Source: Crossaster papposus
Lineage: Eukaryota; Echinodermata; Asteroidea; Velatida; Solasteridae
Assembly: GCA_037893245.1 (NCBI GenBank)
Contig: JBAIAA010000025.1
Span: 2,542,001-2,606,000 of the forward strand
Direction: 5' to 3'
DNA length: 64,000 nt
Part shown: piece after piece, positions 1 to 64,000 of the stretch
How the letters are laid out: each line of letters starts with the position of its first letter
How positions within the stretch are numbered: the first letter of the stretch is position 1
Notes under the pieces: generated by a model
The model's database searches: none
What the model was told of the DNA's origin: nothing
Seen by the model: only the letters and a program-made list of their open reading frames with translations
Position numbers and translations under genes: made by a program

Positions 1-1011
1 AGTTTAGTCGAGCCACGGGCTGCACCGACGGCAGCAGGTATTGAATACCCGCTGGATACGGCAGGCCCTGTCAGCAGCGATGGAGGCCCAATTGCTGCAC
101 CATCCACCACCAGTCGGCCCGGAGGTGACTCGTCCACGACTTTGGAGTCGGGTAAGTCCACGGCTATTTTGACTAATTATGAGGAATCAACACCTCAACC
201 AATTATTTCCACTAGTGTTCAATCCATTTGCCCGTCCTTATCCATTACATCGGCCCCGTCTTCTGATAGTGCAAATTTAACTAGCGTTTGCGATGACTTG
301 GAGTCGGGGGTCCCTCAAAGTGTGAAGGAAAAAATTTGGAAAGGGGAGTTCGTGGAGTTTGGAGCTCTTTGGAAGTCGGCATATGGTCCGGGCTTTGACA
401 ATTCTGTGGGTGACACGGTGTTTATGGTTGGGTCTAATGATTCGCCGGCTTGGCAGATTCGTCCGCATAAGCATGCTCCCCAGATAACATCGGTGGAGCA
501 GTGGACATCTGCCTTTCTGGTTTTTGCTTCAATTTACTTAATGCGCCAACCTAGCCATGCACGCCAGTTGCTTAAGTATGCTGATTCTATCCGTTGTGCT
601 GCCTCCCGACACTCTGGATATGGCTGGCGCGATTATGATACACAGTTTCGCTTGCGACAGGCGCGTATGCCATCCCGATCCTGGGCGAGCATTGACGCCG
701 AGTTATGGTTGACATTGCTCGGCGCACATAGCCAACAACATTCTTTTCGAGCCTACCAGCAGCGCGACCGTGCCCAAGCGAACACCTGGTCCGGATTCGG
801 GCCAGGTCGCCGTCCCAATGCCGGCGGTCAACAATACCCATGCAACGATTTTAATCGCGGGAAATGCCTCCGCTCCAATTGCCGGTTTGCGCACCGTTGC
901 TCCACCTGTCAAGTATTCGGCCACCCAGCAACCCGCTGTCGAGACAATCGTCAGTCCAGCGGGCCAGGGCGCGTGCAGGCAGCTAGCGCACACACCAATA
1001 AACCTAAGTAA
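1..1011 (+). CDS. gag: Gag-like nucleocapsid protein of the Ngaro/DIRS element (5' partial)
   Basis: The frame is open from base 1, so the protein continues beyond the left edge and the true start is not visible. The C-terminal part has a CCCH zinc finger of spacing C-x7-C-x4-C-x3-H, followed by a knuckle of spacing C-x2-C-x4-H-x4-C, roughly nt 838-945. This pair is typical of Gag proteins of DIRS-order elements and suggests RNA binding in the retrotransposon particle. The N-terminal part is Ser/Thr/Pro-rich, and a conserved Trp-rich block follows (about nt 330-700). The stop is TAA at 1009-1011. The next in-frame pol ATG begins one base later (TAACATG), a layout compatible with reinitiation. 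Confidence 0.8.
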   Translation, partial: SLVEPRAAPTAAGIEYPLDTAGPVSSDGGPIAAPSTTSRPGGDSSTTLESGKSTAILTNYEESTPQPIISTSVQSICPSLSITSAPSSDSANLTSVCDDLESGVPQSVKEKIWKGEFVEFGALWKSAYGPGFDNSVGDTVFMVGSNDSPAWQIRPHKHAPQITSVEQWTSAFLVFASIYLMRQPSHARQLLKYADSIRCAASRHSGYGWRDYDTQFRLRQARMPSRSWASIDAELWLTLLGAHSQQHSFRAYQQRDRAQANTWSGFGPGRRPNAGGQQYPCNDFNRGKCLRSNCRFAHRCSTCQVFGHPATRCRDNRQSSGPGRVQAASAHTNKPK

Positions 1012-1012
1012 C

Positions 1013-1082
1013 ATGTTATCATTCCTGCGCGTTTACCCAAGCACTAAAGATGCGCAAATTTTAATGAAAGGTTTTGCCCTTG
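1013..1082 (+). pseudogene. pol: N-terminal fragment of the retrotransposon pol ORF, cut by the Polinton insertion
   Basis: An ATG at 1013 opens a frame that runs into the Polinton terminus. When the Polinton (1083-17353) and the second copy of the CCTTG duplication are mentally removed, this frame continues without a stop into the reverse transcriptase ORF on the right. It is therefore the true N-terminal end of pol. In the present DNA it would read only a few codons into the inverted repeat before stopping. Confidence 0.8.
1078..1082. repeat. Left target-site duplication CCTTG of Polinton 1
   Basis: CCTTG directly precedes the left inverted repeat and is repeated at 17354-17358, directly after the right inverted repeat. 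Polintons usually make 5-6 bp duplications. Here 5 bp match and the sixth differs. Confidence 0.9.
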
Positions 1083-1232
1083 AGTAGTATAGGTTATAGC
1101 GATCTTAGACCACACCCAATTTGTCTAACTTTTGTCACATATTTATGTGACAAAACCAAAAACCAAAACCAAAAACCAAAAACCAAAAACCAAAAACCAA
1201 AACCAAAACCAAAAGTCTTTAAGTATAAAATT
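1083..1232 (+). repeat. Left terminal inverted repeat of Polinton 1
   Basis: It matches the reverse complement of 17203-17353 with few differences. It has three parts: a ~47-bp unique end, a perfect 26-bp palindrome (1130-1155), and a run of CCAAAAA/CCAAAA units to about 1214 ending in a TCTTTAAGTATAAAATT tail. Elements replicated by protein-primed polymerase use their ends as origins, so these features may act in replication or integration. That role is inferred. Confidence 0.95.
1130..1155. repeat. Perfect 26-bp palindrome inside the Polinton end
   Basis: Two 12-base arms (TTTTGTCACATA and its complement) surround a 2-base centre. The same palindrome occurs in the right repeat at 17281-17306. 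It lies 47 bp from the element tip, a plausible recognition site for integrase or terminal protein. Confidence 0.9.
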
Positions 1233-1317
1233 CGAGTTACGCCTCACCTTATAAATTTCTGGTCTTACCTATAATAAAAATGAGATTTTTTTTTTTATAT
1301 ATATATTAAATAGAGAC
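1233..1317. promoter_or_regulatory. AT-rich leader before the polymerase gene
   Basis: A T-tract followed by alternating TATATATATATT lies about 10-25 bases before the polymerase ATG at 1318. It is the only obvious TATA-like sequence upstream of this gene. Confidence 0.4.
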
Positions 1318-4300
1318 ATGACGTTAGCGATAGGATACCACAAGTGGAATAAAGCTACGTTACGTGATTACGTTGAGACTAACAACCTCACAATCGATCA
1401 AACTGCGAAGTTGACTCGTAAAGTTTACATAGACGCGGTTAAAAAATACAACGCTCAATTTAAAAACTTAAATAAAAAGAGACACCACGATCTCAGACAA
1501 ATCGCCACCGAGCACGGTTTACGAGTCGTACCTACGGGTAAAAGAGGATATACGAATAAAGATTACATCGATGCGATCAAAGCGCATGTATCACCCGGAT
1601 CTTTTGAAGAAGCCGACTTTAGAGAAATTAGAAGATTTAGAAATCACTATAGAAACTTGTTACTCAAACCCAGGCTCTACAACAAAGATTTGATCAAGTT
1701 TTTTGACACTCGCAAATCAATGATCAAACAAAAAATCGAATCTGAATTGATAGGACTCAGAAGCTTAAAATTTCAGTTGGTGATCAAAGTCCAATATCAT
1801 AAAGATAAACCAGACGGAACGGAAGAAACGGTAAAAGTTAACCACACTACCAACCAGATAGCGTTGTTAAATAAATCTCAACTCCCTCAAATTTTAAGAG
1901 AACTAATCGGTGACTTGGAGAAAAAAGTAGACGAGTTTTTACAAAGGGGGTCGGGTTGGGTCTTTGACGAGATACTCGAGTTTTACATCAACATCAACCG
2001 ATACAATCCAGTTAGGGGTAGCTCTTACATAGATTTACCAAAATATCTCAAAGATAAAAAAGCGATCGTCAACGTAAAAAATAAAGACGACCAGTGTCTA
2101 AAGTGGTCGTTAAGAGCAGCCTTGGGTAAATATACCGACGACGTCAAAACTCGAATCGAAAGTAATCCCAATTATAAAATTCATAGAGAGAGACCGATTA
2201 TTTATACCACGGACGACGGACTAAATTTTACAAACGTAGACTTTCCAACTCCCCTCGATCATATATCGCGAGTAGAAACTCATAATAGTTTGTCGATAAA
2301 CGTGTTTGGTTACGAAGAGGATGCGGACGTGTTTCCTTTATACATCTCAGTACGCGAAGGAACACCGGTTGACTTATTGTTGTTTTCGAGAGACGATCAT
2401 TTTCACTATTGTTGGATAAAAGATTTTGATAAATTATGCAACCGGGTTACGAGATATCAAGGCAAGAAATATTTTTGTCGTCGGTGCTTGTGTCATTTTA
2501 ACTCTCAAGCTAGATTGGACAAACACGCAGTTGACTGTCGAGGTATAGACGCTAAATCTTCTAGAGTTGTATTTCCACAAAAAGGTAAACCCCTTATCGA
2601 TGACGATGGTAAACCCGTTGTCGATGAAAACGACGAAATCGTATTAGAAGAACCCATACTCAAATTTAAGAATTACAAACATAAACAAAAAGCGCCGTTT
2701 GTCATTTACGCGGACTTTGAATCTATATTAGAAAAAATACCCGCAACCGCAGAAACAAAGAACACTCGAAAAATTAACCGTCACGTAGCCAGCGGATACT
2801 CATACGCCGTGATAAGGTGCGATGGAAAGTGTATGAGTCAGAAAACATACAGAGGTATAGATGTCGCAACAAACTTTGTTAAGTCTTTACTCGACGAAAA
2901 GTTAAATGTAAATCTAATATTTGATAATCCAGAGCCAATGACGTTTACAGACGAGGACAAAATCAAATATAAAAACTCTAAAAAGTGTTGGATTTGCGAA
3001 AAAACTTTTTGGCTAAGCAAAAACGCGTGTCATTGCGGCGAAGAGTGTAAACCAAGCTCTTGCCCAATGTGTACAGACTGTAATAAGCCCGTCGACAATC
3101 GAAAAAGAAGCGTCAAGTATTGCGATTGTACGGAACGAGAAATAATCAAAAGAGAAGACGTGTGTTATTGCGAGGAAGAGTGTAAACCAAACTCTAGCGC
3201 AATGTGCTTAAATTGCAAAAAGCCAGCCAACAACGGAAGAAAAAGCGACGAGTTCTGTAAGTGCGGCGATCTTCAAGAAAGAAGAAAAAAAGGAGAGGTA
3301 TGCGTGGGGTGTTACAAAGAGTGTAACCCAATATCTCTCGAAATGTGCGCACGATGTAAAAAAACAACCAACGAGTACTGTAAATGTGGTGACAAAAGGA
3401 AAAAAAAAAAGGTCTGTACCAAGTGTAACAAAGAGATAAGTAATTTTAAAAGGGTCAGAGATCACTGCCACATCACGGGCGCATTTAGAGGTGCCGCGCA
3501 TGCTTATTGCAATCTAAATATGCAAGTTAAATCTGACCGCACTCCGATACCGGTCGTACTGCACAACTTGGAAAACTACGACGCTCACTTAATCATGCGG
3601 GCCGTGCCTGAGAGTGAAGATAAATTATTTGTTATCGCTAAAAATTCGGAAAAGTACGTGTCTTTTTCGTTAGGTCAACTGCGATTTATAGACTCGTTTC
3701 ATTTTATGGCAACGTCGTTGGAAAAATTAGTCAACGCATGTCCTAAAGACTCTTTTGGTTTACTAAGAAAACACTTCGGTTGTTCTGTTGCTAGGATGAG
3801 TGGCGTAGACTTATTGTTACAAAAAGGTGTTTATCCGTATGAGTACATAGACTCGTTTGACAAGTTTGAAGAGACCGACTTACCAAGCATCGACAAATTT
3901 TATAGCATTCTCAAAGACTCTAACGTATCGCAACAAGATTACTCTCGAGCTCAAAAAGTGTGGGCTGAATTTAATATTAAAAACTTGGGCGAGTACCACG
4001 ACTTATACGTGACCACGGATGTGTTTTTGTTAGCCTGCGTGTTTGAAAACTTTAGAGAAGTGTGTATCGACAACTATGGCTTAGACCCAGCGAATTATTT
4101 TACGGCACCGGGGCTGTCGTGGGACGCGTTGTTAAAACACTCGGGAGTTGAGCTCGAGTTGTTGACCGACGTGGACAAACACTTGTTTTTTGAGCGAGCT
4201 AAACGAGGTGGGGTATCTAGTGTAGGTGGTACGAGGTATCACCGATCCAACAATAAATATCTACCCGACCACAACACAGACGAACCCTCGAGTTACCTGT

Positions 4301-5583
4301 TGTATCTAGACGCCAACAATCTATATGGTTGGGCTATGAGTCAGCACCTACCTTACTCAAACTTTGAGTGGGTCTCACCAAAAACGTTTACCTCTGAAAA
4401 AATATCGTCGCTAAGAACAACGTCAAACACCGGATACTTTCTCGAAGTCGATTTAGACTACCCCGAACAGCTTCACGATCTACACGCTGATTATCCACTC
4501 GCGCCTGAAAACATAGAGATACCTAAAGAGTGGTTGTCAGATTATCAAAACGAGTTATTAAATACTGAACCCAGTTCTAACGTCAAAAAGCTGACGGGTA
4601 CTCTCTATCCAAAACAAAAATACGTTTTACATTACATAACGTTACAGTTGTATCTAAAACTAGGTTTAAAACTTACAAAGGTACACCGAGTGTTAAAGTT
4701 TGCGCAAACGCCTTGGATGAAATCTTACATAGACAAAAACACCCAACTCAGAACTCACGCAAAGTCGGACTTTGAAAAAGACTTGTTTAAACTGATGAAC
4801 AACAGCGTGTTTGGCAAGACGATGGAAAACGTACGAAACAGAATAGACGGGTACTTGCTCAGAGATGATAACGAAATCGATCAAAAAATGTACGAAAAAA
4901 TAGTCGGTAAACCCAGCTACAAAACGACCGTACCGTTTGAAGAATGTAAATTGTCTTTTGTAGAAAAATATAAAACGACGACTTTATTAAACAAACCTAT
5001 TTACTGCGGTGTAAGCATATTAGACTTAAGCAAAACGTTGATGTATGATTTTTATTACAACAACTTGAAACCAAAATATGACGATAATATTAGACTGATG
5101 TACACAGACACAGACAGTCTATTGTTGATAGTTTATGCAGACGACGTTTACGAAGATATGAAAAAAGACTCTGGCTCGTACGACCTGTCGAACTTTCCCA
5201 CCGACCACCCTTTATATGACCACGTCAACAAAAAGGTGATAGGTAAATTTAAAGACGAATTTGGCGGTAAACCGATTACCGAGGCTGTGTGTATCAGACC
5301 CAAGATGTACTCGATTTTAACCTCTGACTCGAATCTCAAAAAAGCAAAAGGGGTCACAAAGTTGGTCACTAGTAAATCGTTAAAACATCAACACTATCGA
5401 GATTGTGTGTTTAAAAACGAGTCGAGAATCGATAAGATGACGCGCATCGAATCAAAAAATCACGTCTTGCACACCATAACTCAAAACAAACTGTCGTTGA
5501 GCCCGTTAGACACAAAGCGGTATATACTCCCGAACGGTTCTACTACTCTAGCTTTTGGTCACTATATAATTAAAGACCTGTAA
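1318..5583 (+). CDS. polB: Protein-primed family B DNA polymerase of Polinton 1
   Basis: This 1421-residue protein would replicate the element from a terminal-protein primer. Visible motifs: ExoI D466-x-E468; a C2H2-like finger C387/C390/H403/C407; an endonuclease VII-like HCH motif at 715-718; an ExoII-like HNLENYD at 749-755; motif A with D998 (DANNLYG); motif B around 1158-1168 (KLMNNSVFGKT); motif C YTDTDS at 1262-1267. All polymerase catalytic residues are present. Residues ~557-703 are an unusual Cys-rich insertion made of about three tandem repeats, placed between the CxxC and HCH halves of the endonuclease VII-like zinc site. The second Polinton copy lacks most of this insertion. The gene ends 8 bp before the convergent integrase stop. 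Confidence 0.96.
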   Translation: MTLAIGYHKWNKATLRDYVETNNLTIDQTAKLTRKVYIDAVKKYNAQFKNLNKKRHHDLRQIATEHGLRVVPTGKRGYTNKDYIDAIKAHVSPGSFEEADFREIRRFRNHYRNLLLKPRLYNKDLIKFFDTRKSMIKQKIESELIGLRSLKFQLVIKVQYHKDKPDGTEETVKVNHTTNQIALLNKSQLPQILRELIGDLEKKVDEFLQRGSGWVFDEILEFYININRYNPVRGSSYIDLPKYLKDKKAIVNVKNKDDQCLKWSLRAALGKYTDDVKTRIESNPNYKIHRERPIIYTTDDGLNFTNVDFPTPLDHISRVETHNSLSINVFGYEEDADVFPLYISVREGTPVDLLLFSRDDHFHYCWIKDFDKLCNRVTRYQGKKYFCRRCLCHFNSQARLDKHAVDCRGIDAKSSRVVFPQKGKPLIDDDGKPVVDENDEIVLEEPILKFKNYKHKQKAPFVIYADFESILEKIPATAETKNTRKINRHVASGYSYAVIRCDGKCMSQKTYRGIDVATNFVKSLLDEKLNVNLIFDNPEPMTFTDEDKIKYKNSKKCWICEKTFWLSKNACHCGEECKPSSCPMCTDCNKPVDNRKRSVKYCDCTEREIIKREDVCYCEEECKPNSSAMCLNCKKPANNGRKSDEFCKCGDLQERRKKGEVCVGCYKECNPISLEMCARCKKTTNEYCKCGDKRKKKKVCTKCNKEISNFKRVRDHCHITGAFRGAAHAYCNLNMQVKSDRTPIPVVLHNLENYDAHLIMRAVPESEDKLFVIAKNSEKYVSFSLGQLRFIDSFHFMATSLEKLVNACPKDSFGLLRKHFGCSVARMSGVDLLLQKGVYPYEYIDSFDKFEETDLPSIDKFYSILKDSNVSQQDYSRAQKVWAEFNIKNLGEYHDLYVTTDVFLLACVFENFREVCIDNYGLDPANYFTAPGLSWDALLKHSGVELELLTDVDKHLFFERAKRGGVSSVGGTRYHRSNNKYLPDHNTDEPSSYLLYLDANNLYGWAMSQHLPYSNFEWVSPKTFTSEKISSLRTTSNTGYFLEVDLDYPEQLHDLHADYPLAPENIEIPKEWLSDYQNELLNTEPSSNVKKLTGTLYPKQKYVLHYITLQLYLKLGLKLTKVHRVLKFAQTPWMKSYIDKNTQLRTHAKSDFEKDLFKLMNNSVFGKTMENVRNRIDGYLLRDDNEIDQKMYEKIVGKPSYKTTVPFEECKLSFVEKYKTTTLLNKPIYCGVSILDLSKTLMYDFYYNNLKPKYDDNIRLMYTDTDSLLLIVYADDVYEDMKKDSGSYDLSNFPTDHPLYDHVNKKVIGKFKDEFGGKPITEAVCIRPKMYSILTSDSNLKKAKGVTKLVTSKSLKHQHYRDCVFKNESRIDKMTRIESKNHVLHTITQNKLSLSPLDTKRYILPNGSTTLAFGHYIIKDL

Positions 5584-5591
5584 GAAAAATC

Positions 5592-6587
5592 TTATTTAGG
5601 AGGTAACTCAGTGTCCGGAGGCACAACCTGAAGCTCTTGACTAACGAAACTTCGACGGGGACCTTTCTTGAGATAGTAAAGAGTGGGCTGGTTGTCTACT
5701 TTGATCGAGCGATCCAACCCAAAAACCTCGAGACTCCAAATAGGATCGGTCGCTCGCCTGCGTTCTCCTCCCTCTAACTCCCCGGGTGCGTAAAGATATC
5801 TATAAATATCGCCTTTTCTCACCAACTCTTTTTCTACCTCCGAGGGAGAAGAACTGATTTGACGAACTTGCGTTTCTTGCATCGCTAGCTTGGGAGTGAG
5901 TGGCTCGTAGTCTTCCGTCGTTATCAATCTGGTGGTTTCGTTGTTTAACGCCTTAATCACGTCGGGCAATCGTTTAACCCAGAGTCTACTCCTCTCCGTC
6001 GGATTAACAATCTCTGCAGCGTATTGATGGCCGAACAATCTCTCCGCCAAAGTCCTGTTAAATCTTTCGACCACTGCCTGCGCTCTGTGGTTACCCGGTT
6101 CTCCCACTTGTATCGTGACTTTTTTCTCCTCCAGTTGCTTTTTAAAAGCACCGTGAAATTCTTTACCCGCGTCTACTTTTAACAGCTTGGGCCAAGTCAA
6201 AGGTGACCTAGCGTAAACTCGAGCTAAAGCGTCGGCCACTTGGGTACTCGTCTTGTTGGTCAAAGGTTCGGCCTCTTTAAAACGCGTGGCTACGTCTACG
6301 ACCGTCATAGCGTACTTGTATTCTTTTTTACCGACTTTATCGTGAGGTAAAAATAACAAGTCTATCTGATGCATTTCGTTTGGCACAGCCATGGACTTGT
6401 TTAAACTCGTAGGCCTGCTTATATGCGTAGGAGGTGGTAAATAAATTTGCCACAACGCTTGTTTTCTTAACCAATTTCTGGTTTCTTCTTTGGACGCGCC
6501 CGTTTTTTTAGCTAATTTTACAACCGCACCTTCACCCTTCCAATAACCGGCGGGGCTGTAATACACTTTTTTAAACTTTGTTTCCAT
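5592..6587 (-). CDS. int: Retroviral-type (rve) DDE integrase of Polinton 1
   Basis: A 331-residue integrase that would insert linear element DNA and make the short target duplication. The catalytic triad is complete: D76 (HQID), D139 (VDAGKEF) and E174 (VVERFNR), with the 35-residue spacing between the last two that is usual for retroviral and Polinton integrases. An N-terminal helix-turn-helix-like region (residues ~20-50) precedes the core. The C-terminal ~60 residues resemble a small beta-barrel or chromo-like tail (LYYLKKG region). It is convergent with polB and lies 9 bp downstream of the next minus-strand ORF. Confidence 0.95.
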   Translation of the reverse strand: METKFKKVYYSPAGYWKGEGAVVKLAKKTGASKEETRNWLRKQALWQIYLPPPTHISRPTSLNKSMAVPNEMHQIDLLFLPHDKVGKKEYKYAMTVVDVATRFKEAEPLTNKTSTQVADALARVYARSPLTWPKLLKVDAGKEFHGAFKKQLEEKKVTIQVGEPGNHRAQAVVERFNRTLAERLFGHQYAAEIVNPTERSRLWVKRLPDVIKALNNETTRLITTEDYEPLTPKLAMQETQVRQISSSPSEVEKELVRKGDIYRYLYAPGELEGGERRRATDPIWSLEVFGLDRSIKVDNQPTLYYLKKGPRRSFVSQELQVVPPDTELPPK

Positions 6588-6596
6588 TTAACTTAA

Positions 6597-7026
6597 CTAA
6601 ACAAACTTATAAACTAAAAAACCTACCAACGCAGTTCCTCCCAAAACAAACACCAACTCGCCGGTCTTTTGATCTTCGCTAGGTGCGTAAAAATCAGCTA
6701 GAGTGGGCTCATGCTGCAGGCCCACGGGTACTTGTGCGTTTGAGCGAGTAACCGAGTTGTATTCTCTGAGAGCCTCGTCTATACTTTCAAAAGTCCTTTG
6801 AGCCTTTGCTTGTTTTTTGAGTCGATCGTTTAACCAATCGAGATACTTTGTCCTCGCTCTTTCCCCAATTGTTTTTTGCCGTTGCCAGTTTCTCTAAAGC
6901 CAAGTCGTGTCTCTTGCGCTCTTCGTCTTGTTTTTGTTGTTTCATGCTCGAAAATAAAAAGTTTGATCCCGCGAAAGCGAAAGCGTTAACTATTGCGCCT
7001 CCGATCATCATAGCGATGCTAGCCAT
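6597..7026 (-). pseudogene. Small two-membrane-segment Polinton protein with a 1-bp frame break
   Basis: The frame starts at 7026 (MASIAMMIGG, hydrophobic start), then a charged helix, and stays aligned with copy 2 for about 50 residues. The frame then changes at a GGGG run near 6863-6866. The homologous downstream part (LDWLNDRLKKQ, then a hydrophobic C-terminal segment GELVFVLGGTALVGF) continues in another frame to a stop at 6597-6599. A single extra G explains the break, and a homopolymer sequencing error is equally possible. The homologue at 62455-62823 reads through this point. The function is unknown; the layout suggests a virion or membrane protein. Confidence 0.65.
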
Positions 7027-7054
7027 ATTTTAGAAGAAGTAATATAAAAAATAC

Positions 7055-7062
7055 CTATAAAA
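7055..7062 (+). promoter_or_regulatory. TATA-like block touching the start codon of the 434-residue gene
   Basis: CTATAAAA runs directly into the ATG at 7063. Similar blocks sit at the same place before other genes of this element. Confidence 0.5.
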
Positions 7063-8367
7063 ATGGACTTAGATTTCAAGAGTCTAGAAGTAGTAGTTAA
7101 CTCGGTCGACCGCAGTTTTTTTATGGCTACTTTTCCAGATCTACTCGCCGACTATAAGTTACCCGTCGTTAAAACGGACGAGGTAATAAACAGATGGAAA
7201 ACACAACCGATGACGTTTTATCAAAATCAACTTAATTTTGCCATTTGGTGTAGTACCACCGGAGCCGGTTTAGGCTGGGATCTTATTAATTCTATCGATC
7301 CTCTGACGAGCGCCGTATACAGATTTCACGTTTATTTTACCGTTAGAAAAATATTAGAGTTTCTCAAATGTCCCAGCCCGAACGATAACGTATTTAATGC
7401 CGTAGACAACAACGTAGATCGCGGGGCTTATATCGACGCGTGTAGATTTTATTCTACGGATCCTAAAAATACTTGGATACAGACGGTAGATCTCTACTCG
7501 GGTGGATTGGGGCAGGCTTATGCTTGGGGTAAACCTTTGGGAGATTATGATACCACGGACTTGGGGATTAGTTACGGTAAATACGCGGGAGGAACTAAAA
7601 TGGGGTTTGGCCCCTCACAACCTCCAGGAGGATCTGGACGTTACAGCTCTCAAACGGTGACAAATTTGACGCAAGACGACGCCGTTGGCTCTGCGTGGAA
7701 ACGTTTTATAAACCCCGCCACTCACTTTACCGACGTCGGAATACAAAAAATAAACGAATCTATCAGGGCGTATGTTTACGCTCTGCTGGGAGCCCAGGCT
7801 CAAACAAAAACTAGTATTTTAACTCCGGGCACGGGTTTGGACGCCCAAACCCAGTTTGTTAATATCGTAGAAGGTTTGATTGCAACTCCGACCGATCTGG
7901 AAGAATCTATAACCCAATTTCAAGATTCGCTGCAATACGCCAGGAGTTCGTTAAACTTTGTGTTGGCAAAAGGATTATATCTCGTGCCTTCGAACATGCA
8001 ATTGAGGGTCGGAACCCACGAAGGATATAACAACAATATACAGATTGCGACCGCTGAGTTGGCGTTGGGATTAAACTCAAAGATAAACTCAAACGTACCC
8101 GCGCCTCTAACCGTTGACCCACCCGCGCCCACGCCCACGCCACCACCCACGCCCGCACCCTTCCCTCCCTCACCAACACCCACGCCCGCACCCACACCTC
8201 AAACTGTTGACCCACCCGCACCCACGCCAACACCAACGCCACCACCCGAGCCTTCTTTTCCCGAAGAAAACGTTCAGAGAGATCCTCACGAGTACGAAAA
8301 AACTTCGCTGATTGTCGGTACTTTAGCCATAGCGGGTATAGGATACCTGCTTTTAGACTTGTGGTAA
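7063..8367 (+). CDS. Conserved large Polinton structural/membrane protein (434 residues)
   Basis: This is a recognisable protein family found in many invertebrate Polintons, with conserved blocks FYQNQLNFA, LYSGGLGQAYAWG, IQKINESIRAYVYALLGAQAQT and LQYARS. Its role is not established; a virion structural role is inferred from its association with capsid genes. Residues ~345-400 are a Pro/Thr/Ala-rich linker of PTPTP-type repeats, and residues ~415-434 form a C-terminal transmembrane segment. The homologue in Polinton 2 starts about 50 residues further upstream with a heptad-like Lys/Gln/Glu segment that is absent here. The stop codon overlaps the start of a perfect hairpin. Confidence 0.8.
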   Translation: MDLDFKSLEVVVNSVDRSFFMATFPDLLADYKLPVVKTDEVINRWKTQPMTFYQNQLNFAIWCSTTGAGLGWDLINSIDPLTSAVYRFHVYFTVRKILEFLKCPSPNDNVFNAVDNNVDRGAYIDACRFYSTDPKNTWIQTVDLYSGGLGQAYAWGKPLGDYDTTDLGISYGKYAGGTKMGFGPSQPPGGSGRYSSQTVTNLTQDDAVGSAWKRFINPATHFTDVGIQKINESIRAYVYALLGAQAQTKTSILTPGTGLDAQTQFVNIVEGLIATPTDLEESITQFQDSLQYARSSLNFVLAKGLYLVPSNMQLRVGTHEGYNNNIQIATAELALGLNSKINSNVPAPLTVDPPAPTPTPPPTPAPFPPSPTPTPAPTPQTVDPPAPTPTPTPPPEPSFPEENVQRDPHEYEKTSLIVGTLAIAGIGYLLLDLW

Positions 8368-8407
8368 AAAAAAAAGCCTTCTATTTTGCTAGAAGGCTTT
8401 TTTTTTT
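8366..8407. terminator. Perfect hairpin with A10/T10 flanks between convergent genes
   Basis: The stem is A10-GCCTTCTA paired with TAGAAGGC-T10 around a 6-base loop (TTTTGC), giving an 18-bp perfect stem. It lies exactly between the 3' ends of a plus-strand and a minus-strand gene. It has the layout of a bidirectional factor-independent terminator, which is unexpected for DNA in an animal nucleus. Confidence 0.6.
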
Positions 8408-8435
8408 AGAGGCGCTTTTGTAAATAAACAAAAAT

Positions 8436-9617
8436 TTAAGTTCCGACTCCCACTATAAGGGTCCACACGTGTTCTCCCAACCATCCGACGGTTTTGCTCA
8501 ATACGTTAAATATCCAACTCGCTATACCGCCTAAAATTCCGGGCAAGGCGTCGAGCAGCTTGGAGCCTAGTTTAGCGAGCACGTTTGACAGATGTTTTAG
8601 TTGCGACTGTATCCATTCTTTTACGTTGGTGGCGTTGGACGGTGGTGCGGGTGGTGCAGGCATAGGTGCGAGCGCCGGCGCACCGGCAGACAAAACGCTC
8701 TTTACTATCAAACCGATAGCCAAACTAAACGCCGTCAAAATAGCCGTTATGGTCACGCCTTGTTCTCTAAACAACGTTCTAATTTTTTCTCCCAAGGTCT
8801 CGTCGCTATCTAAAATCCTCGTAATCGTTTCTTTTAACCGACTCATCTGACTTCTGAGTTTTTTTGCGTTGATAGACGCGGCTTCTAATCTAGCCGATTT
8901 TTCCAACCTTAAGTCTTCTAATCTCTCTCTCATTTCTGCCGTGGAACCGTCGGCGAGTGCCGCTTCGGTTGAGACTATCTCATCTTCGACTTGTCTGAGG
9001 CGCGCTAAATTTAGTTCTAAGCTGCCTCTCGTCGTTTGAAGGGCTTTGTTTAAACCCAAGATCTCTCTCATGGGTAAGCCAGTTTCTCGTTCTTCAATAA
9101 AACTTGTTTCTTGTTCAAAAGTTTCGAAAATTTCGCTTAAATCGTCGGCCGCTTCTGGAAGATCTTGTATCGGGATAGACTCCGTATTCTCTTTAAGTAG
9201 TTTTTTTTGTTTTTTACTAAATGGATTTACTTTATAATCTTTAAAACCTAATTCATTTCTAATGAATTCTATACCGTGCTTAGTACTTGTTTCGATGGAA
9301 CTTAATGCTAACAATTTATCGGGTTTGTTTTTGTACGATAATTGTACTTCTACTTTGTCGTTTTCAAAAAATAACGTGTTATTTTTTACTACGAATTTTT
9401 CCCATTTCTTAATCCCATATTGTTTTTGTCCTTGACTTTTGTAGAAACTTTCGACTCTTGGATTCTTAATAAACACACGTCTCCCTTGTTCTAAGATAAC
9501 GTCTTGATCTAATGCCGTTGTGTTGTCGAGATAGACATCGTTTATATCCCATTCTTCCTCGTTGTCTTCTTCTTCCTCGTAGTCTTCTACGTCTTCAAAA
9601 TCTCCACCTTCAGCCAT
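8436..9617 (-). CDS. Conserved Polinton membrane protein with acidic head and coiled coil (393 residues)
   Basis: N-terminal residues 1-30 are almost all acidic. A charged coiled-coil region spans about 195-270. A transmembrane segment lies at about 287-310 (GVTITAILTAFSLAIGLIV), followed by an Ala/Pro linker (311-328) and a second hydrophobic, amphipathic region (~355-390). The REQGVTITAILTAF block and the C-terminal LPGILGGIASW block are familiar from other invertebrate Polintons. Function is unproven; a membrane or virion-associated role is inferred. The start at 9617 is supported by the TATATAA block directly upstream. Confidence 0.75.
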   Translation of the reverse strand: MAEGGDFEDVEDYEEEEDNEEEWDINDVYLDNTTALDQDVILEQGRRVFIKNPRVESFYKSQGQKQYGIKKWEKFVVKNNTLFFENDKVEVQLSYKNKPDKLLALSSIETSTKHGIEFIRNELGFKDYKVNPFSKKQKKLLKENTESIPIQDLPEAADDLSEIFETFEQETSFIEERETGLPMREILGLNKALQTTRGSLELNLARLRQVEDEIVSTEAALADGSTAEMRERLEDLRLEKSARLEAASINAKKLRSQMSRLKETITRILDSDETLGEKIRTLFREQGVTITAILTAFSLAIGLIVKSVLSAGAPALAPMPAPPAPPSNATNVKEWIQSQLKHLSNVLAKLGSKLLDALPGILGGIASWIFNVLSKTVGWLGEHVWTLIVGVGT

Positions 9618-9626
9618 TTATATAAA
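9618..9626 (-). promoter_or_regulatory. TATATAA block touching the start of the 393-residue gene
   Basis: Read on the minus strand, TTATATAA leads directly into ATGGCTGAAG. It fits the shared start-proximal motif of the element. Confidence 0.5.
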
Positions 9627-9630
9627 CAAA

Positions 9631-9870
9631 TTAAAGTTTAGTAGAATTTAATATATTTGGTGGAAGTATATTTTGCGATACCAGCCAGGTTTTTACGTAC
9701 ATCGATCCGCTTATCATAGCCGTTAGTTTCGCTATATCTTCCAAGCTCAACTTGTCGAGATCGGCCGGTTTGATCTTCAAAAGTTTTTTACTAAACATGG
9801 TAAATCCCACGCTTAACATAGAGATGATAGCGGCGTGATAAAGATTGTTGACGATGCTATTAGTATCCAT
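9631..9870 (-). CDS. Small hydrophobic Polinton protein (79 residues)
   Basis: One or two membrane segments are visible (about residues 10-30 and 50-66), with a Lys-rich turn and a conserved-looking LSLEDIAKLTAMI block between them. The gene sits 13 bp upstream of the 393-residue gene on the same strand, within a run of minus-strand genes. I do not recognise a function. Small membrane proteins are common in Polintons. Confidence 0.65.
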   Translation of the reverse strand: MDTNSIVNNLYHAAIISMLSVGFTMFSKKLLKIKPADLDKLSLEDIAKLTAMISGSMYVKTWLVSQNILPPNILNSTKL

Positions 9871-9899
9871 TTATTAAAGCTTTATATTGTTTTTATTTT

Positions 9900-10271
9900 T
9901 TATTCCATTTCTACAAAATTTGAAGGTGTAGAAGAAGGAGTCTCTGGCTGAAGAGGGCTCTCTTGGGCTGGCTGAGGTAGAGGTTGCGGTGGTGCGGGGA
10001 TTTTTTGGCTCCATATATAGAGTCCTCCTAAAACTACAACAACCACCAGCGACGTCCAAAAGCATGTCCCAACTGCCGCGTACGAAGAAGGAGGAGTAGT
10101 ACTCACGTCTATATTTTGCATCTTGACAATTTGTTCTTTTCTCTTTTTGTTGTGTTCCGCTAATGCCTTGCCTTGTTTTACTCTACCGGGATTTTTAGTT
10201 TTAGTCGTCACCGTCTGTACTTTTGGGACTTTTGGAGTCTCTGGTTGAAGAGGGCTCTCTGGTTGACTCAT
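9900..10271 (-). CDS. Basic single-pass membrane protein with PLQPETP repeats (123 residues)
   Basis: A basic segment (NPGRVKQGKALAEHNKKRKE, residues 27-46) precedes one transmembrane helix at about 68-88. A PLQPETP motif occurs on both sides (residues 7-13 and 106-112). Basic LAEHNK-type segments recur in Polinton proteins and could contact DNA, but that is inference. Its first 71 bases overlap the end of the next upstream gene. CCTATAATAAAAG directly precedes the ATG. Confidence 0.65.
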   Translation of the reverse strand: MSQPESPLQPETPKVPKVQTVTTKTKNPGRVKQGKALAEHNKKRKEQIVKMQNIDVSTTPPSSYAAVGTCFWTSLVVVVVLGGLYIWSQKIPAPPQPLPQPAQESPLQPETPSSTPSNFVEME

Positions 10272-10857
10272 CTTTTATTATAGGTACACAATTATTTTTG
10301 TTAATAACTAAATGTTTAGATGTTATCAAGACACCTACTAACGGCGACAACCAAACGCCGTAGTTGTAATAAACTTCACAGAGTAGGCTGGCTATCGAGC
10401 TAGATATAACGGGATCTTCCTCTAGATCTTTGGTGAGTGTGTCTTCCGAGTCTACTCGTAGACTGACACCTAGGGGTTTGATCATAGGTAGACTCGCGCC
10501 TAAAACTCTCGAGTAAATCCCCAGCATGCAGTTACCCAAACTAGTAATCATTTCTTTACCTAGTCGAACCTCGTAATGGTTGTACATTTGTTCTTGTTTG
10601 TTCGCGTCTAGGTTTTCTATATCTCCCTGGCTAAATTCTTTACCCAAATACTTTTTAGAATCACCAGCTGATACTACGCCCAACAGTCTAGTTTTATGTT
10701 TTTCCGTTTGCGGCGCCGGTGTGCTCAAGTCTAAAGTAGACAGCTCCATTTTTATAAGACTATATAATTTATTTTTTAGAGCAAAATATTCGTAAGATAA
10801 AATACACAAGGTCGACGCTATAATAAATTTGAGCGAAAGATCGATCAGCACGAACAT
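10201..10857 (-). CDS. Polinton protein of unknown function (182 or 218 residues)
   Basis: Two starts are possible. The outer ATG (10857) adds a hydrophobic, membrane-like N-terminus of 36 residues. The inner ATG (10749) gives 182 residues starting MELSTLDLST and has TATAAAAA directly before it, matching the element's other gene starts. Both ATGs have an AT-rich block upstream. The body contains LLGVVSAGDSKKYLG and a hydrophobic stretch (VWLSPLVGVLI); the tail is hydrophilic and Ser/Asp-rich. I cannot assign a role. Placement among capsid and membrane genes suggests a late-type product. Confidence 0.6.
   Translation of the reverse strand: MFVLIDLSLKFIIASTLCILSYEYFALKNKLYSLIKMELSTLDLSTPAPQTEKHKTRLLGVVSAGDSKKYLGKEFSQGDIENLDANKQEQMYNHYEVRLGKEMITSLGNCMLGIYSRVLGASLPMIKPLGVSLRVDSEDTLTKDLEEDPVISSSIASLLCEVYYNYGVWLSPLVGVLITSKHLVINKNNCVPIIKDESTREPSSTRDSKSPKSTDGDD
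10272..10283 (-). promoter_or_regulatory. TATAATAAAAG block touching the start of the 123-residue gene
   Basis: On the minus strand CTATAATAAAAG is followed at once by ATGAGT. It lies inside the 3' end of the preceding gene. Confidence 0.45.
10750..10758 (-). promoter_or_regulatory. TATAAAAA block before the inner ATG at 10749
   Basis: On the minus strand TTATAAAA leads straight into ATGGAGCTG. This favours 10749 as a used start. Confidence 0.45.
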
Positions 10858-10872
10858 TTAATATAGCGAGAT

Positions 10873-11165
10873 AAACTAGTTGCAACTAGCTGTTCAACTA
10901 GCTGTTCAACTAGCTGTTCAACAAAACCCAACTAGTTGGCAAGTACTTATCAACTAGCTGTTCAACAAAACCTCAACAAAACCCAACTAGCTGGCAAGTA
11001 CTTATCAACTAGCTGTTCAACAAAACCTCAACAAAACCCAACTAGCTGTTCAACAAAACCTCAACAAAACCCAACTAGCTGTTCAACAAAACCTCAACAA
11101 AACCCCAACAAAACACAACTAGCTGTTCAACAAAACCTTAACAAACCGCAACTAGGTTACAACTA
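10873..11165. repeat. Intergenic tandem repeat CAACTAGCTGTTCAACAAAACC family
   Basis: A degenerate array built from CAACTAGCTGTT and CAACAAAACC modules, with a recurring unit near 35 bp and two copies of a variant containing GGCAAGTACTTAT. It fills the space between two minus-strand Polinton genes and contains AGCT/CTAG palindromes. No gene is visible. Confidence 0.85.
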
Positions 11166-11783
11166 GCTACTCAAGTACCATTTAGTCGGAGGATCCGTAT
11201 ATAAAATCAATTTACTATAGGGAGTGTCTTTGAGATATTGTTTTATGTCTTGTCTTTTATTATCCGGCACCACATCATTTTCGTCGAGGCAATTATCAAA
11301 ACTTTTTTTGTCTTTGCAATAAAAAATAGCCACCCATTGAGTCTGTTCGCGATAATCTTTTAAAACGGTGTTATATTTTTGAGTCAATAACCAACAGCTG
11401 TGGTTATCATGTCTACCGCTAAAGGCTAATTTAGATAACATGCACACACTACTACCGCCTCTAGAACCCTTTCGATATTTCATAGCTTGATAAGCGCTGC
11501 AGTCGTCGATTAAAAACAAAGTGTGCAATCCTTTAAATTTCGTTCTGTAAAAGTCTATGGCTTCGTTCATGCTCATATTTTCGACGTCGGGGTCGCACGC
11601 GTAAACGTTGGGGTCGTTAAAAAACCAAGGTCTCTCGTGATACGTTTTGTTGTTTGACAGAGTCGGACATATGATCACCAAGTATTCAAATTTGTTGGCA
11701 TATTCGTTTTCTAGCAAGTCTAACGCAAACTTTGTTTTACCAGAGTTTGTTCTTCCACATATTAAAGCGCAGTGCGGCGTCAT
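11163..11783 (-). CDS. A32/FtsK-HerA-like genome packaging ATPase
   Basis: A 206-residue P-loop ATPase with Walker A GRTNSGKT at 10-17, Walker B TLFLIDD ending at D92-D93, a candidate arginine-finger region SGRHDNHS at 121-128 and a sensor-like LLTQKY at 131-136. These features match the small packaging ATPases of Polintons, virophages and large DNA viruses, which drive genome entry into the capsid. It lies next to the major capsid gene on the same strand, as expected for a packaging module. Two TATATAAAAAA blocks precede the start. Confidence 0.92.
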   Translation of the reverse strand: MTPHCALICGRTNSGKTKFALDLLENEYANKFEYLVIICPTLSNNKTYHERPWFFNDPNVYACDPDVENMSMNEAIDFYRTKFKGLHTLFLIDDCSAYQAMKYRKGSRGGSSVCMLSKLAFSGRHDNHSCWLLTQKYNTVLKDYREQTQWVAIFYCKDKKSFDNCLDENDVVPDNKRQDIKQYLKDTPYSKLILYTDPPTKWYLSS

Positions 11784-11796
11784 CTTTTTTATATAG
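11784..11796 (-). promoter_or_regulatory. Tandem TATATAAAAAA blocks before the ATPase gene
   Basis: Read on the minus strand, CTATATAAAAAAG abuts the ATG at 11783. A second CTATATAAAAAAA copy lies about 18 bp upstream. Confidence 0.55.
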
Positions 11797-11823
11797 ACTA
11801 GTTTTTTTATATAGGCGAGTTTT

Positions 11824-13092
11824 TTAAAAGTTGACGCTGCTCAAGCGACCTCCTTGGATGTTAAGTTGTGCGTCCATAACCAAAAATACATAACACTTTA
11901 GAGCGCCCGCGGTTTGAGCTTCGCGTTCCATCAATATAGAGATTCCTCCGCTTATATCGCCGATTTGTTTACCCGATCCGTGATTTTTGTTGTCGTCCGT
12001 CGATCTCATATCCAACCAAAGTCCGTATCTTCTTAAAAAATAATCACCGATATCCATTCCCGTTAACCCTAAATCTTTACATATACCAGCCCCTAGCTCG
12101 GTGGATGAGTCTCCAAAGAACTTGTTGATTTCTTCCCATTGTTGATAGCTCTTGAGACCTGAACTGTAGAGTTGATTAGGTTTTCCTTCTATCGTCACGC
12201 TAACTTTGTCTATCTTTGGGTTATAAAATAGTTCAGGGGTTTTTGTAGTCGCTTCTTTAAACAAAAACAGTATACCCTTGAGGCTTTTAACCGCCACGTT
12301 TAAATTAAAGTTCCAAACGGTGTCCGATTTATCGATAGATCTTACTTCGTGTCTCTGAATCCTTTCAAACAAAAACTGCGTCTTGTCGAGACATTTTTGA
12401 GCTAAGATTTGAGCCAAGTGCTTGTTGGCAACGATCTCATATTCTAGTGCCAAGTTAGAGATGCTATAACTCGCTGCGGCGTCGGTAGAATTTACGACTT
12501 TGGAGTAGTCGTTAAAAGTAAGTTCGTAAGACAGTTGGTCGTTCAGAGCGGATGGATAAAACGGTTGATGATCTGTGAGCATTTCAAAGTCTAGCGGTAT
12601 ACAAAATCTGTTTCCAAGGGCATCCGCTATCGCTTTGTCTTTCCCACTGTTGTCACCGGCAACCGCGTTACCGGTACCCACACGCAGGCTCGATATGTTG
12701 GCAATCTCGTTTCCGGTGTAGTGATCTCTGATACCTTTGGGCAACCAAAGATCTTTAAAAATGTTATAAACGTCGGCGTCGGTCAAGTTTACGATCTCCC
12801 GGCCACCGATACATATTCTTATTTGTTTTACGAGATTTCGTCCTAGATTTTTAAACAGACTTCGATTGGCGTCGTCGTCCGAGGTTAGATCGATATTAAA
12901 AGCTAGTTTTGCCGAACCGGGGACGATCACGTCGTCGGAGCTCAACGACGGAAACTTGACTATTAATTTGTCGTTCGCGTCGATCGTGCTAGGATTGTGA
13001 GTTACGACGACAGTCTGGCGGTTGCCTTTTATACCCCGAGGATTTTTAAGGCGTCTGTGTGGATTTAGTTTGTTTCCATAAGTCGCGTTCAT
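11824..13092 (-). CDS. Major capsid protein, double jelly-roll type (candidate)
   Basis: 422 residues. The protein is beta-rich, with the block FKNLGRNLVKQIRICIGGREIV (split here as FKNLGRNLV and KQIRICIGG) and DADVYNIFKDLWLP, which resembles Polinton major capsid proteins. Later blocks (YELTFNDYSKV, NLALEYEIV) suit a second jelly-roll. It would form the hexon-like capsid units. It is divergent from the penton-like genes with only 38 bp between starts and lies 40 bp upstream of the ATPase gene. The identification rests on recalled family resemblance and neighbours, not on a search. Confidence 0.8.
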   Translation of the reverse strand: MNATYGNKLNPHRRLKNPRGIKGNRQTVVVTHNPSTIDANDKLIVKFPSLSSDDVIVPGSAKLAFNIDLTSDDDANRSLFKNLGRNLVKQIRICIGGREIVNLTDADVYNIFKDLWLPKGIRDHYTGNEIANISSLRVGTGNAVAGDNSGKDKAIADALGNRFCIPLDFEMLTDHQPFYPSALNDQLSYELTFNDYSKVVNSTDAAASYSISNLALEYEIVANKHLAQILAQKCLDKTQFLFERIQRHEVRSIDKSDTVWNFNLNVAVKSLKGILFLFKEATTKTPELFYNPKIDKVSVTIEGKPNQLYSSGLKSYQQWEEINKFFGDSSTELGAGICKDLGLTGMDIGDYFLRRYGLWLDMRSTDDNKNHGSGKQIGDISGGISILMEREAQTAGALKCYVFLVMDAQLNIQGGRLSSVNF

Positions 13093-13101
13093 TTTTTATA
13101 G
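13093..13101 (-). promoter_or_regulatory. CTATAAAAA block touching the major capsid start
   Basis: On the minus strand CTATAAAAA is followed directly by ATGAACGCG. The 38-bp divergent space must serve both capsid genes. Confidence 0.55.
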
Positions 13102-13130
13102 TAACGTTTTATTATTTTATTTTTTAAAAA

Positions 13131-13838
13131 ATGCAGTCGCATACATTTGTCATGACCAAAAAAGAGCAGACTTTTGAGCTACCTCGGCCCATAGATAACG
13201 TCGGGGGTGACCGTCGCATTAAGTTAAGCAGCGTTATTTTAGACGTGGGTTTTTATAACTTCGAGAAAACAGAGATAATACGATATTATATATCTACTCA
13301 GTCTAGCTACAAAGCAGGTCCGGTCTATATCACACCCGGTCGATGGAATCTTTATTCTTTCATGGATAGTTTTAAAAAAGATATTAAATCTGTGGCCATC
13401 ACTCCGATAAACGATAAACTATTTTATTTGTTTTTGGTGTCCTCTGATGCTGATGTAACTATAAGACTATCGAGTAATCTAACTAAACTTTTAGGTTTAC
13501 CCAGGGTTCTGGTCATAGGAAAAAATTTAACTAAATCTTATTTTGGAAAATTTAACATAAATCTTTACAACGCGGCTTTTTTGCATTGTGAAGAACTGTC
13601 TACGCATTCAAATTTTTTAAACGGAAAGCAAACTAACCTGTTGGGGAGTATACCTTTATCGGGCGATGCAGCTCGTTCAAACAATCCCCAAGATCCAATT
13701 TACGTCAAATACAACAATTCTCCAAAAGAGTTAGTAGCCGATAAAATAAACAGCCTCACGTTTTCGTTAAAAAACGGTCTTGGTGAGGTGTTAGATAACA
13801 GAGGTAAAGAGATAATTTTAAACGTAAAAATATTTTAG
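13131..13838 (+). CDS. Minor capsid (penton-like, single jelly-roll) protein, copy 1
   Basis: A 235-residue protein with the pattern of Polinton minor capsid proteins: an N-terminal block PIDNVGGDRRIKL, then PGRWNLYSF, a LSSNLTKLLGLP block, FNINLYNAAFLHCEEL, and a C-terminal ...FSLKNGLGEVLDNRGKEI strand. Such proteins cap capsid vertices. It is followed 13 bp later by a close paralogue of identical length. The variable region lies at about residues 45-110, while the ends are almost identical. Confidence is fair for the family and high for the gene. Confidence 0.78.
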   Translation: MQSHTFVMTKKEQTFELPRPIDNVGGDRRIKLSSVILDVGFYNFEKTEIIRYYISTQSSYKAGPVYITPGRWNLYSFMDSFKKDIKSVAITPINDKLFYLFLVSSDADVTIRLSSNLTKLLGLPRVLVIGKNLTKSYFGKFNINLYNAAFLHCEELSTHSNFLNGKQTNLLGSIPLSGDAARSNNPQDPIYVKYNNSPKELVADKINSLTFSLKNGLGEVLDNRGKEIILNVKIF

Positions 13839-13851
13839 TTACTTTTGTAAA

Positions 13852-14559
13852 ATGCAGTCTCATACATTTGTCATGACGGATAACGAGCAGACCTTTGAAT
13901 TATCGCGACCTATAGATAACGTCGGGGGTGACCGTCGCATGAAGTTAAACAACTTTGCGTTAGACTTGGGTTTTTATAACCTCGAAAAAAAAGCGCCGAT
14001 AAATTGGGAGAGTTTTACGGGTGATATCGCTGATCTTACGTCTATTCAAATTGTCGATCAGGAAAAAATTGATATTCCTCCCGATAGGTGGAATCTTCAT
14101 TCTTTCAAAGATCTTATAAAAACTTTTCACGGTATATCTATAGAGTCTTTATCCGATGAACTGTTTTATCTATCCATTCCCGACCAAAATCGCATAAAAC
14201 TATCGAGTAATTTGTCTAAACTTTTAGGTTTACCCAGGGGTTGGCTCAATGGTGGTAATCATTATGGAAAATTTAGCTTAAATCTTTACAACGCCGTCTT
14301 TTTACATTGTGAAGAACTGTCTACGCATTCAAATTTTGTTGGTGGAAAACAAACTAACCTGTTGGAGAGTATACCCATACACGGTGATGCCGCCCGTTCA
14401 AACAATCCCCAAGATCCAATTTATATCAACTATAACAAGTGTTCGAAAGAGTTGGTAGCTGGCAAAATAAACAGCTTCACGTTTTCGTTAAAAAACGGTC
14501 TTGGTGAGGTGTTAGATAACAGAGGTAAAGAGATAATTTTTAACGTAGAAATATTTTAG
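13852..14559 (+). CDS. Minor capsid (penton-like) protein, tandem copy 2
   Basis: Same length (235 residues) and architecture as the preceding gene, with identical PIDNVGGDRR and LKNGLGEVLDNRGKEI blocks. The 13-bp spacer TTACTTTTGTAAA occurs after both copies, so the duplicated unit was gene plus downstream spacer. The diverged middle (about residues 45-110) contrasts with the conserved flanks. This suggests either selection for different surface loops or gene conversion of the ends. Both copies are intact, so both may be expressed. Confidence 0.78.
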   Translation: MQSHTFVMTDNEQTFELSRPIDNVGGDRRMKLNNFALDLGFYNLEKKAPINWESFTGDIADLTSIQIVDQEKIDIPPDRWNLHSFKDLIKTFHGISIESLSDELFYLSIPDQNRIKLSSNLSKLLGLPRGWLNGGNHYGKFSLNLYNAVFLHCEELSTHSNFVGGKQTNLLESIPIHGDAARSNNPQDPIYINYNKCSKELVAGKINSFTFSLKNGLGEVLDNRGKEIIFNVEIF

Positions 14560-14572
14560 TTACTTTTGTAAA

Positions 14573-15199
14573 ATGACGACTAGTATTTATCCTGATCTAA
14601 AAAGTACCATCGAAGATGGTGCTAGTACGAGGGTGTTTCGATTGCAAAAGATCGAAGAAGTTCAAAAAGATATATTGGCGCAACGAGAACAGCGAAGCGC
14701 GTTGTGTAAAAAATATGGTAAGTTAATTACGACATTATCTACTACAGAAACCCTAGCCGAGATGAGTGGAGCAATTTGTGGGGGTTTGGGAATCGCAGCT
14801 ATAAGCGGCGTCATTACGTCACCCGTTGGTTTTGCGTTAGAGGGAGTAGCCTTGAGTTTTGGTTGCGCAGCGCTCTTGCTAAAATATTTTAGCAAACGAT
14901 TTAGACGTAAAGCTAAAAAACACGACGAGATTAGAGTCTTGGCCGAGGCTAAGCTCAACAGCGTAAGAGATCTTATTTCTCAAGCTTTAGAGGATGGCGA
15001 TATATCCCACGAAGAGTACGCTTTGGTGTTAAAGGAACTGAGGCAATTTAACGATATGAAAGAGGCTATCAGGTCCGGCAGCTTGCTGTCAGAAAAGAAA
15101 GGTGAGAGCGATATGGAATCCGAGATAAAAAGACGCGTGGAAGAGTTGGTTTTGAAGGAAAAAAAAGGAATTATCGAAAAACTTACAGCTTCACAATAA
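14573..15199 (+). CDS. Conserved Polinton protein with membrane hairpin and charged helical tail (208 residues)
   Basis: Residues ~65-106 form a glycine-rich hydrophobic hairpin (AICGGLGIAAISGV, then ALSFGCAALLLKYF), followed by a basic KRFRRKAKKHDEI patch and a helical region (LAEAKLNSVRDLISQALEDGDISHEEYALVLKEL, cited in parts: LAEAKLNSVRDL, DGDISHEEY). This hairpin-plus-helix layout is common among predicted proteins of invertebrate Polintons. The role is unknown. It is co-oriented with the two penton-like genes at 13-bp spacing, so it may be co-transcribed with them. Confidence 0.72.
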   Translation: MTTSIYPDLKSTIEDGASTRVFRLQKIEEVQKDILAQREQRSALCKKYGKLITTLSTTETLAEMSGAICGGLGIAAISGVITSPVGFALEGVALSFGCAALLLKYFSKRFRRKAKKHDEIRVLAEAKLNSVRDLISQALEDGDISHEEYALVLKELRQFNDMKEAIRSGSLLSEKKGESDMESEIKRRVEELVLKEKKGIIEKLTASQ

Positions 15200-15214
15200 A
15201 TACAATTTATTTCG

Positions 15215-16090
15215 ATCAACCTCCTCCTTATCCATCAGCTCCGCCTTTTTGTGCCAAACGCGATGACATTTGAAACCCCCAAAAACTTACAGCTTAAACC
15301 GACAAAAAACAACCTTTGGTTAGCGTGGCTAGCTAACAGACAAAACAAAAAACTAATTGCATTTCAGACAAAAAAACAACCTTTGATCAGCGCGGCTAGC
15401 TAATTGCATTTCATATCTTATCTTGTTACAGACAAAACAAACAACCTTTTGTCAGCGTGGCTCTCAAACAAAAAACTAATTGCATTTCATATCCTGTTAC
15501 TGTCAAAACAAACAACCTTTGGTTGGTGTTGCTCTCAACCAGGAGAATTTATACAAACAAACCCATCGCCCTTCACAGGCAAAACAAACAACCTTTGGAC
15601 AGCGTGGCCAGTAATTTTCCATACAGCCACACTGAGAAGTGGTGGTTTTGTATAAATACTGCAGCATTAGCCGTTTCATCACACTAGCTTGTACAGCGTG
15701 AGTCAAGCCAAAACAGCCTTTTTATCATTTCTGCACTAGTTCGTACAGCGTGAGCTAGATCGAGCTAAAACAGTTTTTGTATAAGACAGCGAGCCAGGCC
15801 CCGTGTGTTTTACTTTTAACCCAGAACTCAGCTACTAAAAAAGGTAAGAGAATATAATTGTTTTGTTTACGTGAGTAGCTCAAAAGAATAATTGCTATGA
15901 TATTAAAACTGTACTCTACAAATTTATCACAGATCGTCTCACTCACTACCATCTCTCCTCTATCACAGACGTTAGAAAAACAACTGGCGGATTATATTTG
16001 AAAGGTGAGAATATAAATGTTTAAATATGTATTCTTCTAATGTTGTTTACGTGAGTAGCTCATATTAAAACTCTATCTATTCTTGTATTT
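15215..16090. repeat. Non-coding Polinton spacer with degenerate repeats
   Basis: About 15,290-15,640 repeats a unit built from GACAAAACAAACAACCTTTGG and TCAGCGTGGCTAGC and CTAATTGCATTTCA. At 15,680-15,780 a GTACAGCGTGAG unit occurs twice. GTTTACGTGAGTAGCTCA occurs at ~15,866 and ~16,043. No ORF of note is present. These may be regulatory or replication repeats. Confidence 0.75.
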
Positions 16091-16107
16091 TTATTTGCTT
16101 TAGTATC

Positions 16108-16896
16108 ATGACGTTTCCAAGGCAAGTCCTCAAACTCGCTTATATGAGGGAAGACGTCGATGAAGCCAATCGCCTCATCGACACAAGCGGCGAGTGGGTG
16201 GTGCACCAATTTCACCAATACCACCAACTAGTCGCTGAGGCAAAAAGACTCATCACCGACGGTCGGCATGAAGAAGCCTTGGAGGCCCTAAACAACACAC
16301 CGAATATAAATAACTTTAGTCCGCCACCACTCCCTACTTTAGAAGTCCAAGAAAATGATGAAGAAGTAGAAGAACAGCCCAAAATAAAGAAAAATGCCCC
16401 GACTCCCGAAGAAATGTACAACAAACTAAAAAATACTTATAATATGCCACGACAGTTACGTAATTGGGAAGATATTCCTTTACCAGGTAATGAACGACAC
16501 AATTTAAGGGATTTAGAACAACGCGTAAAAGAATTCGGTGGAAAGTATAAAGAGGGGGAAAACAGGGGTTTGTTTAGCGCGGCAAATTTTGGGAACTGGT
16601 TAGAAATTTCATTTCAAACATTTCGGCGAGATAAAAAAAAGGGCGAGGTATTTTTACCAAATTTTGATACATGGTTAGAACAAAATTGTGACATAAGAAA
16701 ACATTGGGCTAAAATATTGAGGGAATTTCACAAACTGGTAAAAGAATATCCCCAATTACTTAACTGTCGTCTACCCTTAACTTTTTTCAGAAAAAATAAG
16801 AGATTAATTAAGACGTATTTTAGTATCACTCCAGCATTAGGCGAAAGATGGAAACACCATAAAGATTGTATTTGTAATCACTGTGGACCTGTGTAA
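16108..16896 (+). CDS. Unrecognised Polinton cargo protein (262 residues)
   Basis: An intact ORF near the right end, in the position where Polintons carry variable genes. The N-terminal ~60 residues are helical and His/Gln-rich (HQFHQYHQL). A Pro/Glu-rich hinge follows (~72-100). The C-terminal two-thirds repeat two similar blocks, FGNWLEISFQTFRRDKK and FDTWLEQNCDIRKHW, then LREFHKLVKEYPQLL. The last residues CICNHCG could bind metal. The WLE and FHKL pattern vaguely suggests a small DNA-binding or phage-type domain, but I cannot name a family. It is separated from the capsid genes by 900 bp of repeats. Confidence 0.7.
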   Translation: MTFPRQVLKLAYMREDVDEANRLIDTSGEWVVHQFHQYHQLVAEAKRLITDGRHEEALEALNNTPNINNFSPPPLPTLEVQENDEEVEEQPKIKKNAPTPEEMYNKLKNTYNMPRQLRNWEDIPLPGNERHNLRDLEQRVKEFGGKYKEGENRGLFSAANFGNWLEISFQTFRRDKKKGEVFLPNFDTWLEQNCDIRKHWAKILREFHKLVKEYPQLLNCRLPLTFFRKNKRLIKTYFSITPALGERWKHHKDCICNHCGPV

Positions 16897-16901
16897 TTTT
16901 A

Positions 16902-17030
16902 GACATGACATCATTTGTAAAAAAGTCTATTTTGAGAGAAGGAGACTGCCAGTCTCCTTTTCTAAATATAGACATGACATCATTCATTTATAACAAAGTC
17001 TATTTTGAGAGAAGGAGACTGCCAGTAAAA
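16902..17030. repeat. Tandem duplication of a ~68-bp subterminal unit
   Basis: A unit starting GACATGACATCATT and ending GAGAAGGAGACTGCCAGT occurs twice (about 16,904-16,953 and 16,971-17,026). The first copy is followed by CTCC, making a GGAGACTGCCAGTCTCC hairpin. Confidence 0.8.
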
Positions 17031-17112
17031 AACCTAAAGGGCACTGGCAGATTTTTAGAAGTTAATTTTAGTTATATTATTAAAACTGTAATCAATGAAA
17101 ATAAAATAAAAT

Positions 17113-17139
17113 AGCGCCCTCTGTTGATGGCGCTTTTTT
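17113..17139 (+). terminator. AGCGCC hairpin followed by a T-run
   Basis: AGCGCC (17113-17118) pairs with GGCGCT (17129-17134) across a 10-base loop and is followed by T6. It lies downstream of the 262-residue gene and just inside the right inverted repeat. AGAGGGCGCT recurs inverted at about 17186-17195. Confidence 0.4.
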
Positions 17140-17202
17140 AAAATTAATTTTAGTTTGTCATTTATTGTTTTTTTATTTAACCCATAGAGGGCGCTGAAAA
17201 TT

Positions 17203-17353
17203 AATTTTATACTTAAAGACTTTTGGTTTTGGTTTTGGTTTTGGGTTTTTGGTTTTTGGTTTTTGGTTTTTGGTTTTTGGTTTTGTCACATAAATATGTG
17301 ACAAAAGTTAGACAAATTGGGTGTGGTCTAAGATCGCTATAACCTATACTACT
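17203..17353 (-). repeat. Right terminal inverted repeat of Polinton 1
   Basis: Reverse complement of the left repeat. It contains the same palindrome (17281-17306) and a TTTTTGG/TTTTGG run (about 17221-17284). One repeat unit differs in length from the left copy, which explains the 1-bp difference in total length. Confidence 0.95.
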
Positions 17354-17358
17354 CCTTG
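17354..17358. repeat. Right target-site duplication CCTTG of Polinton 1
   Basis: Second copy of the 5-bp target duplication. The retrotransposon pol frame resumes at 17359 in phase with the left fragment. Confidence 0.9.
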
Positions 17359-18815
17359 GCTTTCGACTAAGTTATTCAGGACCCAGAGTTAGTTCCACTG
17401 CTCGTAATTCTCTGTCTGCCCGTAAACACCCAGATATGTTGCAATTAAAAATTGATCGCGAGATCGAGTTGGGCCGCGTAGCCGGCCCGTTTTCTAATGC
17501 GCCTATCCCCAATTTGCGTTGTTCACCAGTGGGTCTTGTACCGAAACAGACCCCTGGTGAATTTCGTTTAATTCACAATGACTTTATTGACCCGGCTAAC
17601 ACTGCCGTCAATTACACAAGTTTTGATGATGCTATAGAGATGATATCCAATTTTGCTCAGGGTGCACTTATGGCCAAGTCAGATATTAAATCAGCTTTTC
17701 GATTACTCCCTGTTCACCCAGATGATTTTGATTTGTTAGGATTTTCCCATAATGGCCAAATATATTATGATAAATGTATGCCGATGGGATGCGCCATATC
17801 ATGTGTCACTTTTAAACGTTTTAGCACTTTCGTTGAGTACTGTACTTGTAAGGTGGCTAACTCCCAACACATTTTGCATTATCTTGATGATTTCTTGTTT
17901 GTGAGTGCTGGCCATTCTGAGGGGTGCGCGCGTTCCCTCCAATCTTTCCGGGTGGTTTGTGAGCGGTTTGGGGTCCCCCTTGCTGAAGATAAAACTGAAG
18001 GGCCAACTACGAGTCTTACTTTCTTGGGTTTAGCAATTGACACAGTTGACCAACAGATACGTGTTCCCCCTGACAAGTTAGTTGCGTTACAGGGTAAGCT
18101 AGAGTGTGCGCTCAGGCGAAAGAAATTATCTCTCCGTGAGCTGCAATCATTACTAGGGCGACTTAATTTTGTCTGTAAAGCTGTGCGGCCGGGAAGAGCT
18201 TTTCTTCGTCGTTTACACGATTTAACTAGAGGTGCGTCCAAGGCCCATCACAAAATTCGCCTTACTTCGGGTGCACGCGCAGATTTATTGACCTGGCAGC
18301 AGTTCCTGACCTATTTTAACGGCACAGTTATTTTTCCCTCCTCGGTGTGGTATACTAGTGACCAATTGCACTTGTATACTGATGCCTCCGCAGAAATTGG
18401 GTTTGGGGCCTATTTTGCCGGGTGTTGGTCTCAAGGGAGATGGCCAGAGTTTGTTAAATCGAAGTCACTCTCTATAGCTTTCATGGAGTTGTTTCCAATT
18501 GTAATTGCATTACAGATGTGGGCAGGGGAATTGCGAGACAAGCGGGTGGTATTGTGGTGTGATAACCAGGCGGTTGTCAGTATCATCAATAGGCAAACGT
18601 CCAAGTGTCAGTTGATAATGGGGTTGGTCCGACAATTAGTTGTACTGTGTTTGACATTTAACATTCAGTTTAAATCTAGGCATGTACCAGGTATAGCTAA
18701 TGGCATTGCCGACGCTCTCTCTCGTTTCCAGATGACACGATTTCGTCATCTCGCTCCCACTGCAGACCACCATATGACTCCCTTACCCGCCAACCTGTGG
18801 AATTACTTCAGTTAG
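17354..18815 (+). CDS. pol: Reverse transcriptase and RNase H of the Ngaro/DIRS element (5' end separated by the Polinton)
   Basis: The frame is open from the Polinton junction; the first ATG after it is at 17436. RT motifs include SPVGLVPKQ, SDIKSAFRLLPV and the catalytic YLDDF (residues 149-153 counting from 17436). RNase H follows with LYTDASAEIGFGAY, FMELFPI, WCDNQAVV and ADALSR, so the acidic residues (D, E, D, D) are present. The product would copy element RNA into DNA. Its N-terminus lies at 1013-1082, across the Polinton, so the intact polypeptide cannot be made from this locus. The end overlaps the tyrosine recombinase ORF by ~19 bp. Confidence 0.9.
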
Positions 18816-19720
18816 AAGTTCAGGGTCTTTTGCAAGACGCCCTTGCCCCTCGCACGCATTTATTATATCAGCGGGCTTGGCATCTTTTCCAATGGTTTAG
18901 TGCAAACCACGGGTTTGATGGGGCTAGGTGCCCCTCCCTGCAGCAGCTAGTTCAGTTTATAGCATTTATGTCGGTATCTGGTTATGCCCCTGCATCCATT
19001 ACTTCCTATGTATCTGGTATTTCTTCGAAATTGCAACTGCTGAGTTACCCCGATATAACGAAACATTTTGTAGTAAGGCGTTTATTAGAGGGTTGTCGGA
19101 GGCGTAACAGCCGTCGAGACAGACGTCGCCCCATCACATTTGATATTTTGTGCCGTATTGTGCCAGCCTTGAATGCGGTGTGTACAAATCAGTTTGAAGC
19201 TCGCCTCTTTCAAGTGGCTTTTTTTATTTGCTTTCTATGGCTTCCTTCGCATTGGGGAGTTTACTGCTCAGTCACGCACTTTGCCTGCCCCGCTATGTCG
19301 GTCTGACGTCACTGTCAAAGATGCACCGCTTAGGGTTGAACTATAGGGCTGCGCCATTCCAAAACGGACCAACTTGGTCGTGGTTTCGTAATTTCGATTC
19401 CAGCGGTCCAGAATGCTATAGTTTGCCCAGTCCAAGCGACTAGGTCTTATCTAGCCTGTTCTACTTCCCAATCCGTTTCGTTTTTATCCCATTTTGATGG
19501 CAGCCCAGTTACACGATCACAGTTCACAGCGGTCCTTCGTCGTGCAATGGACTTTGTAGGGCTTCATGATGACAGATTTACATCTCATTCATTTCGCATT
19601 GGCGCAGCGACTTCTGCGGCTATGGCAGGCGTGGCTGAAGCGGATATTAAAGTTATGGGGCGATGGAAATCAGGAGCGTACCGTCGTTACGTGCGAATTC
19701 CGTCTAGTATTTTCAATTAA
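18797..19720 (+). pseudogene. Tyrosine recombinase of the Ngaro/DIRS element, frameshifted
   Basis: The N-terminal SAM-like part (18797 to about 19225) is open. The frame breaks near 19225-19235, where the expected YGFLRIGE-type block moves to another frame, and that frame meets a TAG near 19342. A third frame then carries the SKTDQLGRG block, the catalytic HSFRIGA segment (about 19580-19600) and the GRWKSGAYRRY segment with the nucleophilic tyrosine, ending at TAA 19718-19720. At least two indels are therefore needed. An active enzyme would have integrated circular cDNA by strand exchange. Confidence 0.85.
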
Positions 19721-19776
19721 AATGAGCATTACTTCTGATGGGTTCTTAAAATGTATTATCTTTCTCAATTACATGA

Positions 19777-20343
19777 GCTTTCATCCCTGACAAGCCGACT
19801 CTGTGGGTAATTGGCGACGAGTTAGTCAATTGGTGCGCCCGAGTTGCACGGTCGTCGCCCTGGGGGGAGAGGCTTCACCAGCTGGCCCACATCAACTGGA
19901 TTGGACGCCTGGGACTGACGATGGACCAGTACCCCGATTTTCTGATGGAGGCTTGGTCAGCTGCGGTCGAATTGCCGGACTTTGTCATTATTCAGGTCGG
20001 GACCAATGACCTGGGTGCGGTCACGAAACAGAAGTTAACGATTTTGGCCCGTCAATGTTTGAACTTAACTCGGGAGGTTCTCCCGCATGCAGTTATATTT
20101 TATTCTGAGGTTGTATCCCGTTTGAATTACCCCCATGCCCGCAAACAGGGCGCCATTGAGCAGACACGACGCTTGCTCGTTAAAGACGTACAGCCTCTGT
20201 TTCGGGTGCCCTATGGTGGGGTCATTTTACACCCCCAGATTATTTGGTCGTCACCAGCGTGGTTTCACGCTGATGGCTTCCATCTAACAGACGAAGGTTG
20301 CTCTATTATTCTGAGCAACCTTTGTCACGCCCTTTCATTCTGA
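19777..20343 (+). CDS. SGNH/GDSL hydrolase-like ORF of the Ngaro element, nucleophile missing
   Basis: The frame is open from after a stop at 19774-19776 to TGA at 20341-20343. The first ATG is at 19921, but homologous residues begin upstream, so the true start is unclear. Block I reads VIGDELVNW where SGNH enzymes have GDS, so the catalytic Ser appears to be Glu. Block III (QVGTNDLG) with the Asn, and block V (DGFHL, the D-x-x-H pair), are present. Ngaro elements are known to carry such hydrolase ORFs, with a proposed esterase role. This copy may be catalytically dead or divergent. Confidence 0.7.
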   Translation, partial: AFIPDKPTLWVIGDELVNWCARVARSSPWGERLHQLAHINWIGRLGLTMDQYPDFLMEAWSAAVELPDFVIIQVGTNDLGAVTKQKLTILARQCLNLTREVLPHAVIFYSEVVSRLNYPHARKQGAIEQTRRLLVKDVQPLFRVPYGGVILHPQIIWSSPAWFHADGFHLTDEGCSIILSNLCHALSF

Positions 20344-20748
20344 GTCTATTTGGCGGCGGTCATGCTGCGATCCATTCTTTCGCAACATGTCCGTTTGGCG
20401 GAAATTGCATTCCATAGCGCAAATAGGCCTCAAAAATTGGCCGATAAAACCTTAATTTAAGAGGCTTCAGGGAATTGGCGGCAAAAGCACTTAACCCTCT
20501 TTCTTTGTCGGTTCCAAGATGAAATCGGAACACGGTAGTTACAGTCCCTATATGTTTACCACATTTGCTGATTGATATTTTGATTATTGCATTTCTTACT
20601 TATTGCCGACGATAATAATAGCTTAAGGTATTGCTTGTGCTATGCCAATACGGGATTGATTAATGGTTTTATATGATATGGTTTGCATTGATAAAATGTT
20701 ATAATGTTGCTTGCTAATACCATCGTATGTGGATATGGTAATTGCAGA
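20344..20748. other. Non-coding 3' region of the retrotransposon
   Basis: Contains two TTTGGCGG-type words and a long AT-rich part with no ORF. Ngaro elements end in split direct repeats, but without the left end these cannot be confirmed. Confidence 0.4.
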
Positions 20749-20955
20749 TCGGTGTCACAAACTGTGACATCATTGCTAAATGTAATTGCTGTTTGCGTCA
20801 CAAACTGTGACAATATTGCTGAATATAAATTGCTGTTTGCGTCACGAACTGTGACAATATTGCTGAATGTAATCGCTGTTTGCGTCACAAACTGTGTCAA
20901 TATTGCTGAATATAATTGCTATTTGCGTCACCAACTGTGACAATATTGCTGTTCC
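20749..20955. repeat. Tandem ~40-bp repeat with GTCACA-AAC-TGTGAC palindromes
   Basis: About five units of TTGCTGTTTGCGTCACAAAC followed by TGTGACAATATTGCTGAATA. Each unit contains an inverted repeat of GTCACA. The same half-site occurs in the palindrome of the Polinton inverted repeats. Confidence 0.85.
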
Positions 20956-21103
20956 CCGACATCAGCTTCGGACGGGAACAAACTGTGATAATTGTGTAAT
21001 ATAATATTGCTGTCCTGTGCTACCCCGCTTCGGGCTCGGACAAACTTTCATTACATCGCTTGCATTGCTGTCCCGTGCTATCATAGCTTCGAGCTGGGAC
21101 AGC
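20949..21103. repeat. Three related hairpins with GCTTCG loops
   Basis: Inverted arms TGTTCCC/GGGAACA (20949-20981), GTCC/GGAC (21010-21041) and CTGTCCC/GGGACAG (21067-21103) each enclose a GCTTCG-type loop. They follow the GTCACA repeat array and may be the terminal structure of the retrotransposon. Confidence 0.65.
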
Positions 21104-21189
21104 GCTTACAACAATAAACGGCTGCTCGGCCACACGCAACAAAACAAATATATTCGAGTGCTCGATTCTGTATGTCCGGTCTTGTCACA

Positions 21190-22156
21190 TGTGGGGATAA
21201 CTCCATTAATCAAGGTTTCAATTCGCATCGGAGGGTGGGTGTACAGATACCCTGCACATTTTTTTCGTGATTCAAAATGGATGACGGTAAACATGTCACA
21301 AGTAAGACTGGCAATATCTGTCAGCCACCGGCACACAGCAAGCAGGTTTTTCATTCCCTACCTGATTTATATGTCGATTTTCCCCAGAATATTCTTCTGG
21401 GTTTTTTTCTCCCACCTCTAAAACTGTAATTTCTTTTGTCTGCTCTACAGGTTTATATTTTGTGCAGCTCAATAAAGATGCGTCTAAGACGGGAGGTGAA
21501 TTGTTACTTGCCAATTTGTATGCAGTCAAGTGCTTCTTTGCATTGTTTTCGACTGGCATTTGAGGTAACAGAAAATGATTTTCAATATGTAATGCAGAGA
21601 AAATTAAGTACACGTTTTATTTAAAGGTTGGGTACACCATTTGTAATTGCTTGAATTATCATGAATGGGTGGATTTGGGGGGTTGTATTTTATAGTAAAT
21701 ATCATTTAAATGACCTGTCCAAAGTTTTACTATCATGGATGCCGAGAAAAGCACGAAAAACAGCGTTTGTTTTCAACCGGCGTCGAGCAGTTATTCTTAT
21801 GTTGTTATTGTTTTTTTCGCGCTCGCCGTCTGGCGATCGCGAGTTTTGTTTTATAAAATTCAATTTTTCGGAATAATATTAGAATATCTAGAGCAATCAT
21901 TTTGCTGGACGCCTAAAATCATTATTTACTTTCAAATAAGTAAGATATTTCCTAATAATACGGTAGTAAATATTTTTGATATCTGCAAATGGTGTATCCT
22001 GCCTTATTTATAATGATTATATCAGTTGTGTGTTTCTTATTCATGATGTTATTTGTAACAGGTCGGTTTGGGTGTGAAAACGTTTATTGCTTCTGGAGCT
22101 GTAGGAGTGCTCAGGATCAGATGCCTAGAGGTAATTCAGTGTAAGACTATTAACCA
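21190..22156. repeat. Dispersed ~1-kb repeat unit, copy 1
   Basis: Starts near ACTCCATTAATCAAGGTT and ends ...TAAGACTATTAACCAG. Copies 2 (22465-23240) and 3 (35270-36237) are nearly identical over the shared part. A TTTTGTCTGCTCTACAG acceptor-like site and a GAG/GTAACA donor-like site flank a short open stretch (about 21452-21562), but no protein family is evident. Confidence 0.85.
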
Positions 22157-22352
22157 GATTCCCTGGTTCCCTGGTTCCCTGGTTCCCTGATTCCCTGATT
22201 CCCTGATTCCCTGATTCCCTGATTCCCTGATTCCCTGATTTCCCTGATTTCCCTGATTCCCTGATTCCCTGATTCCCTGATTCCCTGATTCCCTGATTCC
22301 CTGATTCCCTGATTCCCTGATTCCCTGATTCCCTGATTCCCTGATTCCCTGA
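22157..22352. repeat. 8-bp minisatellite GATTCCCT
   Basis: TTCCCTGG units change to GATTCCCT units, about 24 copies. Any ORFs across it are reading-frame artefacts of the repeat. Confidence 0.95.
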
Positions 22353-22465
22353 TTCGCCGACAAGTCCTCCCTCGCGACAAGTCCCCCCTCGCGACAAGTC
22401 CCCCCTCGCGACAAGTCCCCCCTCGCGACAAGTCCCCCCTCGCGACAAGTCCCCCCTCGCGACAT
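22353..22465. repeat. 17-bp minisatellite ACAAGTCCCCCCTCGCG
   Basis: About six near-identical units, continued in two further arrays downstream. Confidence 0.95.
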
Positions 22466-23240
22466 TTTCCCCAGAATATTCTTCTGGGTTTTTTCTCCCA
22501 CCTCTAAAACTGTAATTTCTTTTGTCTGCTCTACAGGTTTATATTTTGTGCAGCTCAATAAAGATGCGTCTAAGACGGGAGGTGAATTGTTACTTGCCAA
22601 TTTGTATGCAGTCAAGTGCTTCTTTGCATTGTTTTCGACTGGCATTTGAGGTAACAGAAAATGATTTAAATATGTAATGCAGAGAAAATTAAGTACACGT
22701 TTTATTTAAAGGTTGGGTACACCATTTGTAATTGCTTGAATTATCATGAATGGGTGGATTTGGGGGGTTGTATTTTATAGTAAATATCATTTAAATGACC
22801 TGTCCAAAGTTTTACTATCATGGATGCCGAGAAAAGCACGAAAAACAGCGTTTGTTTTCAACCGGCGTCGAGCAGTTATTCTTATGTTGTTATTGGTTTT
22901 TTTCGCGCTCGCCGTCTGGCGATCGCGAGTTTTGTTTTATAAAATTCAATTTTTCGGAATAATATTAGAATATCTAGAGCAATCATTTTGCTGGACGCCT
23001 AAAATCATTATTTACTTTCAAATAAGTAAGATATTTCCTAATAATACGGTAGTAAATATTTTTGATATCTGCAAATGGTGTATCCTGCCTTATTTATAAT
23101 GATTATATCAGTTGTGTGTTTCTTATTCATGATGTTATTTGTAACAGGTCGGTTTGGGTGTGAAAACGTTTATTGCTTCTGGAGCTGTAGGAGTGGTCAG
23201 GATCAGATGCCTAGAGGTAATTCAGTGTAAGACTATTAAC
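22465..23240. repeat. Dispersed ~1-kb repeat unit, copy 2 (left-truncated)
   Basis: Begins at TTTTCCCCAGAATATTCTTC and is collinear with copy 1 at an offset of 1087 bp, ending at the same ATTAACCAG. This indicates tandem duplication of unit plus minisatellite. Confidence 0.9.
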
Positions 23241-23244
23241 CAGA

Positions 23245-23790
23245 TTCCCTGGTTCCCTGGTTCCCTGGTTCCCTGGTTCCCTGGTTCCCTGGTTCCCTGA
23301 TTCCCTGATTCCCTGATTCCCTGATTCCCTGATTCCCTGATTCCCTGATTCCCTGATTCCCTGATTCCCTGATTCCCTGATTCCCTGATTCCCTGATTCC
23401 CTGATTCCCTGATTCCCTGATTCCCTGATTCCCTGATTCCCTGATTCCCTGATTCCCTGATTCCCTGATTCCCTGATTCCCTGATTCCCTGATTCCCTGA
23501 TTCCCTGATTCCCTGATTCCCTGATTCCCTGATTCCCTGATTCACTGATTCCCTGATTCACTGATTCGCCGACAAGTCCCCCCTCGCGACAAGTCCCCCC
23601 TCGCGACAAGTCCCCCCTCGCGACAAGTCCCCCCTCGCGACAAGTCCCCCCTCGCGACAAGTCCCCCCTCGCGACAAGTCCCCCCCTCGCGACAAGTCCC
23701 CCCTCGCGACAAGTCCCCCCTCGCGACAAGTCCCCCCTCGCGACAAGTCCCCCCTCGCGACAAGTCCCCCCTCGCGACAAGTCAATTTGT
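23245..23790. repeat. Second GATTCCCT array followed by second ACAAGTCCCCCCTCGCG array
   Basis: About 38 units of the 8-bp repeat (to ~23,568), then about 13 units of the 17-bp repeat. The order is the same as after copy 1, expanded. Confidence 0.95.
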
Positions 23791-24464
23791 AATCGCATCA
23801 ATTTGTATTCGCATCAATTTGTATTCGCATTTAATAGTAGACTTTTTCGCATGTTATTTTTTTCCGCATTTTATTTTTTTCCGCATTTTTGTCTTTTTCG
23901 CATTTTTGTCTTTTTCGCATTTAATTTTTTTCCGCATTTTTGTCTTTTTCGCATTTTATTTTTTCCGCATTTTTGTTTTTTTCGCATTTTTGTTTTTTTC
24001 GCATTTTATTTTTTTCCGCATTTTTGTCTTTTTCGCATTTAATTTTTTTCCGCATTTTTGTCTTTTTCGCATTTTTGTTTTTTTCCGCATTTTTGTTTTT
24101 TTCGCATTTTTGTTTTTTTCGCATTTTTTTTTTTTTCGCATTTTTTTCTTTTTTCGCATTTTTTTCTTTTCCGCATTTTTGTCTTTTTCGCATTTTGGTC
24201 TTTTCCGCATTTTTTTTTTTTTCGCATTTTGGTCTTTTTCGCATTTTATTTTTTTTCGCATTTTGGTCTTTTTCGCATTTTATTTTTTTCCGCATTTTTG
24301 TCTTTTTCGCATTTTATTTTTTTCCGCATTTTTGTCTTTTTGCGCATTTTATTTTTTTCCGCATTTTTGTCTTTTTTGCATTTTATTTTTTTCCGCATTT
24401 TTGTCTTTTTTGCATTTTATTTTTTTCCACATTTTGGTCTTTTTCGCATTCTTTTTTTTTCAAG
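23790..24464. repeat. T-rich array of CGCATTTTTGTCTTTTT units
   Basis: Degenerate 16-18 bp units centred on CGCATTTT. No coding potential beyond frame artefacts rich in Phe or Lys. Confidence 0.9.
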
Positions 24465-24815
24465 TCCCCCCTCGCGACAAGTCCCCCCTCGCGACAAGTC
24501 CCCCCTCGCGACAAGTCCCCCCTCGCGACAAGTCCCCCCTCGCGACAAGTCCCCCCTCGCGACAAGTCCCCCCTCGCGACAAGTCCCCCCTCGCGACAAG
24601 TCCCCCCTCGCGACAAGTCCCCCCTCGCGACAAGTCCCCCCTCGCGACAAGTCCCCCCTCGCGACAAGTCCCCCCTCGCGACAAGTCCCCCCTCGCGACA
24701 AGTCCCCCCTCGCGACAAGTCCCCCCTCGCGACAAGTCCCCCCTCGCGACAAGTCCCCCCTCGCGACAAGTCCCCCCTCGCGACAAGTCCCCCCCCGCGA
24801 CAAGTCTCCCCTCGC
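24465..24815. repeat. Third ACAAGTCCCCCCTCGCG array
   Basis: About 20 units of the 17-bp repeat, nearly perfect except at the right edge. Confidence 0.95.
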
Positions 24816-24885
24816 ATTCGCATCAATTTGTATTCGCATCAATTTGTATTCGCATTTTTGTCTTTTTCGCATTTTTTTTTTTTTA

Positions 24886-25112
24886 AATTAGAATTCTTTG
24901 AATTCTTCTTTGCATTCAAATAATATTTAATCGACACACTGTTTCAGGCCCGTACGGAGGGGGGAGGGGGGGGGGGGGTGGGCGGGCGGTGCGACGGCTC
25001 TTACGCACCCCCCTAAATTACCAAAAGGTCCACATTTTCTGGTGTAAATAATAGTATTTTGATGTAGAAATAACAGTACTGGCACACAAAAAATGTTGGT
25101 TGCGACAATTAG
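24886..25112. repeat. ~210-bp unit with poly-G tract, copy 1 of 5
   Basis: Unit begins AATTAGAATTCTTTGAATTC and includes TTAATCGACACACTGTTTCA, a poly-G run, then GCGTACGCACCCCC and CAAAAGGTCCACATTTTCTG. Other copies start at 25107, 27563, 28455 and 29281. Confidence 0.9.
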
Positions 25113-25400
25113 AATTCTTTGAATTCTTCCTTGCATTCAAATAATCTTTAATCGACACACTGTTTTAGGCCCGTACGCAGGGGTGGTGCGACGGTTGCGT
25201 ACACACCCCCCCAAATTACCAAAAGGTCCACATTTTCTGGGGTAAATAATGGTATTTTGATGTAGAAATAACAGTACTGGCACACAAAAAATGTTGGTTT
25301 CATTTTTGGTCCTATCAGTACAAATTCGCACCCCCCATAAAAAAATCCTGCATAAGGGTCTGTATTTGACGCAATGTTTGACCCATTGGTCAATACATTC
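25107..25400. repeat. ~210-bp unit, copy 2, without long poly-G
   Basis: Collinear with copy 1 but with a short G-run. It extends further right into TTTTTGGTCCTATCAGTAC, shared with copy 5. Confidence 0.85.
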
Positions 25401-25568
25401 TTTGATACATTCTTCTATACATTCTTCGAATTTGAATTCACGTTCTTAAAATTCTTTTTGCACTCGGATTTTTGCAAGTTCTTAGAATTGTTATTTCTTA
25501 GAATTTTTCAAATTATTTTTTGCATTCGCATTTTGTTGTCGCACTCGGAGTTCTGCAAGTTCTTTTAA

Positions 25569-26137
25569 AAAGGTGTGTGCTTGTTGAGACCACCTCGGTG
25601 AACCACCGTCTACCAAACAGAGATGAGGGCAAATCGTGCATCCTGGGGGGCGTCAAGTCGGCATAGTGTGGTACAATTGGTGCGTTACTGGTTGGTGCTA
25701 ATTGTGAAATGGACATAATGGATATTTTGCAATGTTATGTTGTAAAAGGCCACACTCAAAAGCATTTCCTAAGCCTAACCCTAACTCCACTCTAACCTTA
25801 ACTCTAACCGTAACCCCTAACTCTAACCGTAACCCCTAACCCTAACCCTAACCCTAACCCCTAACTCTAACCGTAACCCCTAACTCTAACCGTAACCCCT
25901 AACTCTAACCGTAACCCCTAACTCTAACCGTGACCTCTAACTCTAACCGTAACCCCTAACCCTAACCGTAACTGTAATCATAATCCTAACCCTAACCCTA
26001 ACCTTAGCACCAACCGGTAACGCCCATTTTGTACCACAACCAAGCCGACTTAACGCCCCCCAGGATGCACGATTTGTCCTCATCTCTGTTTGGTAGACGG
26101 TGGTTCACCGAGGTGGTCTTGACAAGCACACACCTTT
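25569..26137. mobile_element. Inverted-repeat element with telomere-like core, copy 1
   Basis: The arms (25569-25702 and 26008-26137) are inverted copies starting AAAGGTGTGTGCTTGT. They are flanked by TTAA on both sides (25565-25568 and 26138-26141), the duplication typical of piggyBac-type elements. The core is CCCTAACTCTAACCGTAA-type tandem repeat with CCCTAACCCTAA stretches. It encodes nothing, so it is non-autonomous. Confidence 0.8.
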
Positions 26138-26183
26138 TTAATCGTCACCGAGGTACTAGCGGCCAACCCGCACCAGGGGAAAA

Positions 26184-26480
26184 CTGGGTAGTATTGTGTA
26201 CTGTACCCCAAATAAATGCCTAGGGCGTTAGGGTAAAAAAATACTTTACATTTGTTGCCTTTAATAATCCATTTTCATGAAACTCGTCGTAACTTCAATG
26301 CATCTCAGGTTGCAGCTGTGTCGTGTCCTATGAATCATTTCACAAAGCACAAAAGTACAACTTGTAATAGGTGTATTTTTAGTACAATACAATGACTTAT
26401 ATGTATTTTTTAGCACAGAGTAAATAGTCATGATATTTAAACAGCAAAGAGTCGTCGAAAGGTTTCCGAAACGTATTAGT
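26184..26480. repeat. ~300-bp direct repeat, copy 1
   Basis: From CTGGGTAGTATTGTGTACTG to GAAACGTATTAGT it matches 34952-35250 closely. In the second copy it is followed by the ~1-kb unit; here it is followed by a minisatellite. Confidence 0.85.
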
Positions 26481-26494
26481 GGCGAAAGTCTTTC

Positions 26495-26850
26495 TGCAGA
26501 ACTCCCCCTGCAAAAGATGACGCAAGTCCCCCAGTGGAAATCGCCCTGTGGAAACCGCCCTGTGGAATTCACCCTGTGGAAGTCGCCCTGCGGAAGTCAC
26601 CCTGCGAAAATTTATCCCCGCAAAAAAATTTCCCCCTCAAAAAAATTTCCCCAGCGACAAGTTTCCCCCGCGAAAAGTTTCCCCCGCGACAAGTTTCCCC
26701 CGCGACAAGTTTCCCCCGCGACAAATTTCCCCCGCGAAAAGTTTCCCCCGCGAAAAGTTTCCCCCGCGAAAAGTTTCCCCCGCGAAAAGTTTCCCCCGCG
26801 AAAAGTTTCCCCCGCGAAAGGTTTCCCCCGCGAAAAGTTTGTCTTCGCAA
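26495..26850. repeat. Graded minisatellite: CCCTGTGGAAATCGC to CCCCGCGACAAGTTTC
   Basis: Units of 15-16 bp change step by step from the left (GTGGAA...CGCCCT) through GCAAAAAAATTTCCCC to CGCGACAAGTTTCCCC and CGCGAAAAGTTTCCCC. Confidence 0.9.
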
Positions 26851-27490
26851 ATTGGTATTCGCATAAATTGGTGTTCGCATCAATTGGTATTCGCATCAAT
26901 TGGTATTCGCATCAATTGGTATTTGCATCAATTGGTATTTGCATCAATTGGTATTTGCATCAATTGGTATTTGCATCAATTGGTATTTGCATCAATTGGT
27001 ATTTGCATCAATTGGTATTTGCATCAATTGGTATTCGCATCAATTGGTATTCGCATCAATTGGTATTCGCATCAATTGGTATTCGCATCAATTGGTATTC
27101 GCATCAATTGGTATTCGCATCAATTGGTATTCGCATCAATTGGTATTCGCATCAATTGGTATTCGCATCAATTGGTATTCGCATCAATTGGTATTCGCAT
27201 CAATTGGTATTCGCATCAATTGGTATTCGCATCAATTGGTATTCGCATCAATTGGTATTCGCATCAATTGGTATTCGCATCAATTGGTATTCGCATCAAT
27301 TGGTATTCGCATCAATTGGTATTCGCATCAATTGGTATTCGCATCAATTGGTATTCGCATCAATTGGTATTCGCATCAATTGGTATTCGCATCAATTGGT
27401 ATTCGCATCAATTGGTATTCGCATCAATTGGTATTCGCATCAATTGGTATTCGCATCAATTGGTATTCGCATCAATTGGTATTCGCATTT
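26850..27490. repeat. 16-bp minisatellite CGCATCAATTGGTATT
   Basis: About 40 near-perfect units; a sub-block has TTTGCATC in place of TTCGCATC. Confidence 0.95.
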
Positions 27491-29165
27491 AATAACAGAC
27501 TTTTTCGCATTAGAAGTTTTTTCCTCCTTTTTTTATTTTTCTGAATTTTTGTTTAGCATTCTAATTAGAATTCTTTGAATTCTTCTTTGCATTCAAAGAA
27601 TCTTTAATCGACACACTGTTTCAGACCCGTACGCAGGGGGGGGGGGGGTGCGACGGTTGCGTACGCACCCCCTAAATTACCAAAAGGTCCACATTTTCTG
27701 GGGTAAATAATGGTATTTTGATGTAGAAATAACAGTACTGGCACACACAAAATGTTGGTTGCGACAAGTTCACCCGCGACAAGTTCACCCCCAATTTGTC
27801 TTTGCATTTGTCTTTGCATTTGTCTTTGCGTTTGTCTTTGCATTTGTCTTCGCATATTTGTATTCGCGACAAGTTTCACCTGCGACAAGTTTCCCCCACG
27901 ACAAGTTTCCCCCACGACAAGTTCACCCGCGACAAATTCACCCGCGACAAATTCACCCGCGACAAGTTCACCCACAATTTTCCTTTGCATTTGTCTTTGC
28001 ATTTGTCTTTGCATTTGTCTTTCCATTTGTCTTTCCATTTGTCTTTGCATTTGTCTTCGCATATTGGTATTCGCATAAATTGGTATTCGCATAAATTGGT
28101 ATTCGCATAAATTGGTGTTCGCATAAATTGGTGTTCGCATAAATTGGTGTTCGCATAAATTGGTGTTCGCATAAATTGGTGTTCGCATAAATTGGTGTTC
28201 GCATCAATTGGTATTCGCATCAATTGGTATTCGCATCAATTGGTATTCGCATCAATTGGTATTCGCATCAATTGGTATTCGCATCAATTGGTATTCGCAT
28301 CAATTGGTATTCGCATCAATTGGTATTCGCATCAATTGGTATTCGCATCAATTGGTATTCGCATCAATTGGTATTCGCATTTAATAACAGACTTTTTCGC
28401 ATTAGAAGTTTTTTCCTCCTTTTTTTATTTTTCTGAATTTTTGTTTAGCATTCTAATTAGAATTCTTTGAATTCTTCTTTGCATTCAAAGAATCTTTAAT
28501 CGACACACTGTTTCAGACCCGTACGCAGGGGGGGGGGTGCGACGGTTGCGTACGCACCCCCTAAATTACCAAAAGGTCCACATTTTCTGGGGTAAATAAT
28601 GGTATTTTGATGTAGAAATAACAGTACTGGCACACAAAAAATGTTGGTTGCGACAAGTTCACCCGCGACAAGTTCACCCCCAATTTGTCTTTGCATTTGT
28701 CTTTGCATTTGTCTTTGCGTTTGTCTTTTCATTTGTCTTCGCATATTTGTATTCGCGACAAGTTTCACCTGCGACAAGTTTCCCCCACGACAAGTTTCCC
28801 CCACGACAAGTTCACCCGCGACAAATTCACCCGCGACAAGTTCACCCACAATTTTCCTTTGCATTTGTCTTTGCATTTGTCTTTGCATTTGTCTTTCCAT
28901 TTGTCTTTCCATTTGTCTTCGCATATTGGTATTCGCATAAATTGGTATTCGCATAAATTGGTATTCGCATAAATTGGTATTCGCATAAATTGGTGTTCGC
29001 ATAAATTGGTGTTCGCATAAATTGGTGTTCGCATAAATTGGTGTTCGCATAAATTGGTGTTCGCATAAATTGGTGTTCGCATAAATTGGTGTTTGCATAA
29101 ATTGGTGTTTGCATAAATTGGTATTCGCATAAATTGGTATTCGCATAAATTGGTATTCCCATCAA
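27486..29165. repeat. Tandem ~0.89-kb segmental duplication of mixed minisatellites
   Basis: Segment 27486-28377 recurs at 28378-29165 with an 892-bp offset. Each half holds a TTTAATAACAGACTTTTTCG leader, a 210-bp poly-G unit (27563; 28455), CGCGACAAGTTCACC units, 12-bp TTTGCATTTGTC units and 16-bp GCATAAATTGGT(A/G)TTC units. Confidence 0.9.
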
Positions 29166-29280
29166 TTTGTATTCGCATCAATTTGTATTCGCATTTAATA
29201 GCAGACTTTTTCGCATTTTATTCTTTTCCGCATTTTTGTCTTTTTCGCATTTTTGTCTTTTTCGCATTTTTTTTTTTTTT

Positions 29281-29600
29281 AATTAGAATTCATTGAATTA
29301 TTTTTTGCATTCAAATAATATTTAATCGACACACTGTTTCAGGCCCGTACGCAGGGAGGGGGGGGGGGGGGGGGGGGGGGGGGTGGGCGGTGCGACGGCT
29401 CTTACGCACCCCCCCAAATTACCAAAAGGTCCACATTTTCTGGGGTAAATAATGGTATTTTGATGGTATTTTGAACGGTACTGGCACACAAATGGTTTCA
29501 TTTTTGGTCCTATCAGTACAAATTCGCACCCCCCTTAAAAAATCCTGCGGAAGGGTCTGTATTTGTCGCAATGTTTGACCCATTGGTCGATACATTCTTC
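29281..29600. repeat. ~210-bp unit, copy 5, with about 28-base poly-G
   Basis: Same unit as at 24886. The poly-G tract at about 29355-29383 is the longest in the window and may be unreliable in length. Confidence 0.85.
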
Positions 29601-30800
29601 TATACATTCTTCGAATTTGAATTCACATTCTTCAAATTCTTTTTGCACTCGAATTTTTGCAAGTTCTTAGAATTGTATTTCTTTGAATTCTTCAAATTAT
29701 TTTTTGCATTCGCATTTTGTTGTCGCACTCGGAGTTCTGCAAGTTCTTAGAATTTTCATTTCTTTGAATTCCTCAAATTCTTCTTAGTATTTTTCATATT
29801 TTAATTGTTGACGTATTCTTTGACGCCTTCTTCAAAGTCTTCTTTGACCATTCTTTGTCGACGCATTCTTCAATTTTTTTTTTTTAATTTTACAAATTCT
29901 AACGCAAATTATGTAAATTCTTCTAAATACAAATTCTGCAAATTGTTATAATTCTACTTTCTTCTAATTCTTAGAATTTTTGAATTCCTAATATTTGTTG
30001 ATACATTCTTCAAATCTTTCCAATTCTTAGAATTTTTTCTCAATTCTGCAAGTTCTGTGAATTCGTGTTCGAATTTTTCTGCACATTCTTGGACGCCTTG
30101 TTTGACGCATTCTTATATATGCATTCTTTACATATTCTTCACATTCTTATTTGAATTCTTAACATTCTTTGCATTCTTTAAATTCTTTTTCATATTCGTA
30201 TTTTTTTCGCCCTCGGGGTTCTTTGCATTTTGATTTGCATTCTTATTCGCATTCTTTGTATTCTTTGCATACCTATTCTTCCCAATCTTTTCCGCATTTT
30301 TTTCGATGCATTTCGATGCATTCGATGTATCAATTTTCCGCATTATTCTCAAGATTTTTTAACTAATTCTTTACAACTGCGAATTCTTATGTTAATTTTT
30401 CTGTTATTTTATTGAATTCTTTTTTCGCATTTTCATTTGCATTTTTATTCGCAATCTTATTCGCATTATTATTATCGCAAATCTTCTTTGTAATCTTTGT
30501 ATTTTTTTTAACGTAATCTTTGACGTCTCATTTGACCATTCTTCTTTGAAGCATTTTTCAAATTCTGTGAATTCTTCGTTTAATTTTTAGATTTTTGTTC
30601 TTTGAATCCTTTGATGTATTACTCAACACATTCTTCAAAGCATTCTTTACATCCTACACACTCTTAATTTTCAATTCACATTCTTTAAATTCTTTTTTGC
30701 ACTTCGAGTTCTGCAAGTTCTTAGAATTGTTATTTCTTTGAATTCTTCAAATTCTTTTTTGCATTTGCATTTTGTTGTCGCAGTCGGAGTTCTGCAAGTT
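29600..30800. other. AT-rich degenerate GAATTC/GCATTC tract, first part
   Basis: Words such as TTCTTTGAATTCTTC and GACGCATTCTT recur irregularly on one strand. There is no gene. It looks like an old, decayed minisatellite. Confidence 0.75.
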
Positions 30801-30807
30801 CTTTTGA

Positions 30808-31911
30808 AAAGGTGTGTGAACCACCGTCTACCAAACAGAGATGAGGGCAAATCGTGCATCCTGGGGGGCGTCAACCCCTAATTTTACCCCTAACCCTAAC
30901 CCTAACCCTAACCGTAACCGTAACCGTAACCCTAACCGTAACCGTAACCGTAATCGTAACCCTAACCGTAACCGTAAACCCTAACTCTAACCGTAAACCC
31001 TAACTCTAACCGTAAACCCAAACTCTAACCGTAAACCCAAACTCTAACCGTAAACCCAAACTCTAACCGTAAACCCAAACTCTAACCGTAAACCCAAACT
31101 CTAACCGTAAACCCAAACTCTAACCGTAAACCCAAACTCTAACCGTAAACCCAAACTCTAACCGTAAACCCAAACCCTAACTCTAAACCCTAAACCCTAA
31201 CTCTAAACCCTAACTCTAAACCCTAACTCTAAACCCTAACTCTAAACCCTAACTCTAAACCCTAACTCTAAACCCTAACTCTAAACCCTAACTCTAAACC
31301 CTAACTCTAAACCCTAACTCTAAACCCTAACTCTAAACCCTAACTCTAAACCCTAACTCTAAACCCTAACTCTAAACCCTAACTCTAAACCCTAACTCTA
31401 AACCCTAACTCTAAACCCTAACTCTAAACCCTAACTCTAAACCCTAACTCTAAACCCTAACTCTAAACCCTAACTCTAAACCCTAACTCTAAACCCTAAC
31501 TCTAAACCCTAACTCTAAACCCTTACTCTAAACCCTAACTCTAAACCCTAACTCTAAACCCTAACTCTAAACCCTAACTCTAAACCCTAACTCTAAACCC
31601 TAACTCTAAACCCTAACTCTAAACCCTAACTCTAAACCCTAACTCTAAACCCTAACTCTAAACCCTAACTCTAAACCCTAACTCTAAACCCTAACTCTAA
31701 ACCCTAACTCTAAACCCTAACTCTAAACCCTAACTCTAAACCCTAACTGTAATCATAATCCTAACCCTAACCCTAACCTTAGCACCAACCGGTAACGCCC
31801 ATTTTGTACCACACCATGCCGACTCGACGCTCCCCAGGATGCACAATTTGTCCTCATCTTTGTTTGGTAGACGGTGGTTCACCGAGGTGGTCTTGACAAG
31901 CACACACATTT
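30808..31911. mobile_element. Inverted-repeat element with telomere-like core, copy 2
   Basis: The left arm (30808-30873) is shortened; the right arm (about 31,778-31,911) is full. The core is ~900 bp of CCCTAACTCTAAA (13 bp) preceded by CCGTAAACCCAAACTCTAA units. The right flank is TTAA and the left is TTGA. The core differs in length and unit from copy 1. Confidence 0.8.
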
Positions 31912-31915
31912 TTAA

Positions 31916-34370
31916 TTGTCACCGAGGTACTAGCGGCCAACCCGCACCAGGGGAAAACATTTGCATTTTGCATTTTGTTGTCGCACTCGGAGTTCTGCAA
32001 GTTCTTAGAATTGTTATTTCTTTGAATTCTTCAAATTCTTCTTTGTTGTTTTTTTTGTATTTGTTTTGACGTAATTTTTGACGTATTCTTTGACGTCTTC
32101 TTTGACTATTCTTCGTCGACGCATTCTTCAAATTCTGTAAAATCATCCTTGATTTTTGCAAATTATAATGCAATTTTGTTTTATTTTTTAAATTACAAAT
32201 TCTGCAATTTTTTTGAATTACAAATACTGCAAATTTGACTCTGACGCAATCTTATTTGATGCATTGTTTAACAGTACTCTTCGCATCCTTATTAGAAAAA
32301 TTATTTGCATTCTCATTCACATTCTTTGTATTCTTTGCAATCTAAATTTCCACATTCTAACGTGAATTGTGCGACGCATTCTTCCTAAATTTATTCTGCA
32401 AATCCTTCTGCGAATTTGTTTGCTAATTTGAATTTATCTTCAGCGCATTCTTCAACGCATTCTTTGACGTATAATTATGTAAATTCTGCCTTGAATTCTT
32501 CGCATTCTTGCACGCATTCTGCAATATATCCTTTAACCAGTTCGGGCCGGATGAGGTATATACAATTTTTCCAAGATTCAAAACGGATGACGAATAAACA
32601 CGTCACGAGCAAGGCCCCAAATAATTGTTTACTAATATTTGTCACGCACAGCAGTTTAATCACATTTATATTTTTTCCATTCTTCGCATTTTTTGATGCA
32701 TCGTTCTTTGAATTCTTTGCTTTCTTTGCATTCTAATTTTGTAATTCTCATCGCATTTTTTTCATTCTTTGCATTCTTCTTAAACAAATTCCTTAAAATT
32801 CTTTACATCTGCGAATTCTTCGGCGTATTCTCTGGCGCATTCTTTGGCGCATTCTTTGGCGCATTCTTTGGCGCATTCTTTGGCGCATTCTTTGGCGCAT
32901 TCTTTGACGCATTCTTTGGCGCATTCTTTGACGCATTCCTTGACGCATTCTTCTAATTTGTTTAATTCTGCTTTGACTTATGCTTTTTCTCATTCTGTTT
33001 TGCATTCTTGGACATATTGTAGGACATGTTCTTAAAAATTTTCTGAAAATTTTGTGAATTCGTGTTTGTAATATTCTGTACATTCTTGAACGCATTCTTG
33101 GACCCATTTTTAGACACAATCTTTAGATGCATTCTCTACATATTCTTCACATTCTTATTTGAATTCTTAACATTATTTGCATTATTCAAATTTTTGCCCT
33201 CAGAGTTCTTCGCATTCCTATAATTGTTATTTGCATTCTTAATTTGTATTCTTTCCTTTTTTATGGAATCTTTGACGTCTTATTTGACCATTCCTCTTCG
33301 ACGCATTTTCAAATTCTGTGAATTTTTCATTGAATTATTTGACCATTTTCTTCGACGCATTTTTCAATTTCTGTGAATTCTTTGTTGAATTATTTTTTGT
33401 GTATTCCTTGCATCGTTCTTTGAATTCTTTGATGCATTGTTCAACAAATTTTTCAACGCATTCTTCACATCCAACGCACTCTTAATTTTGAATTCACATT
33501 TTTCAATTTTTTTTGGTCGCATCGGAGTTCTGCAAGTTGTTATTTCTTTAAATTTTTCAAATTATCTCTCGTATTTTTCGTATTCTTTTTTACGTAATGT
33601 TTGACGTACTCTTTGACGTCCTTTTTTGACGTCTTCTTTGACCATTTTTTGACCATTCTTCGTCAACGCATTCTTCAAATTCTGTGAATTCTCCTTTGAA
33701 TTTTGCAAATTCTAATATTCTAAATTTACAAATTCCGCAAATTCTTTAAATTACAAATTCTGTAAATTTTAATAATTCTACTTTCTTCAAATTCATAGAG
33801 TTTGTTGTATTCTTTGTATTTGTTGACACATTCTTCAATTTTTTCAAATTCTTTGCCTTTTAAAAAAACTGCAAATTCTGTGAATTCGTGTTCGAATTCT
33901 TCTGCACTTCTTGGATGCAATGTTTGACGCATTCTTAGATACATTTTTAGACAAAATCTGTAGATGCATTCTTTACATAATCTTCACATTCTTAACATTC
34001 TTCGCATTCTTCAAATTCTTTTTCACATTCTTATTTTGTTCGCCCTCGGCGTTCTTCGCATTCCTATAATTTTATTTGCATTCTTAATTGCATTGTTTGT
34101 ATTTGCATTCTTATTCTTCACATTTTAATGCGAAGTTTGCGACTCATTTCTTCGATGCATTTTTTGACGTAGATTTTTCCGCAATGCTTCTCAACATTTT
34201 CAACCAATTCTTTACATCTGCGAATTCTTCTGCTAATTTTTCTGTTATTTCATCAAAATTCTAGTTCGAATTCTTTTGTGGATTCTTTAAATTCTTTGCA
34301 TTTAAAACAATCTGCTGCATTCTTCGACGCATTTCTTAAAGCTTCCACGCCTTTTTCACCAATCTTTAAA
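31916..34370. other. AT-rich degenerate GAATTC/GCATTC tract, second part
   Basis: Same composition as 29600-30800. A short near-perfect run of CTTTGGCGCATT (12 bp) lies at about 32,825-32,945. No gene. Confidence 0.75.
32537..32650 (+). mobile_element. Left-end fragment of a TTAA-flanked MITE (CCAGTTCG family)
   Basis: TTAA at 32533-32536 precedes CCAGTTCGGGCCGGATGA, and the GATTCAAAACGGATGACG block follows. The right end is missing. Confidence 0.65.
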
Positions 34371-34951
34371 TTTCACCAATTTCAGGTAGACTGCCGGCCA
34401 AGGCTAACAAGCTTATTCTTGTGATCAGAATGGTCCTCCTATGTTGATGTACATAATATGCCTGGCCTGCTTTTTGAAGTTAAATCTAAATTACTAAGGG
34501 TTCCTTATGTGCATTTACAACATGCACCTTTTTGGTTCTTTTTAAAACTTGTTACATACTTTCTAATACCGAATACCCTCTCCTGTATTTTTTTCTCCTT
34601 TTTGTTCACAGATCCTCCATGTACACAAACTGCCTGACCTTTTAAGTGTTACAAAGGCTAAGCAAAAATTGGCTGCAACACATTCTAATTGACATACAAA
34701 GGTAAGAAAGCAGCAAATTATATAATGCTTCAGAAACAAGATTGTGCATTCTTTAGAAGTGGACCTCCTCCCTGTGTATTCCTGCTGTGTATTCAAAACA
34801 GCTTGTAGATGACATATTTGACAAGAACATTTTCCAATATTGTTCCCCAGTATGTAAGGTTTTAAAGACCATGAAACATTAACCCTATCACCTTACCCAA
34901 TACTACAAAATACTACTTGTATGCAGTACTCTTATTACACTAGCCTATAAG
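34371..34951. other. Non-repetitive AT-rich spacer
   Basis: No ORF, RNA or repeat recognised. Confidence 0.5.
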
Positions 34952-35250
34952 AACTGGGTAGTATTGTGTACTGTACCCCAAATAAATGCCTAGGGCGTTA
35001 GGATAAAAAATACTTTACATTTGTTGCCTTAATCCATTTTCATAAAACTCTTCGTAACTTAAATGCATCTCAGGTTGCAGCTGTGTCGTGTCCTATGAAT
35101 CATTTCACAAAACACAAAAGTACAACTTGTAATAGGTGTATTTTTAGTACAATACAATGACTTATATGTATTTTTTAGCACAGAGTAAATAGTCATGATA
35201 TTTAAACAGCAAAGAGTCGTCAAAAGGTTTCCGAAACGTATTAGTAGCGG
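34952..35250. repeat. ~300-bp direct repeat, copy 2
   Basis: Matches 26184-26480 closely; directly precedes copy 3 of the ~1-kb unit. Confidence 0.85.
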
Positions 35251-35269
35251 ATGTTGGACTTATTTCAAG

Positions 35270-36237
35270 TTTTAACTCCATTAATCAAGGTTTTAATTCG
35301 CATCGGAGGGTGGGTGTACAGGTACCTTGCACATTTTTTTCGGGATTCAAAATGGATGACGGTAAACATGTCACAAACAAGACTGGCAATATCTGTCAGC
35401 CACCGGCACACAGCAAGCAGGTTTTTCAGTCCCTACCTGATTTATATGTCGATTTTCCCCAGAATATTCCTCTGGGTTTTTTCTCCCACCTCTAAAACTG
35501 TAATTTCTTTTGTCTTCTCTACAGGTTTATATTTTGGGCAGCTCAATAAAGATGCGTCTATGACGGGAGGTGAATTGTTACTTGCCAATTTGTATGCAGT
35601 CAAGTGCTTCTTTGCATTGTTTTCGACTGGCATTTGAGGTAACAGAAAATGATTTAAAAATGTAATGCAGAGAAAATTAAGTACACGTTTTATTTAAAGG
35701 TTGGGTACACCATTTGTAATTGCTTGAATTATCATGAATGGGTGGATTTGGGGGGTTGTATTTTATAGTAAATATCATTTAAATGACCTGTCCGAAGTTT
35801 TACTATCATGGATGCCGAGAAAAGCACAAAAAAACAGCGTTTGTTTTTAACCGGCGTCGAGCAGTTATTCTTATGTTGTTATTGTTTTTTCGCGCTCGCC
35901 GTCTGGCGATCGCGAGTTTTGTTTTATAAAATTTAAATTTTCGGAATAATATCAGAATATCTAGAGCAATCATTTTGCTGGACGCCTAAAATCATTATTT
36001 ACTTTCAAATAAGTAAGATATTTCTTAATAATACGGTAGTAAATATTTTTGATATCTGCAAATGGTGTATCCTGCCTTTAACTCGCAATATTTATAATGA
36101 TTATATCAGTTGTGTGTTTCTTATTCATGATGTTATTTGTAACAGGTCGGTTTGGGTGTGAAAACGTTTCTTGCTTCTGGAGCTGTAAGAGTGCTCAGGA
36201 TCAGATGCCTAGAGGTAATTCAGTGTAAGACTATTAA
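35270..36237. repeat. Dispersed ~1-kb repeat unit, copy 3
   Basis: Collinear with copy 1 (21190-22156), with small indels, including an insertion ACTCGCAA near 36,080. It ends at the TTAA flanking an intact MITE, whereas copies 1 and 2 end at a minisatellite. Confidence 0.9.
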
Positions 36238-36478
36238 CCAGTTCGCGCCAGATGACTAATATAAACGCAAAGTTTTTCCTAGATTCAAAACGGATGACGC
36301 ATAAACACGCCACGAGCAAGGCCAGGAAATGTCTGTCAGCAGCGAGCAAGGCCGAAAATGTGTGGGTGTGCTTCCCGATACTGGCGGCCTGAACACGCTT
36401 AGGATCGAGTTTCATTACAGTTTCAAATAATCCCGCGGGTCGGCTCGGTGATGTTAAAATAATCCCGGTGCGAACTGG
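36238..36478. mobile_element. TTAA-flanked MITE with CCAGTTCGCGCC ends (complete)
   Basis: 241 bp with inverted ends CCAGTTCGCGCC and GGTGCGAACTGG, flanked by TTAA on both sides (36234-36237 and 36479-36482). TTAA duplication suggests mobilisation by a piggyBac-type transposase. It is non-coding. Confidence 0.8.
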
Positions 36479-36482
36479 TTAA

Positions 36483-37790
<1,308 letters not shown>

Positions 37791-37803
37791 TAGGTGGGTG
37801 CTC

Positions 37804-37808
37804 GATAA

Positions 37809-37841
<33 letters not shown>
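37804..37841. repeat. ATT microsatellite
   Basis: About 11 ATT units. Confidence 0.9.
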
Positions 37842-37846
<5 letters not shown>

Positions 37847-37987
37847 TGTTTGTTTCTTGGTCTTCATTCGGAGAGATAGCTTTTGCATTCTTTGCGAATG
37901 CGTGTCACTTTGCACGCGTACATATTTCTTCACGCTTGGGTGATTGTGTGGAAAATGCGTGTATGCGCCCAGAATCCTATCGGGTGC

Positions 37988-37995
37988 CATAAAAG
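37988..37995 (+). promoter_or_regulatory. TATA-like CATAAAAG upstream of the H2B pseudogene
   Basis: Lies ~65 bp before the H2B ATG, as expected for a replication-dependent histone promoter. Confidence 0.45.
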
Positions 37996-38058
37996 TCGTC
38001 CCGGCATGCTTGACCTTCTATTCGATCGCACGATCACATACACTCATCTACTCCAATC

Positions 38059-38296
38059 ATGGCTCCTGAAATTAGCGGAAAAGGCCAGAAGAAGGCAGGC
38101 AACACCAAGGCTCCGGTCAGCATAAACAAGAAGAGGCGCTGGCGTCGCAAGGAGAGCTACGGCATCTACATCTAAAAAGTCATGAAACAGGTGCACCCCG
38201 ACACAGGAATCTCAAGCAAGGCAATGAGCATCATGAACAGCTTTGTCGACCATCTCAAGTCGTGAAGTGCAGACTGCAGTACGTCTAATCCTCCCA
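38059..38296 (+). pseudogene. Histone H2B pseudogene
   Basis: The N-terminal tail (SGKGQKKAG) and start of the histone fold (RRKESYGIYI) are clear. Then TAA (38173-38175) replaces a Tyr codon, after which KQVHPDTGISSKAMSIMNSF continues in frame. A deletion of about 90 bp then joins to SREVQTAVRLILP in another frame (38258-38296), and the C-terminus is missing. The tail residues resemble starfish-type H2B. An upstream TATA-like box suggests a DNA-level duplicate rather than a retrocopy. No histone 3' stem-loop follows closely. Confidence 0.9.
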
Positions 38297-38302
38297 TTTG
38301 TA

Positions 38303-39600
38303 GATTTTCAAGAACTTTTTACTTACACGGCCATTTACATTTTCCACTTTTATTTACACTTTCACAGCCAAAGGCCCGCTGGGTTTGTCCAATAGCTTCG
38401 TTTATTTTGTAAAGAATTTTCTCTTTTTCTGCTTATAAAAACATTGAGAAAGTGTTTGTTTTCATCCTGTCTGTACTCTACTCTATATACACGTACTACG
38501 CGTACTGTACAGTACATGCATGTTCAGTTTGTAAAAGTACGTGAATGATATTATACCCGTGACCCAGCACATCAAAATCAAGAATAAGTCGGAAACTGAC
38601 TTTCAGAGATATAAATATAATAAGATTGGAAATTCAATAAGCTTTGTAATGACATCCATCACAAGCCTTTAGCTCGAAAATTATTGGTTACGAGTTACAG
38701 ACTAGGGATGGGTATGATTAGAAAGCCTATGGAATTTCCAATGTTACTATGTACATATCGCGAATTGTCATTTCCCGCTTATTAGTGATTTTGATATCCT
38801 GGGTCACATTTTCATAGATTTAACAAAAACATTGGAAATGTGGTGAGTTGACACTTCGCGTGTGGTCTATTAGCTTTGTTCTCGTGTTCTGTTTTACCTG
38901 GGCCCAATTTCATAACAAATGTAAGCACACCAATTTGCTTAGCACGAAACATTTTCCTTGGCCAAACTGTCATTTCCAAAAATGTCTGAAGATTTTCGAA
39001 CACGTTTTATTGACGGTCGGGTATTATCGTTAACGTTCGCGACTACAATTTCGACGTCTGGATGTAAACAATTAAATGGTCAGGCAATGGAACCAGACTA
39101 TTTTCACCGCCCACAACAAATGAACCGGCCTGAACCATTGACCTCTATAGAGGTCAGTGGCCTGAACGGTAAACGATCAAGGCGCGGTTGTGCCGAAGGG
39201 CGCCATCTATCGGCGCGCTCGTACCGGTAGGTCGGTGTATTTACAGCGGCGAGGCGCAGTGCAGCATGGCGATAATTATGATATCAGTCGCATTTTTCAA
39301 GTGACTTTTGGTTAAAAAAATGAATTTGTAAAAGAATATTGTCGATGTGTATAAAAATGTGTTATGAAAACCCCCAAGCTCATATTGATGTAAATATTGA
39401 TGTAAATTAACAGGCCAAAAGTTGGTAATTTTTCTAAACGGGTTTTGTCGGGTTTGCGTCGGGCTCTGTGAGGAGTCCTTGTATTGACCCCAAATACACA
39501 AATTAGAAAAATTAAAATATAAATATTATTCGGATGAGAACAATGGTCGGGGATATCAATTTGCATGCATAATTCCAGAGCGCCCTATTAGTTCAATATC
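38303..39600. other. Host non-coding DNA
   Basis: No gene recognised. Short ORFs here lack family features. Confidence 0.5.
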
Positions 39601-39607
39601 AATCGTT

Positions 39608-39640
39608 ATCGCTTCTCGGCCTTTTGGCTAAGATCATGTG
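39608..39640 (+). pseudogene. 5' fragment of U2 snRNA
   Basis: Begins ATCGCTTCTCGGCCTTTTGG and continues GCTAAGATCA, identical to the start of animal U2, then diverges after about 30 bases, before the branch-site recognition sequence. It cannot form a working U2. It lies about 55 bp before an exon acceptor. Confidence 0.85.
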
Positions 39641-39694
39641 TTATTTATTACTGTAATATAAAAAAAGGATCTTTGTCTTCAAACTCTTCTTTAG

Positions 39695-39846
39695 GTAATT
39701 ACTTCGCCGAAGGCTCCTCCTCCCAGACCACCTGTGACCTGGGTATGTACTGTGACACCAATGGCCTAGACACGCCCAGGGCAAGTGCGCCGCTGGTTAC
39801 TACTGCACTCACGGCTCCACCACCAATAAGCCAACAGGGACCGGAG
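39695..39846 (+). pseudogene. GCC2/GCC3-repeat gene, exon A (frameshifted)
   Basis: Acceptor TTCTTTAG and donor GTAAGT. GNYFAEGSSSQTTCDLGMYC begins in frame. A missing base in the CCCAGGGCAAG run shifts the CAAGYYCTHGS part into another frame. The exon has phase-1 ends. These short Cys/Gly/Tyr repeats are typical of ephrin-receptor-like GCC2/GCC3 domains in large extracellular proteins. Confidence 0.8.
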
Positions 39847-40538
39847 GTAAGTGATGAAAAGTGAAAGAGGGTAATGCCCAGCGATAACAGCCATTCTCTG
39901 CATTCAGTGAACCCTGATCACCACATACAATTTTTTTTTAAAGCCCACACAGCCACTGTGCATGCAATGATGTAACCATCTGTTTGGGAGTTGACTATGG
40001 TCAACAGCCTTGATGCTACCATTTACTTCTGGGTTTTGCAGTTATGTTTTGTTTTCACTCGCACGTTATCTGATTGGCTCTCAAGTGGACTACGCCACAT
40101 TTTCATAGCGGCATAAATTGCATACCCACCCCCCTTTTCCACATTCCCTCGAAGTACGGGGGAAATAAAGAAAAACATCAAACCCGGAAGTAACGGTATC
40201 GTCAAGGCCTTGCTCTTTCAGAGCACCAGGCTGGGACTCTTACAAGAGGGCGATACGAGGTTCATGTACACACGTACTACATGTACATGGCACGGTACAG
40301 AAGCAATGTGTGCATCATGTGTGCGCATGGTGTGTGGAACCGACCGTGGGCAGCGATCGCCCTGTCAGTACAAGGCGTGGAGGCTGAAACAGCACATGCT
40401 CATCCTTGTATTCAAGGCTAGTGTTACTGAGTTCCTCATGCTCTTGTTTGAAATGAACCTGTTTCTAGTATATTCATTGCAACTTTGAGATTTTCAAGCA
40501 ACAACAACTAATATCCCTTGATATGTCTTTCTGTGCAG
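39847..40538. other. Intron
   Basis: GT...AG bounded. It contains an AGAGC hairpin (40209-40223) discussed under rejected items. Confidence 0.6.
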
Positions 40539-40718
40539 GTAATGAGTGCAGCTCCGGCCATTACTGCGTCGCCGGCAGCAGCTCTGAGGAGGATTGCCCC
40601 CCAGGCACCTACCTGCCTTCCCGGAGGGCGAAAAACATTACTTACTGCCTGGAGTGCGTCGGGGGACAGTACTGTGGGGCTAGTGGACTGGCTTATCCTG
40701 AAGGGAACTGCTCACGAG
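40539..40718 (+). CDS. GCC2/GCC3-repeat gene, exon B (intact)
   Basis: Acceptor TTCTGTGCAG, donor GTAGGT, phase 1 at both ends. It encodes CSSGHYCVAGSSSEEDCPPG and CVGGQYCGASGL, two Cys-rich modules, with a glycosylation sequon (NIT). Extracellular role inferred. Confidence 0.85.
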
Positions 40719-41322
40719 GTAGGTCGATGATGGAGAAACGATCATTTAACTCTCCTGGTCTTCTACACCTCGCAACCCTTCATAAAGTTAGCACCCGTCT
40801 GCATCTGTTGAATACTGCAGCAATCTCGAACTAGCTCACTGAATATAAACATTGCAGGCTCGAGTTAAGGCCAGTTCATACTTATCGTGTATTAAGCGAA
40901 TGCCGAACGAATTTGACTTCGGCAAATGTTGGCAGCGAGGGCTTTGTGAAGTTAAAATGTGTTCATCATTTGTTATTTCTTTTGCAACGTAAAAACGGCA
41001 AGTGACATCACAAATTCGCGTTCGCTTTTGCTATTGCAGGCAGAAGACTCAAGTCGACTCAACTCAACTCGAGTGAAGACTGATAGCACTTAAGTGCCAA
41101 AAATAAAAAGAAAACCTTCCCAAAAATATTTGCCATGATTTAAGGTGCAAAGTGTTTTCACAACTGGATGTAAATTTAGATTTTTACGACTTGATCAAGG
41201 ATGTGAATTTAAAGCATTTGGATGTGAATTTGATAAATCCTGCTAATGGCCGTGTCCGTTTTGAATGCAAAATCACACCATGTCCTTTCCTAGTGTAATA
41301 GTTTCTGTTTTAAACCCATTAG

Positions 41323-41544
41323 GTTTCTACTGCCCCGGCGGTCAGATTGTGCGTGAGCCCTTAGACTACCCTTGCACTCCAGGCTACTACTGCAAGGAAG
41401 GTGTGGATGACAAAGTGCCCTGCCCGGCAGGAACGTACCAGGATGATCCGGAAGAGTGGACCTGCAAGACTTGCCCTGAAGGGTTCTACTGTGATGACAC
41501 TGACAGGCCTATAGTAAACTACACGGCCTACATATGCCCTGAAG
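41323..41544 (+). CDS. GCC2/GCC3-repeat gene, exon C (donor altered)
   Basis: Acceptor CCCATTAG. The coding part is open (GFYCPGG, GYYCKEG, CPAGTYQDDPEEW, CPEGFYC). At the expected end CCTGAAG the next bases are TTATGT rather than GTATGT, so the donor is probably damaged. Confidence 0.8.
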
Positions 41545-42206
41545 TTATGTAGAAAAACTGAACCTGTTAGACATATACATGTAGTTGTTTTTCTTGATCC
41601 AGATGTTTTCCTAGTACCGTATTAATACCTTCCCGATTTTGATTTTAAAAATAAATCACCGCAAATACACGAAATTTTGATGTGAAATTGTAGCAAGATG
41701 GACATTTTAAGGAATATAAATAATCAAAATCTAAAAAGCTCACAATACACCCTGAGGCCAATTTAGCCCTTTCTGCCCAGATCTGTCTTATTTTATCTCG
41801 CCTGAGCGAAGTTTAGAGACCATGCACTCACTATTTATGTACGATGTTCGTTCGTATGTATACATCAATTTGGTTAAAGTTTTGAAAAAATTGGTCGTAT
41901 GTATTGAAATCTAATTCCAATCAAATTTGGGTCATGAATGCAATATCATGGTTGTGGTAAAGTACTGAGGTCAAAGTTCAAGTTCTAAAATCGGCTTGAA
42001 TTGCAAAACTTGTCTCATTTTAAAACTCAGTTTAATTGCAAACAAACTTGGGTTGTACATGCAATATTGTCATTTTTACATGGTGGTCTTTTCAAAGGTC
42101 AAGTACTGAAGCAAATGGTCATTTGAGGTCAAGTTGTAAAAAAGGGTTGTAAATGTAATTGTAAAATTGGCCTCGTTTGCAATCAAATCATAGATGCAAT
42201 ATCTAG
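41545..42206. other. Intron sequence with a short GGTCA-rich repeat
   Basis: Phrases such as GGTCATTTGAGGTCAAGTT recur at ~42,115 and ~47,645, flanking the block of insertions between them. Confidence 0.5.
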
Positions 42207-42475
42207 GGTGACGCGGGAGCGTCACGCCCAACGGGTTCGCCCGGCTGGGAGTGGCAGCGCCGCGGCACACTTACTTTGCCAGTGCACCGATTTTGCGTTA
42301 ATTTTATTCTTTCTTCAGTCCGACTGGAATAACTCGCGATCGCTCCACGGAATCGAAAAGAACCCAATAACGAAAATGATCAGGAGATCAAGGGCATGAG
42401 TACTATTGGGACAGAATTTAGATTTTCGACTTCTCAGAGGGGGTTGTCATACGAATCTGACCATCTGACAATGAC
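42207..42475. repeat. ~270-bp direct repeat flanking a fold-back element, left copy
   Basis: Starts GGGTGACGCGGGAGCGTCAC, itself a hairpin (GTGACGC-GGGA-GCGTCAC). It is nearly identical to 43163-43442. Confidence 0.9.
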
Positions 42476-42549
42476 AAAAAAACACAATGTGAATGAATTT
42501 CCTCAGTTCGACGACAGAGGTGGTTGTCATACGAATCTGACCATCTGAC

Positions 42550-43087
42550 CAACCCAGTCTCCTTCTTAAATTGTGTACATATCACAATTGACCAATTGTG
42601 TGTATATCACAATTTAAGAAACTGTACATGCGCAGTAATACCGGCAAAACGGAGGTTGGTCTTGAAAGAGTGAATAAACAAGTGTATGATGTTCTTATTA
42701 CTTGAATTAGTTGGTTTAAGTTCATTACTTTGTTTTGGGGTAGAATAAGGGAAAAGTCGGGTTAGGGTACAGAAAGAAAAACAAAACTTGAGATACAATG
42801 CAATTAAACTTGCGTCAAATAATAACAATAATAAGAATTGCTGTTAATGCGGTAATATGAATTGTTTTTTTCTTGTACCCTAACCCGACTTTTTCCTTTT
42901 CCAATCCCAAACTTAAACAACTACTGCAACTAATAAGAACATCATACACTTGTTTATTCACTCTTTGAGGGCCAACCTCCGTTTTGCCAGCATTACTGCG
43001 CATGTACAGTTTCTTAAATTGTGATATAGGCCTACACACAATTGGTCAATTGTGATATGTACACAATTTAAGAAGGAGACTGGGTTG
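42550..43087. mobile_element. 538-bp fold-back element with long inverted repeats
   Basis: Ends CAACCCAGTCTCCTTC / GAAGGAGACTGGGTTG. The arms are >200 bp and meet around a ~90-bp centre. Both sides carry the 8-bp CATCTGAC (42542-42549 and 43088-43095), fitting a hAT-type duplication. It is non-coding. Confidence 0.85.
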
Positions 43088-43162
43088 CATCTGACATGTG
43101 AATGAATTTCCTCAGTTCGACGACAGAGGGGGTTGTCATACGAATCTGACCATCTGACATGT

Positions 43163-43442
43163 GAGGGTGACGCGGGAGCGTCACACCCAACGGGTTCGCC
43201 CGGCTGGGAGTGGCAGCGCCGCGGCACCCTTACTTTGCCAGTGAACCGAGTTTGCGTTAATTTTATTTTTCTTTCTTTCTTCTTCAGTCCGACTGGAATA
43301 ACTCGCGATCGCTCCACGGAATCGAAAAGAATTAACCCAATAACGAAAATGATCAGGAGATCAAGGGCATGAGTTATATTGGGACAGAATTTTGATTTTC
43401 GACTTCTCAGAGGGGGTTGTCATACGCATCTGACCATCTGAC
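43163..43442. repeat. ~270-bp direct repeat, right copy
   Basis: Matches the left copy at 42207-42475 with small indels. With the fold-back element between them, the pair forms a compound structure. Confidence 0.9.
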
Positions 43443-44502
43443 ATATGAATTTCCTCAGTTCGACGAAAACGGCACTAAAAGCATCTGTGAATGAATGCAT
43501 TCCTAAGTGAAACTCGGTGCAAGAATGTGTGATATTTCTTGCGTTTTTGTGAGTTTCGGGCGTTTTAGCATTTGCTAGTGTCAGTGCGCATGTACTGCGC
43601 AATTGTGCGGCGTTGTTTGCAAGTGTGCGCTGCGCAAATGCCGCCAAAACGCTTGCGCACACAACCACAAATTTCAGCTCTGGTAATACTTTTCGCTGTC
43701 TGAATCGCTTCAAATTATCGGCAATTTCGGTCAATTCTGTGTTTCTGTCTAACTTTCTTGCTTCTGCCGCAATTTTGTTTCATTTCCTGCTGAAAATTGT
43801 CAAACTATTTCGCTTTTTTGCAGCAGTCACAGTGTGCCCTTTGTAGTGAAGCACAACGGCAACTTGACGCAGGACAATATCATCACAATCGCAGACGTTC
43901 GCCGATGACAACGACGAGGCCGACTCGCAGGAGGGGGGGGGGGGGGGGGAGGTTAAAAAAAGTAACAAAACACCCGAAATAACGAAGCTAAAACGTATTT
44001 TGGCTTCAAAAGTGACCAATTTAGACAATTAAGACAGAAACAACGAAGTAGCAGCTGCTATTGACTAGTGCTATCTCCTCACAGGGTAGGAGCTAATGGG
44101 TATACGGAGAACAATGTAATGGTGTACAGTACTATATAGTATATACATACTAGTAGCCCGCAAGACGCAACACCGTAGGTCTGACGACAAAGTAGGCTGA
44201 TTGGTTTATTTAGAGTCGGGTAGGTTAGTAGATGGGCTCGACTAACTGTAACGGGTGGTTCTGTTCTGTGTGGGAACAACGTGTACCGAGGTGTCAACTT
44301 GCATCTATACTCAACAACCGTTTGCTGTTTGTTCGCACATCGGCAAACTTACATTGTGTTTTTTTTGCAGGTTTCCTTCGCTCGGAATCTACGCATCGAT
44401 TTCCGGGCACAACAAGCGATAGACGATTGCTTGTAAGAGGTAAGAGAAAAAAACGTAAAAAAACCTTCAAAACAAAAACAAAACACAAAACTAAAAACAA
44501 AA
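43443..44502. other. Spacer with poly-G run and possible short spliced leader exon
   Basis: A G18 tract lies at about 43,931-43,949. An acceptor-like TTTTTTTTGCAG (ends ~44,371) and a donor-like AGAG/GTAAGAG (~44,440) bound 70 bases upstream of the GC-rich ORF. This is only suggestive. Confidence 0.35.
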
Positions 44503-45072
44503 ATGGCGCGCAGTGCGGCCGACAAGCGACGGCCGCCCAAGGCGTCGCCGCGTCGCCGACTTCGTCGCAAACCCTACGGGGCGCGGGAGAGTGAGCTGCC
44601 ACTCGTCGACAGCAGCCAGTCGCAGTACACTAGCGACGCGCATGAGATACAAGCGCACATGCCCAAGTTGCCCTGCGGCGACAACACCGGGCCGCAGGCG
44701 GCGCATCGCGCGCGGGCGCACTCGTGCTTGCGCGATAGGGCGCATAAGATCAATCGGCGTCGGCGCAGTCACTCCGCGCAGCCACGCGACGACACGCGTC
44801 CGGCCCAGCACGTGCAGCTGCTCTACACGCAGTTTATGCACATATGGCTGGACGCGCGTCGTGACCGCATGGCGCGCATTCCGCGTCGAAAGCGACGCCC
44901 CAAGTTCCATGCGCCGGCGCCGCTCACCATCACCAAGCGAGAGAGTGAGCTGACACTCTGCAACAACAGCCCGCCGCAGTACAAGGGCACCTCACTGCCG
45001 CACAAACAGAAGTGTGCCGGCAAGTGCAGCCAGCTGCATCTAGTGACAGTACTGCCTACCATTCCTCCATAG
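44503..45072 (+). CDS. Unassigned GC-rich ORF encoding an Arg-rich basic protein (189 residues)
   Basis: A clear ATG after an A-rich leader; GC content is much higher than in surrounding DNA. The product is strongly basic (RRRLRRKP, RRRRSH, RRKRRPK) with two related segments starting ESEL (around residues 28 and 140), indicating an internal duplication. No family is recognised. Other frames are also open because of GC richness, so coding is uncertain. It could be a gene of a transposon or a captured fragment. Confidence 0.4.
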   Translation: MARSAADKRRPPKASPRRRLRRKPYGARESELPLVDSSQSQYTSDAHEIQAHMPKLPCGDNTGPQAAHRARAHSCLRDRAHKINRRRRSHSAQPRDDTRPAQHVQLLYTQFMHIWLDARRDRMARIPRRKRRPKFHAPAPLTITKRESELTLCNNSPPQYKGTSLPHKQKCAGKCSQLHLVTVLPTIPP

Positions 45073-45354
45073 TCCGTTAGCGGTCTAGCGAGTCCGTACC
45101 GATTGGCGGACTTATTTGGCCTACATCGCGCATAACCATGTGATGCGTATGCAAATAATTTATGAATAACTACATATCACCGCGGGGGGTTTGATTGGCC
45201 GATCCGTCAAGTCGGATTTACTGCACTGACATGATGACATCGCGTTGATGCCGATAGCGGAACGCGACCAGATGACGGCGCCTTTTTTCTAAGGCCAACA
45301 AAGCACATAACTATTCGGCCGGATTGACGAAAGCAAATTGGTAGTCTTAACTCC

Positions 45355-46038
45355 ATGGTAAGTCCGACTTGGGTCAAGTCTACCCTCCGAGTACATTGCG
45401 CGTGCCTCTACGCGGCATACGAGAAATTGCGCCGACTGCGCACGCACAAGCGGCGTATCGCCCGCCTCTTCAAAGAGGATGCGCAGTGGTGGGCGCACAC
45501 GGGCGTCAAAGCGCTGCTGCCGCCGTCGCCGGCCACCATCATCGAGCTCCTCTTCAAAGAGGATGCGCAGTGGTGGGCGCAAACGGGCGCAAAAGCGCTG
45601 CTGGCGCCGCCCGTGACGGTCGAGCAGACGTCGCTCCCAACGCCTGCCATGCAAATCGTACAGTCGCCTGGCGCCGACATGACGATGCTCGGTCACGTCG
45701 CTGGCGCTCGTACGGCGAAAGCCAAAAAGAAGCGCGCGAGCGTTGCAGTGAAAAATCTGCCCAAGCGCGCCGCCACCAGCACATCCGCGCAGCCAAGCAG
45801 CGCAGCGCCGCCACCGCAAAAGCGGGCGCAACCGAAGCGCAAAGAGCAGCGCGAGCGTCTGCGGCAGTTGCAGTCGGCCGCTGTCGACGCCGAGTTTGCC
45901 GCTTACGACAGTCGCGCCGACAACCGTGACGCGCTCGAAGCGCGCTTGCGTGAGCTTGTTGCCATGGCGGCGGACGGTGACTGCATTCTGTCGGCGCGCG
46001 AAAAACTTCTTACTGTTCAAACACAAGCTACTAAATAA
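45355..46038 (+). CDS. Unassigned GC-rich ORF with FKEDAQWWA repeat (227 residues)
   Basis: The protein repeats LFKEDAQWWA(H/Q)TG(V/A)KALL at about residues 38-58 and 65-85, followed by an Ala/Lys/Arg-rich region and a charged helix near the C-terminus (RLRELVAMAADGD). It ends 11 bp before the left arm of the 1.56-kb inverted-repeat element. A 245-residue frame is also open on the opposite strand (45289-46026), but the in-frame repeat and basic composition favour the plus strand slightly. Function unknown. Confidence 0.4.
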   Translation: MVSPTWVKSTLRVHCACLYAAYEKLRRLRTHKRRIARLFKEDAQWWAHTGVKALLPPSPATIIELLFKEDAQWWAQTGAKALLAPPVTVEQTSLPTPAMQIVQSPGADMTMLGHVAGARTAKAKKKRASVAVKNLPKRAATSTSAQPSSAAPPPQKRAQPKRKEQRERLRQLQSAAVDAEFAAYDSRADNRDALEARLRELVAMAADGDCILSAREKLLTVQTQATK

Positions 46039-46048
46039 AAGAAAGTGG

Positions 46049-47607
46049 ACAAGTCAAAGGTAAAATGCTCTGAGAGCATAATAAAAGGGCCAACGGGTTT
46101 CCAGTTAAAGTAAAATGCTGTGCGAGCATTCCAGCTAAAGTAAAATGCTGTCTCAGCACTGCACTCGCGTCAAAAAGGAAGTGGACAAGAGAATGCCAAC
46201 GGGTTTTACCTCTTACCCCCCCCCAACAAGCGCAGACCGAGCGAAAGGTCAGCAGGTGTGGGCCACTAGTTCGGTGTGGGCGGGTCGAAACCGTTGCCCT
46301 CCCACCGAGCAGTAGATGTTAACTGGTTAGCACCGTACCGTAATCACTGCATTTATTTGCATACACTAATGCTGGTGGGTCATCGTAAGATAGCCATTAC
46401 GGCTTGGATGGAGTTCAATTTTGGTTTTGCGTTGCTATAAAGAGTACTATCACCAATGTTCGATATACGCTGCGCGCTCTCCTGCACTGACGACACTGTC
46501 TGAGAGGTCCTAGGTGCCGCTATGCACGCTCTTCTACTCTGGCGCATACTAGCTACGCCCATAATTCTAACCTACACCCTCCAGCTAGCCCAAGACACTT
46601 GACAGCCTTCGCTCCGCTTTGCATGCACATCTGCGCCAGCGTACTTTCAGCATCTGTCAGCTACACCTAATGCATGAGCGCCTGTGCCTGCATAGGGTTG
46701 CACTTCATACACTGCAACAGGTCATCACGTCAGTTGACAATGACAATTCTACTTAGCACCGCCTTCTTTCTCCCCCTTTAGACCACCGTACGTAGCTGTG
46801 CCTTGCGCGCATTTGTCTCACAAACGCTCGCAAATACACAGCGAACGCACGCTTTCTCTAATTCATCCGACACGTGTGCCGGATTCCAAAAAAAACGATG
46901 TCACCTTGCTTCAATACTCAACAACTTTTGCACGGAAACATGTGAGCGCCAACAGCAGCATACTTACTACTTGATACACAGCGCGCACAGAGCGGGTAAG
47001 AAGTGAACTTCACCGTGGGCCCACAGCGCGTGTCGAGATTATCCGTTAATAAGCCCATTATAAGCTTATTTATAAGCTCGTGCTCATCCGCCCTATCGCG
47101 CGAGCACGAGTTATTGTTTACGCGCCGTCCATTTCGTGCCAGTTATTCAGCTACGTGACCACCGACCGCGTTACATAGCCGGTGATCGCCTTCCCACTCT
47201 CTTGCGTTGCGGCCTTCTCTCTCTCGCAGAGAGTGCAGCGCTTTCCCCTCCAATGCGCGTGTCTCTCTCTCATTCTCTCATTGGCTCATTGAGTCGGTGC
47301 TTTAGACTACCCGATTGTGAGTCCATGCTGCTATGGGAGGAGGGGGCGAGGTGGGAGGGCAACGGTTTCGACCCGCCCACACCGAACTAGTGGCCCACAC
47401 CTGCTGACCTTTCGCTCGGTCTGCGCTTGTTGGGGGGGGGTAAGAGGTAAAACCCGTTGGCATTCTCTTGTCCACTTCCTTTTTGACGCGAGTGCAGTGC
47501 TGAGACAGCATTTTACTTTAGCTGGAATGCTCGCACAGCATTTTACTTTAACTGGAAACCCGTTGGCCCTTTTATTATGCTTTCAGAGCATTTTACCTTT
47601 GACTTGT
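46049..47607. mobile_element. 1.56-kb element with ~265-bp terminal inverted repeats
   Basis: Left arm 46049-46313 and right arm ~47,333-47,607 are inverted copies starting ACAAGTCAAAGGTAAAATGC. Each arm contains three AAAATGCT...AGCA hairpin-like units and a C-run. The ~1-kb interior has no convincing ORF. I see no clear target duplication. A phrase near 46,905-46,925 (AATACTCAACAAC) resembles 44,308-44,323. Confidence 0.8.
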
Positions 47608-47798
47608 AGAAACTTGCATGTGATGGTAATATACTTTGGTAAAATGTCATTTGAGGTCAAGTTTTAAAATAGGGTAATCGTGAAAGTAGGCGAGACTCGT
47701 GGTAAGAGGACCATTCTTGTGGACTGAACATGTGAATTAATACTTTGGTCATATTATATTACTGCTGTTTTTATTAATCCATGTCATTATTAAACCAG

Positions 47799-48149
47799 GT
47801 CACTACTGCCCTAACGGAACCCACGCCGCCACTGAGTACCCCTGCCCTATTGGTACTTTCAACAACGCCACGGGCCTGGCTAGCTGGGAGCAGTGCGCCC
47901 CCTGCCTGGGCAGCTACCACTGCGGCCAGCCTGGACTGACTTTATTACCCCAACACCCGCTGTTCGGCGGGCTACTTCTGTCGGATTAGGGCCGAGAGGG
48001 CCGCGCCTAACCAAGGTTCGGATGCCGGGATGTGCACGGCCGGTTACTACTGCCCCAGGGCACGACGGAACCTGCGGCGTGTCCCCGGGGGACGATTAGT
48101 AATGAGGAAGGGCTGATAAACATGACGGAGTGTAAACCATGTCTGGCAG
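47799..48149 (+). pseudogene. GCC2/GCC3-repeat gene, exon D (frameshifted, with stops)
   Basis: Acceptor TTAAACCAG, donor GTAGGC. GHYCPNGTHAATEYPC and CAPCLGSYHCGQPG are in frame; after GLT the frame is lost and stops appear (for example in GTCGGATTAGG). The Cys pattern continues in other frames (CTAGYYCP, CKPCLAG). Confidence 0.8.
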
Positions 48150-48714
48150 GTAGGCTTTTTTCGAAAATACAAAAATTGCCATAGTATGAAGCCATTATAG
48201 CCATTGTATCTGCAATCCTAGAGATAGAGAAACTAATTTGCTGGAGTGCGACAAAAACCTTCAGATTTATTTACAAAAACTGAAATTACAGACATAAGAT
48301 ATCTTATAGAAATGGGAGAGCAATTTTTGTGAATTAGTATCAAAGGAATCCTTAATATTTTGATAGTTTTCAACACACGCTAATTGCCCGAAACCTTTTT
48401 ACGTTGTCAAAGTCTGAACATTCGAGCATGTAACATGTGCACGCTAGCTCCCACTTCATTCAATATATTTCTTGTTGTCTATCTAGCAGTGGGAACTAGT
48501 TGACGATTGCATGCAAACTAGCGTTATCGAATTAGAAAACAGAGTCGGGTGGGAATTTCATGGGGGGGGGGGGGGGGAGAGATTCGTATTAAAAATACAC
48601 TTTTTTATTAAAAAAAAGACGCGGATGGTAATGAAAACATAAATTATTGGCCTTATCAGCACCACTTTATAATTATTTCCTTTATAATTATTTCCTTTGA
48701 TATCCACTGAACAG
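48150..48714. other. Intron with poly-G tract near 48,561
   Basis: GT...AG bounded; no other feature seen. Confidence 0.6.
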
Positions 48715-49002
48715 GCCAGTACTGTGATGAAGATGCCCTCCTTGCCCCTGCCGGCTACTGCCTCTCGGGCTTTTACTGCGGGCGTGGCTCGGACGACCGT
48801 CAGCAACACGTCTGCCCAGCCGGTCGGTACTGCGGCAACGGCACGTCGGTGCCTGAGAGGTGCCCCAGTGGAACCTACTACAACGACACCGGACTGAGCA
48901 ACGTTTGGGAGTGCCGGAACTGCACATCCGGATGGTACTGCCGACAGGTCGGGCTGACTTTGGAGGAAGGACTGTGCATGGAAGGCTACTACTGCCCTGA
49001 AG
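48715..49002 (+). CDS. GCC2/GCC3-repeat gene, exon E (intact)
   Basis: Acceptor CCACTGAACAG, donor GTAAGC, phase 1 at both ends. It is open throughout with five Cys modules (QYCDEDALLAPAGYC, FYCGRGSDD, RYCGNGTSVPE, WYCRQVGLT, GYYCPEG) and two N-glycosylation sequons. Confidence 0.88.
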
Positions 49003-49229
49003 GTAAGCAGGATTAAAACAAAAAGAATTGTGTGTGTGACCAGACACCTCGTGACTCAAATCTGAGTACTTCCTGTTTACAGTTGGTTTGAATAGATCAT
49101 CAGTTGTCTTAGAACAAGATGCCTTGCTGCATCCCTTCGGAATTCCTTACCTGGTGCTTGTTTCCCACAACCTATGATCTGCCGCACTTTAAGAAGAATG
49201 TTAATTTCAACCTTCAGTTTTCCTAAGTA

Positions 49230-50400
49230 TCTTTTCTTCTTTTAATTTCTCTTGTAGTTCTGTACCTAAAGTAGATTCTACGAGGATTGTTGATAAGTTC
49301 GTTGCCAGAAGGAGTCAGTTTTTGAAAATGAAACACATTTATTTTTCAACAGAGTCCCCTCTTACATTAACACACGTAGTTCATCAGTCATGGAGCATGT
49401 AATTACCTTCAGTGTGGAAGCCATTGTCTTAGGCTCTCAGAAGGAGATCCACAGAATTAATTACGTCATCATCTGAGGCAAAGTGGTGACCACCAAGCTC
49501 TTTCTACTTCGGGAAGAGGTAGTAGTCAGAGGGGTGCCAAATCAGGAGAATAGGACGGGTGTTTGACCAGTTCAAATCACAGAAATGCCAACCCTCCTGA
49601 TTTTGCCAGAAGGCTCCCAGAAAATCAACTAAACTCCCGACCTTACGGGCACATAAGATATCCTCCCAGATTTGCAATATTAATGCGCCTTTATTTTTTG
49701 TATCAGCATTTTTGTTGCTTTCTGCGCACGCGCTGCCGTTCAATGCATTACAGCATGCACAGTTACCAGACCAAGCATGCCGGTGCGGCCTGATGGAGCA
49801 CTCGGTACACGGCTAGCTGCAGCGCGCCTGCATATACTTCTGTAGTAAGCCATTAACGTATGCATGGTGCACAGTGATTACAATGAATGTACATGTACAT
49901 GTGTACATTACATGTGGTACACGCAAGTCACAAGACCGGCGGAAACACAGTTTCGCGACTTGACTTTACGTGAAAATCGGACTTCTTTTCCCTTTTGGTT
50001 AATCTCTCTCATGTGATCAGTTGCTGTCATAATTATCATACGTACGCATGCGCAATACTACCAATGAGCCCAAATGAAAAAGCAACCAAGCAACTCTGTT
50101 CAATGTTCAACATGACGGAGACTATATTGAAAGCAAATAAAACGACTTAAAAATGTACTTTACAAATCCTCCCTGACAACAGAATTCAAAAGTTGGCATC
50201 TCTAAAATCCACATTTCTGGTTGGCAGCCATGGCCACTGTGGTCATGTGGGCTGGAGCATTGTCCTGGCAGAAGAGCACCCCTCTTGTCAGTTTCCCACT
50301 TCAAATCTTTATGATATTCAGGAGATCTGCATAGTATTCCCTGTTGATATTGTGGCCCTTTTCAAACCTTCTGTGTAATCACTTAATGTAAAGTTGAACT
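49230..50400 (-). pseudogene. Mariner-type transposase remnant, interrupted
   Basis: On the minus strand VLFCQDNAPAHMT (50243-50283) is the catalytic-region signature of mariner transposases. YSPDLAP and PSDYYLFPK (49511-49556) follow in two frames separated by one extra base. The C-terminal DDDVINSV-like block and a CTACGAGGATTGTTGATAAG end-like sequence lie at ~49,270-49,470. About 600 bp of unrelated DNA separates the first two motifs, which normally lie ~30 codons apart, so the copy also carries an insertion. Confidence 0.8.
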
Positions 50401-51106
50401 GCACACAAATTCTGTGAAAAATGTATAGTTCATATTATTCTACCATAAGCTACAAACTTATCTTGTACAAATTGATTTGGACAAATGTGACCAGCTCTAC
50501 AAAAAAAGTGTATTCTGTCGCAACCAAAATTGAGTTATATACATGGTTGAAAAACCCACAATGTAAGCTTTCATTTGGTATATACTAGAGCTCTATAGCC
50601 GCTTTTATTTTAAAAATATGACGTGTTTACATATTTATTACTTCCTTGGAGTTTAAATTACACAACTTAGAAAACGGGCTTTGAAATAGCCGGCTCTGTT
50701 GTACTACAACAGAACGATGTACACAAAATGGTATTTGTTCCCACTTTAATCATCAAAATCAACATTTCTTTGAATGAAACCTGAAACTGGAGGTATTGAA
50801 AATGTCATTCATGACAACAAATCACATTTTTATGAAATGTTTACCCTCTCAACGTTGAGCGGGCTATTACATAATAGTGCACAGCGCGACTTAATACACC
50901 TTTTTGTAGAGCTCAACAAATATGCATAAAAAAAGCAGTATGTGAAGTAATGAAAATCATGTGCAGGACCAGATTCCTCGTCACTGAATACAGATACTTC
51001 TTTTTGTACAGTTATTTGTTGGTTGTGATCCATTGCAATTATCTTCACTTCAATACTAAACTGTAATGCCACAAATTTCTACAATTGATGTTTCTGTTTT
51101 TACTAG
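50401..51106. other. Intron sequence
   Basis: No gene. A phrase near 50,965-51,025 resembles 49,040-49,095, which may be an old repeat. Confidence 0.4.
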
Positions 51107-51242
51107 GTTCTGACAGGCCCAACCCCGTCGAGTGTCGCATAGGACTGCACTGCCCAGCGGGCTCCCCGGATCCCAAGGCCTGCCTGGCCGGTTACTACAC
51201 GGACTGAACCACGCAGTATGAATGCAAGATATGCCCCAGAGG
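51107..51242 (+). pseudogene. GCC2/GCC3-repeat gene, exon F (in-frame TGA)
   Basis: Acceptor TTTTACTAG, donor GTGAGC. Encodes CRIGLHCPAGSPDPKACLAG; TGA at 51205-51207 interrupts before QYECKICP. The exon ends in phase 2, matching the next exon. Confidence 0.8.
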
Positions 51243-52015
51243 GTGAGCGTCATCATCTGTTGTTTTGTCAAATATTGCTTTCAGGTTGTGGCCAATTTGG
51301 CTGATTAACGATAAAACAACCAAATTACTATGAAATCCCCCTGCTTGACTATAAGTAAATAACAGTCTCAAACATCCTGTGAAATCGCGGCACCTGGTGT
51401 GCTGTCATTCTCAAAGAAAGTGAAATGTTTGTATTATATAGGTGATTCGCAGATATAGCCATCCAAAGTCAAAATATGGAGGGGTGGTCAATTTTAAGAT
51501 TTTGCGCAATTTGGAAAACCTAAAGTCCTCCTCTACATATTCCCATTTTTTAGGTGCGATAATCGGAAATCTCTTAAATTCCCTTATTTTGCATAGTGTT
51601 TGCGCAGTTTAAGTGTTTGGATTAAAGTCCGTTATTGGTCTAATTAACGCGGTAATCAAATTAGGTCCTCGTAACTATCTCACAGTCTCGAAATTTGGAT
51701 ATTTTGTTGTTTATGCAATAGTTTCGTATGTGTGAAAATCTTCAAAAAAAAAAAATGATTAGAACAGAGCTGTTGCTATGCTCAACCAAACCTTACTTGT
51801 CCTGTTTTACAATCTTTTGCGCGTTTTGTGGACATTTAATCTAAAACAATTTCTGCTTATTAGATTCTTATTTAATGTTTTTTTTGTTTTAATTTTTCAA
51901 GAAGGACCTTTTAGAAGTATAAAAAACTGTTCCATTATTTTTTCAATTTTGGTTTCTATCCAAATCATCATTTAAATTGTATTTTTTTCATTTTTCTGAT
52001 ATTGTCGTACAACAG
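51243..52015. other. Intron
   Basis: GT...AG bounded, AT-rich, no feature seen. Confidence 0.5.
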
Positions 52016-52270
52016 TTTCTACTGCCTGCCAGAGAATGAAACAGTCGGGAACCCAGATCTACAGCCAGGCATCACTGACTGCCCTGCTGGTTACTTTTGC
52101 ACCAATGGCACCGGTCTAGATTGGAGTACCTGCCCAGCCGGTACATACAGTAACCAGACCAACTTGTACAAACCGTGACTAACATGTCTGTCTAATGTCA
52201 CCCCTATTAATCCAGTTGAAAGTTTTTTAGTATTCCTACTTTTTCTACTTTTGTAAAGTGTGCCCTGAAG
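52016..52270 (+). pseudogene. GCC2/GCC3-repeat gene, exon G (in-frame TGA)
   Basis: Starts in phase 2 after TCGTACAACAG. FYCLPENETVGN and CPAGYFCTNGTGLDWSTC are clear; TGA at 52176-52178 ends the frame. The exon end CCTGAAG/GTAAGC is still recognisable at 52270. Confidence 0.75.
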
Positions 52271-52354
52271 GTAAGCAGGAATTTAGTTTTGTTTACCCAT
52301 TAATTTAAAAACTGCTATTAAAGCTCGCAAGGTTTGGTTAAAAGTAATATACAA

Positions 52355-53413
52355 CATCCCCGGTCCATCCCCGGTCCATCCCCGGTCCATCCCCGGTCCA
52401 TCCCCGGTCCATCCCCGGTCCATCCCCGGTCCATCCCCGGTCCATCCCCGGTCCATCCCCGGTCCATCCCCGGTCCATCCCCGGTCCATCCCCGGTCCAT
52501 CCCCGGTCCATCCCCGGTCCATCCCCGGTCCATCCCCGGTCCATCCCCGGTCCATCCCCGGTCCATCCCCGGTCCATCCCCGGTCCATCCCCGGTCCATC
52601 CCCGGTCCATCCCCGGTCCATCCCCGGTCCATCCCCGGTCCATCCCCGGTCCATCCCCGGTCCATCCCCGGTCCATCCCCGGTCCATCCCCGGTCCATCC
52701 CCGGTCCATCCCCGGTCCATCCCCGGTCCATCCCCGGTCCATCCCCGGTCCATCCCCGGTCCATCCCCGGTCCATCCCCGGTCCATCCCCGGTCCATCCC
52801 CGGTCCATCCCCGGTCCATCCCCGGTCCATCCCCGGTCCATCCCCGGTCCATCCCCGGTCCATCCCCGGTCCATCCCCGGTCCATCCCCGGTCCATCCCC
52901 GGTCCATCCCCGGTCCATCCCCGGTCCATCCCCGGTCCATCCCCGGTCCATCCCCGGTCCATCCCCGGTCCATCCCCGGTCCATCCCCGGTCCATCCCCG
53001 GTCCATCCCCGGTCCATCCCCGGTCCATCCCCGGTCCATCCCCGGTCCATCCCCGGTCCATCCCCGGTCCATCCCCGGTCCATCCCCGGTCCATCCCCGG
53101 TCCATCCCCGGTCCATCCCCGGTCCATCCCCGGTCCATCCCCGGTCCATCCCCGGTCCATCCCCGGTCCATCCCCGGTCCATCCCCGGTCCATCCCCGGT
53201 CCATCCCCGGTCCATCCCCGGTCCATCCCCGGTCCATCCCCGGTCCATCCCCGGTCCATCCCCGGTCCATCCCCGGTCCATCCCCGGTCCATCCCCGGTC
53301 CATCCCCGGTCCATCCCCGGTCCATCCCCGGTCCATCCCCGGTCCATCCCCGGTCCATCCCCGGTCCATCCCCGGTCCATCCCCGGTCCATCCCCGGTCC
53401 ATCCCCGGTCCAT
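52355..53413. repeat. Perfect 11-bp minisatellite CATCCCCGGTC
   Basis: About 96 units with no visible variant across ~1.06 kb. Because 11 is not a multiple of 3, all frames stay open on both strands; the resulting ORFs are artefacts. It lies in an intron. Confidence 0.98.
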
Positions 53414-53444
53414 TACAAGCTTCTCAAATCAACCTAGACTTGTG

Positions 53445-53558
53445 ATTTCACTTGCGATTCACTTGCGATTCACTTGCGATTCACTTGCGATTCACTTGCG
53501 ATTCACTTGCGATTCACTTGCGATTCACTTGCGATTCACTTGCGATTCACTTGCGATT
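53445..53558. repeat. 11-bp minisatellite TTGCGATTCAC
   Basis: About 10 units, only ~30 bp from the first 11-bp array but with a different sequence. Confidence 0.95.
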
Positions 53559-53643
53559 GAATGAACCTACTTTAGTCAGTTTTTTAGTCAGTCAATAAAC
53601 AAAAGTTTCTCTCATTCCAATTTGTTTTTCTTTTTGGCCCCAG

Positions 53644-53860
53644 GCTTCTTCTGCCTGGCCAACTCCACCGACTTCGTTGATAACGTCTGCCCGACGGGCC
53701 ACTACTGTCCCAACGGCACCACAAGGTCCAACGAGTTCCCCTGCCCACCGGGGACTTTCAACGCCCTACCCCAGCAGATTGACAACGTGGCATGCGTGGT
53801 GTGCACAGCTGGATCCTACTGCATGGGCACTGGCAACGACGCGCCTACGTCCAACTGCAG
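53644..53860 (+). CDS. GCC2/GCC3-repeat gene, exon H (intact)
   Basis: Acceptor TTTTTGGCCCCAG, donor GTAGTC. Encodes FFCLANSTDFVDNVCPTG, HYCPNGTTRSNEFPCPPG and CVVCTAGSYCMGTG; starts in phase 1, ends in phase 2. Confidence 0.85.
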
Positions 53861-54000
53861 GTAGTCCTGCAGATTCTTAAATATAAAGGTTGATACATGT
53901 TGGCAATTTCATTGTTACAGACATTATGCTCAGAGCCTACTAATTGACTTGGCCCATAAATATCCATGAGATGTAATAATAATTCCCTCCTTTTCTCACA

Positions 54001-54172
54001 GCGATGGTTAGTATTGCATCCAAGGCACTTCCAGCCCCACCCCAACAGACCCGTCCATCAGAGGTCGGTGTGCCCCAGGAGAGTACTGCCCAGGGGGTAT
54101 TGAAAAGCCCATCCCCTGCGATCCCAGGTACTACTGTGAGAGGGCGGGGCTGGCCGTGCCTTACCTTGAATG
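54001..54172 (+). pseudogene. GCC2/GCC3-repeat gene, exon I (TAG, truncated by a MITE)
   Basis: Acceptor TTTCTCACAG. TAG at 54008-54010 lies just before YCIQGTSS; CAPGEYCPGG and YYCERAGLAVPYLEC follow in frame. The exon runs into MITE sequence with no donor. Confidence 0.75.
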
Positions 54173-54298
54173 CTCGCATTTCCGGCCTTGCTTGCTGCTG
54201 ACATACATTTCCGAACTTGAACTTAGCGTGTTTATGCGTCATCCGTTTAAAATTTTGGAAAATGTTTGCGTTTATATACGTTATCCAGCGCGAACTGG
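54173..54298 (-). mobile_element. Fragment of the TTAA-flanked CCAGTTCG MITE
   Basis: Reverse-oriented relative to the copy at 36238. It ends GCGCGAACTGG followed by TTAA (54299-54302). The other end is missing where it meets exon I. Confidence 0.65.
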
Positions 54299-54490
54299 TT
54301 AAAGAGAATAATACAAAATGAATATACACAATTGCATTTCTTTTTGGTAGGTTTTTGGAGGGGATTTTTTTTGTTTTGTGTGAAGTTGTTATTTTGCTTA
54401 CTCCTCAAAAGTTATTTACTTTCGAAAGAGACGAACAAAAAAATGAACCCATGTTTAGTTGTAGGACAAGTAATTTGCAAAATGTTTAAT

Positions 54491-54796
54491 CAGGGGCGGA
54501 TGCAGGAATTTAGGAATGTGGGGGTCCTAGCCATGGACGGGGTGTGTGTGGGCCTCTCCCAAAAAATTGTTTTTACAGTAGAAGCTCTGAGGTGCATTCC
54601 TGGACATCCTGCCTATTTTTCTTATATATTTTGATCATTTTGATCTATTGGGAATCCTTTACAGAAAGTATAACGCTGCTCTTTTGCTCTGATATGAAAA
54701 TACATTAAAAACCAAAAAAATTAAAAATAAAAAAATAATCAAGTCTAAAAATGTGGGGGTCCGGACCCCAGGACCCCTCCCCTGTATCCGCACCTG
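54491..54796. mobile_element. hAT-like MITE with CAGGGGCGGAT ends
   Basis: Begins CAGGGGCGGATGCAGG and ends CCTGTATCCGCACCTG; both ends carry GGGGGTCC/GGACCCC blocks. TTAAT occurs on both sides (54486-54490 and 54797-54801). CAGGGGCGGATCC-type ends are widespread among hAT MITEs. Confidence 0.75.
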
Positions 54797-54801
54797 TTAA
54801 T

Positions 54802-55332
54802 TCGTTTTGGATTCACAATAATTAGGTTATCAGAAGGTTGACTGGTTCCCGCCTCCATCAGAATCGATAGCACAGGGAGCAAGAAACCATTCTACACATA
54901 CTTTTCCTTACTTCCATCAGATAGTGTTATTTTTTAGATAATTTCTCTTTTTGGGTCACATAAACAAAGTTTTAGGGACACTAACCAGTCCTAAATTCTG
55001 TATGTCTGTACATCCGTATACTATGACCGTTTGTACTTGTATGAGTTTCTGGGGTCAAAGGCCATGTAGGGGATATTATAGGTCATGTAGGGGTCATTAT
55101 AGGTCATGTAGAGGTCATTATAGGTCATTAGAGGTCATTGTTTGTATGTATGTTAAAGTTTCCGGTTATGTCTCTGAATCAAATGTATAACTTCTACATG
55201 CTTTTATGACTTTTGATAACATTTGGATGCAGTGACCGTTGTGGGATAATTGGAGATCATCATTGAAACAGGTGACACTCACAGCACTCACGATCCGAGG
55301 ATCACTTGTTTTCTGTATTAATCTTAATTTAG
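54802..55332. other. Intron with short AGGTCAT repeats
   Basis: About 55,065-55,140 repeats GTAGGGGTCATTATAGGTCAT-like phrases. No gene. Confidence 0.5.
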
Positions 55333-55858
55333 TTTTTACTGCACCTTGGAGGCATCTGTCAGCAACCCCACCGACAACGTGACGGGCAACGTCTGTCCCC
55401 GAGGCCACTACTGCCCTGTGGGTTCCTGGGAGCCCGCCCCTTGCCCAATTAGCTACTACCTCGACGCCACCGAACAAAGCGCTAACACCAGCTGCCAGAT
55501 CTGCACCAAGGGGATGTACTGCCATCGTGAGGGTCTTCCCACCTCTACGTGTTGCTGCCAGAGGGGCTACTACTGCCCTGTTGGTCAGATTACGGCCACC
55601 CCGGCCGACCACACCTGCCCCCCGGGTCACTTCTGTGGAGAGGGATATGGCGATCCGGAGCCCTGCCCGTCCGGCACCTACCAGGACACAGTGGGACTGC
55701 AAGACCTGCCCTGCTGGGCATTACTGTAATGCCACCGTCGGGCCCGTTGTGTGGTACGGATCATACGTCTGCCCAAGTGGGTATTACTGCCTGAATGGGA
55801 CAACGTACGCAGAGGAGTTTGCCTGCCCGTACGGAACATTCAACAACCTGACAACCAG
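55333..55858 (+). pseudogene. GCC2/GCC3-repeat gene, exon J (1-base frameshift)
   Basis: Acceptor TTAATTTAG in phase 2, donor GTGGGG. A long exon with modules CPRGHYCPVGSWEPAPC, CTKGMYCHREGL, GYYCPVGQI and CPPGHFCGEGYG. Near 55,690-55,705 the frame shifts by one base, after which CKTCPAGHYCN and CPSGYYCLNGTTYAEEFAC continue. Confidence 0.82.
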
Positions 55859-55944
55859 GTGGGGTTAAACATGCAAACTCTTTGAGCATTCATCAAATTC
55901 GTTGCAAAGTCAACTCAGAACTCATGGTCTCATGTCAAGTCACA

Positions 55945-56105
55945 GTCAGTGCTGTGGTCTAGTTGTCTGGAGCATTGAAATTGCAGTCTGTAGGTAAAGC
56001 TGCAGGTTGTAGGTTCGAGTCCAGCCTAGGACTACGGTGTGTGTGCCCTTGTACAAGGGACCTTGTCACTCATTGCTTCTCTCCACCCAAGAGTAAATGG
56101 GTACC
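55945..56105 (+). mobile_element. tRNA-derived SINE
   Basis: A-box-like TGGTCTAGTTGTCTGG (about 55,954) and B box GGTTCGAGTCC (56012-56022) form a tRNA-like head. The tail contains TCACTCATTGCTTCTCTCC and ends AAATGGGTACC, a SINE tail common in marine deuterostomes. RNA polymerase III transcription is inferred. Confidence 0.8.
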
Positions 56106-56297
56106 AGTTCACGTCGAATGAGGTGTATATACGTAAAGTTTTTCCGGAATTCAAAACGATTCACGGATAAACGCAACACAAGGAAGGCTGTAAATATCTG
56201 TCCGCAACCAGATCGCAGTGAGCGAGGCTGAAAATATCAGGGTTTCACCCATATGCCGGGTCCTGTCAACGTCAGAATAATCCTGCACGAACTGGTT
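56103..56297. mobile_element. Diverged CCAGTTC MITE copy at the SINE end
   Basis: Ends CCAGTTCACGTCG and GCACGAACTGG, with TTAA only on the right (56298). It abuts the SINE 3' end. Confidence 0.6.
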
Positions 56298-56478
56298 AAC
56301 TTTTCGACAGTCTGTATTATACACAAACAAACAAAGTACATATTTATTAAGCATCAGACAGGTGCTCAAAGCTAATTGGGCCCATGAAACATTCCAAATA
56401 CCATCTCAGCTCCCAGGTGAGTATAAAGCTCCATGCTGCCATTTTGGCCCAAAGCAGCAATCACTATATTTGCCCTCA

Positions 56479-56610
56479 CAGGTACCTATTTACTCCTGGA
56501 AGGGGAGAAATAATGAGTGGCAAAGTGCCTTGCCTATAGGGCACACGCAAACACCCCCAACCCCACAAAGCTTTACCTTACATACGCACTGTGGACATTC
56601 CTTTGTCTTC
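56479..56610 (-). mobile_element. Second SINE tail, opposite orientation
   Basis: GGTACCTATTTACTCCTGG and GAGTGGCAAAGTGCCTTGCC match the reverse complement of the tail of the SINE at 55945-56105. The tRNA head is not evident. Confidence 0.7.
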
Positions 56611-56946
56611 GTGTAGTTAACAAACTTTGACTAAATACTCATTTTTCTCGCTTCCCCAAAACAAATTTACCCTCAAATTTGGATTATGGGCCTCTCAGCT
56701 GTTCCTTCTATCTTTTCTATATATAACCCTAACCCGTTTTTCCTCTAGCGCTCTTTTTCGGAAACTGAAAAACAGATTGTGGACGTGTGCAAGTCCACAC
56801 ACCGTAACCTCTTCCCGCATCGTGTGGACCTATATTGTTCGGAGGTCCACAGTATAAACATTCTATATGCCAATAAATAATTGCCAATCGAGTTTGCAGG
56901 ATAATACGTTCAGGAAACGTGTGTAATTTTTTTTTAACCATACTAG
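56611..56946. other. Intron
   Basis: No feature beyond short spurious ORFs. Confidence 0.5.
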
Positions 56947-57084
56947 GCTTGATGAGTCAAGGTGACTGCACCTCATGCCTGCCTGGGATGGCATGCGACG
57001 AGTCTGGCTTGGTCTATCCCGTCAGGCCCTGCGAGGCTGGGTACTACTGCAGGAAAGGTGCCAACATTACCACGCCCATGGATG
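56947..57084 (+). CDS. GCC2/GCC3-repeat gene, exon K (intact)
   Basis: Acceptor ACCATACTAG, donor GTATGA, phase 1 both ends. Encodes CTSCLPGMACDESGLVYPVRP and CEAGYYCRKGANIT. Confidence 0.85.
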
Positions 57085-57664
57085 GTATGAATACTCTCAT
57101 ATAATATTGGATTTTGGGGCGGGGGATATAAGAATATACTACAGCAAATATCTACAAAATCAAAGAATAGAAATTATAAATCAGCACATTCCACGTAGTT
57201 ACAAAGTGTAAGGCCCCGTCTGAATTTCTTGGCTACTGTTTAGGTCTACAACAATTACGCGTGAGCAGGCTTACAATAGATGTAGCCGTAGTTCTGTAAG
57301 CCTGTAAGTTCTGTAAGCCAGAAATAACCTGAGATGATGTTACTACATTCAAACACCCCTAATTCATTATACATCGATTGGATGAGGGCTTTGCATAATT
57401 ACCCCAATTCATTGTTTTGGTTTTAAGTCAAAATCTGCCAAATTTGGTTAAATAACGAACAGCATATAAATACTCAAGTTGGGAATTTTCTCTTTGTTTT
57501 GTTACGCTCACTTTCTATTTGCATGTTTTTATTATTCATTTATTCATAGAAGTGACTAAATAATCAATATCCTGATGGTTACTGAGGACTGTTTTCTCAG
57601 ATGAACCCGTGCATTATTTATCGTGCATTATTCAATATTTATAAGTTATTCCTGATTTCACCAG
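57085..57664. other. Intron
   Basis: No feature recognised. Confidence 0.5.
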
Positions 57665-57815
57665 GCCTCCTGAACGATGAGTGCCCTGCTGGTTACTACT
57701 GCATGGCGGGCAACGTGGAACCAGACGCCTGCCCAAAGGTTCAGCCCGGTCACCAGGCTGAAGATGGTTGAGGAGTGCCTCAGTTGCACGGCCGGTAACT
57801 TCTGCAATTCAACAG
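57665..57815 (+). pseudogene. GCC2/GCC3-repeat gene, exon L (frameshifted)
   Basis: Acceptor TTTCACCAG, donor GTGAGA. CPAGYYCMAGNVEPDACPK is in frame; the frame then shifts, with TGA near 57,769, and ECLSCTAGNFCNSTG follows in another frame. This is the last exon before the second Polinton. Confidence 0.8.
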
Positions 57816-58029
57816 GTGAGAAAGCTAGTCAGATGTTCGGTGGATGGTCCCGTATTTGGATGTTTGGTTTATCCGGCCCAGAGCCAAAGGGTATGCAGAA
57901 AGGGGTCAAGCCACCGTAGACCATTATTTTGTTGATTGGGCATTTCTATCGTTTGACGCAGCAAAAGTACCCAAAATTTAAAGACAGGTCCTTGACAACT
58001 AAACCTGATGAATTGTTATCTCTGTGAAT

Positions 58030-61000
58030 GCTTTATCTTCCGAGAGTAGTAGATTTTCAAGTACATAGAGCTTTTAGTAACAGTTATAGACACTTGGAGT
58101 TAAAGCCTAGATTGTTTAACAATGACGTAGAGCAATTATTTAATACGCACGTGCGGCAGATTGAAAAAATTGTTGTGTCAGAGCTGAGAAATGTATCGGC
58201 CATAAAAGTTCAGTTAGGATTTAAAGCGGAATACGATTAAGAAAATCAAGACGGCTTAGTAGAAACCAGCGCTTTTACCTTTTTTAGTAAAAAGCTAGTT
58301 GTTTTAAACGAGAGTCAGATAAAAGAAATTGTCAAAGATACTAGTCAAGGATCGGGTTGAAAACTCGTTAGGATACTCTTTTATATCAACATCGACCGCT
58401 ATAGACCTATGAGCGGCAGTTTTTATATAAAATTACCGACTTTTTTAGTAAACAAAAAAGCTTTTATTAACGTCAGAAACAAAGACAACGAATGTTTACG
58501 GTGGTGTTTGAGAGCCGCTCTCGGCAAGTATACCGACGAAATAAAACAACGAGTAAATACAAACCCGATTTTAAAATCCACGAAGACAGGCCGTCAGTTT
58601 ATGATAAAAACGATGGATTAAATTTTAAAGACGTAGACTTTCCTACTCCAATCAATCAAATAGAAAAGATAGAGAGATAAAACAATCTGAGTACGAAGAG
58701 GCTAAAGTACGACCGTTATATTTATCTAAAAACGCCAACGACCCCGCAGCCATAAATCTGTTGTTGTTTTCCTCGGACGACAAGAATCACTATTATTGGA
58801 TAAAACATATATCTAGAATATGTTTGAACCAAACGATACACAAGCATGAAACATACATTTGTTTTAGATGTTTGGCGCACTACAACTCACGAGACAAGTT
58901 TGACAGGCATACGCAAGAAGGCGAGGGAATAGATATGCCACCATCTAAGGTCGTCTTTCCAAAAGGTTTTAACGACGACCCTCCGATATTAAAATTTAAA
59001 AATCTAAAGTTTACGCAAGACGCGCCTTTTGTCATTTATGCCGACTTTGAATCGATATTAAAAAAATTAAAGCCTCAAGAGGCAAACACGCAGGAGACTC
59101 AAGTTCACAAATCTTGCGGTTATTCGTTGATCGCTTTAAGGTACGACGGTAAACTTGAATTTCAAGAGACCTATAGAGGAAAAGACGCCATGACTAAATT
59201 CATAGACTCGACGTTGCGTTTAAGATACGAGTTTAATCAAGTTTTTAAAAACCCCAAGCTCATAGACTTTACATCGCGAGACAACATCGATCACCAAAAC
59301 ACGAGTACGTGTTGGATTTGCGAAAAGTCAATATATCCTAATTAATCCTCAAACTGTCAGTGCCCGCTTCCGAAAGAACCGAAGACTAACGAAGAAAAGA
59401 AAGAATGTTGTTACGTATAAAACAAAAAGGGATTTAAAGAGTCAAAGTGTATCAAGTGTAAAAAGCGTATCAACAAATTTAGAAAGGTGAGAGATCACTG
59501 TCACATCACGGGTAGATACAGGGGAGCCGCGCACGCTTATTGCAATCAAAAACTGCAGGTGGTATTGGATAAAACTCAGATACCCGTCATCTTTCACAAT
59601 TAAAAAAATTACGACGCTCATTTAATCAAGCAAGGTTTGTACGAGACTAAAGAAAATATCGATTTTATTTCCAGCAACTCGGAAAAATACATTTCGTTTT
59701 CGATCGGTAATCTGAGATTTATAGACTCGTTTAAATTTATGTCGACGTCGTTGGATAAACTAGTCAACGCGTGTCCAAAAGAGGCATTTACTCTACTCAA
59801 AGAACGCTATAAAGACCAAAATGTCGACCTGCTCTTACAAAAAGGTATTTACCCGTACGAGTATATTGACTCGTTCGATAAGTTTGAAGAGATCGACCTA
59901 CCACCCATCGACGAGTGTTGCAGCAGCCTCAAAGACTAGAATATCTCGCAAGACGATTATTTTAGGGCTCAACAAGTGTGGGTCGAATTTAACGTCAAAA
60001 ACTTGGGTGAATATCACGACTTGTACGTCACCACCGACGCGTTACTTTTGGCAGGTGTGTTTGAACATTTTAGAAAAGTGTGTAAAAAAAACTACAAGTT
60101 AGACCCCGCTAACTATTACACCTCTCCTGGGTTGTCGTGGGACGCGTTGTTAAAACACTCGGACGTCGAGCTCGAGTTGCTGACCGATGTGGACAAACAC
60201 TTGTTTTTTGAAAAAGCAAAAAGAGGACTATCAAGCGTGGGTGGTGCTAGGCACTATAAAGCAAACAATAAATATCTTTCCGACTACGATCCAGACAAAC
60301 CATCGACTTACATCATGTATCTCGACGCCATCAATTTGTATGGTTGGGCCATGATGAGTCAATATTTACCTTACGCCGATCTTAAATGGGCAAAACCAAA
60401 AAAACTTCACGACGGAACGCATTATGTCAATCTCAGAAACGGCCGACGTAGGGTGTCTCTTAGAGGTAGACTTGGATTATCCCAACGCTTTGCAAGATTG
60501 GCACAATGATTATCCGCTGGCCCTCAAAAATAACACAGTACCCAAAGAGTGGTTGTCCGAGTTTTAACTGGGGTTGTTGGCGTATTACAATTTAAGCAAG
60601 TGCCTTGGATGAAATCTTACATCGACAAAAACGCCCAACTCAGAACTCACGCAACGTCTGACTTTGAAAAGGACTTTTTTAAGCTCATGAACAACAGCAT
60701 ATTTGGAAAGACGATGGAAAAAGGGGGAAATAGAACAGAGGCGTTTTTACTTAGAAGCGACCAAGTTTCTAAATATCAAGCGTTGTCGCGTAAACCGAGC
60801 TATAAACATACGACGATTTTTACCGATTGCAATCTAGCGTTTATCGAAATGTAAAAGACCAAGACGTTATTAAACAAACCTATTTATGCGGGGGTTAGTA
60901 TTTTAGACCTCTCAAAAACTCTCATGTACGACTTTTATTACAACCGCCTCAAAGAAACCTATGGAGACCGAATAGGGTTTACCGACACAGACAGTCCACT

Positions 61001-61462
61001 CTTGAGCGTTGAAACGGATGACGTTTACGAAGATATGAAAAAAGACTCCGACTCGTACGACTTGTCAAACTATCCCACCGATCACCCTTTGTACGACCGC
61101 GTCAACAAAAAGGTAATAGGTAAATTTAAAGACGAATTTGGTGGAAAAACCAGTCAGCCAATGCGTTTGCTTAAGGCCAAAGATGTACTCAATTTTAATG
61201 ACGGACGGCTTTGAGCTTAAAAAAAGCCAAGGGAGTAACCAAAGCAGTCACCGACCAAAAATTAAGTCACGAGCGTTATCTCGACTGTCTAAAAAAAAAG
61301 ATTCTCAAAGCGATAAGATGACGTACATCAGATCTAAAAATCACGCGTTACACACCATAACTCAAAACAAACTGTCGTTGAGTCCTCTGGACACAAAGCT
61401 ATATATACTACAGGATGGAACGTCTACTCTAGCTTTTGGCCACTATAAACTTGGAGGTAACT
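58030..61462 (+). pseudogene. polB: Decayed protein-primed DNA polymerase B of Polinton 2
   Basis: Homologous to the intact polymerase from about its residue 95 onward, but interrupted by stops (for example 58238-58240, near 58358 and 58678, 59343-59345, 59937-59939) and frameshifts. ExoI (IYADFES), the HCH motif (VRDHCHITG), motif A (DAINLYG, with N to I), motif B (LMNNSIFGKT) and motif C (TDTDS) remain visible. About 90 codons between motifs A and B are missing. The Cys-rich insertion of copy 1 is much shorter here. A small deletion at the 3' end removes its stop and fuses it to the integrase 3' end. Confidence 0.9.
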
Positions 61463-62431
61463 CGGTGTCCGGTGAAACGACTTGTAGCTCTTGACTAACG
61501 AAACTTCGATTGGGACCTTTTTTGAGATAGTAAAGAGTGGGTTTGTTGGGGTCTTTGATCACGCGATCTAAATCAAAACCCTTGAGACTCCAGATAGGGT
61601 CGGTCGCTCTCCTCCCTCTAACTCACTGGGCGCGTAAAGATATCTAAAACGATCGCCTTTTTTAAACAACTCTTTTTCTACCTCGTCCGCGGAAGAACTG
61701 ATTTGACGAACTTGTGTTTCTTGCATCGCCCGCCTGGGAGTGAGTGGCTCGTAGTCTTCCGTCCTTATCGATCTGGTGGTTTCGTCGTTTAACGCCTTAA
61801 TTACGTCGGGTAATCTTTTAACCCAGAGTCGCGATCTCTCCGTCGGATTAATGATTTCTTTGGCGTATTGATGGCCAAACAATCTCTCCGCCAAAGTCCT
61901 GTTAAATCTTTCGACGGTACCCTGCGCTCTGTGGTTGCCCAGTTCTCCCACTTGTATCGGAACATTTTTCTCCGACATCATTTTTTAAAATTTCCCGTGA
62001 AATTCTTTACCCGCGTCTACTTTTAAAACCTTTGGCCAAGTCAAAGGCGACCTAGCGTAAACTCGACTCAAAGCGTCGGCCACTTGGGTACTCGTCTTGT
62101 TGGTCAAAGGTTCGGCCTCCTTAAAACGCGTGGCCACGTCAACGACCGTCATCGCGTACTTAGACTTGTTATTTTTACCCTTCAATAAAGTCGGTAAAAA
62201 ATAATATATCTGATGCATTTCGTTGGGAATACCCATGAACTTGTTCAAACTCGTAGGTCGAGGAATATACGTAGGAGGCAGTAAATAAATTTGCCACAAC
62301 GCTTGTTTTTTTAACCAGTTTCTGGTTTCTTCTTTGGACGCGCCCGTTTTTTTAGCTAATTTTACAACAGTGCCCTCACCCTTCCAATAACCGACGGGGC
62401 TATAATACACTTTTTTAAACTTTGTTTCCAT
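61459..62431 (-). pseudogene. int: Decayed integrase of Polinton 2
   Basis: The N-terminal 148 residues (61985-62431) and a following segment (61568-61981) are in different frames, with a third shift near 61,605. The first catalytic Asp is replaced: HQIY stands where copy 1 has HQID. The other catalytic residues (VDAGKEF, TVERFNR) remain. The enzyme is therefore inactive by two independent criteria. Confidence 0.92.
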
Positions 62432-62454
62432 TGTATTTAACTAAACAACTTATA

Positions 62455-62823
62455 AAAACTTATAAACTAAAAAACCTACCAACGCCGTTCCTCCCAAAAC
62501 AAACGCCAACTCGCCGGTCTTTTGATCTTCGCTAGGTGCGTACAAATCGGCGAGAGTGGGCTCGTGCTGCTGGTAGATTGGTACTCGTGAGCCTCGTCCA
62601 TACTTTTAAAAGTCTTTTGAGCCTTCGCTTGTTTTTTGAGTCGATCGTTTAACCAATCGAGATGCTTTGTCCGAGATGTTTTGTTTTTCGCCGTCGTCAG
62701 TTTTTCTAAAGCTAAGTCGTGTCTCTTGCGCTCTCCGTCTTGTTTAACGCTCGACAAATTTGATCCCGTGAAAGCTAAAGAGTTAAATAAAGCGCCTCCG
62801 ACCATAATAGCGATGCTAGCCAT
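62455..62823 (-). pseudogene. Small membrane protein of Polinton 2
   Basis: Starts MASIAIMVGGA and reads through the point where copy 1 is frameshifted (ARTK/SRTK then LDWLNDRLKKQ). Further on it has a deletion and a frame change near 62,570, so the hydrophobic C-terminus lies in another frame (about 62,470-62,530). Confidence 0.75.
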
Positions 62824-62829
62824 ATTTTA

Positions 62830-63066
62830 AAAGAAAAAAACAAAAATACACTTAGATTTCATCGTTAACTTACAGCAAAAACCCCAACTCTCAGACTTTT
62901 ACACCCCCAGCGATAACCAAATAGAACGAGAACTCGAGTTTGTTGCGAGATACCTAGCTTTTATATTTTTCTAAGTGGATTCCTAAATCTAAAAAATAAT
63001 GAGACATATTTTCTAATACACATAAGACATTTTAATTAAAGTCTTTTATAATAAAGACAACTAAAA
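62830..63066 (+). other. Spacer with a short relic peptide frame
   Basis: An open stretch (about 62,850-62,974) reads LQQKPQLSDFYTPSDNQ. This resembles LQHEPTLADFYAPSEDQ encoded on the opposite strand in the small membrane protein gene of copy 1. It may be a relic of an inverted duplication or a related peptide. Confidence 0.3.
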
Positions 63067-64000
63067 ATGATTAGCGGCATAAACAAAACGGTTGTAGAAA
63101 ATATATCGAGACTGAAAGAACAAGCACAAAAACAAGCTAAAAATTACTCGAGACTGATCGAACAAGATAAAAATATATCGAGAATGAAAGAACAAGCACA
63201 AGAACAAGCTAACAGGCTGGACTTAGATTTCAAGAGTCTAGAGATTGTAGTGAACGCGGTCGACCGCGATTTTTTTATGGTTATTTTTGCGGATATATTA
63301 CCCGCCGTTACAACGGATGAGCTAATAAACAGATGGAAATCTGATCCGTTGGTGTTTTATCAAAATCAATTCAATTTTGCAATGTGGTGCAGTACCGCCG
63401 GTTGAATTGCGGCATAGGGATAGATCTACTTTATTCGACGGATCGTCTCACGAGGGCCATATATAGATTTCATGTTTATTTTACGGTTAGACAAATATTA
63501 GAGTTTATGCAATGTCCCATACCGGGCGAGGGCATATATGACCCTTATAACAACAATATAGATCGTAAAGGTTATATAGACACTTGCAGATTTTACGGCG
63601 TAGATCACAACTTGTCTTGGATACAGACGGTCGATCATTATTCCGGCGGATTGGGTCAGGCTTATGCTTGGGGTCACCCTATGGGGGATTACGATACCGC
63701 ACCCTTGGATATTAGTTACGGTAAATACGCGGGGGGATGTCTAATGGGGTTTGGCAACGAAGATCCTCCTAAAGGATCTGGTTATTACAGTACTTATATA
63801 ATAAGTTATATATCGCAAAGTAGAGCGGTATTGACGCTCGGGTGGCAAAAATGGATACCCGCAGAGTCTCCCTTTACCGACGTAGGGATACAAAAAATAA
63901 ACGAATCTGTCAGGGCGTATGTTTACGCTCTTCTGGGGGCTCGGGCGCAAACAAAAACTAGTATTTTTACTCCGGGCATGGGGCTCGACGCCCAAGCCCA
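63067..64000 (+). pseudogene. Large structural/membrane protein of Polinton 2 (frameshifted, 3' partial)
   Basis: Homologue of the 434-residue protein at 7063. The first ~50 residues form an extra heptad-like segment (SRLKEQAQKQAK, SRMKEQAQEQAN) before the conserved LDLDFKSLE block. A frame change after WCSTAG (63402-63404) is followed by the rest of the conserved sequence (FHVYFTVRQILEF, HYSGGLGQAYAWG, IQKINESVRAYVYALLGARAQT) to the window edge. Confidence 0.85.

Follow-up and report, generated by a model that had tools for sequence, protein, structure and literature searches.

Polinton/Maverick and Ngaro elements have both been described in some detail, as have cases in which related elements are nested within one another. 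A target-site duplication of 6 bp is described as typical of Polintons (PMC10045372) and of intact vertebrate Mavericks (PMC8097293), and a range of 5-6 bp is quoted for Polinton/Maverick elements (PMC8547959, PMC12220804), in the portions of these papers that were consulted. In the same portions, Ngaro retrotransposons are described as carrying split direct repeats in the order A1-ORFs-B1A2B2, and Ngaro elements are reported inside endogenous mavirus-like elements of Cafeteria burkhardae, where duplications are mostly 3-5 bp (PMC8547959). Cryptophyte polinton-like viruses likewise carry nested retrotransposon insertions, according to the excerpts of PMC12220804. Here we describe a stretch of 64,000 nucleotides from the asteroid Crossaster papposus (the window), in which a Polinton/Maverick lies inside the pol gene of a Ngaro. 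As in C. burkhardae, related kinds of element are nested; however, there the retrotransposon entered the virophage, whereas here the Polinton entered the retrotransposon, and the host differs. The cryptophyte case shares with ours the nesting of mobile elements with one disabling the other, but in the reversed order. The published nestings that we found in these sources thus run the opposite way, from retrotransposon into virophage or polinton-like virus (PMC8547959, PMC12220804). In the literature searched we noticed no earlier case of a Polinton nested in a Ngaro, but do not assert that none has been published.

The Polinton/Maverick occupies positions 1083-17353 (16,271 bp) and ends in AGTAGT...ACTACT, with one copy of CCTTG on each side (1078-1082 and 17354-17358, both read on the forward strand). 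Its terminal inverted repeats (TIRs) align over 151 columns with 149 matches, one mismatch and one gap; the left repeat, with the AGTAGT terminus, spans 1083-1232 on the forward strand and includes a CCAAAAA-type tandem array at 1152-1214, and the right repeat, with the ACTACT terminus, spans 17203-17353 on the reverse strand. When combinations of starts (1080-1087) and ends (17349-17359) were tried, only 1083/17353 with CCTTG gave a duplication of at least 5 bp, and it was the only one of three solutions with symmetrical ends. An earlier note on this DNA had held that inverted repeats of ~150 bp and CCTTG define the insertion to the base, and this proved correct. Its span of 1078-17358 is accurate for limits that include both CCTTG copies, the element proper being 1083-17353.

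The insertion point is 70 bp into the Ngaro pol ORF. Translation starts at the ATG at 1013, the same methionine as in relatives P0001, P0003, P0004 and P0011, and the interrupted 5' segment (1013-1082, forward strand) is recognized from the flank join and from these relatives; the join falls after residue 23.3. Joining the flanks leaves the pol frame open. The insertion splits a GFxxGF motif; once the element and one CCTTG are removed, the motif is rebuilt with exact spacing, and it is invariant in 104/104 relatives whose alignment spans the join (120 were compared, 117 of them with any hit). Restoration of the frame is therefore not a matter of chance, and the earlier claim that excision rejoins pol without a stop holds. 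The Polinton is inserted in Ngaro pol, with boundaries exact to the base.

The earlier note also predicted the empty site and proposed looking for uninterrupted copies in the genome. A search with both flanks joined returned 183 candidates, of which 40 were scored, and 38 places besides the window's own match aligned across the join. Among the 11 of these that were fetched and aligned, none carries an indel in the interval that runs from 43 nt before the join to 9 nt after it, so that all are ancestral in length; six are free of stops, and two (C607 and C60) contain the 26-nt empty site verbatim. The site itself reads CCTTG in three copies and CTTTG, a single substitution, in eight, the most similar copies being in the CTTTG set. 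An intact copy differing here, such that the join would not be the ancestral state, had been named as evidence against the proposal. We do not count CTTTG as such evidence, because both duplications in the window read CCTTG and CCTTG copies exist. Since the join is ancestral in length in every copy read, the Ngaro came first and the Polinton second, and the interpretation offered in the earlier note is supported. No allelic empty site was found. No second contig with the left boundary of this Ngaro copy appeared among the 40 scored of 774 candidates, only C25 spanning it. One candidate allele, C286, whose first match was 100% identical over 429 bp, was rejected as a separate copy, since its flank differs beyond the Ngaro 5' end and its site carries one substitution. 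The stretch at 38000-40000 of the window, tried as a haplotig probe, is a repeat with 3168 candidates.

The host element begins upstream of the window, with its 5' end at about position -435 as judged by alignment with other copies, and its gag-like ORF enters the window at 1-1011. Beyond the insertion, the rest of pol (17359-18815) encodes the reverse transcriptase (RT; Pfam RVT_1, 7e-14) and RNase H (weak matches of 0.022 and 0.042, both below cut-off). A tyrosine recombinase region (18701-19720) is in pieces; Phage_integrase matches 19340-19717 at 1.2e-5 with 25.6 bits against a cut-off of 27.1, and a sister copy, C723, has an intact ORF of 259 aa at the equivalent position. These are followed by an SGNH/GDSL hydrolase ORF (19777-20343; Lipase_GDSL_2, 2.3e-7, 31.9 bits against a cut-off of 32.9) and by a B1 repeat (20397-21200) recognized by comparison with C723, all on the forward strand. 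SGNH hydrolase ORFs are a feature of some Ngaros, and DIRS1-like elements have inverted terminal repeats with an internal complementary region. A search for split repeats in the window copy alone gave none. This copy keeps A1 and B1 and stops where A2 begins in C723. The sister copy has the split direct repeats in the order A1-ORFs-B1-A2-B2 (B2 runs off the end of the sequence retrieved), and no inverted self-match at E <= 1e-3 was present in the 6.5 kb of it that was read. For these two reasons the host element is a Ngaro and DIRS1 is rejected; of the original Ngaro/DIRS label, only the first half stands. The gag-like ORF, RT with RNase H, tyrosine recombinase, hydrolase and C723 repeats all agree with Ngaro. 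Nevertheless, C723 departs from the known arrangement in having, between A2 and B2, a 263-bp spacer with a match to neither repeat, and the window copy departs in lacking A2 and B2, in its broken recombinase ORF, in 30 bp missing inside RT and in the Polinton that it contains. The 30-bp count was 7/10.

The Polinton encodes a putative protein-primed DNA polymerase B of 1442 aa (1255-5583, forward strand), recognized by eye from the motifs DANNLYGWAM, LMNNSVFGKTMENVRNR and YTDTDS, which we take to be those of that enzyme; the ORF matched nothing in Pfam, and a sequence search of PDB found no relative. An rve integrase of 331 aa (5592-6587, reverse strand; Pfam rve 1e-9, above cut-off) has 3593 relatives at E <= 0.001, with none in a scan of viral contigs. 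An A32-like packaging ATPase of 225 aa (11163-11840, reverse strand) matches Pox_A32 at 1.1e-5, above cut-off, and the PHROG terminase large subunit at 3e-7. The adjacent 423-aa protein (11824-13095, reverse strand) is predicted to be a double jelly-roll major capsid protein of the NCLDV/mavirus-type fold: its AlphaFold2 model (pLDDT 82, pTM 0.85) matches PBCV-1 and SGIV capsids in Foldseek at E of about 1e-15 and the mavirus MCP at 1.9e-10, with further matches in BFVD, and these capsid proteins are presumably double jelly-rolls. The remaining ORFs encode 439 aa (7048-8367, forward), 393 aa (8436-9617, reverse), 218 aa (10201-10857, reverse), 236 and 243 aa (13128-13838 and 13828-14559, both forward, an apparent tandem pair by eye), 216 aa (14549-15199, forward, no Pfam match) and 275 aa (16069-16896, forward). 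The 439-aa ORF was also found in a second, decayed Polinton. An 11-bp satellite has six open frames. No Pfam match to an adenovirus-like cysteine protease was found among the ORFs scanned, which excluded some small ones. Long TIRs with AG/AGT-type ends, the integrase, the FtsK/A32-type ATPase, the capsid gene, the length of about 16 kb and a duplication within 5-6 bp place the element among Polintons/Mavericks, although Pfam did not match its polymerase B and none of the ORFs scanned was recognized as a protease gene. The (AGT)2//(ACT)2 end motif is shared with vertebrate Mavericks, but the 6-bp duplication of intact vertebrate-type elements is absent and we do not file it with them, going by the part of PMC8097293 consulted.

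A 5-bp duplication had been regarded as the low end for Polintons. It is instead the norm of this family and sets it apart from the 6-bp pattern: of the 15 distinct sites whose two ends were both read, 14 have 5 bp and one has 6 bp. These counts merge C362 with C697 and C2 with C1212, and they leave out C635, which is rearranged and has no duplication, and five one-ended sites (C533, C238, C125, C130 and C864) whose second ends were not found; the second end of C487 was found. Integrase genes in the 10 copies compared are 96-99% identical in nucleotides to that of the window. One stop each in C52 and C437, and an alignment over 310/331 aa in C630, show that part of the family is decaying. Outside the Polinton, the window Ngaro differs from uninterrupted C723 at 32 of 5,368 aligned columns, gaps aside (~0.6% substitutions; 16/1520, 0/221 and 16/3627 by segment), and a copy so close to an uninterrupted relative suggests that the Polinton arrived recently.

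We consider it almost certain that a Polinton of a recently active family used its rve integrase to insert itself into pol of a resident Ngaro. The integrase would make cuts 5 bp apart in the two target strands and join the AGTAGT...ACTACT ends to them, and because of this stagger repair would leave CCTTG on both sides. This reading draws on the TIRs, the duplication, the matching uninterrupted copies, the family-wide 5-bp duplications, the integrase gene and the order of events, all of them observed; that this integrase made the cut is probable from the biochemistry of retroviral-type integrases. Counted against the reading were CTTTG in 8/11 copies, the polymerase B without a Pfam match, the unrecognized protease, the partial decay of the family and the lack of an allelic empty site. 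The event is well supported and its mechanism fairly ordinary, apart from the consistent 5-bp footprint and a possible leaning toward retrotransposon genes.

That leaning raises the prospect that the landing was not by chance and that the family has a preference for retrotransposon coding sequence, and for Ngaro in particular, which we regard as unlikely. Such sequence is interrupted at 4 of the 15 sites: Ngaro at C25 and C697/C362, a LINE-type RT at C409 (at YADDIQLYI, which we take to be a LINE-type RT motif) and a LINE ORF1-like frame at C64. The flank join keeps the frame open at C409, at C64 and in an unassigned ORF at C263. If Ngaro makes up about 0.1% of the genome, estimated from 183 first-look candidates of about 5.4 kb each and thus from lower-bound counts, the chance that any of the other 14 sites would also fall in a Ngaro is ~1%. 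However, the abundances of Ngaro and LINE are rough for the same reason, selection purges insertions in host exons but not those in transposons, and the comparison is post hoc on 15 sites. Moreover, at C697 the interrupted element is itself a degraded derivative; at C409, Pfam matched neither of the two flank ORFs scanned, and at C64 it gave only hits under the cut-off (zf-CCHC, 0.0017; Exo_endo_phos, 0.0012). The leaning is therefore a lead, not proven.

It is very improbable that a canonical 6-bp duplication lost one base from a C or G run in one copy. Such a loss would fit the 6 bp reported for Polintons and vertebrate Mavericks in the consulted parts of PMC10045372 and PMC8097293, and deleting a single C or G at this site would produce an identical join, so that the lack of an extra base in the 11 uninterrupted copies argues against it only in part. 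Symmetrical ends with 5 bp at 14/15 sites are what lead us to reject it. Moreover, no 6-bp solution exists at six of the 14 (C25, C263, C64, C52, C437 and C605), even with a one-base shift of one end, and at the other eight one exists only with asymmetric ends, about 6/14 being expected by chance. Although both elements are repetitive in this genome, a Polinton contig misjoined into Ngaro by the assembler is scarcely credible and was rejected, as a misjoin would leave neither a perfect duplication nor TIR edges symmetrical on the two sides, the same kind of signature recurs at 14 other sites, and the rearranged C635, which lacks a duplication, exemplifies a non-canonical junction.

Integration of the Polinton into a resident Ngaro gives a clean relative date, the Polinton being younger than a Ngaro copy ~0.6% diverged from an uninterrupted relative. 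By splitting GFxxGF near the start of pol, it leaves a copy from which full-length pol can no longer be read. A virus-like family has thus probably moved recently in this eukaryotic genome, at a site whose empty state is known to the base. Set beside 6-bp Polintons, the family-wide 5-bp duplication is a natural starting point for finding which feature of the integrase determines the spacing. It is doubtful, slightly more so than the preference itself, that this lineage, with its 5-bp rather than 6-bp staggered joins, tends into retrotransposon coding sequence, Ngaro above all, and so acts as a natural retrotransposon inactivator. If true, such a lineage would be the mirror image of Ngaro entering virophages.

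The element at 1083-17353, which begins with AGTAGT and ends with ACTACT, is a Polinton/Maverick. Its terminal inverted repeats (TIRs) show 149 matches, one mismatch and one gap over 151 alignment columns, with both differences located in a CCAAAAA tract, and the flanking CCTTG (1078-1082 and 17354-17358) is the sole duplication of at least 5 bp and the sole solution with symmetrical ends among the edge combinations tried. Its genes include an rve integrase and an A32-type ATPase, and the model of its major capsid protein (pLDDT 82, pTM 0.85) resembles the capsids of PBCV-1, iridovirus and mavirus. A 1442-aa ORF, which we take to be polymerase B from its motifs, has no Pfam profile match, and no protease gene was recognised among the ORFs. 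CCAAAAA-type tandem arrays occupy part of both TIRs (1152-1214 and 17221-17284), and the ORFs at 13128-14559 form a similar tandem pair with no family match above cut-off.

The Polinton interrupts the pol gene of a Ngaro retrotransposon 70 bp beyond its ATG at 1013. An earlier note, made from the sequence alone, had claimed that removal of the element plus one CCTTG restores the frame, and the joined flanks are indeed open. The join is corroborated by 120 listed reverse transcriptase (RT) relatives, of 2726 passing the threshold, that were found with the right-hand part only: 117 match the joined N-terminus and 104 span the join, four of these with any alignment gap, and the GFxxGF motif split by the insertion is regained on joining and is invariant in all 104. 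The predicted empty site was also recovered when the genome (1.02 Gb, 1841 contigs, designated by C-numbers; the window is C25 2542001-2606000) was searched with a joined 600-bp probe. Of 183 candidates, 40 were scored, and these gave at least 38 places, the window itself apart, where the match runs through the join. Eleven of these uninterrupted copies were read (ten fetched together, plus C286), and none carries an indel from 43 nt left to 9 nt right of the join. The target site reads CCTTG in three (C607, C60 and C1080) and CTTTG in eight, with C607 and C60 carrying 26 nt around the join verbatim. Over the stretch read, the pol frame is free of stops in six copies (C723, C13, C1374, C607, C649 and C286) and contains a stop in five (C60, C585, C7, C1080 and C729). 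The Polinton insertion in Ngaro is real, and its prediction is borne out in the genome.

The Polinton flanks carry a gag-like ORF, RT/RNase H (RVT_1 at 7e-14), a tyrosine recombinase in pieces and an SGNH hydrolase. The sister copy on C723 has direct repeats in the Ngaro order A1, B1, A2, B2, located in the fetched stretch (L132) at 90-328, from 4658 (end taken as 5432, where A2 starts), at 5433-5671 and from 5935 to the end of the stretch at 6501. The 263 bp between A2 and B2 (5672-5934) are unlike either repeat or anything in the window's Ngaro, and no inverted self-match was found in the C723 copy. The window's Ngaro starts at about -435 and breaks off at 21200, the point that corresponds to the start of A2 in C723; A2 and B2 are therefore missing. 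This form, consisting of A1, ORFs and B1 only, might reflect the mode of integration of the circular intermediate. The window's copy also lacks 30 bp inside the RT (about 17576) that are complete in seven of the ten copies fetched together (C585 has 29, and deletions affect this stretch in C1080 and C729; C286 ends short of it and is outside the count), and its recombinase ORF is broken, that of C723 being unbroken.

A satellite-rich block lies on both sides of the Ngaro (-1915 to -443 and 24563-26000, 96.6% identical) and ends beside it in telomere-like TAACCC repeats; a probe across the block's end gave 774 candidates in the genome. Elsewhere in the window are a very abundant repeat at 38469-40000 (3168 first-look candidates, with 94-99% identity in those scored), an 11-bp satellite at 52355-53413 (about 96 near-perfect copies, with all six reading frames open) and the decayed remains of a second Polinton, from another family, which run from 58049 past the window edge at 64000 and retain pieces of polymerase, integrase and ORF7048 at 43-83% amino acid identity in shifting frames.

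The Ngaro copy was resident before the Polinton. It differs from C723 by 32 mismatches in 5,368 columns (16 in 1520, 0 in 221 and 16 in 3627, gaps extra), or 98.3-98.8% identity in two long pieces with gaps counted. The integrase genes of the ten other Polinton copies compared are 1-4% different from the window's; those of C52 and C437 have one stop each, and for C630 the alignment covers 310 of the 331 aa. The Polinton's TIRs are likewise near-identical to each other. The insertion is thus younger than a Ngaro copy that is itself young.

Published papers describe Ngaro retrotransposons within endogenous mavirus-like elements (PMC8547959) and retrotransposons within polinton-like viruses (PMC12220804). 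Compared with either case, the nesting order is reversed here, with the Polinton residing in the Ngaro retrotransposon. The mechanism is probably ordinary integrase insertion into available DNA, and the case is a known kind of event in which the consistent 5-bp duplication and a possible excess in retrotransposon ORFs stand out.

A TIR probe of the genome, with 40 of 47 candidates scored, gave at least 66 TIR matches on at least 23 contigs. Both ends were readable in 18 contig copies, representing 15 distinct sites (C362 repeats C697, and C2 repeats C1212) and the copy on C635 (104759-120700), which is rearranged or recombined: its left flank is common to C1212/C2, and its right flank is different, without a duplication. 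The Polintons of C605, C1212, C635, C2 and C487 carry, at each end, a tandem duplication of roughly their outermost 60 bp. With the ends fixed at AGTAGT...ACTACT, 14 of the 15 sites have 5-bp duplications (CCTTG, TGATA, CAGCG, CTATG, CGTCA, CCATG, CTCTT, ATATC, CCTTC, ACATT, AATAG, GTTTT, TCAGT and ATAAT). The first 13 of these to be read showed a weak symmetrical preference, noticed post hoc, for C first, A/T at the centre and G last. Counting against the 5-bp reading, shifting one end by a base produces a 6-bp match in eight of the 14. By our arithmetic about six such matches are expected by chance, and the other six sites have none even with the shift. The sole 6-bp duplication, CACCAG on C697, is not due to a different integrase, because the gene of that copy is 98.8% identical to the window's. 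In the literature, 6 bp is given as characteristic of Polintons (PMC10045372) and for vertebrates (PMC8097293), and a range of 5-6 bp also appears (PMC8547959; PMC12220804).

When 125 Ngaro proteins (120 relatives and five of the window) were compared by tblastn with 40 flanks (paired for 17 contig copies, single for six more), Ngaro was found at C25 and C697/C362 only. The element that hosts the C697 Polinton derives from the same Ngaro and is degraded: part of pol is deleted, and minisatellite-like sequence has been inserted. The Polintons at C697:937459-953820 and C362:1260845-1277206 have identical 2-kb left flanks, and the pair represents either haplotigs or a segmental duplication. The C409 Polinton presumably interrupts a LINE RT, directly after YADDIQLYI, judging by its motifs; two ORFs scanned in its right flank gave no Pfam match. 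On C64 a LINE ORF1-like frame is interrupted (a zinc knuckle at 0.0017 followed by an endonuclease ORF at 0.0012, each short of the cut-off), and on C263 an ORF without an assigned family. When 150-nt flanks are joined, the frame is open across the join in all three, with a stop further upstream in C409. Retrotransposon coding sequence is thus interrupted at four of the 15 sites, with C409 and C64 identified by motifs or sub-cut-off matches, and further cases may be missed because the Pfam scan covered nine flank ORFs. A piggyBac-type transposase lies about 0.9 kb from the C52 Polinton, and THAP-domain ORFs lie near those of C412 and C1212. The consistent 5-bp duplication is a feature of this Polinton family worth following, and a possible excess of insertions in retrotransposon ORFs, at present a lead only, is a second.
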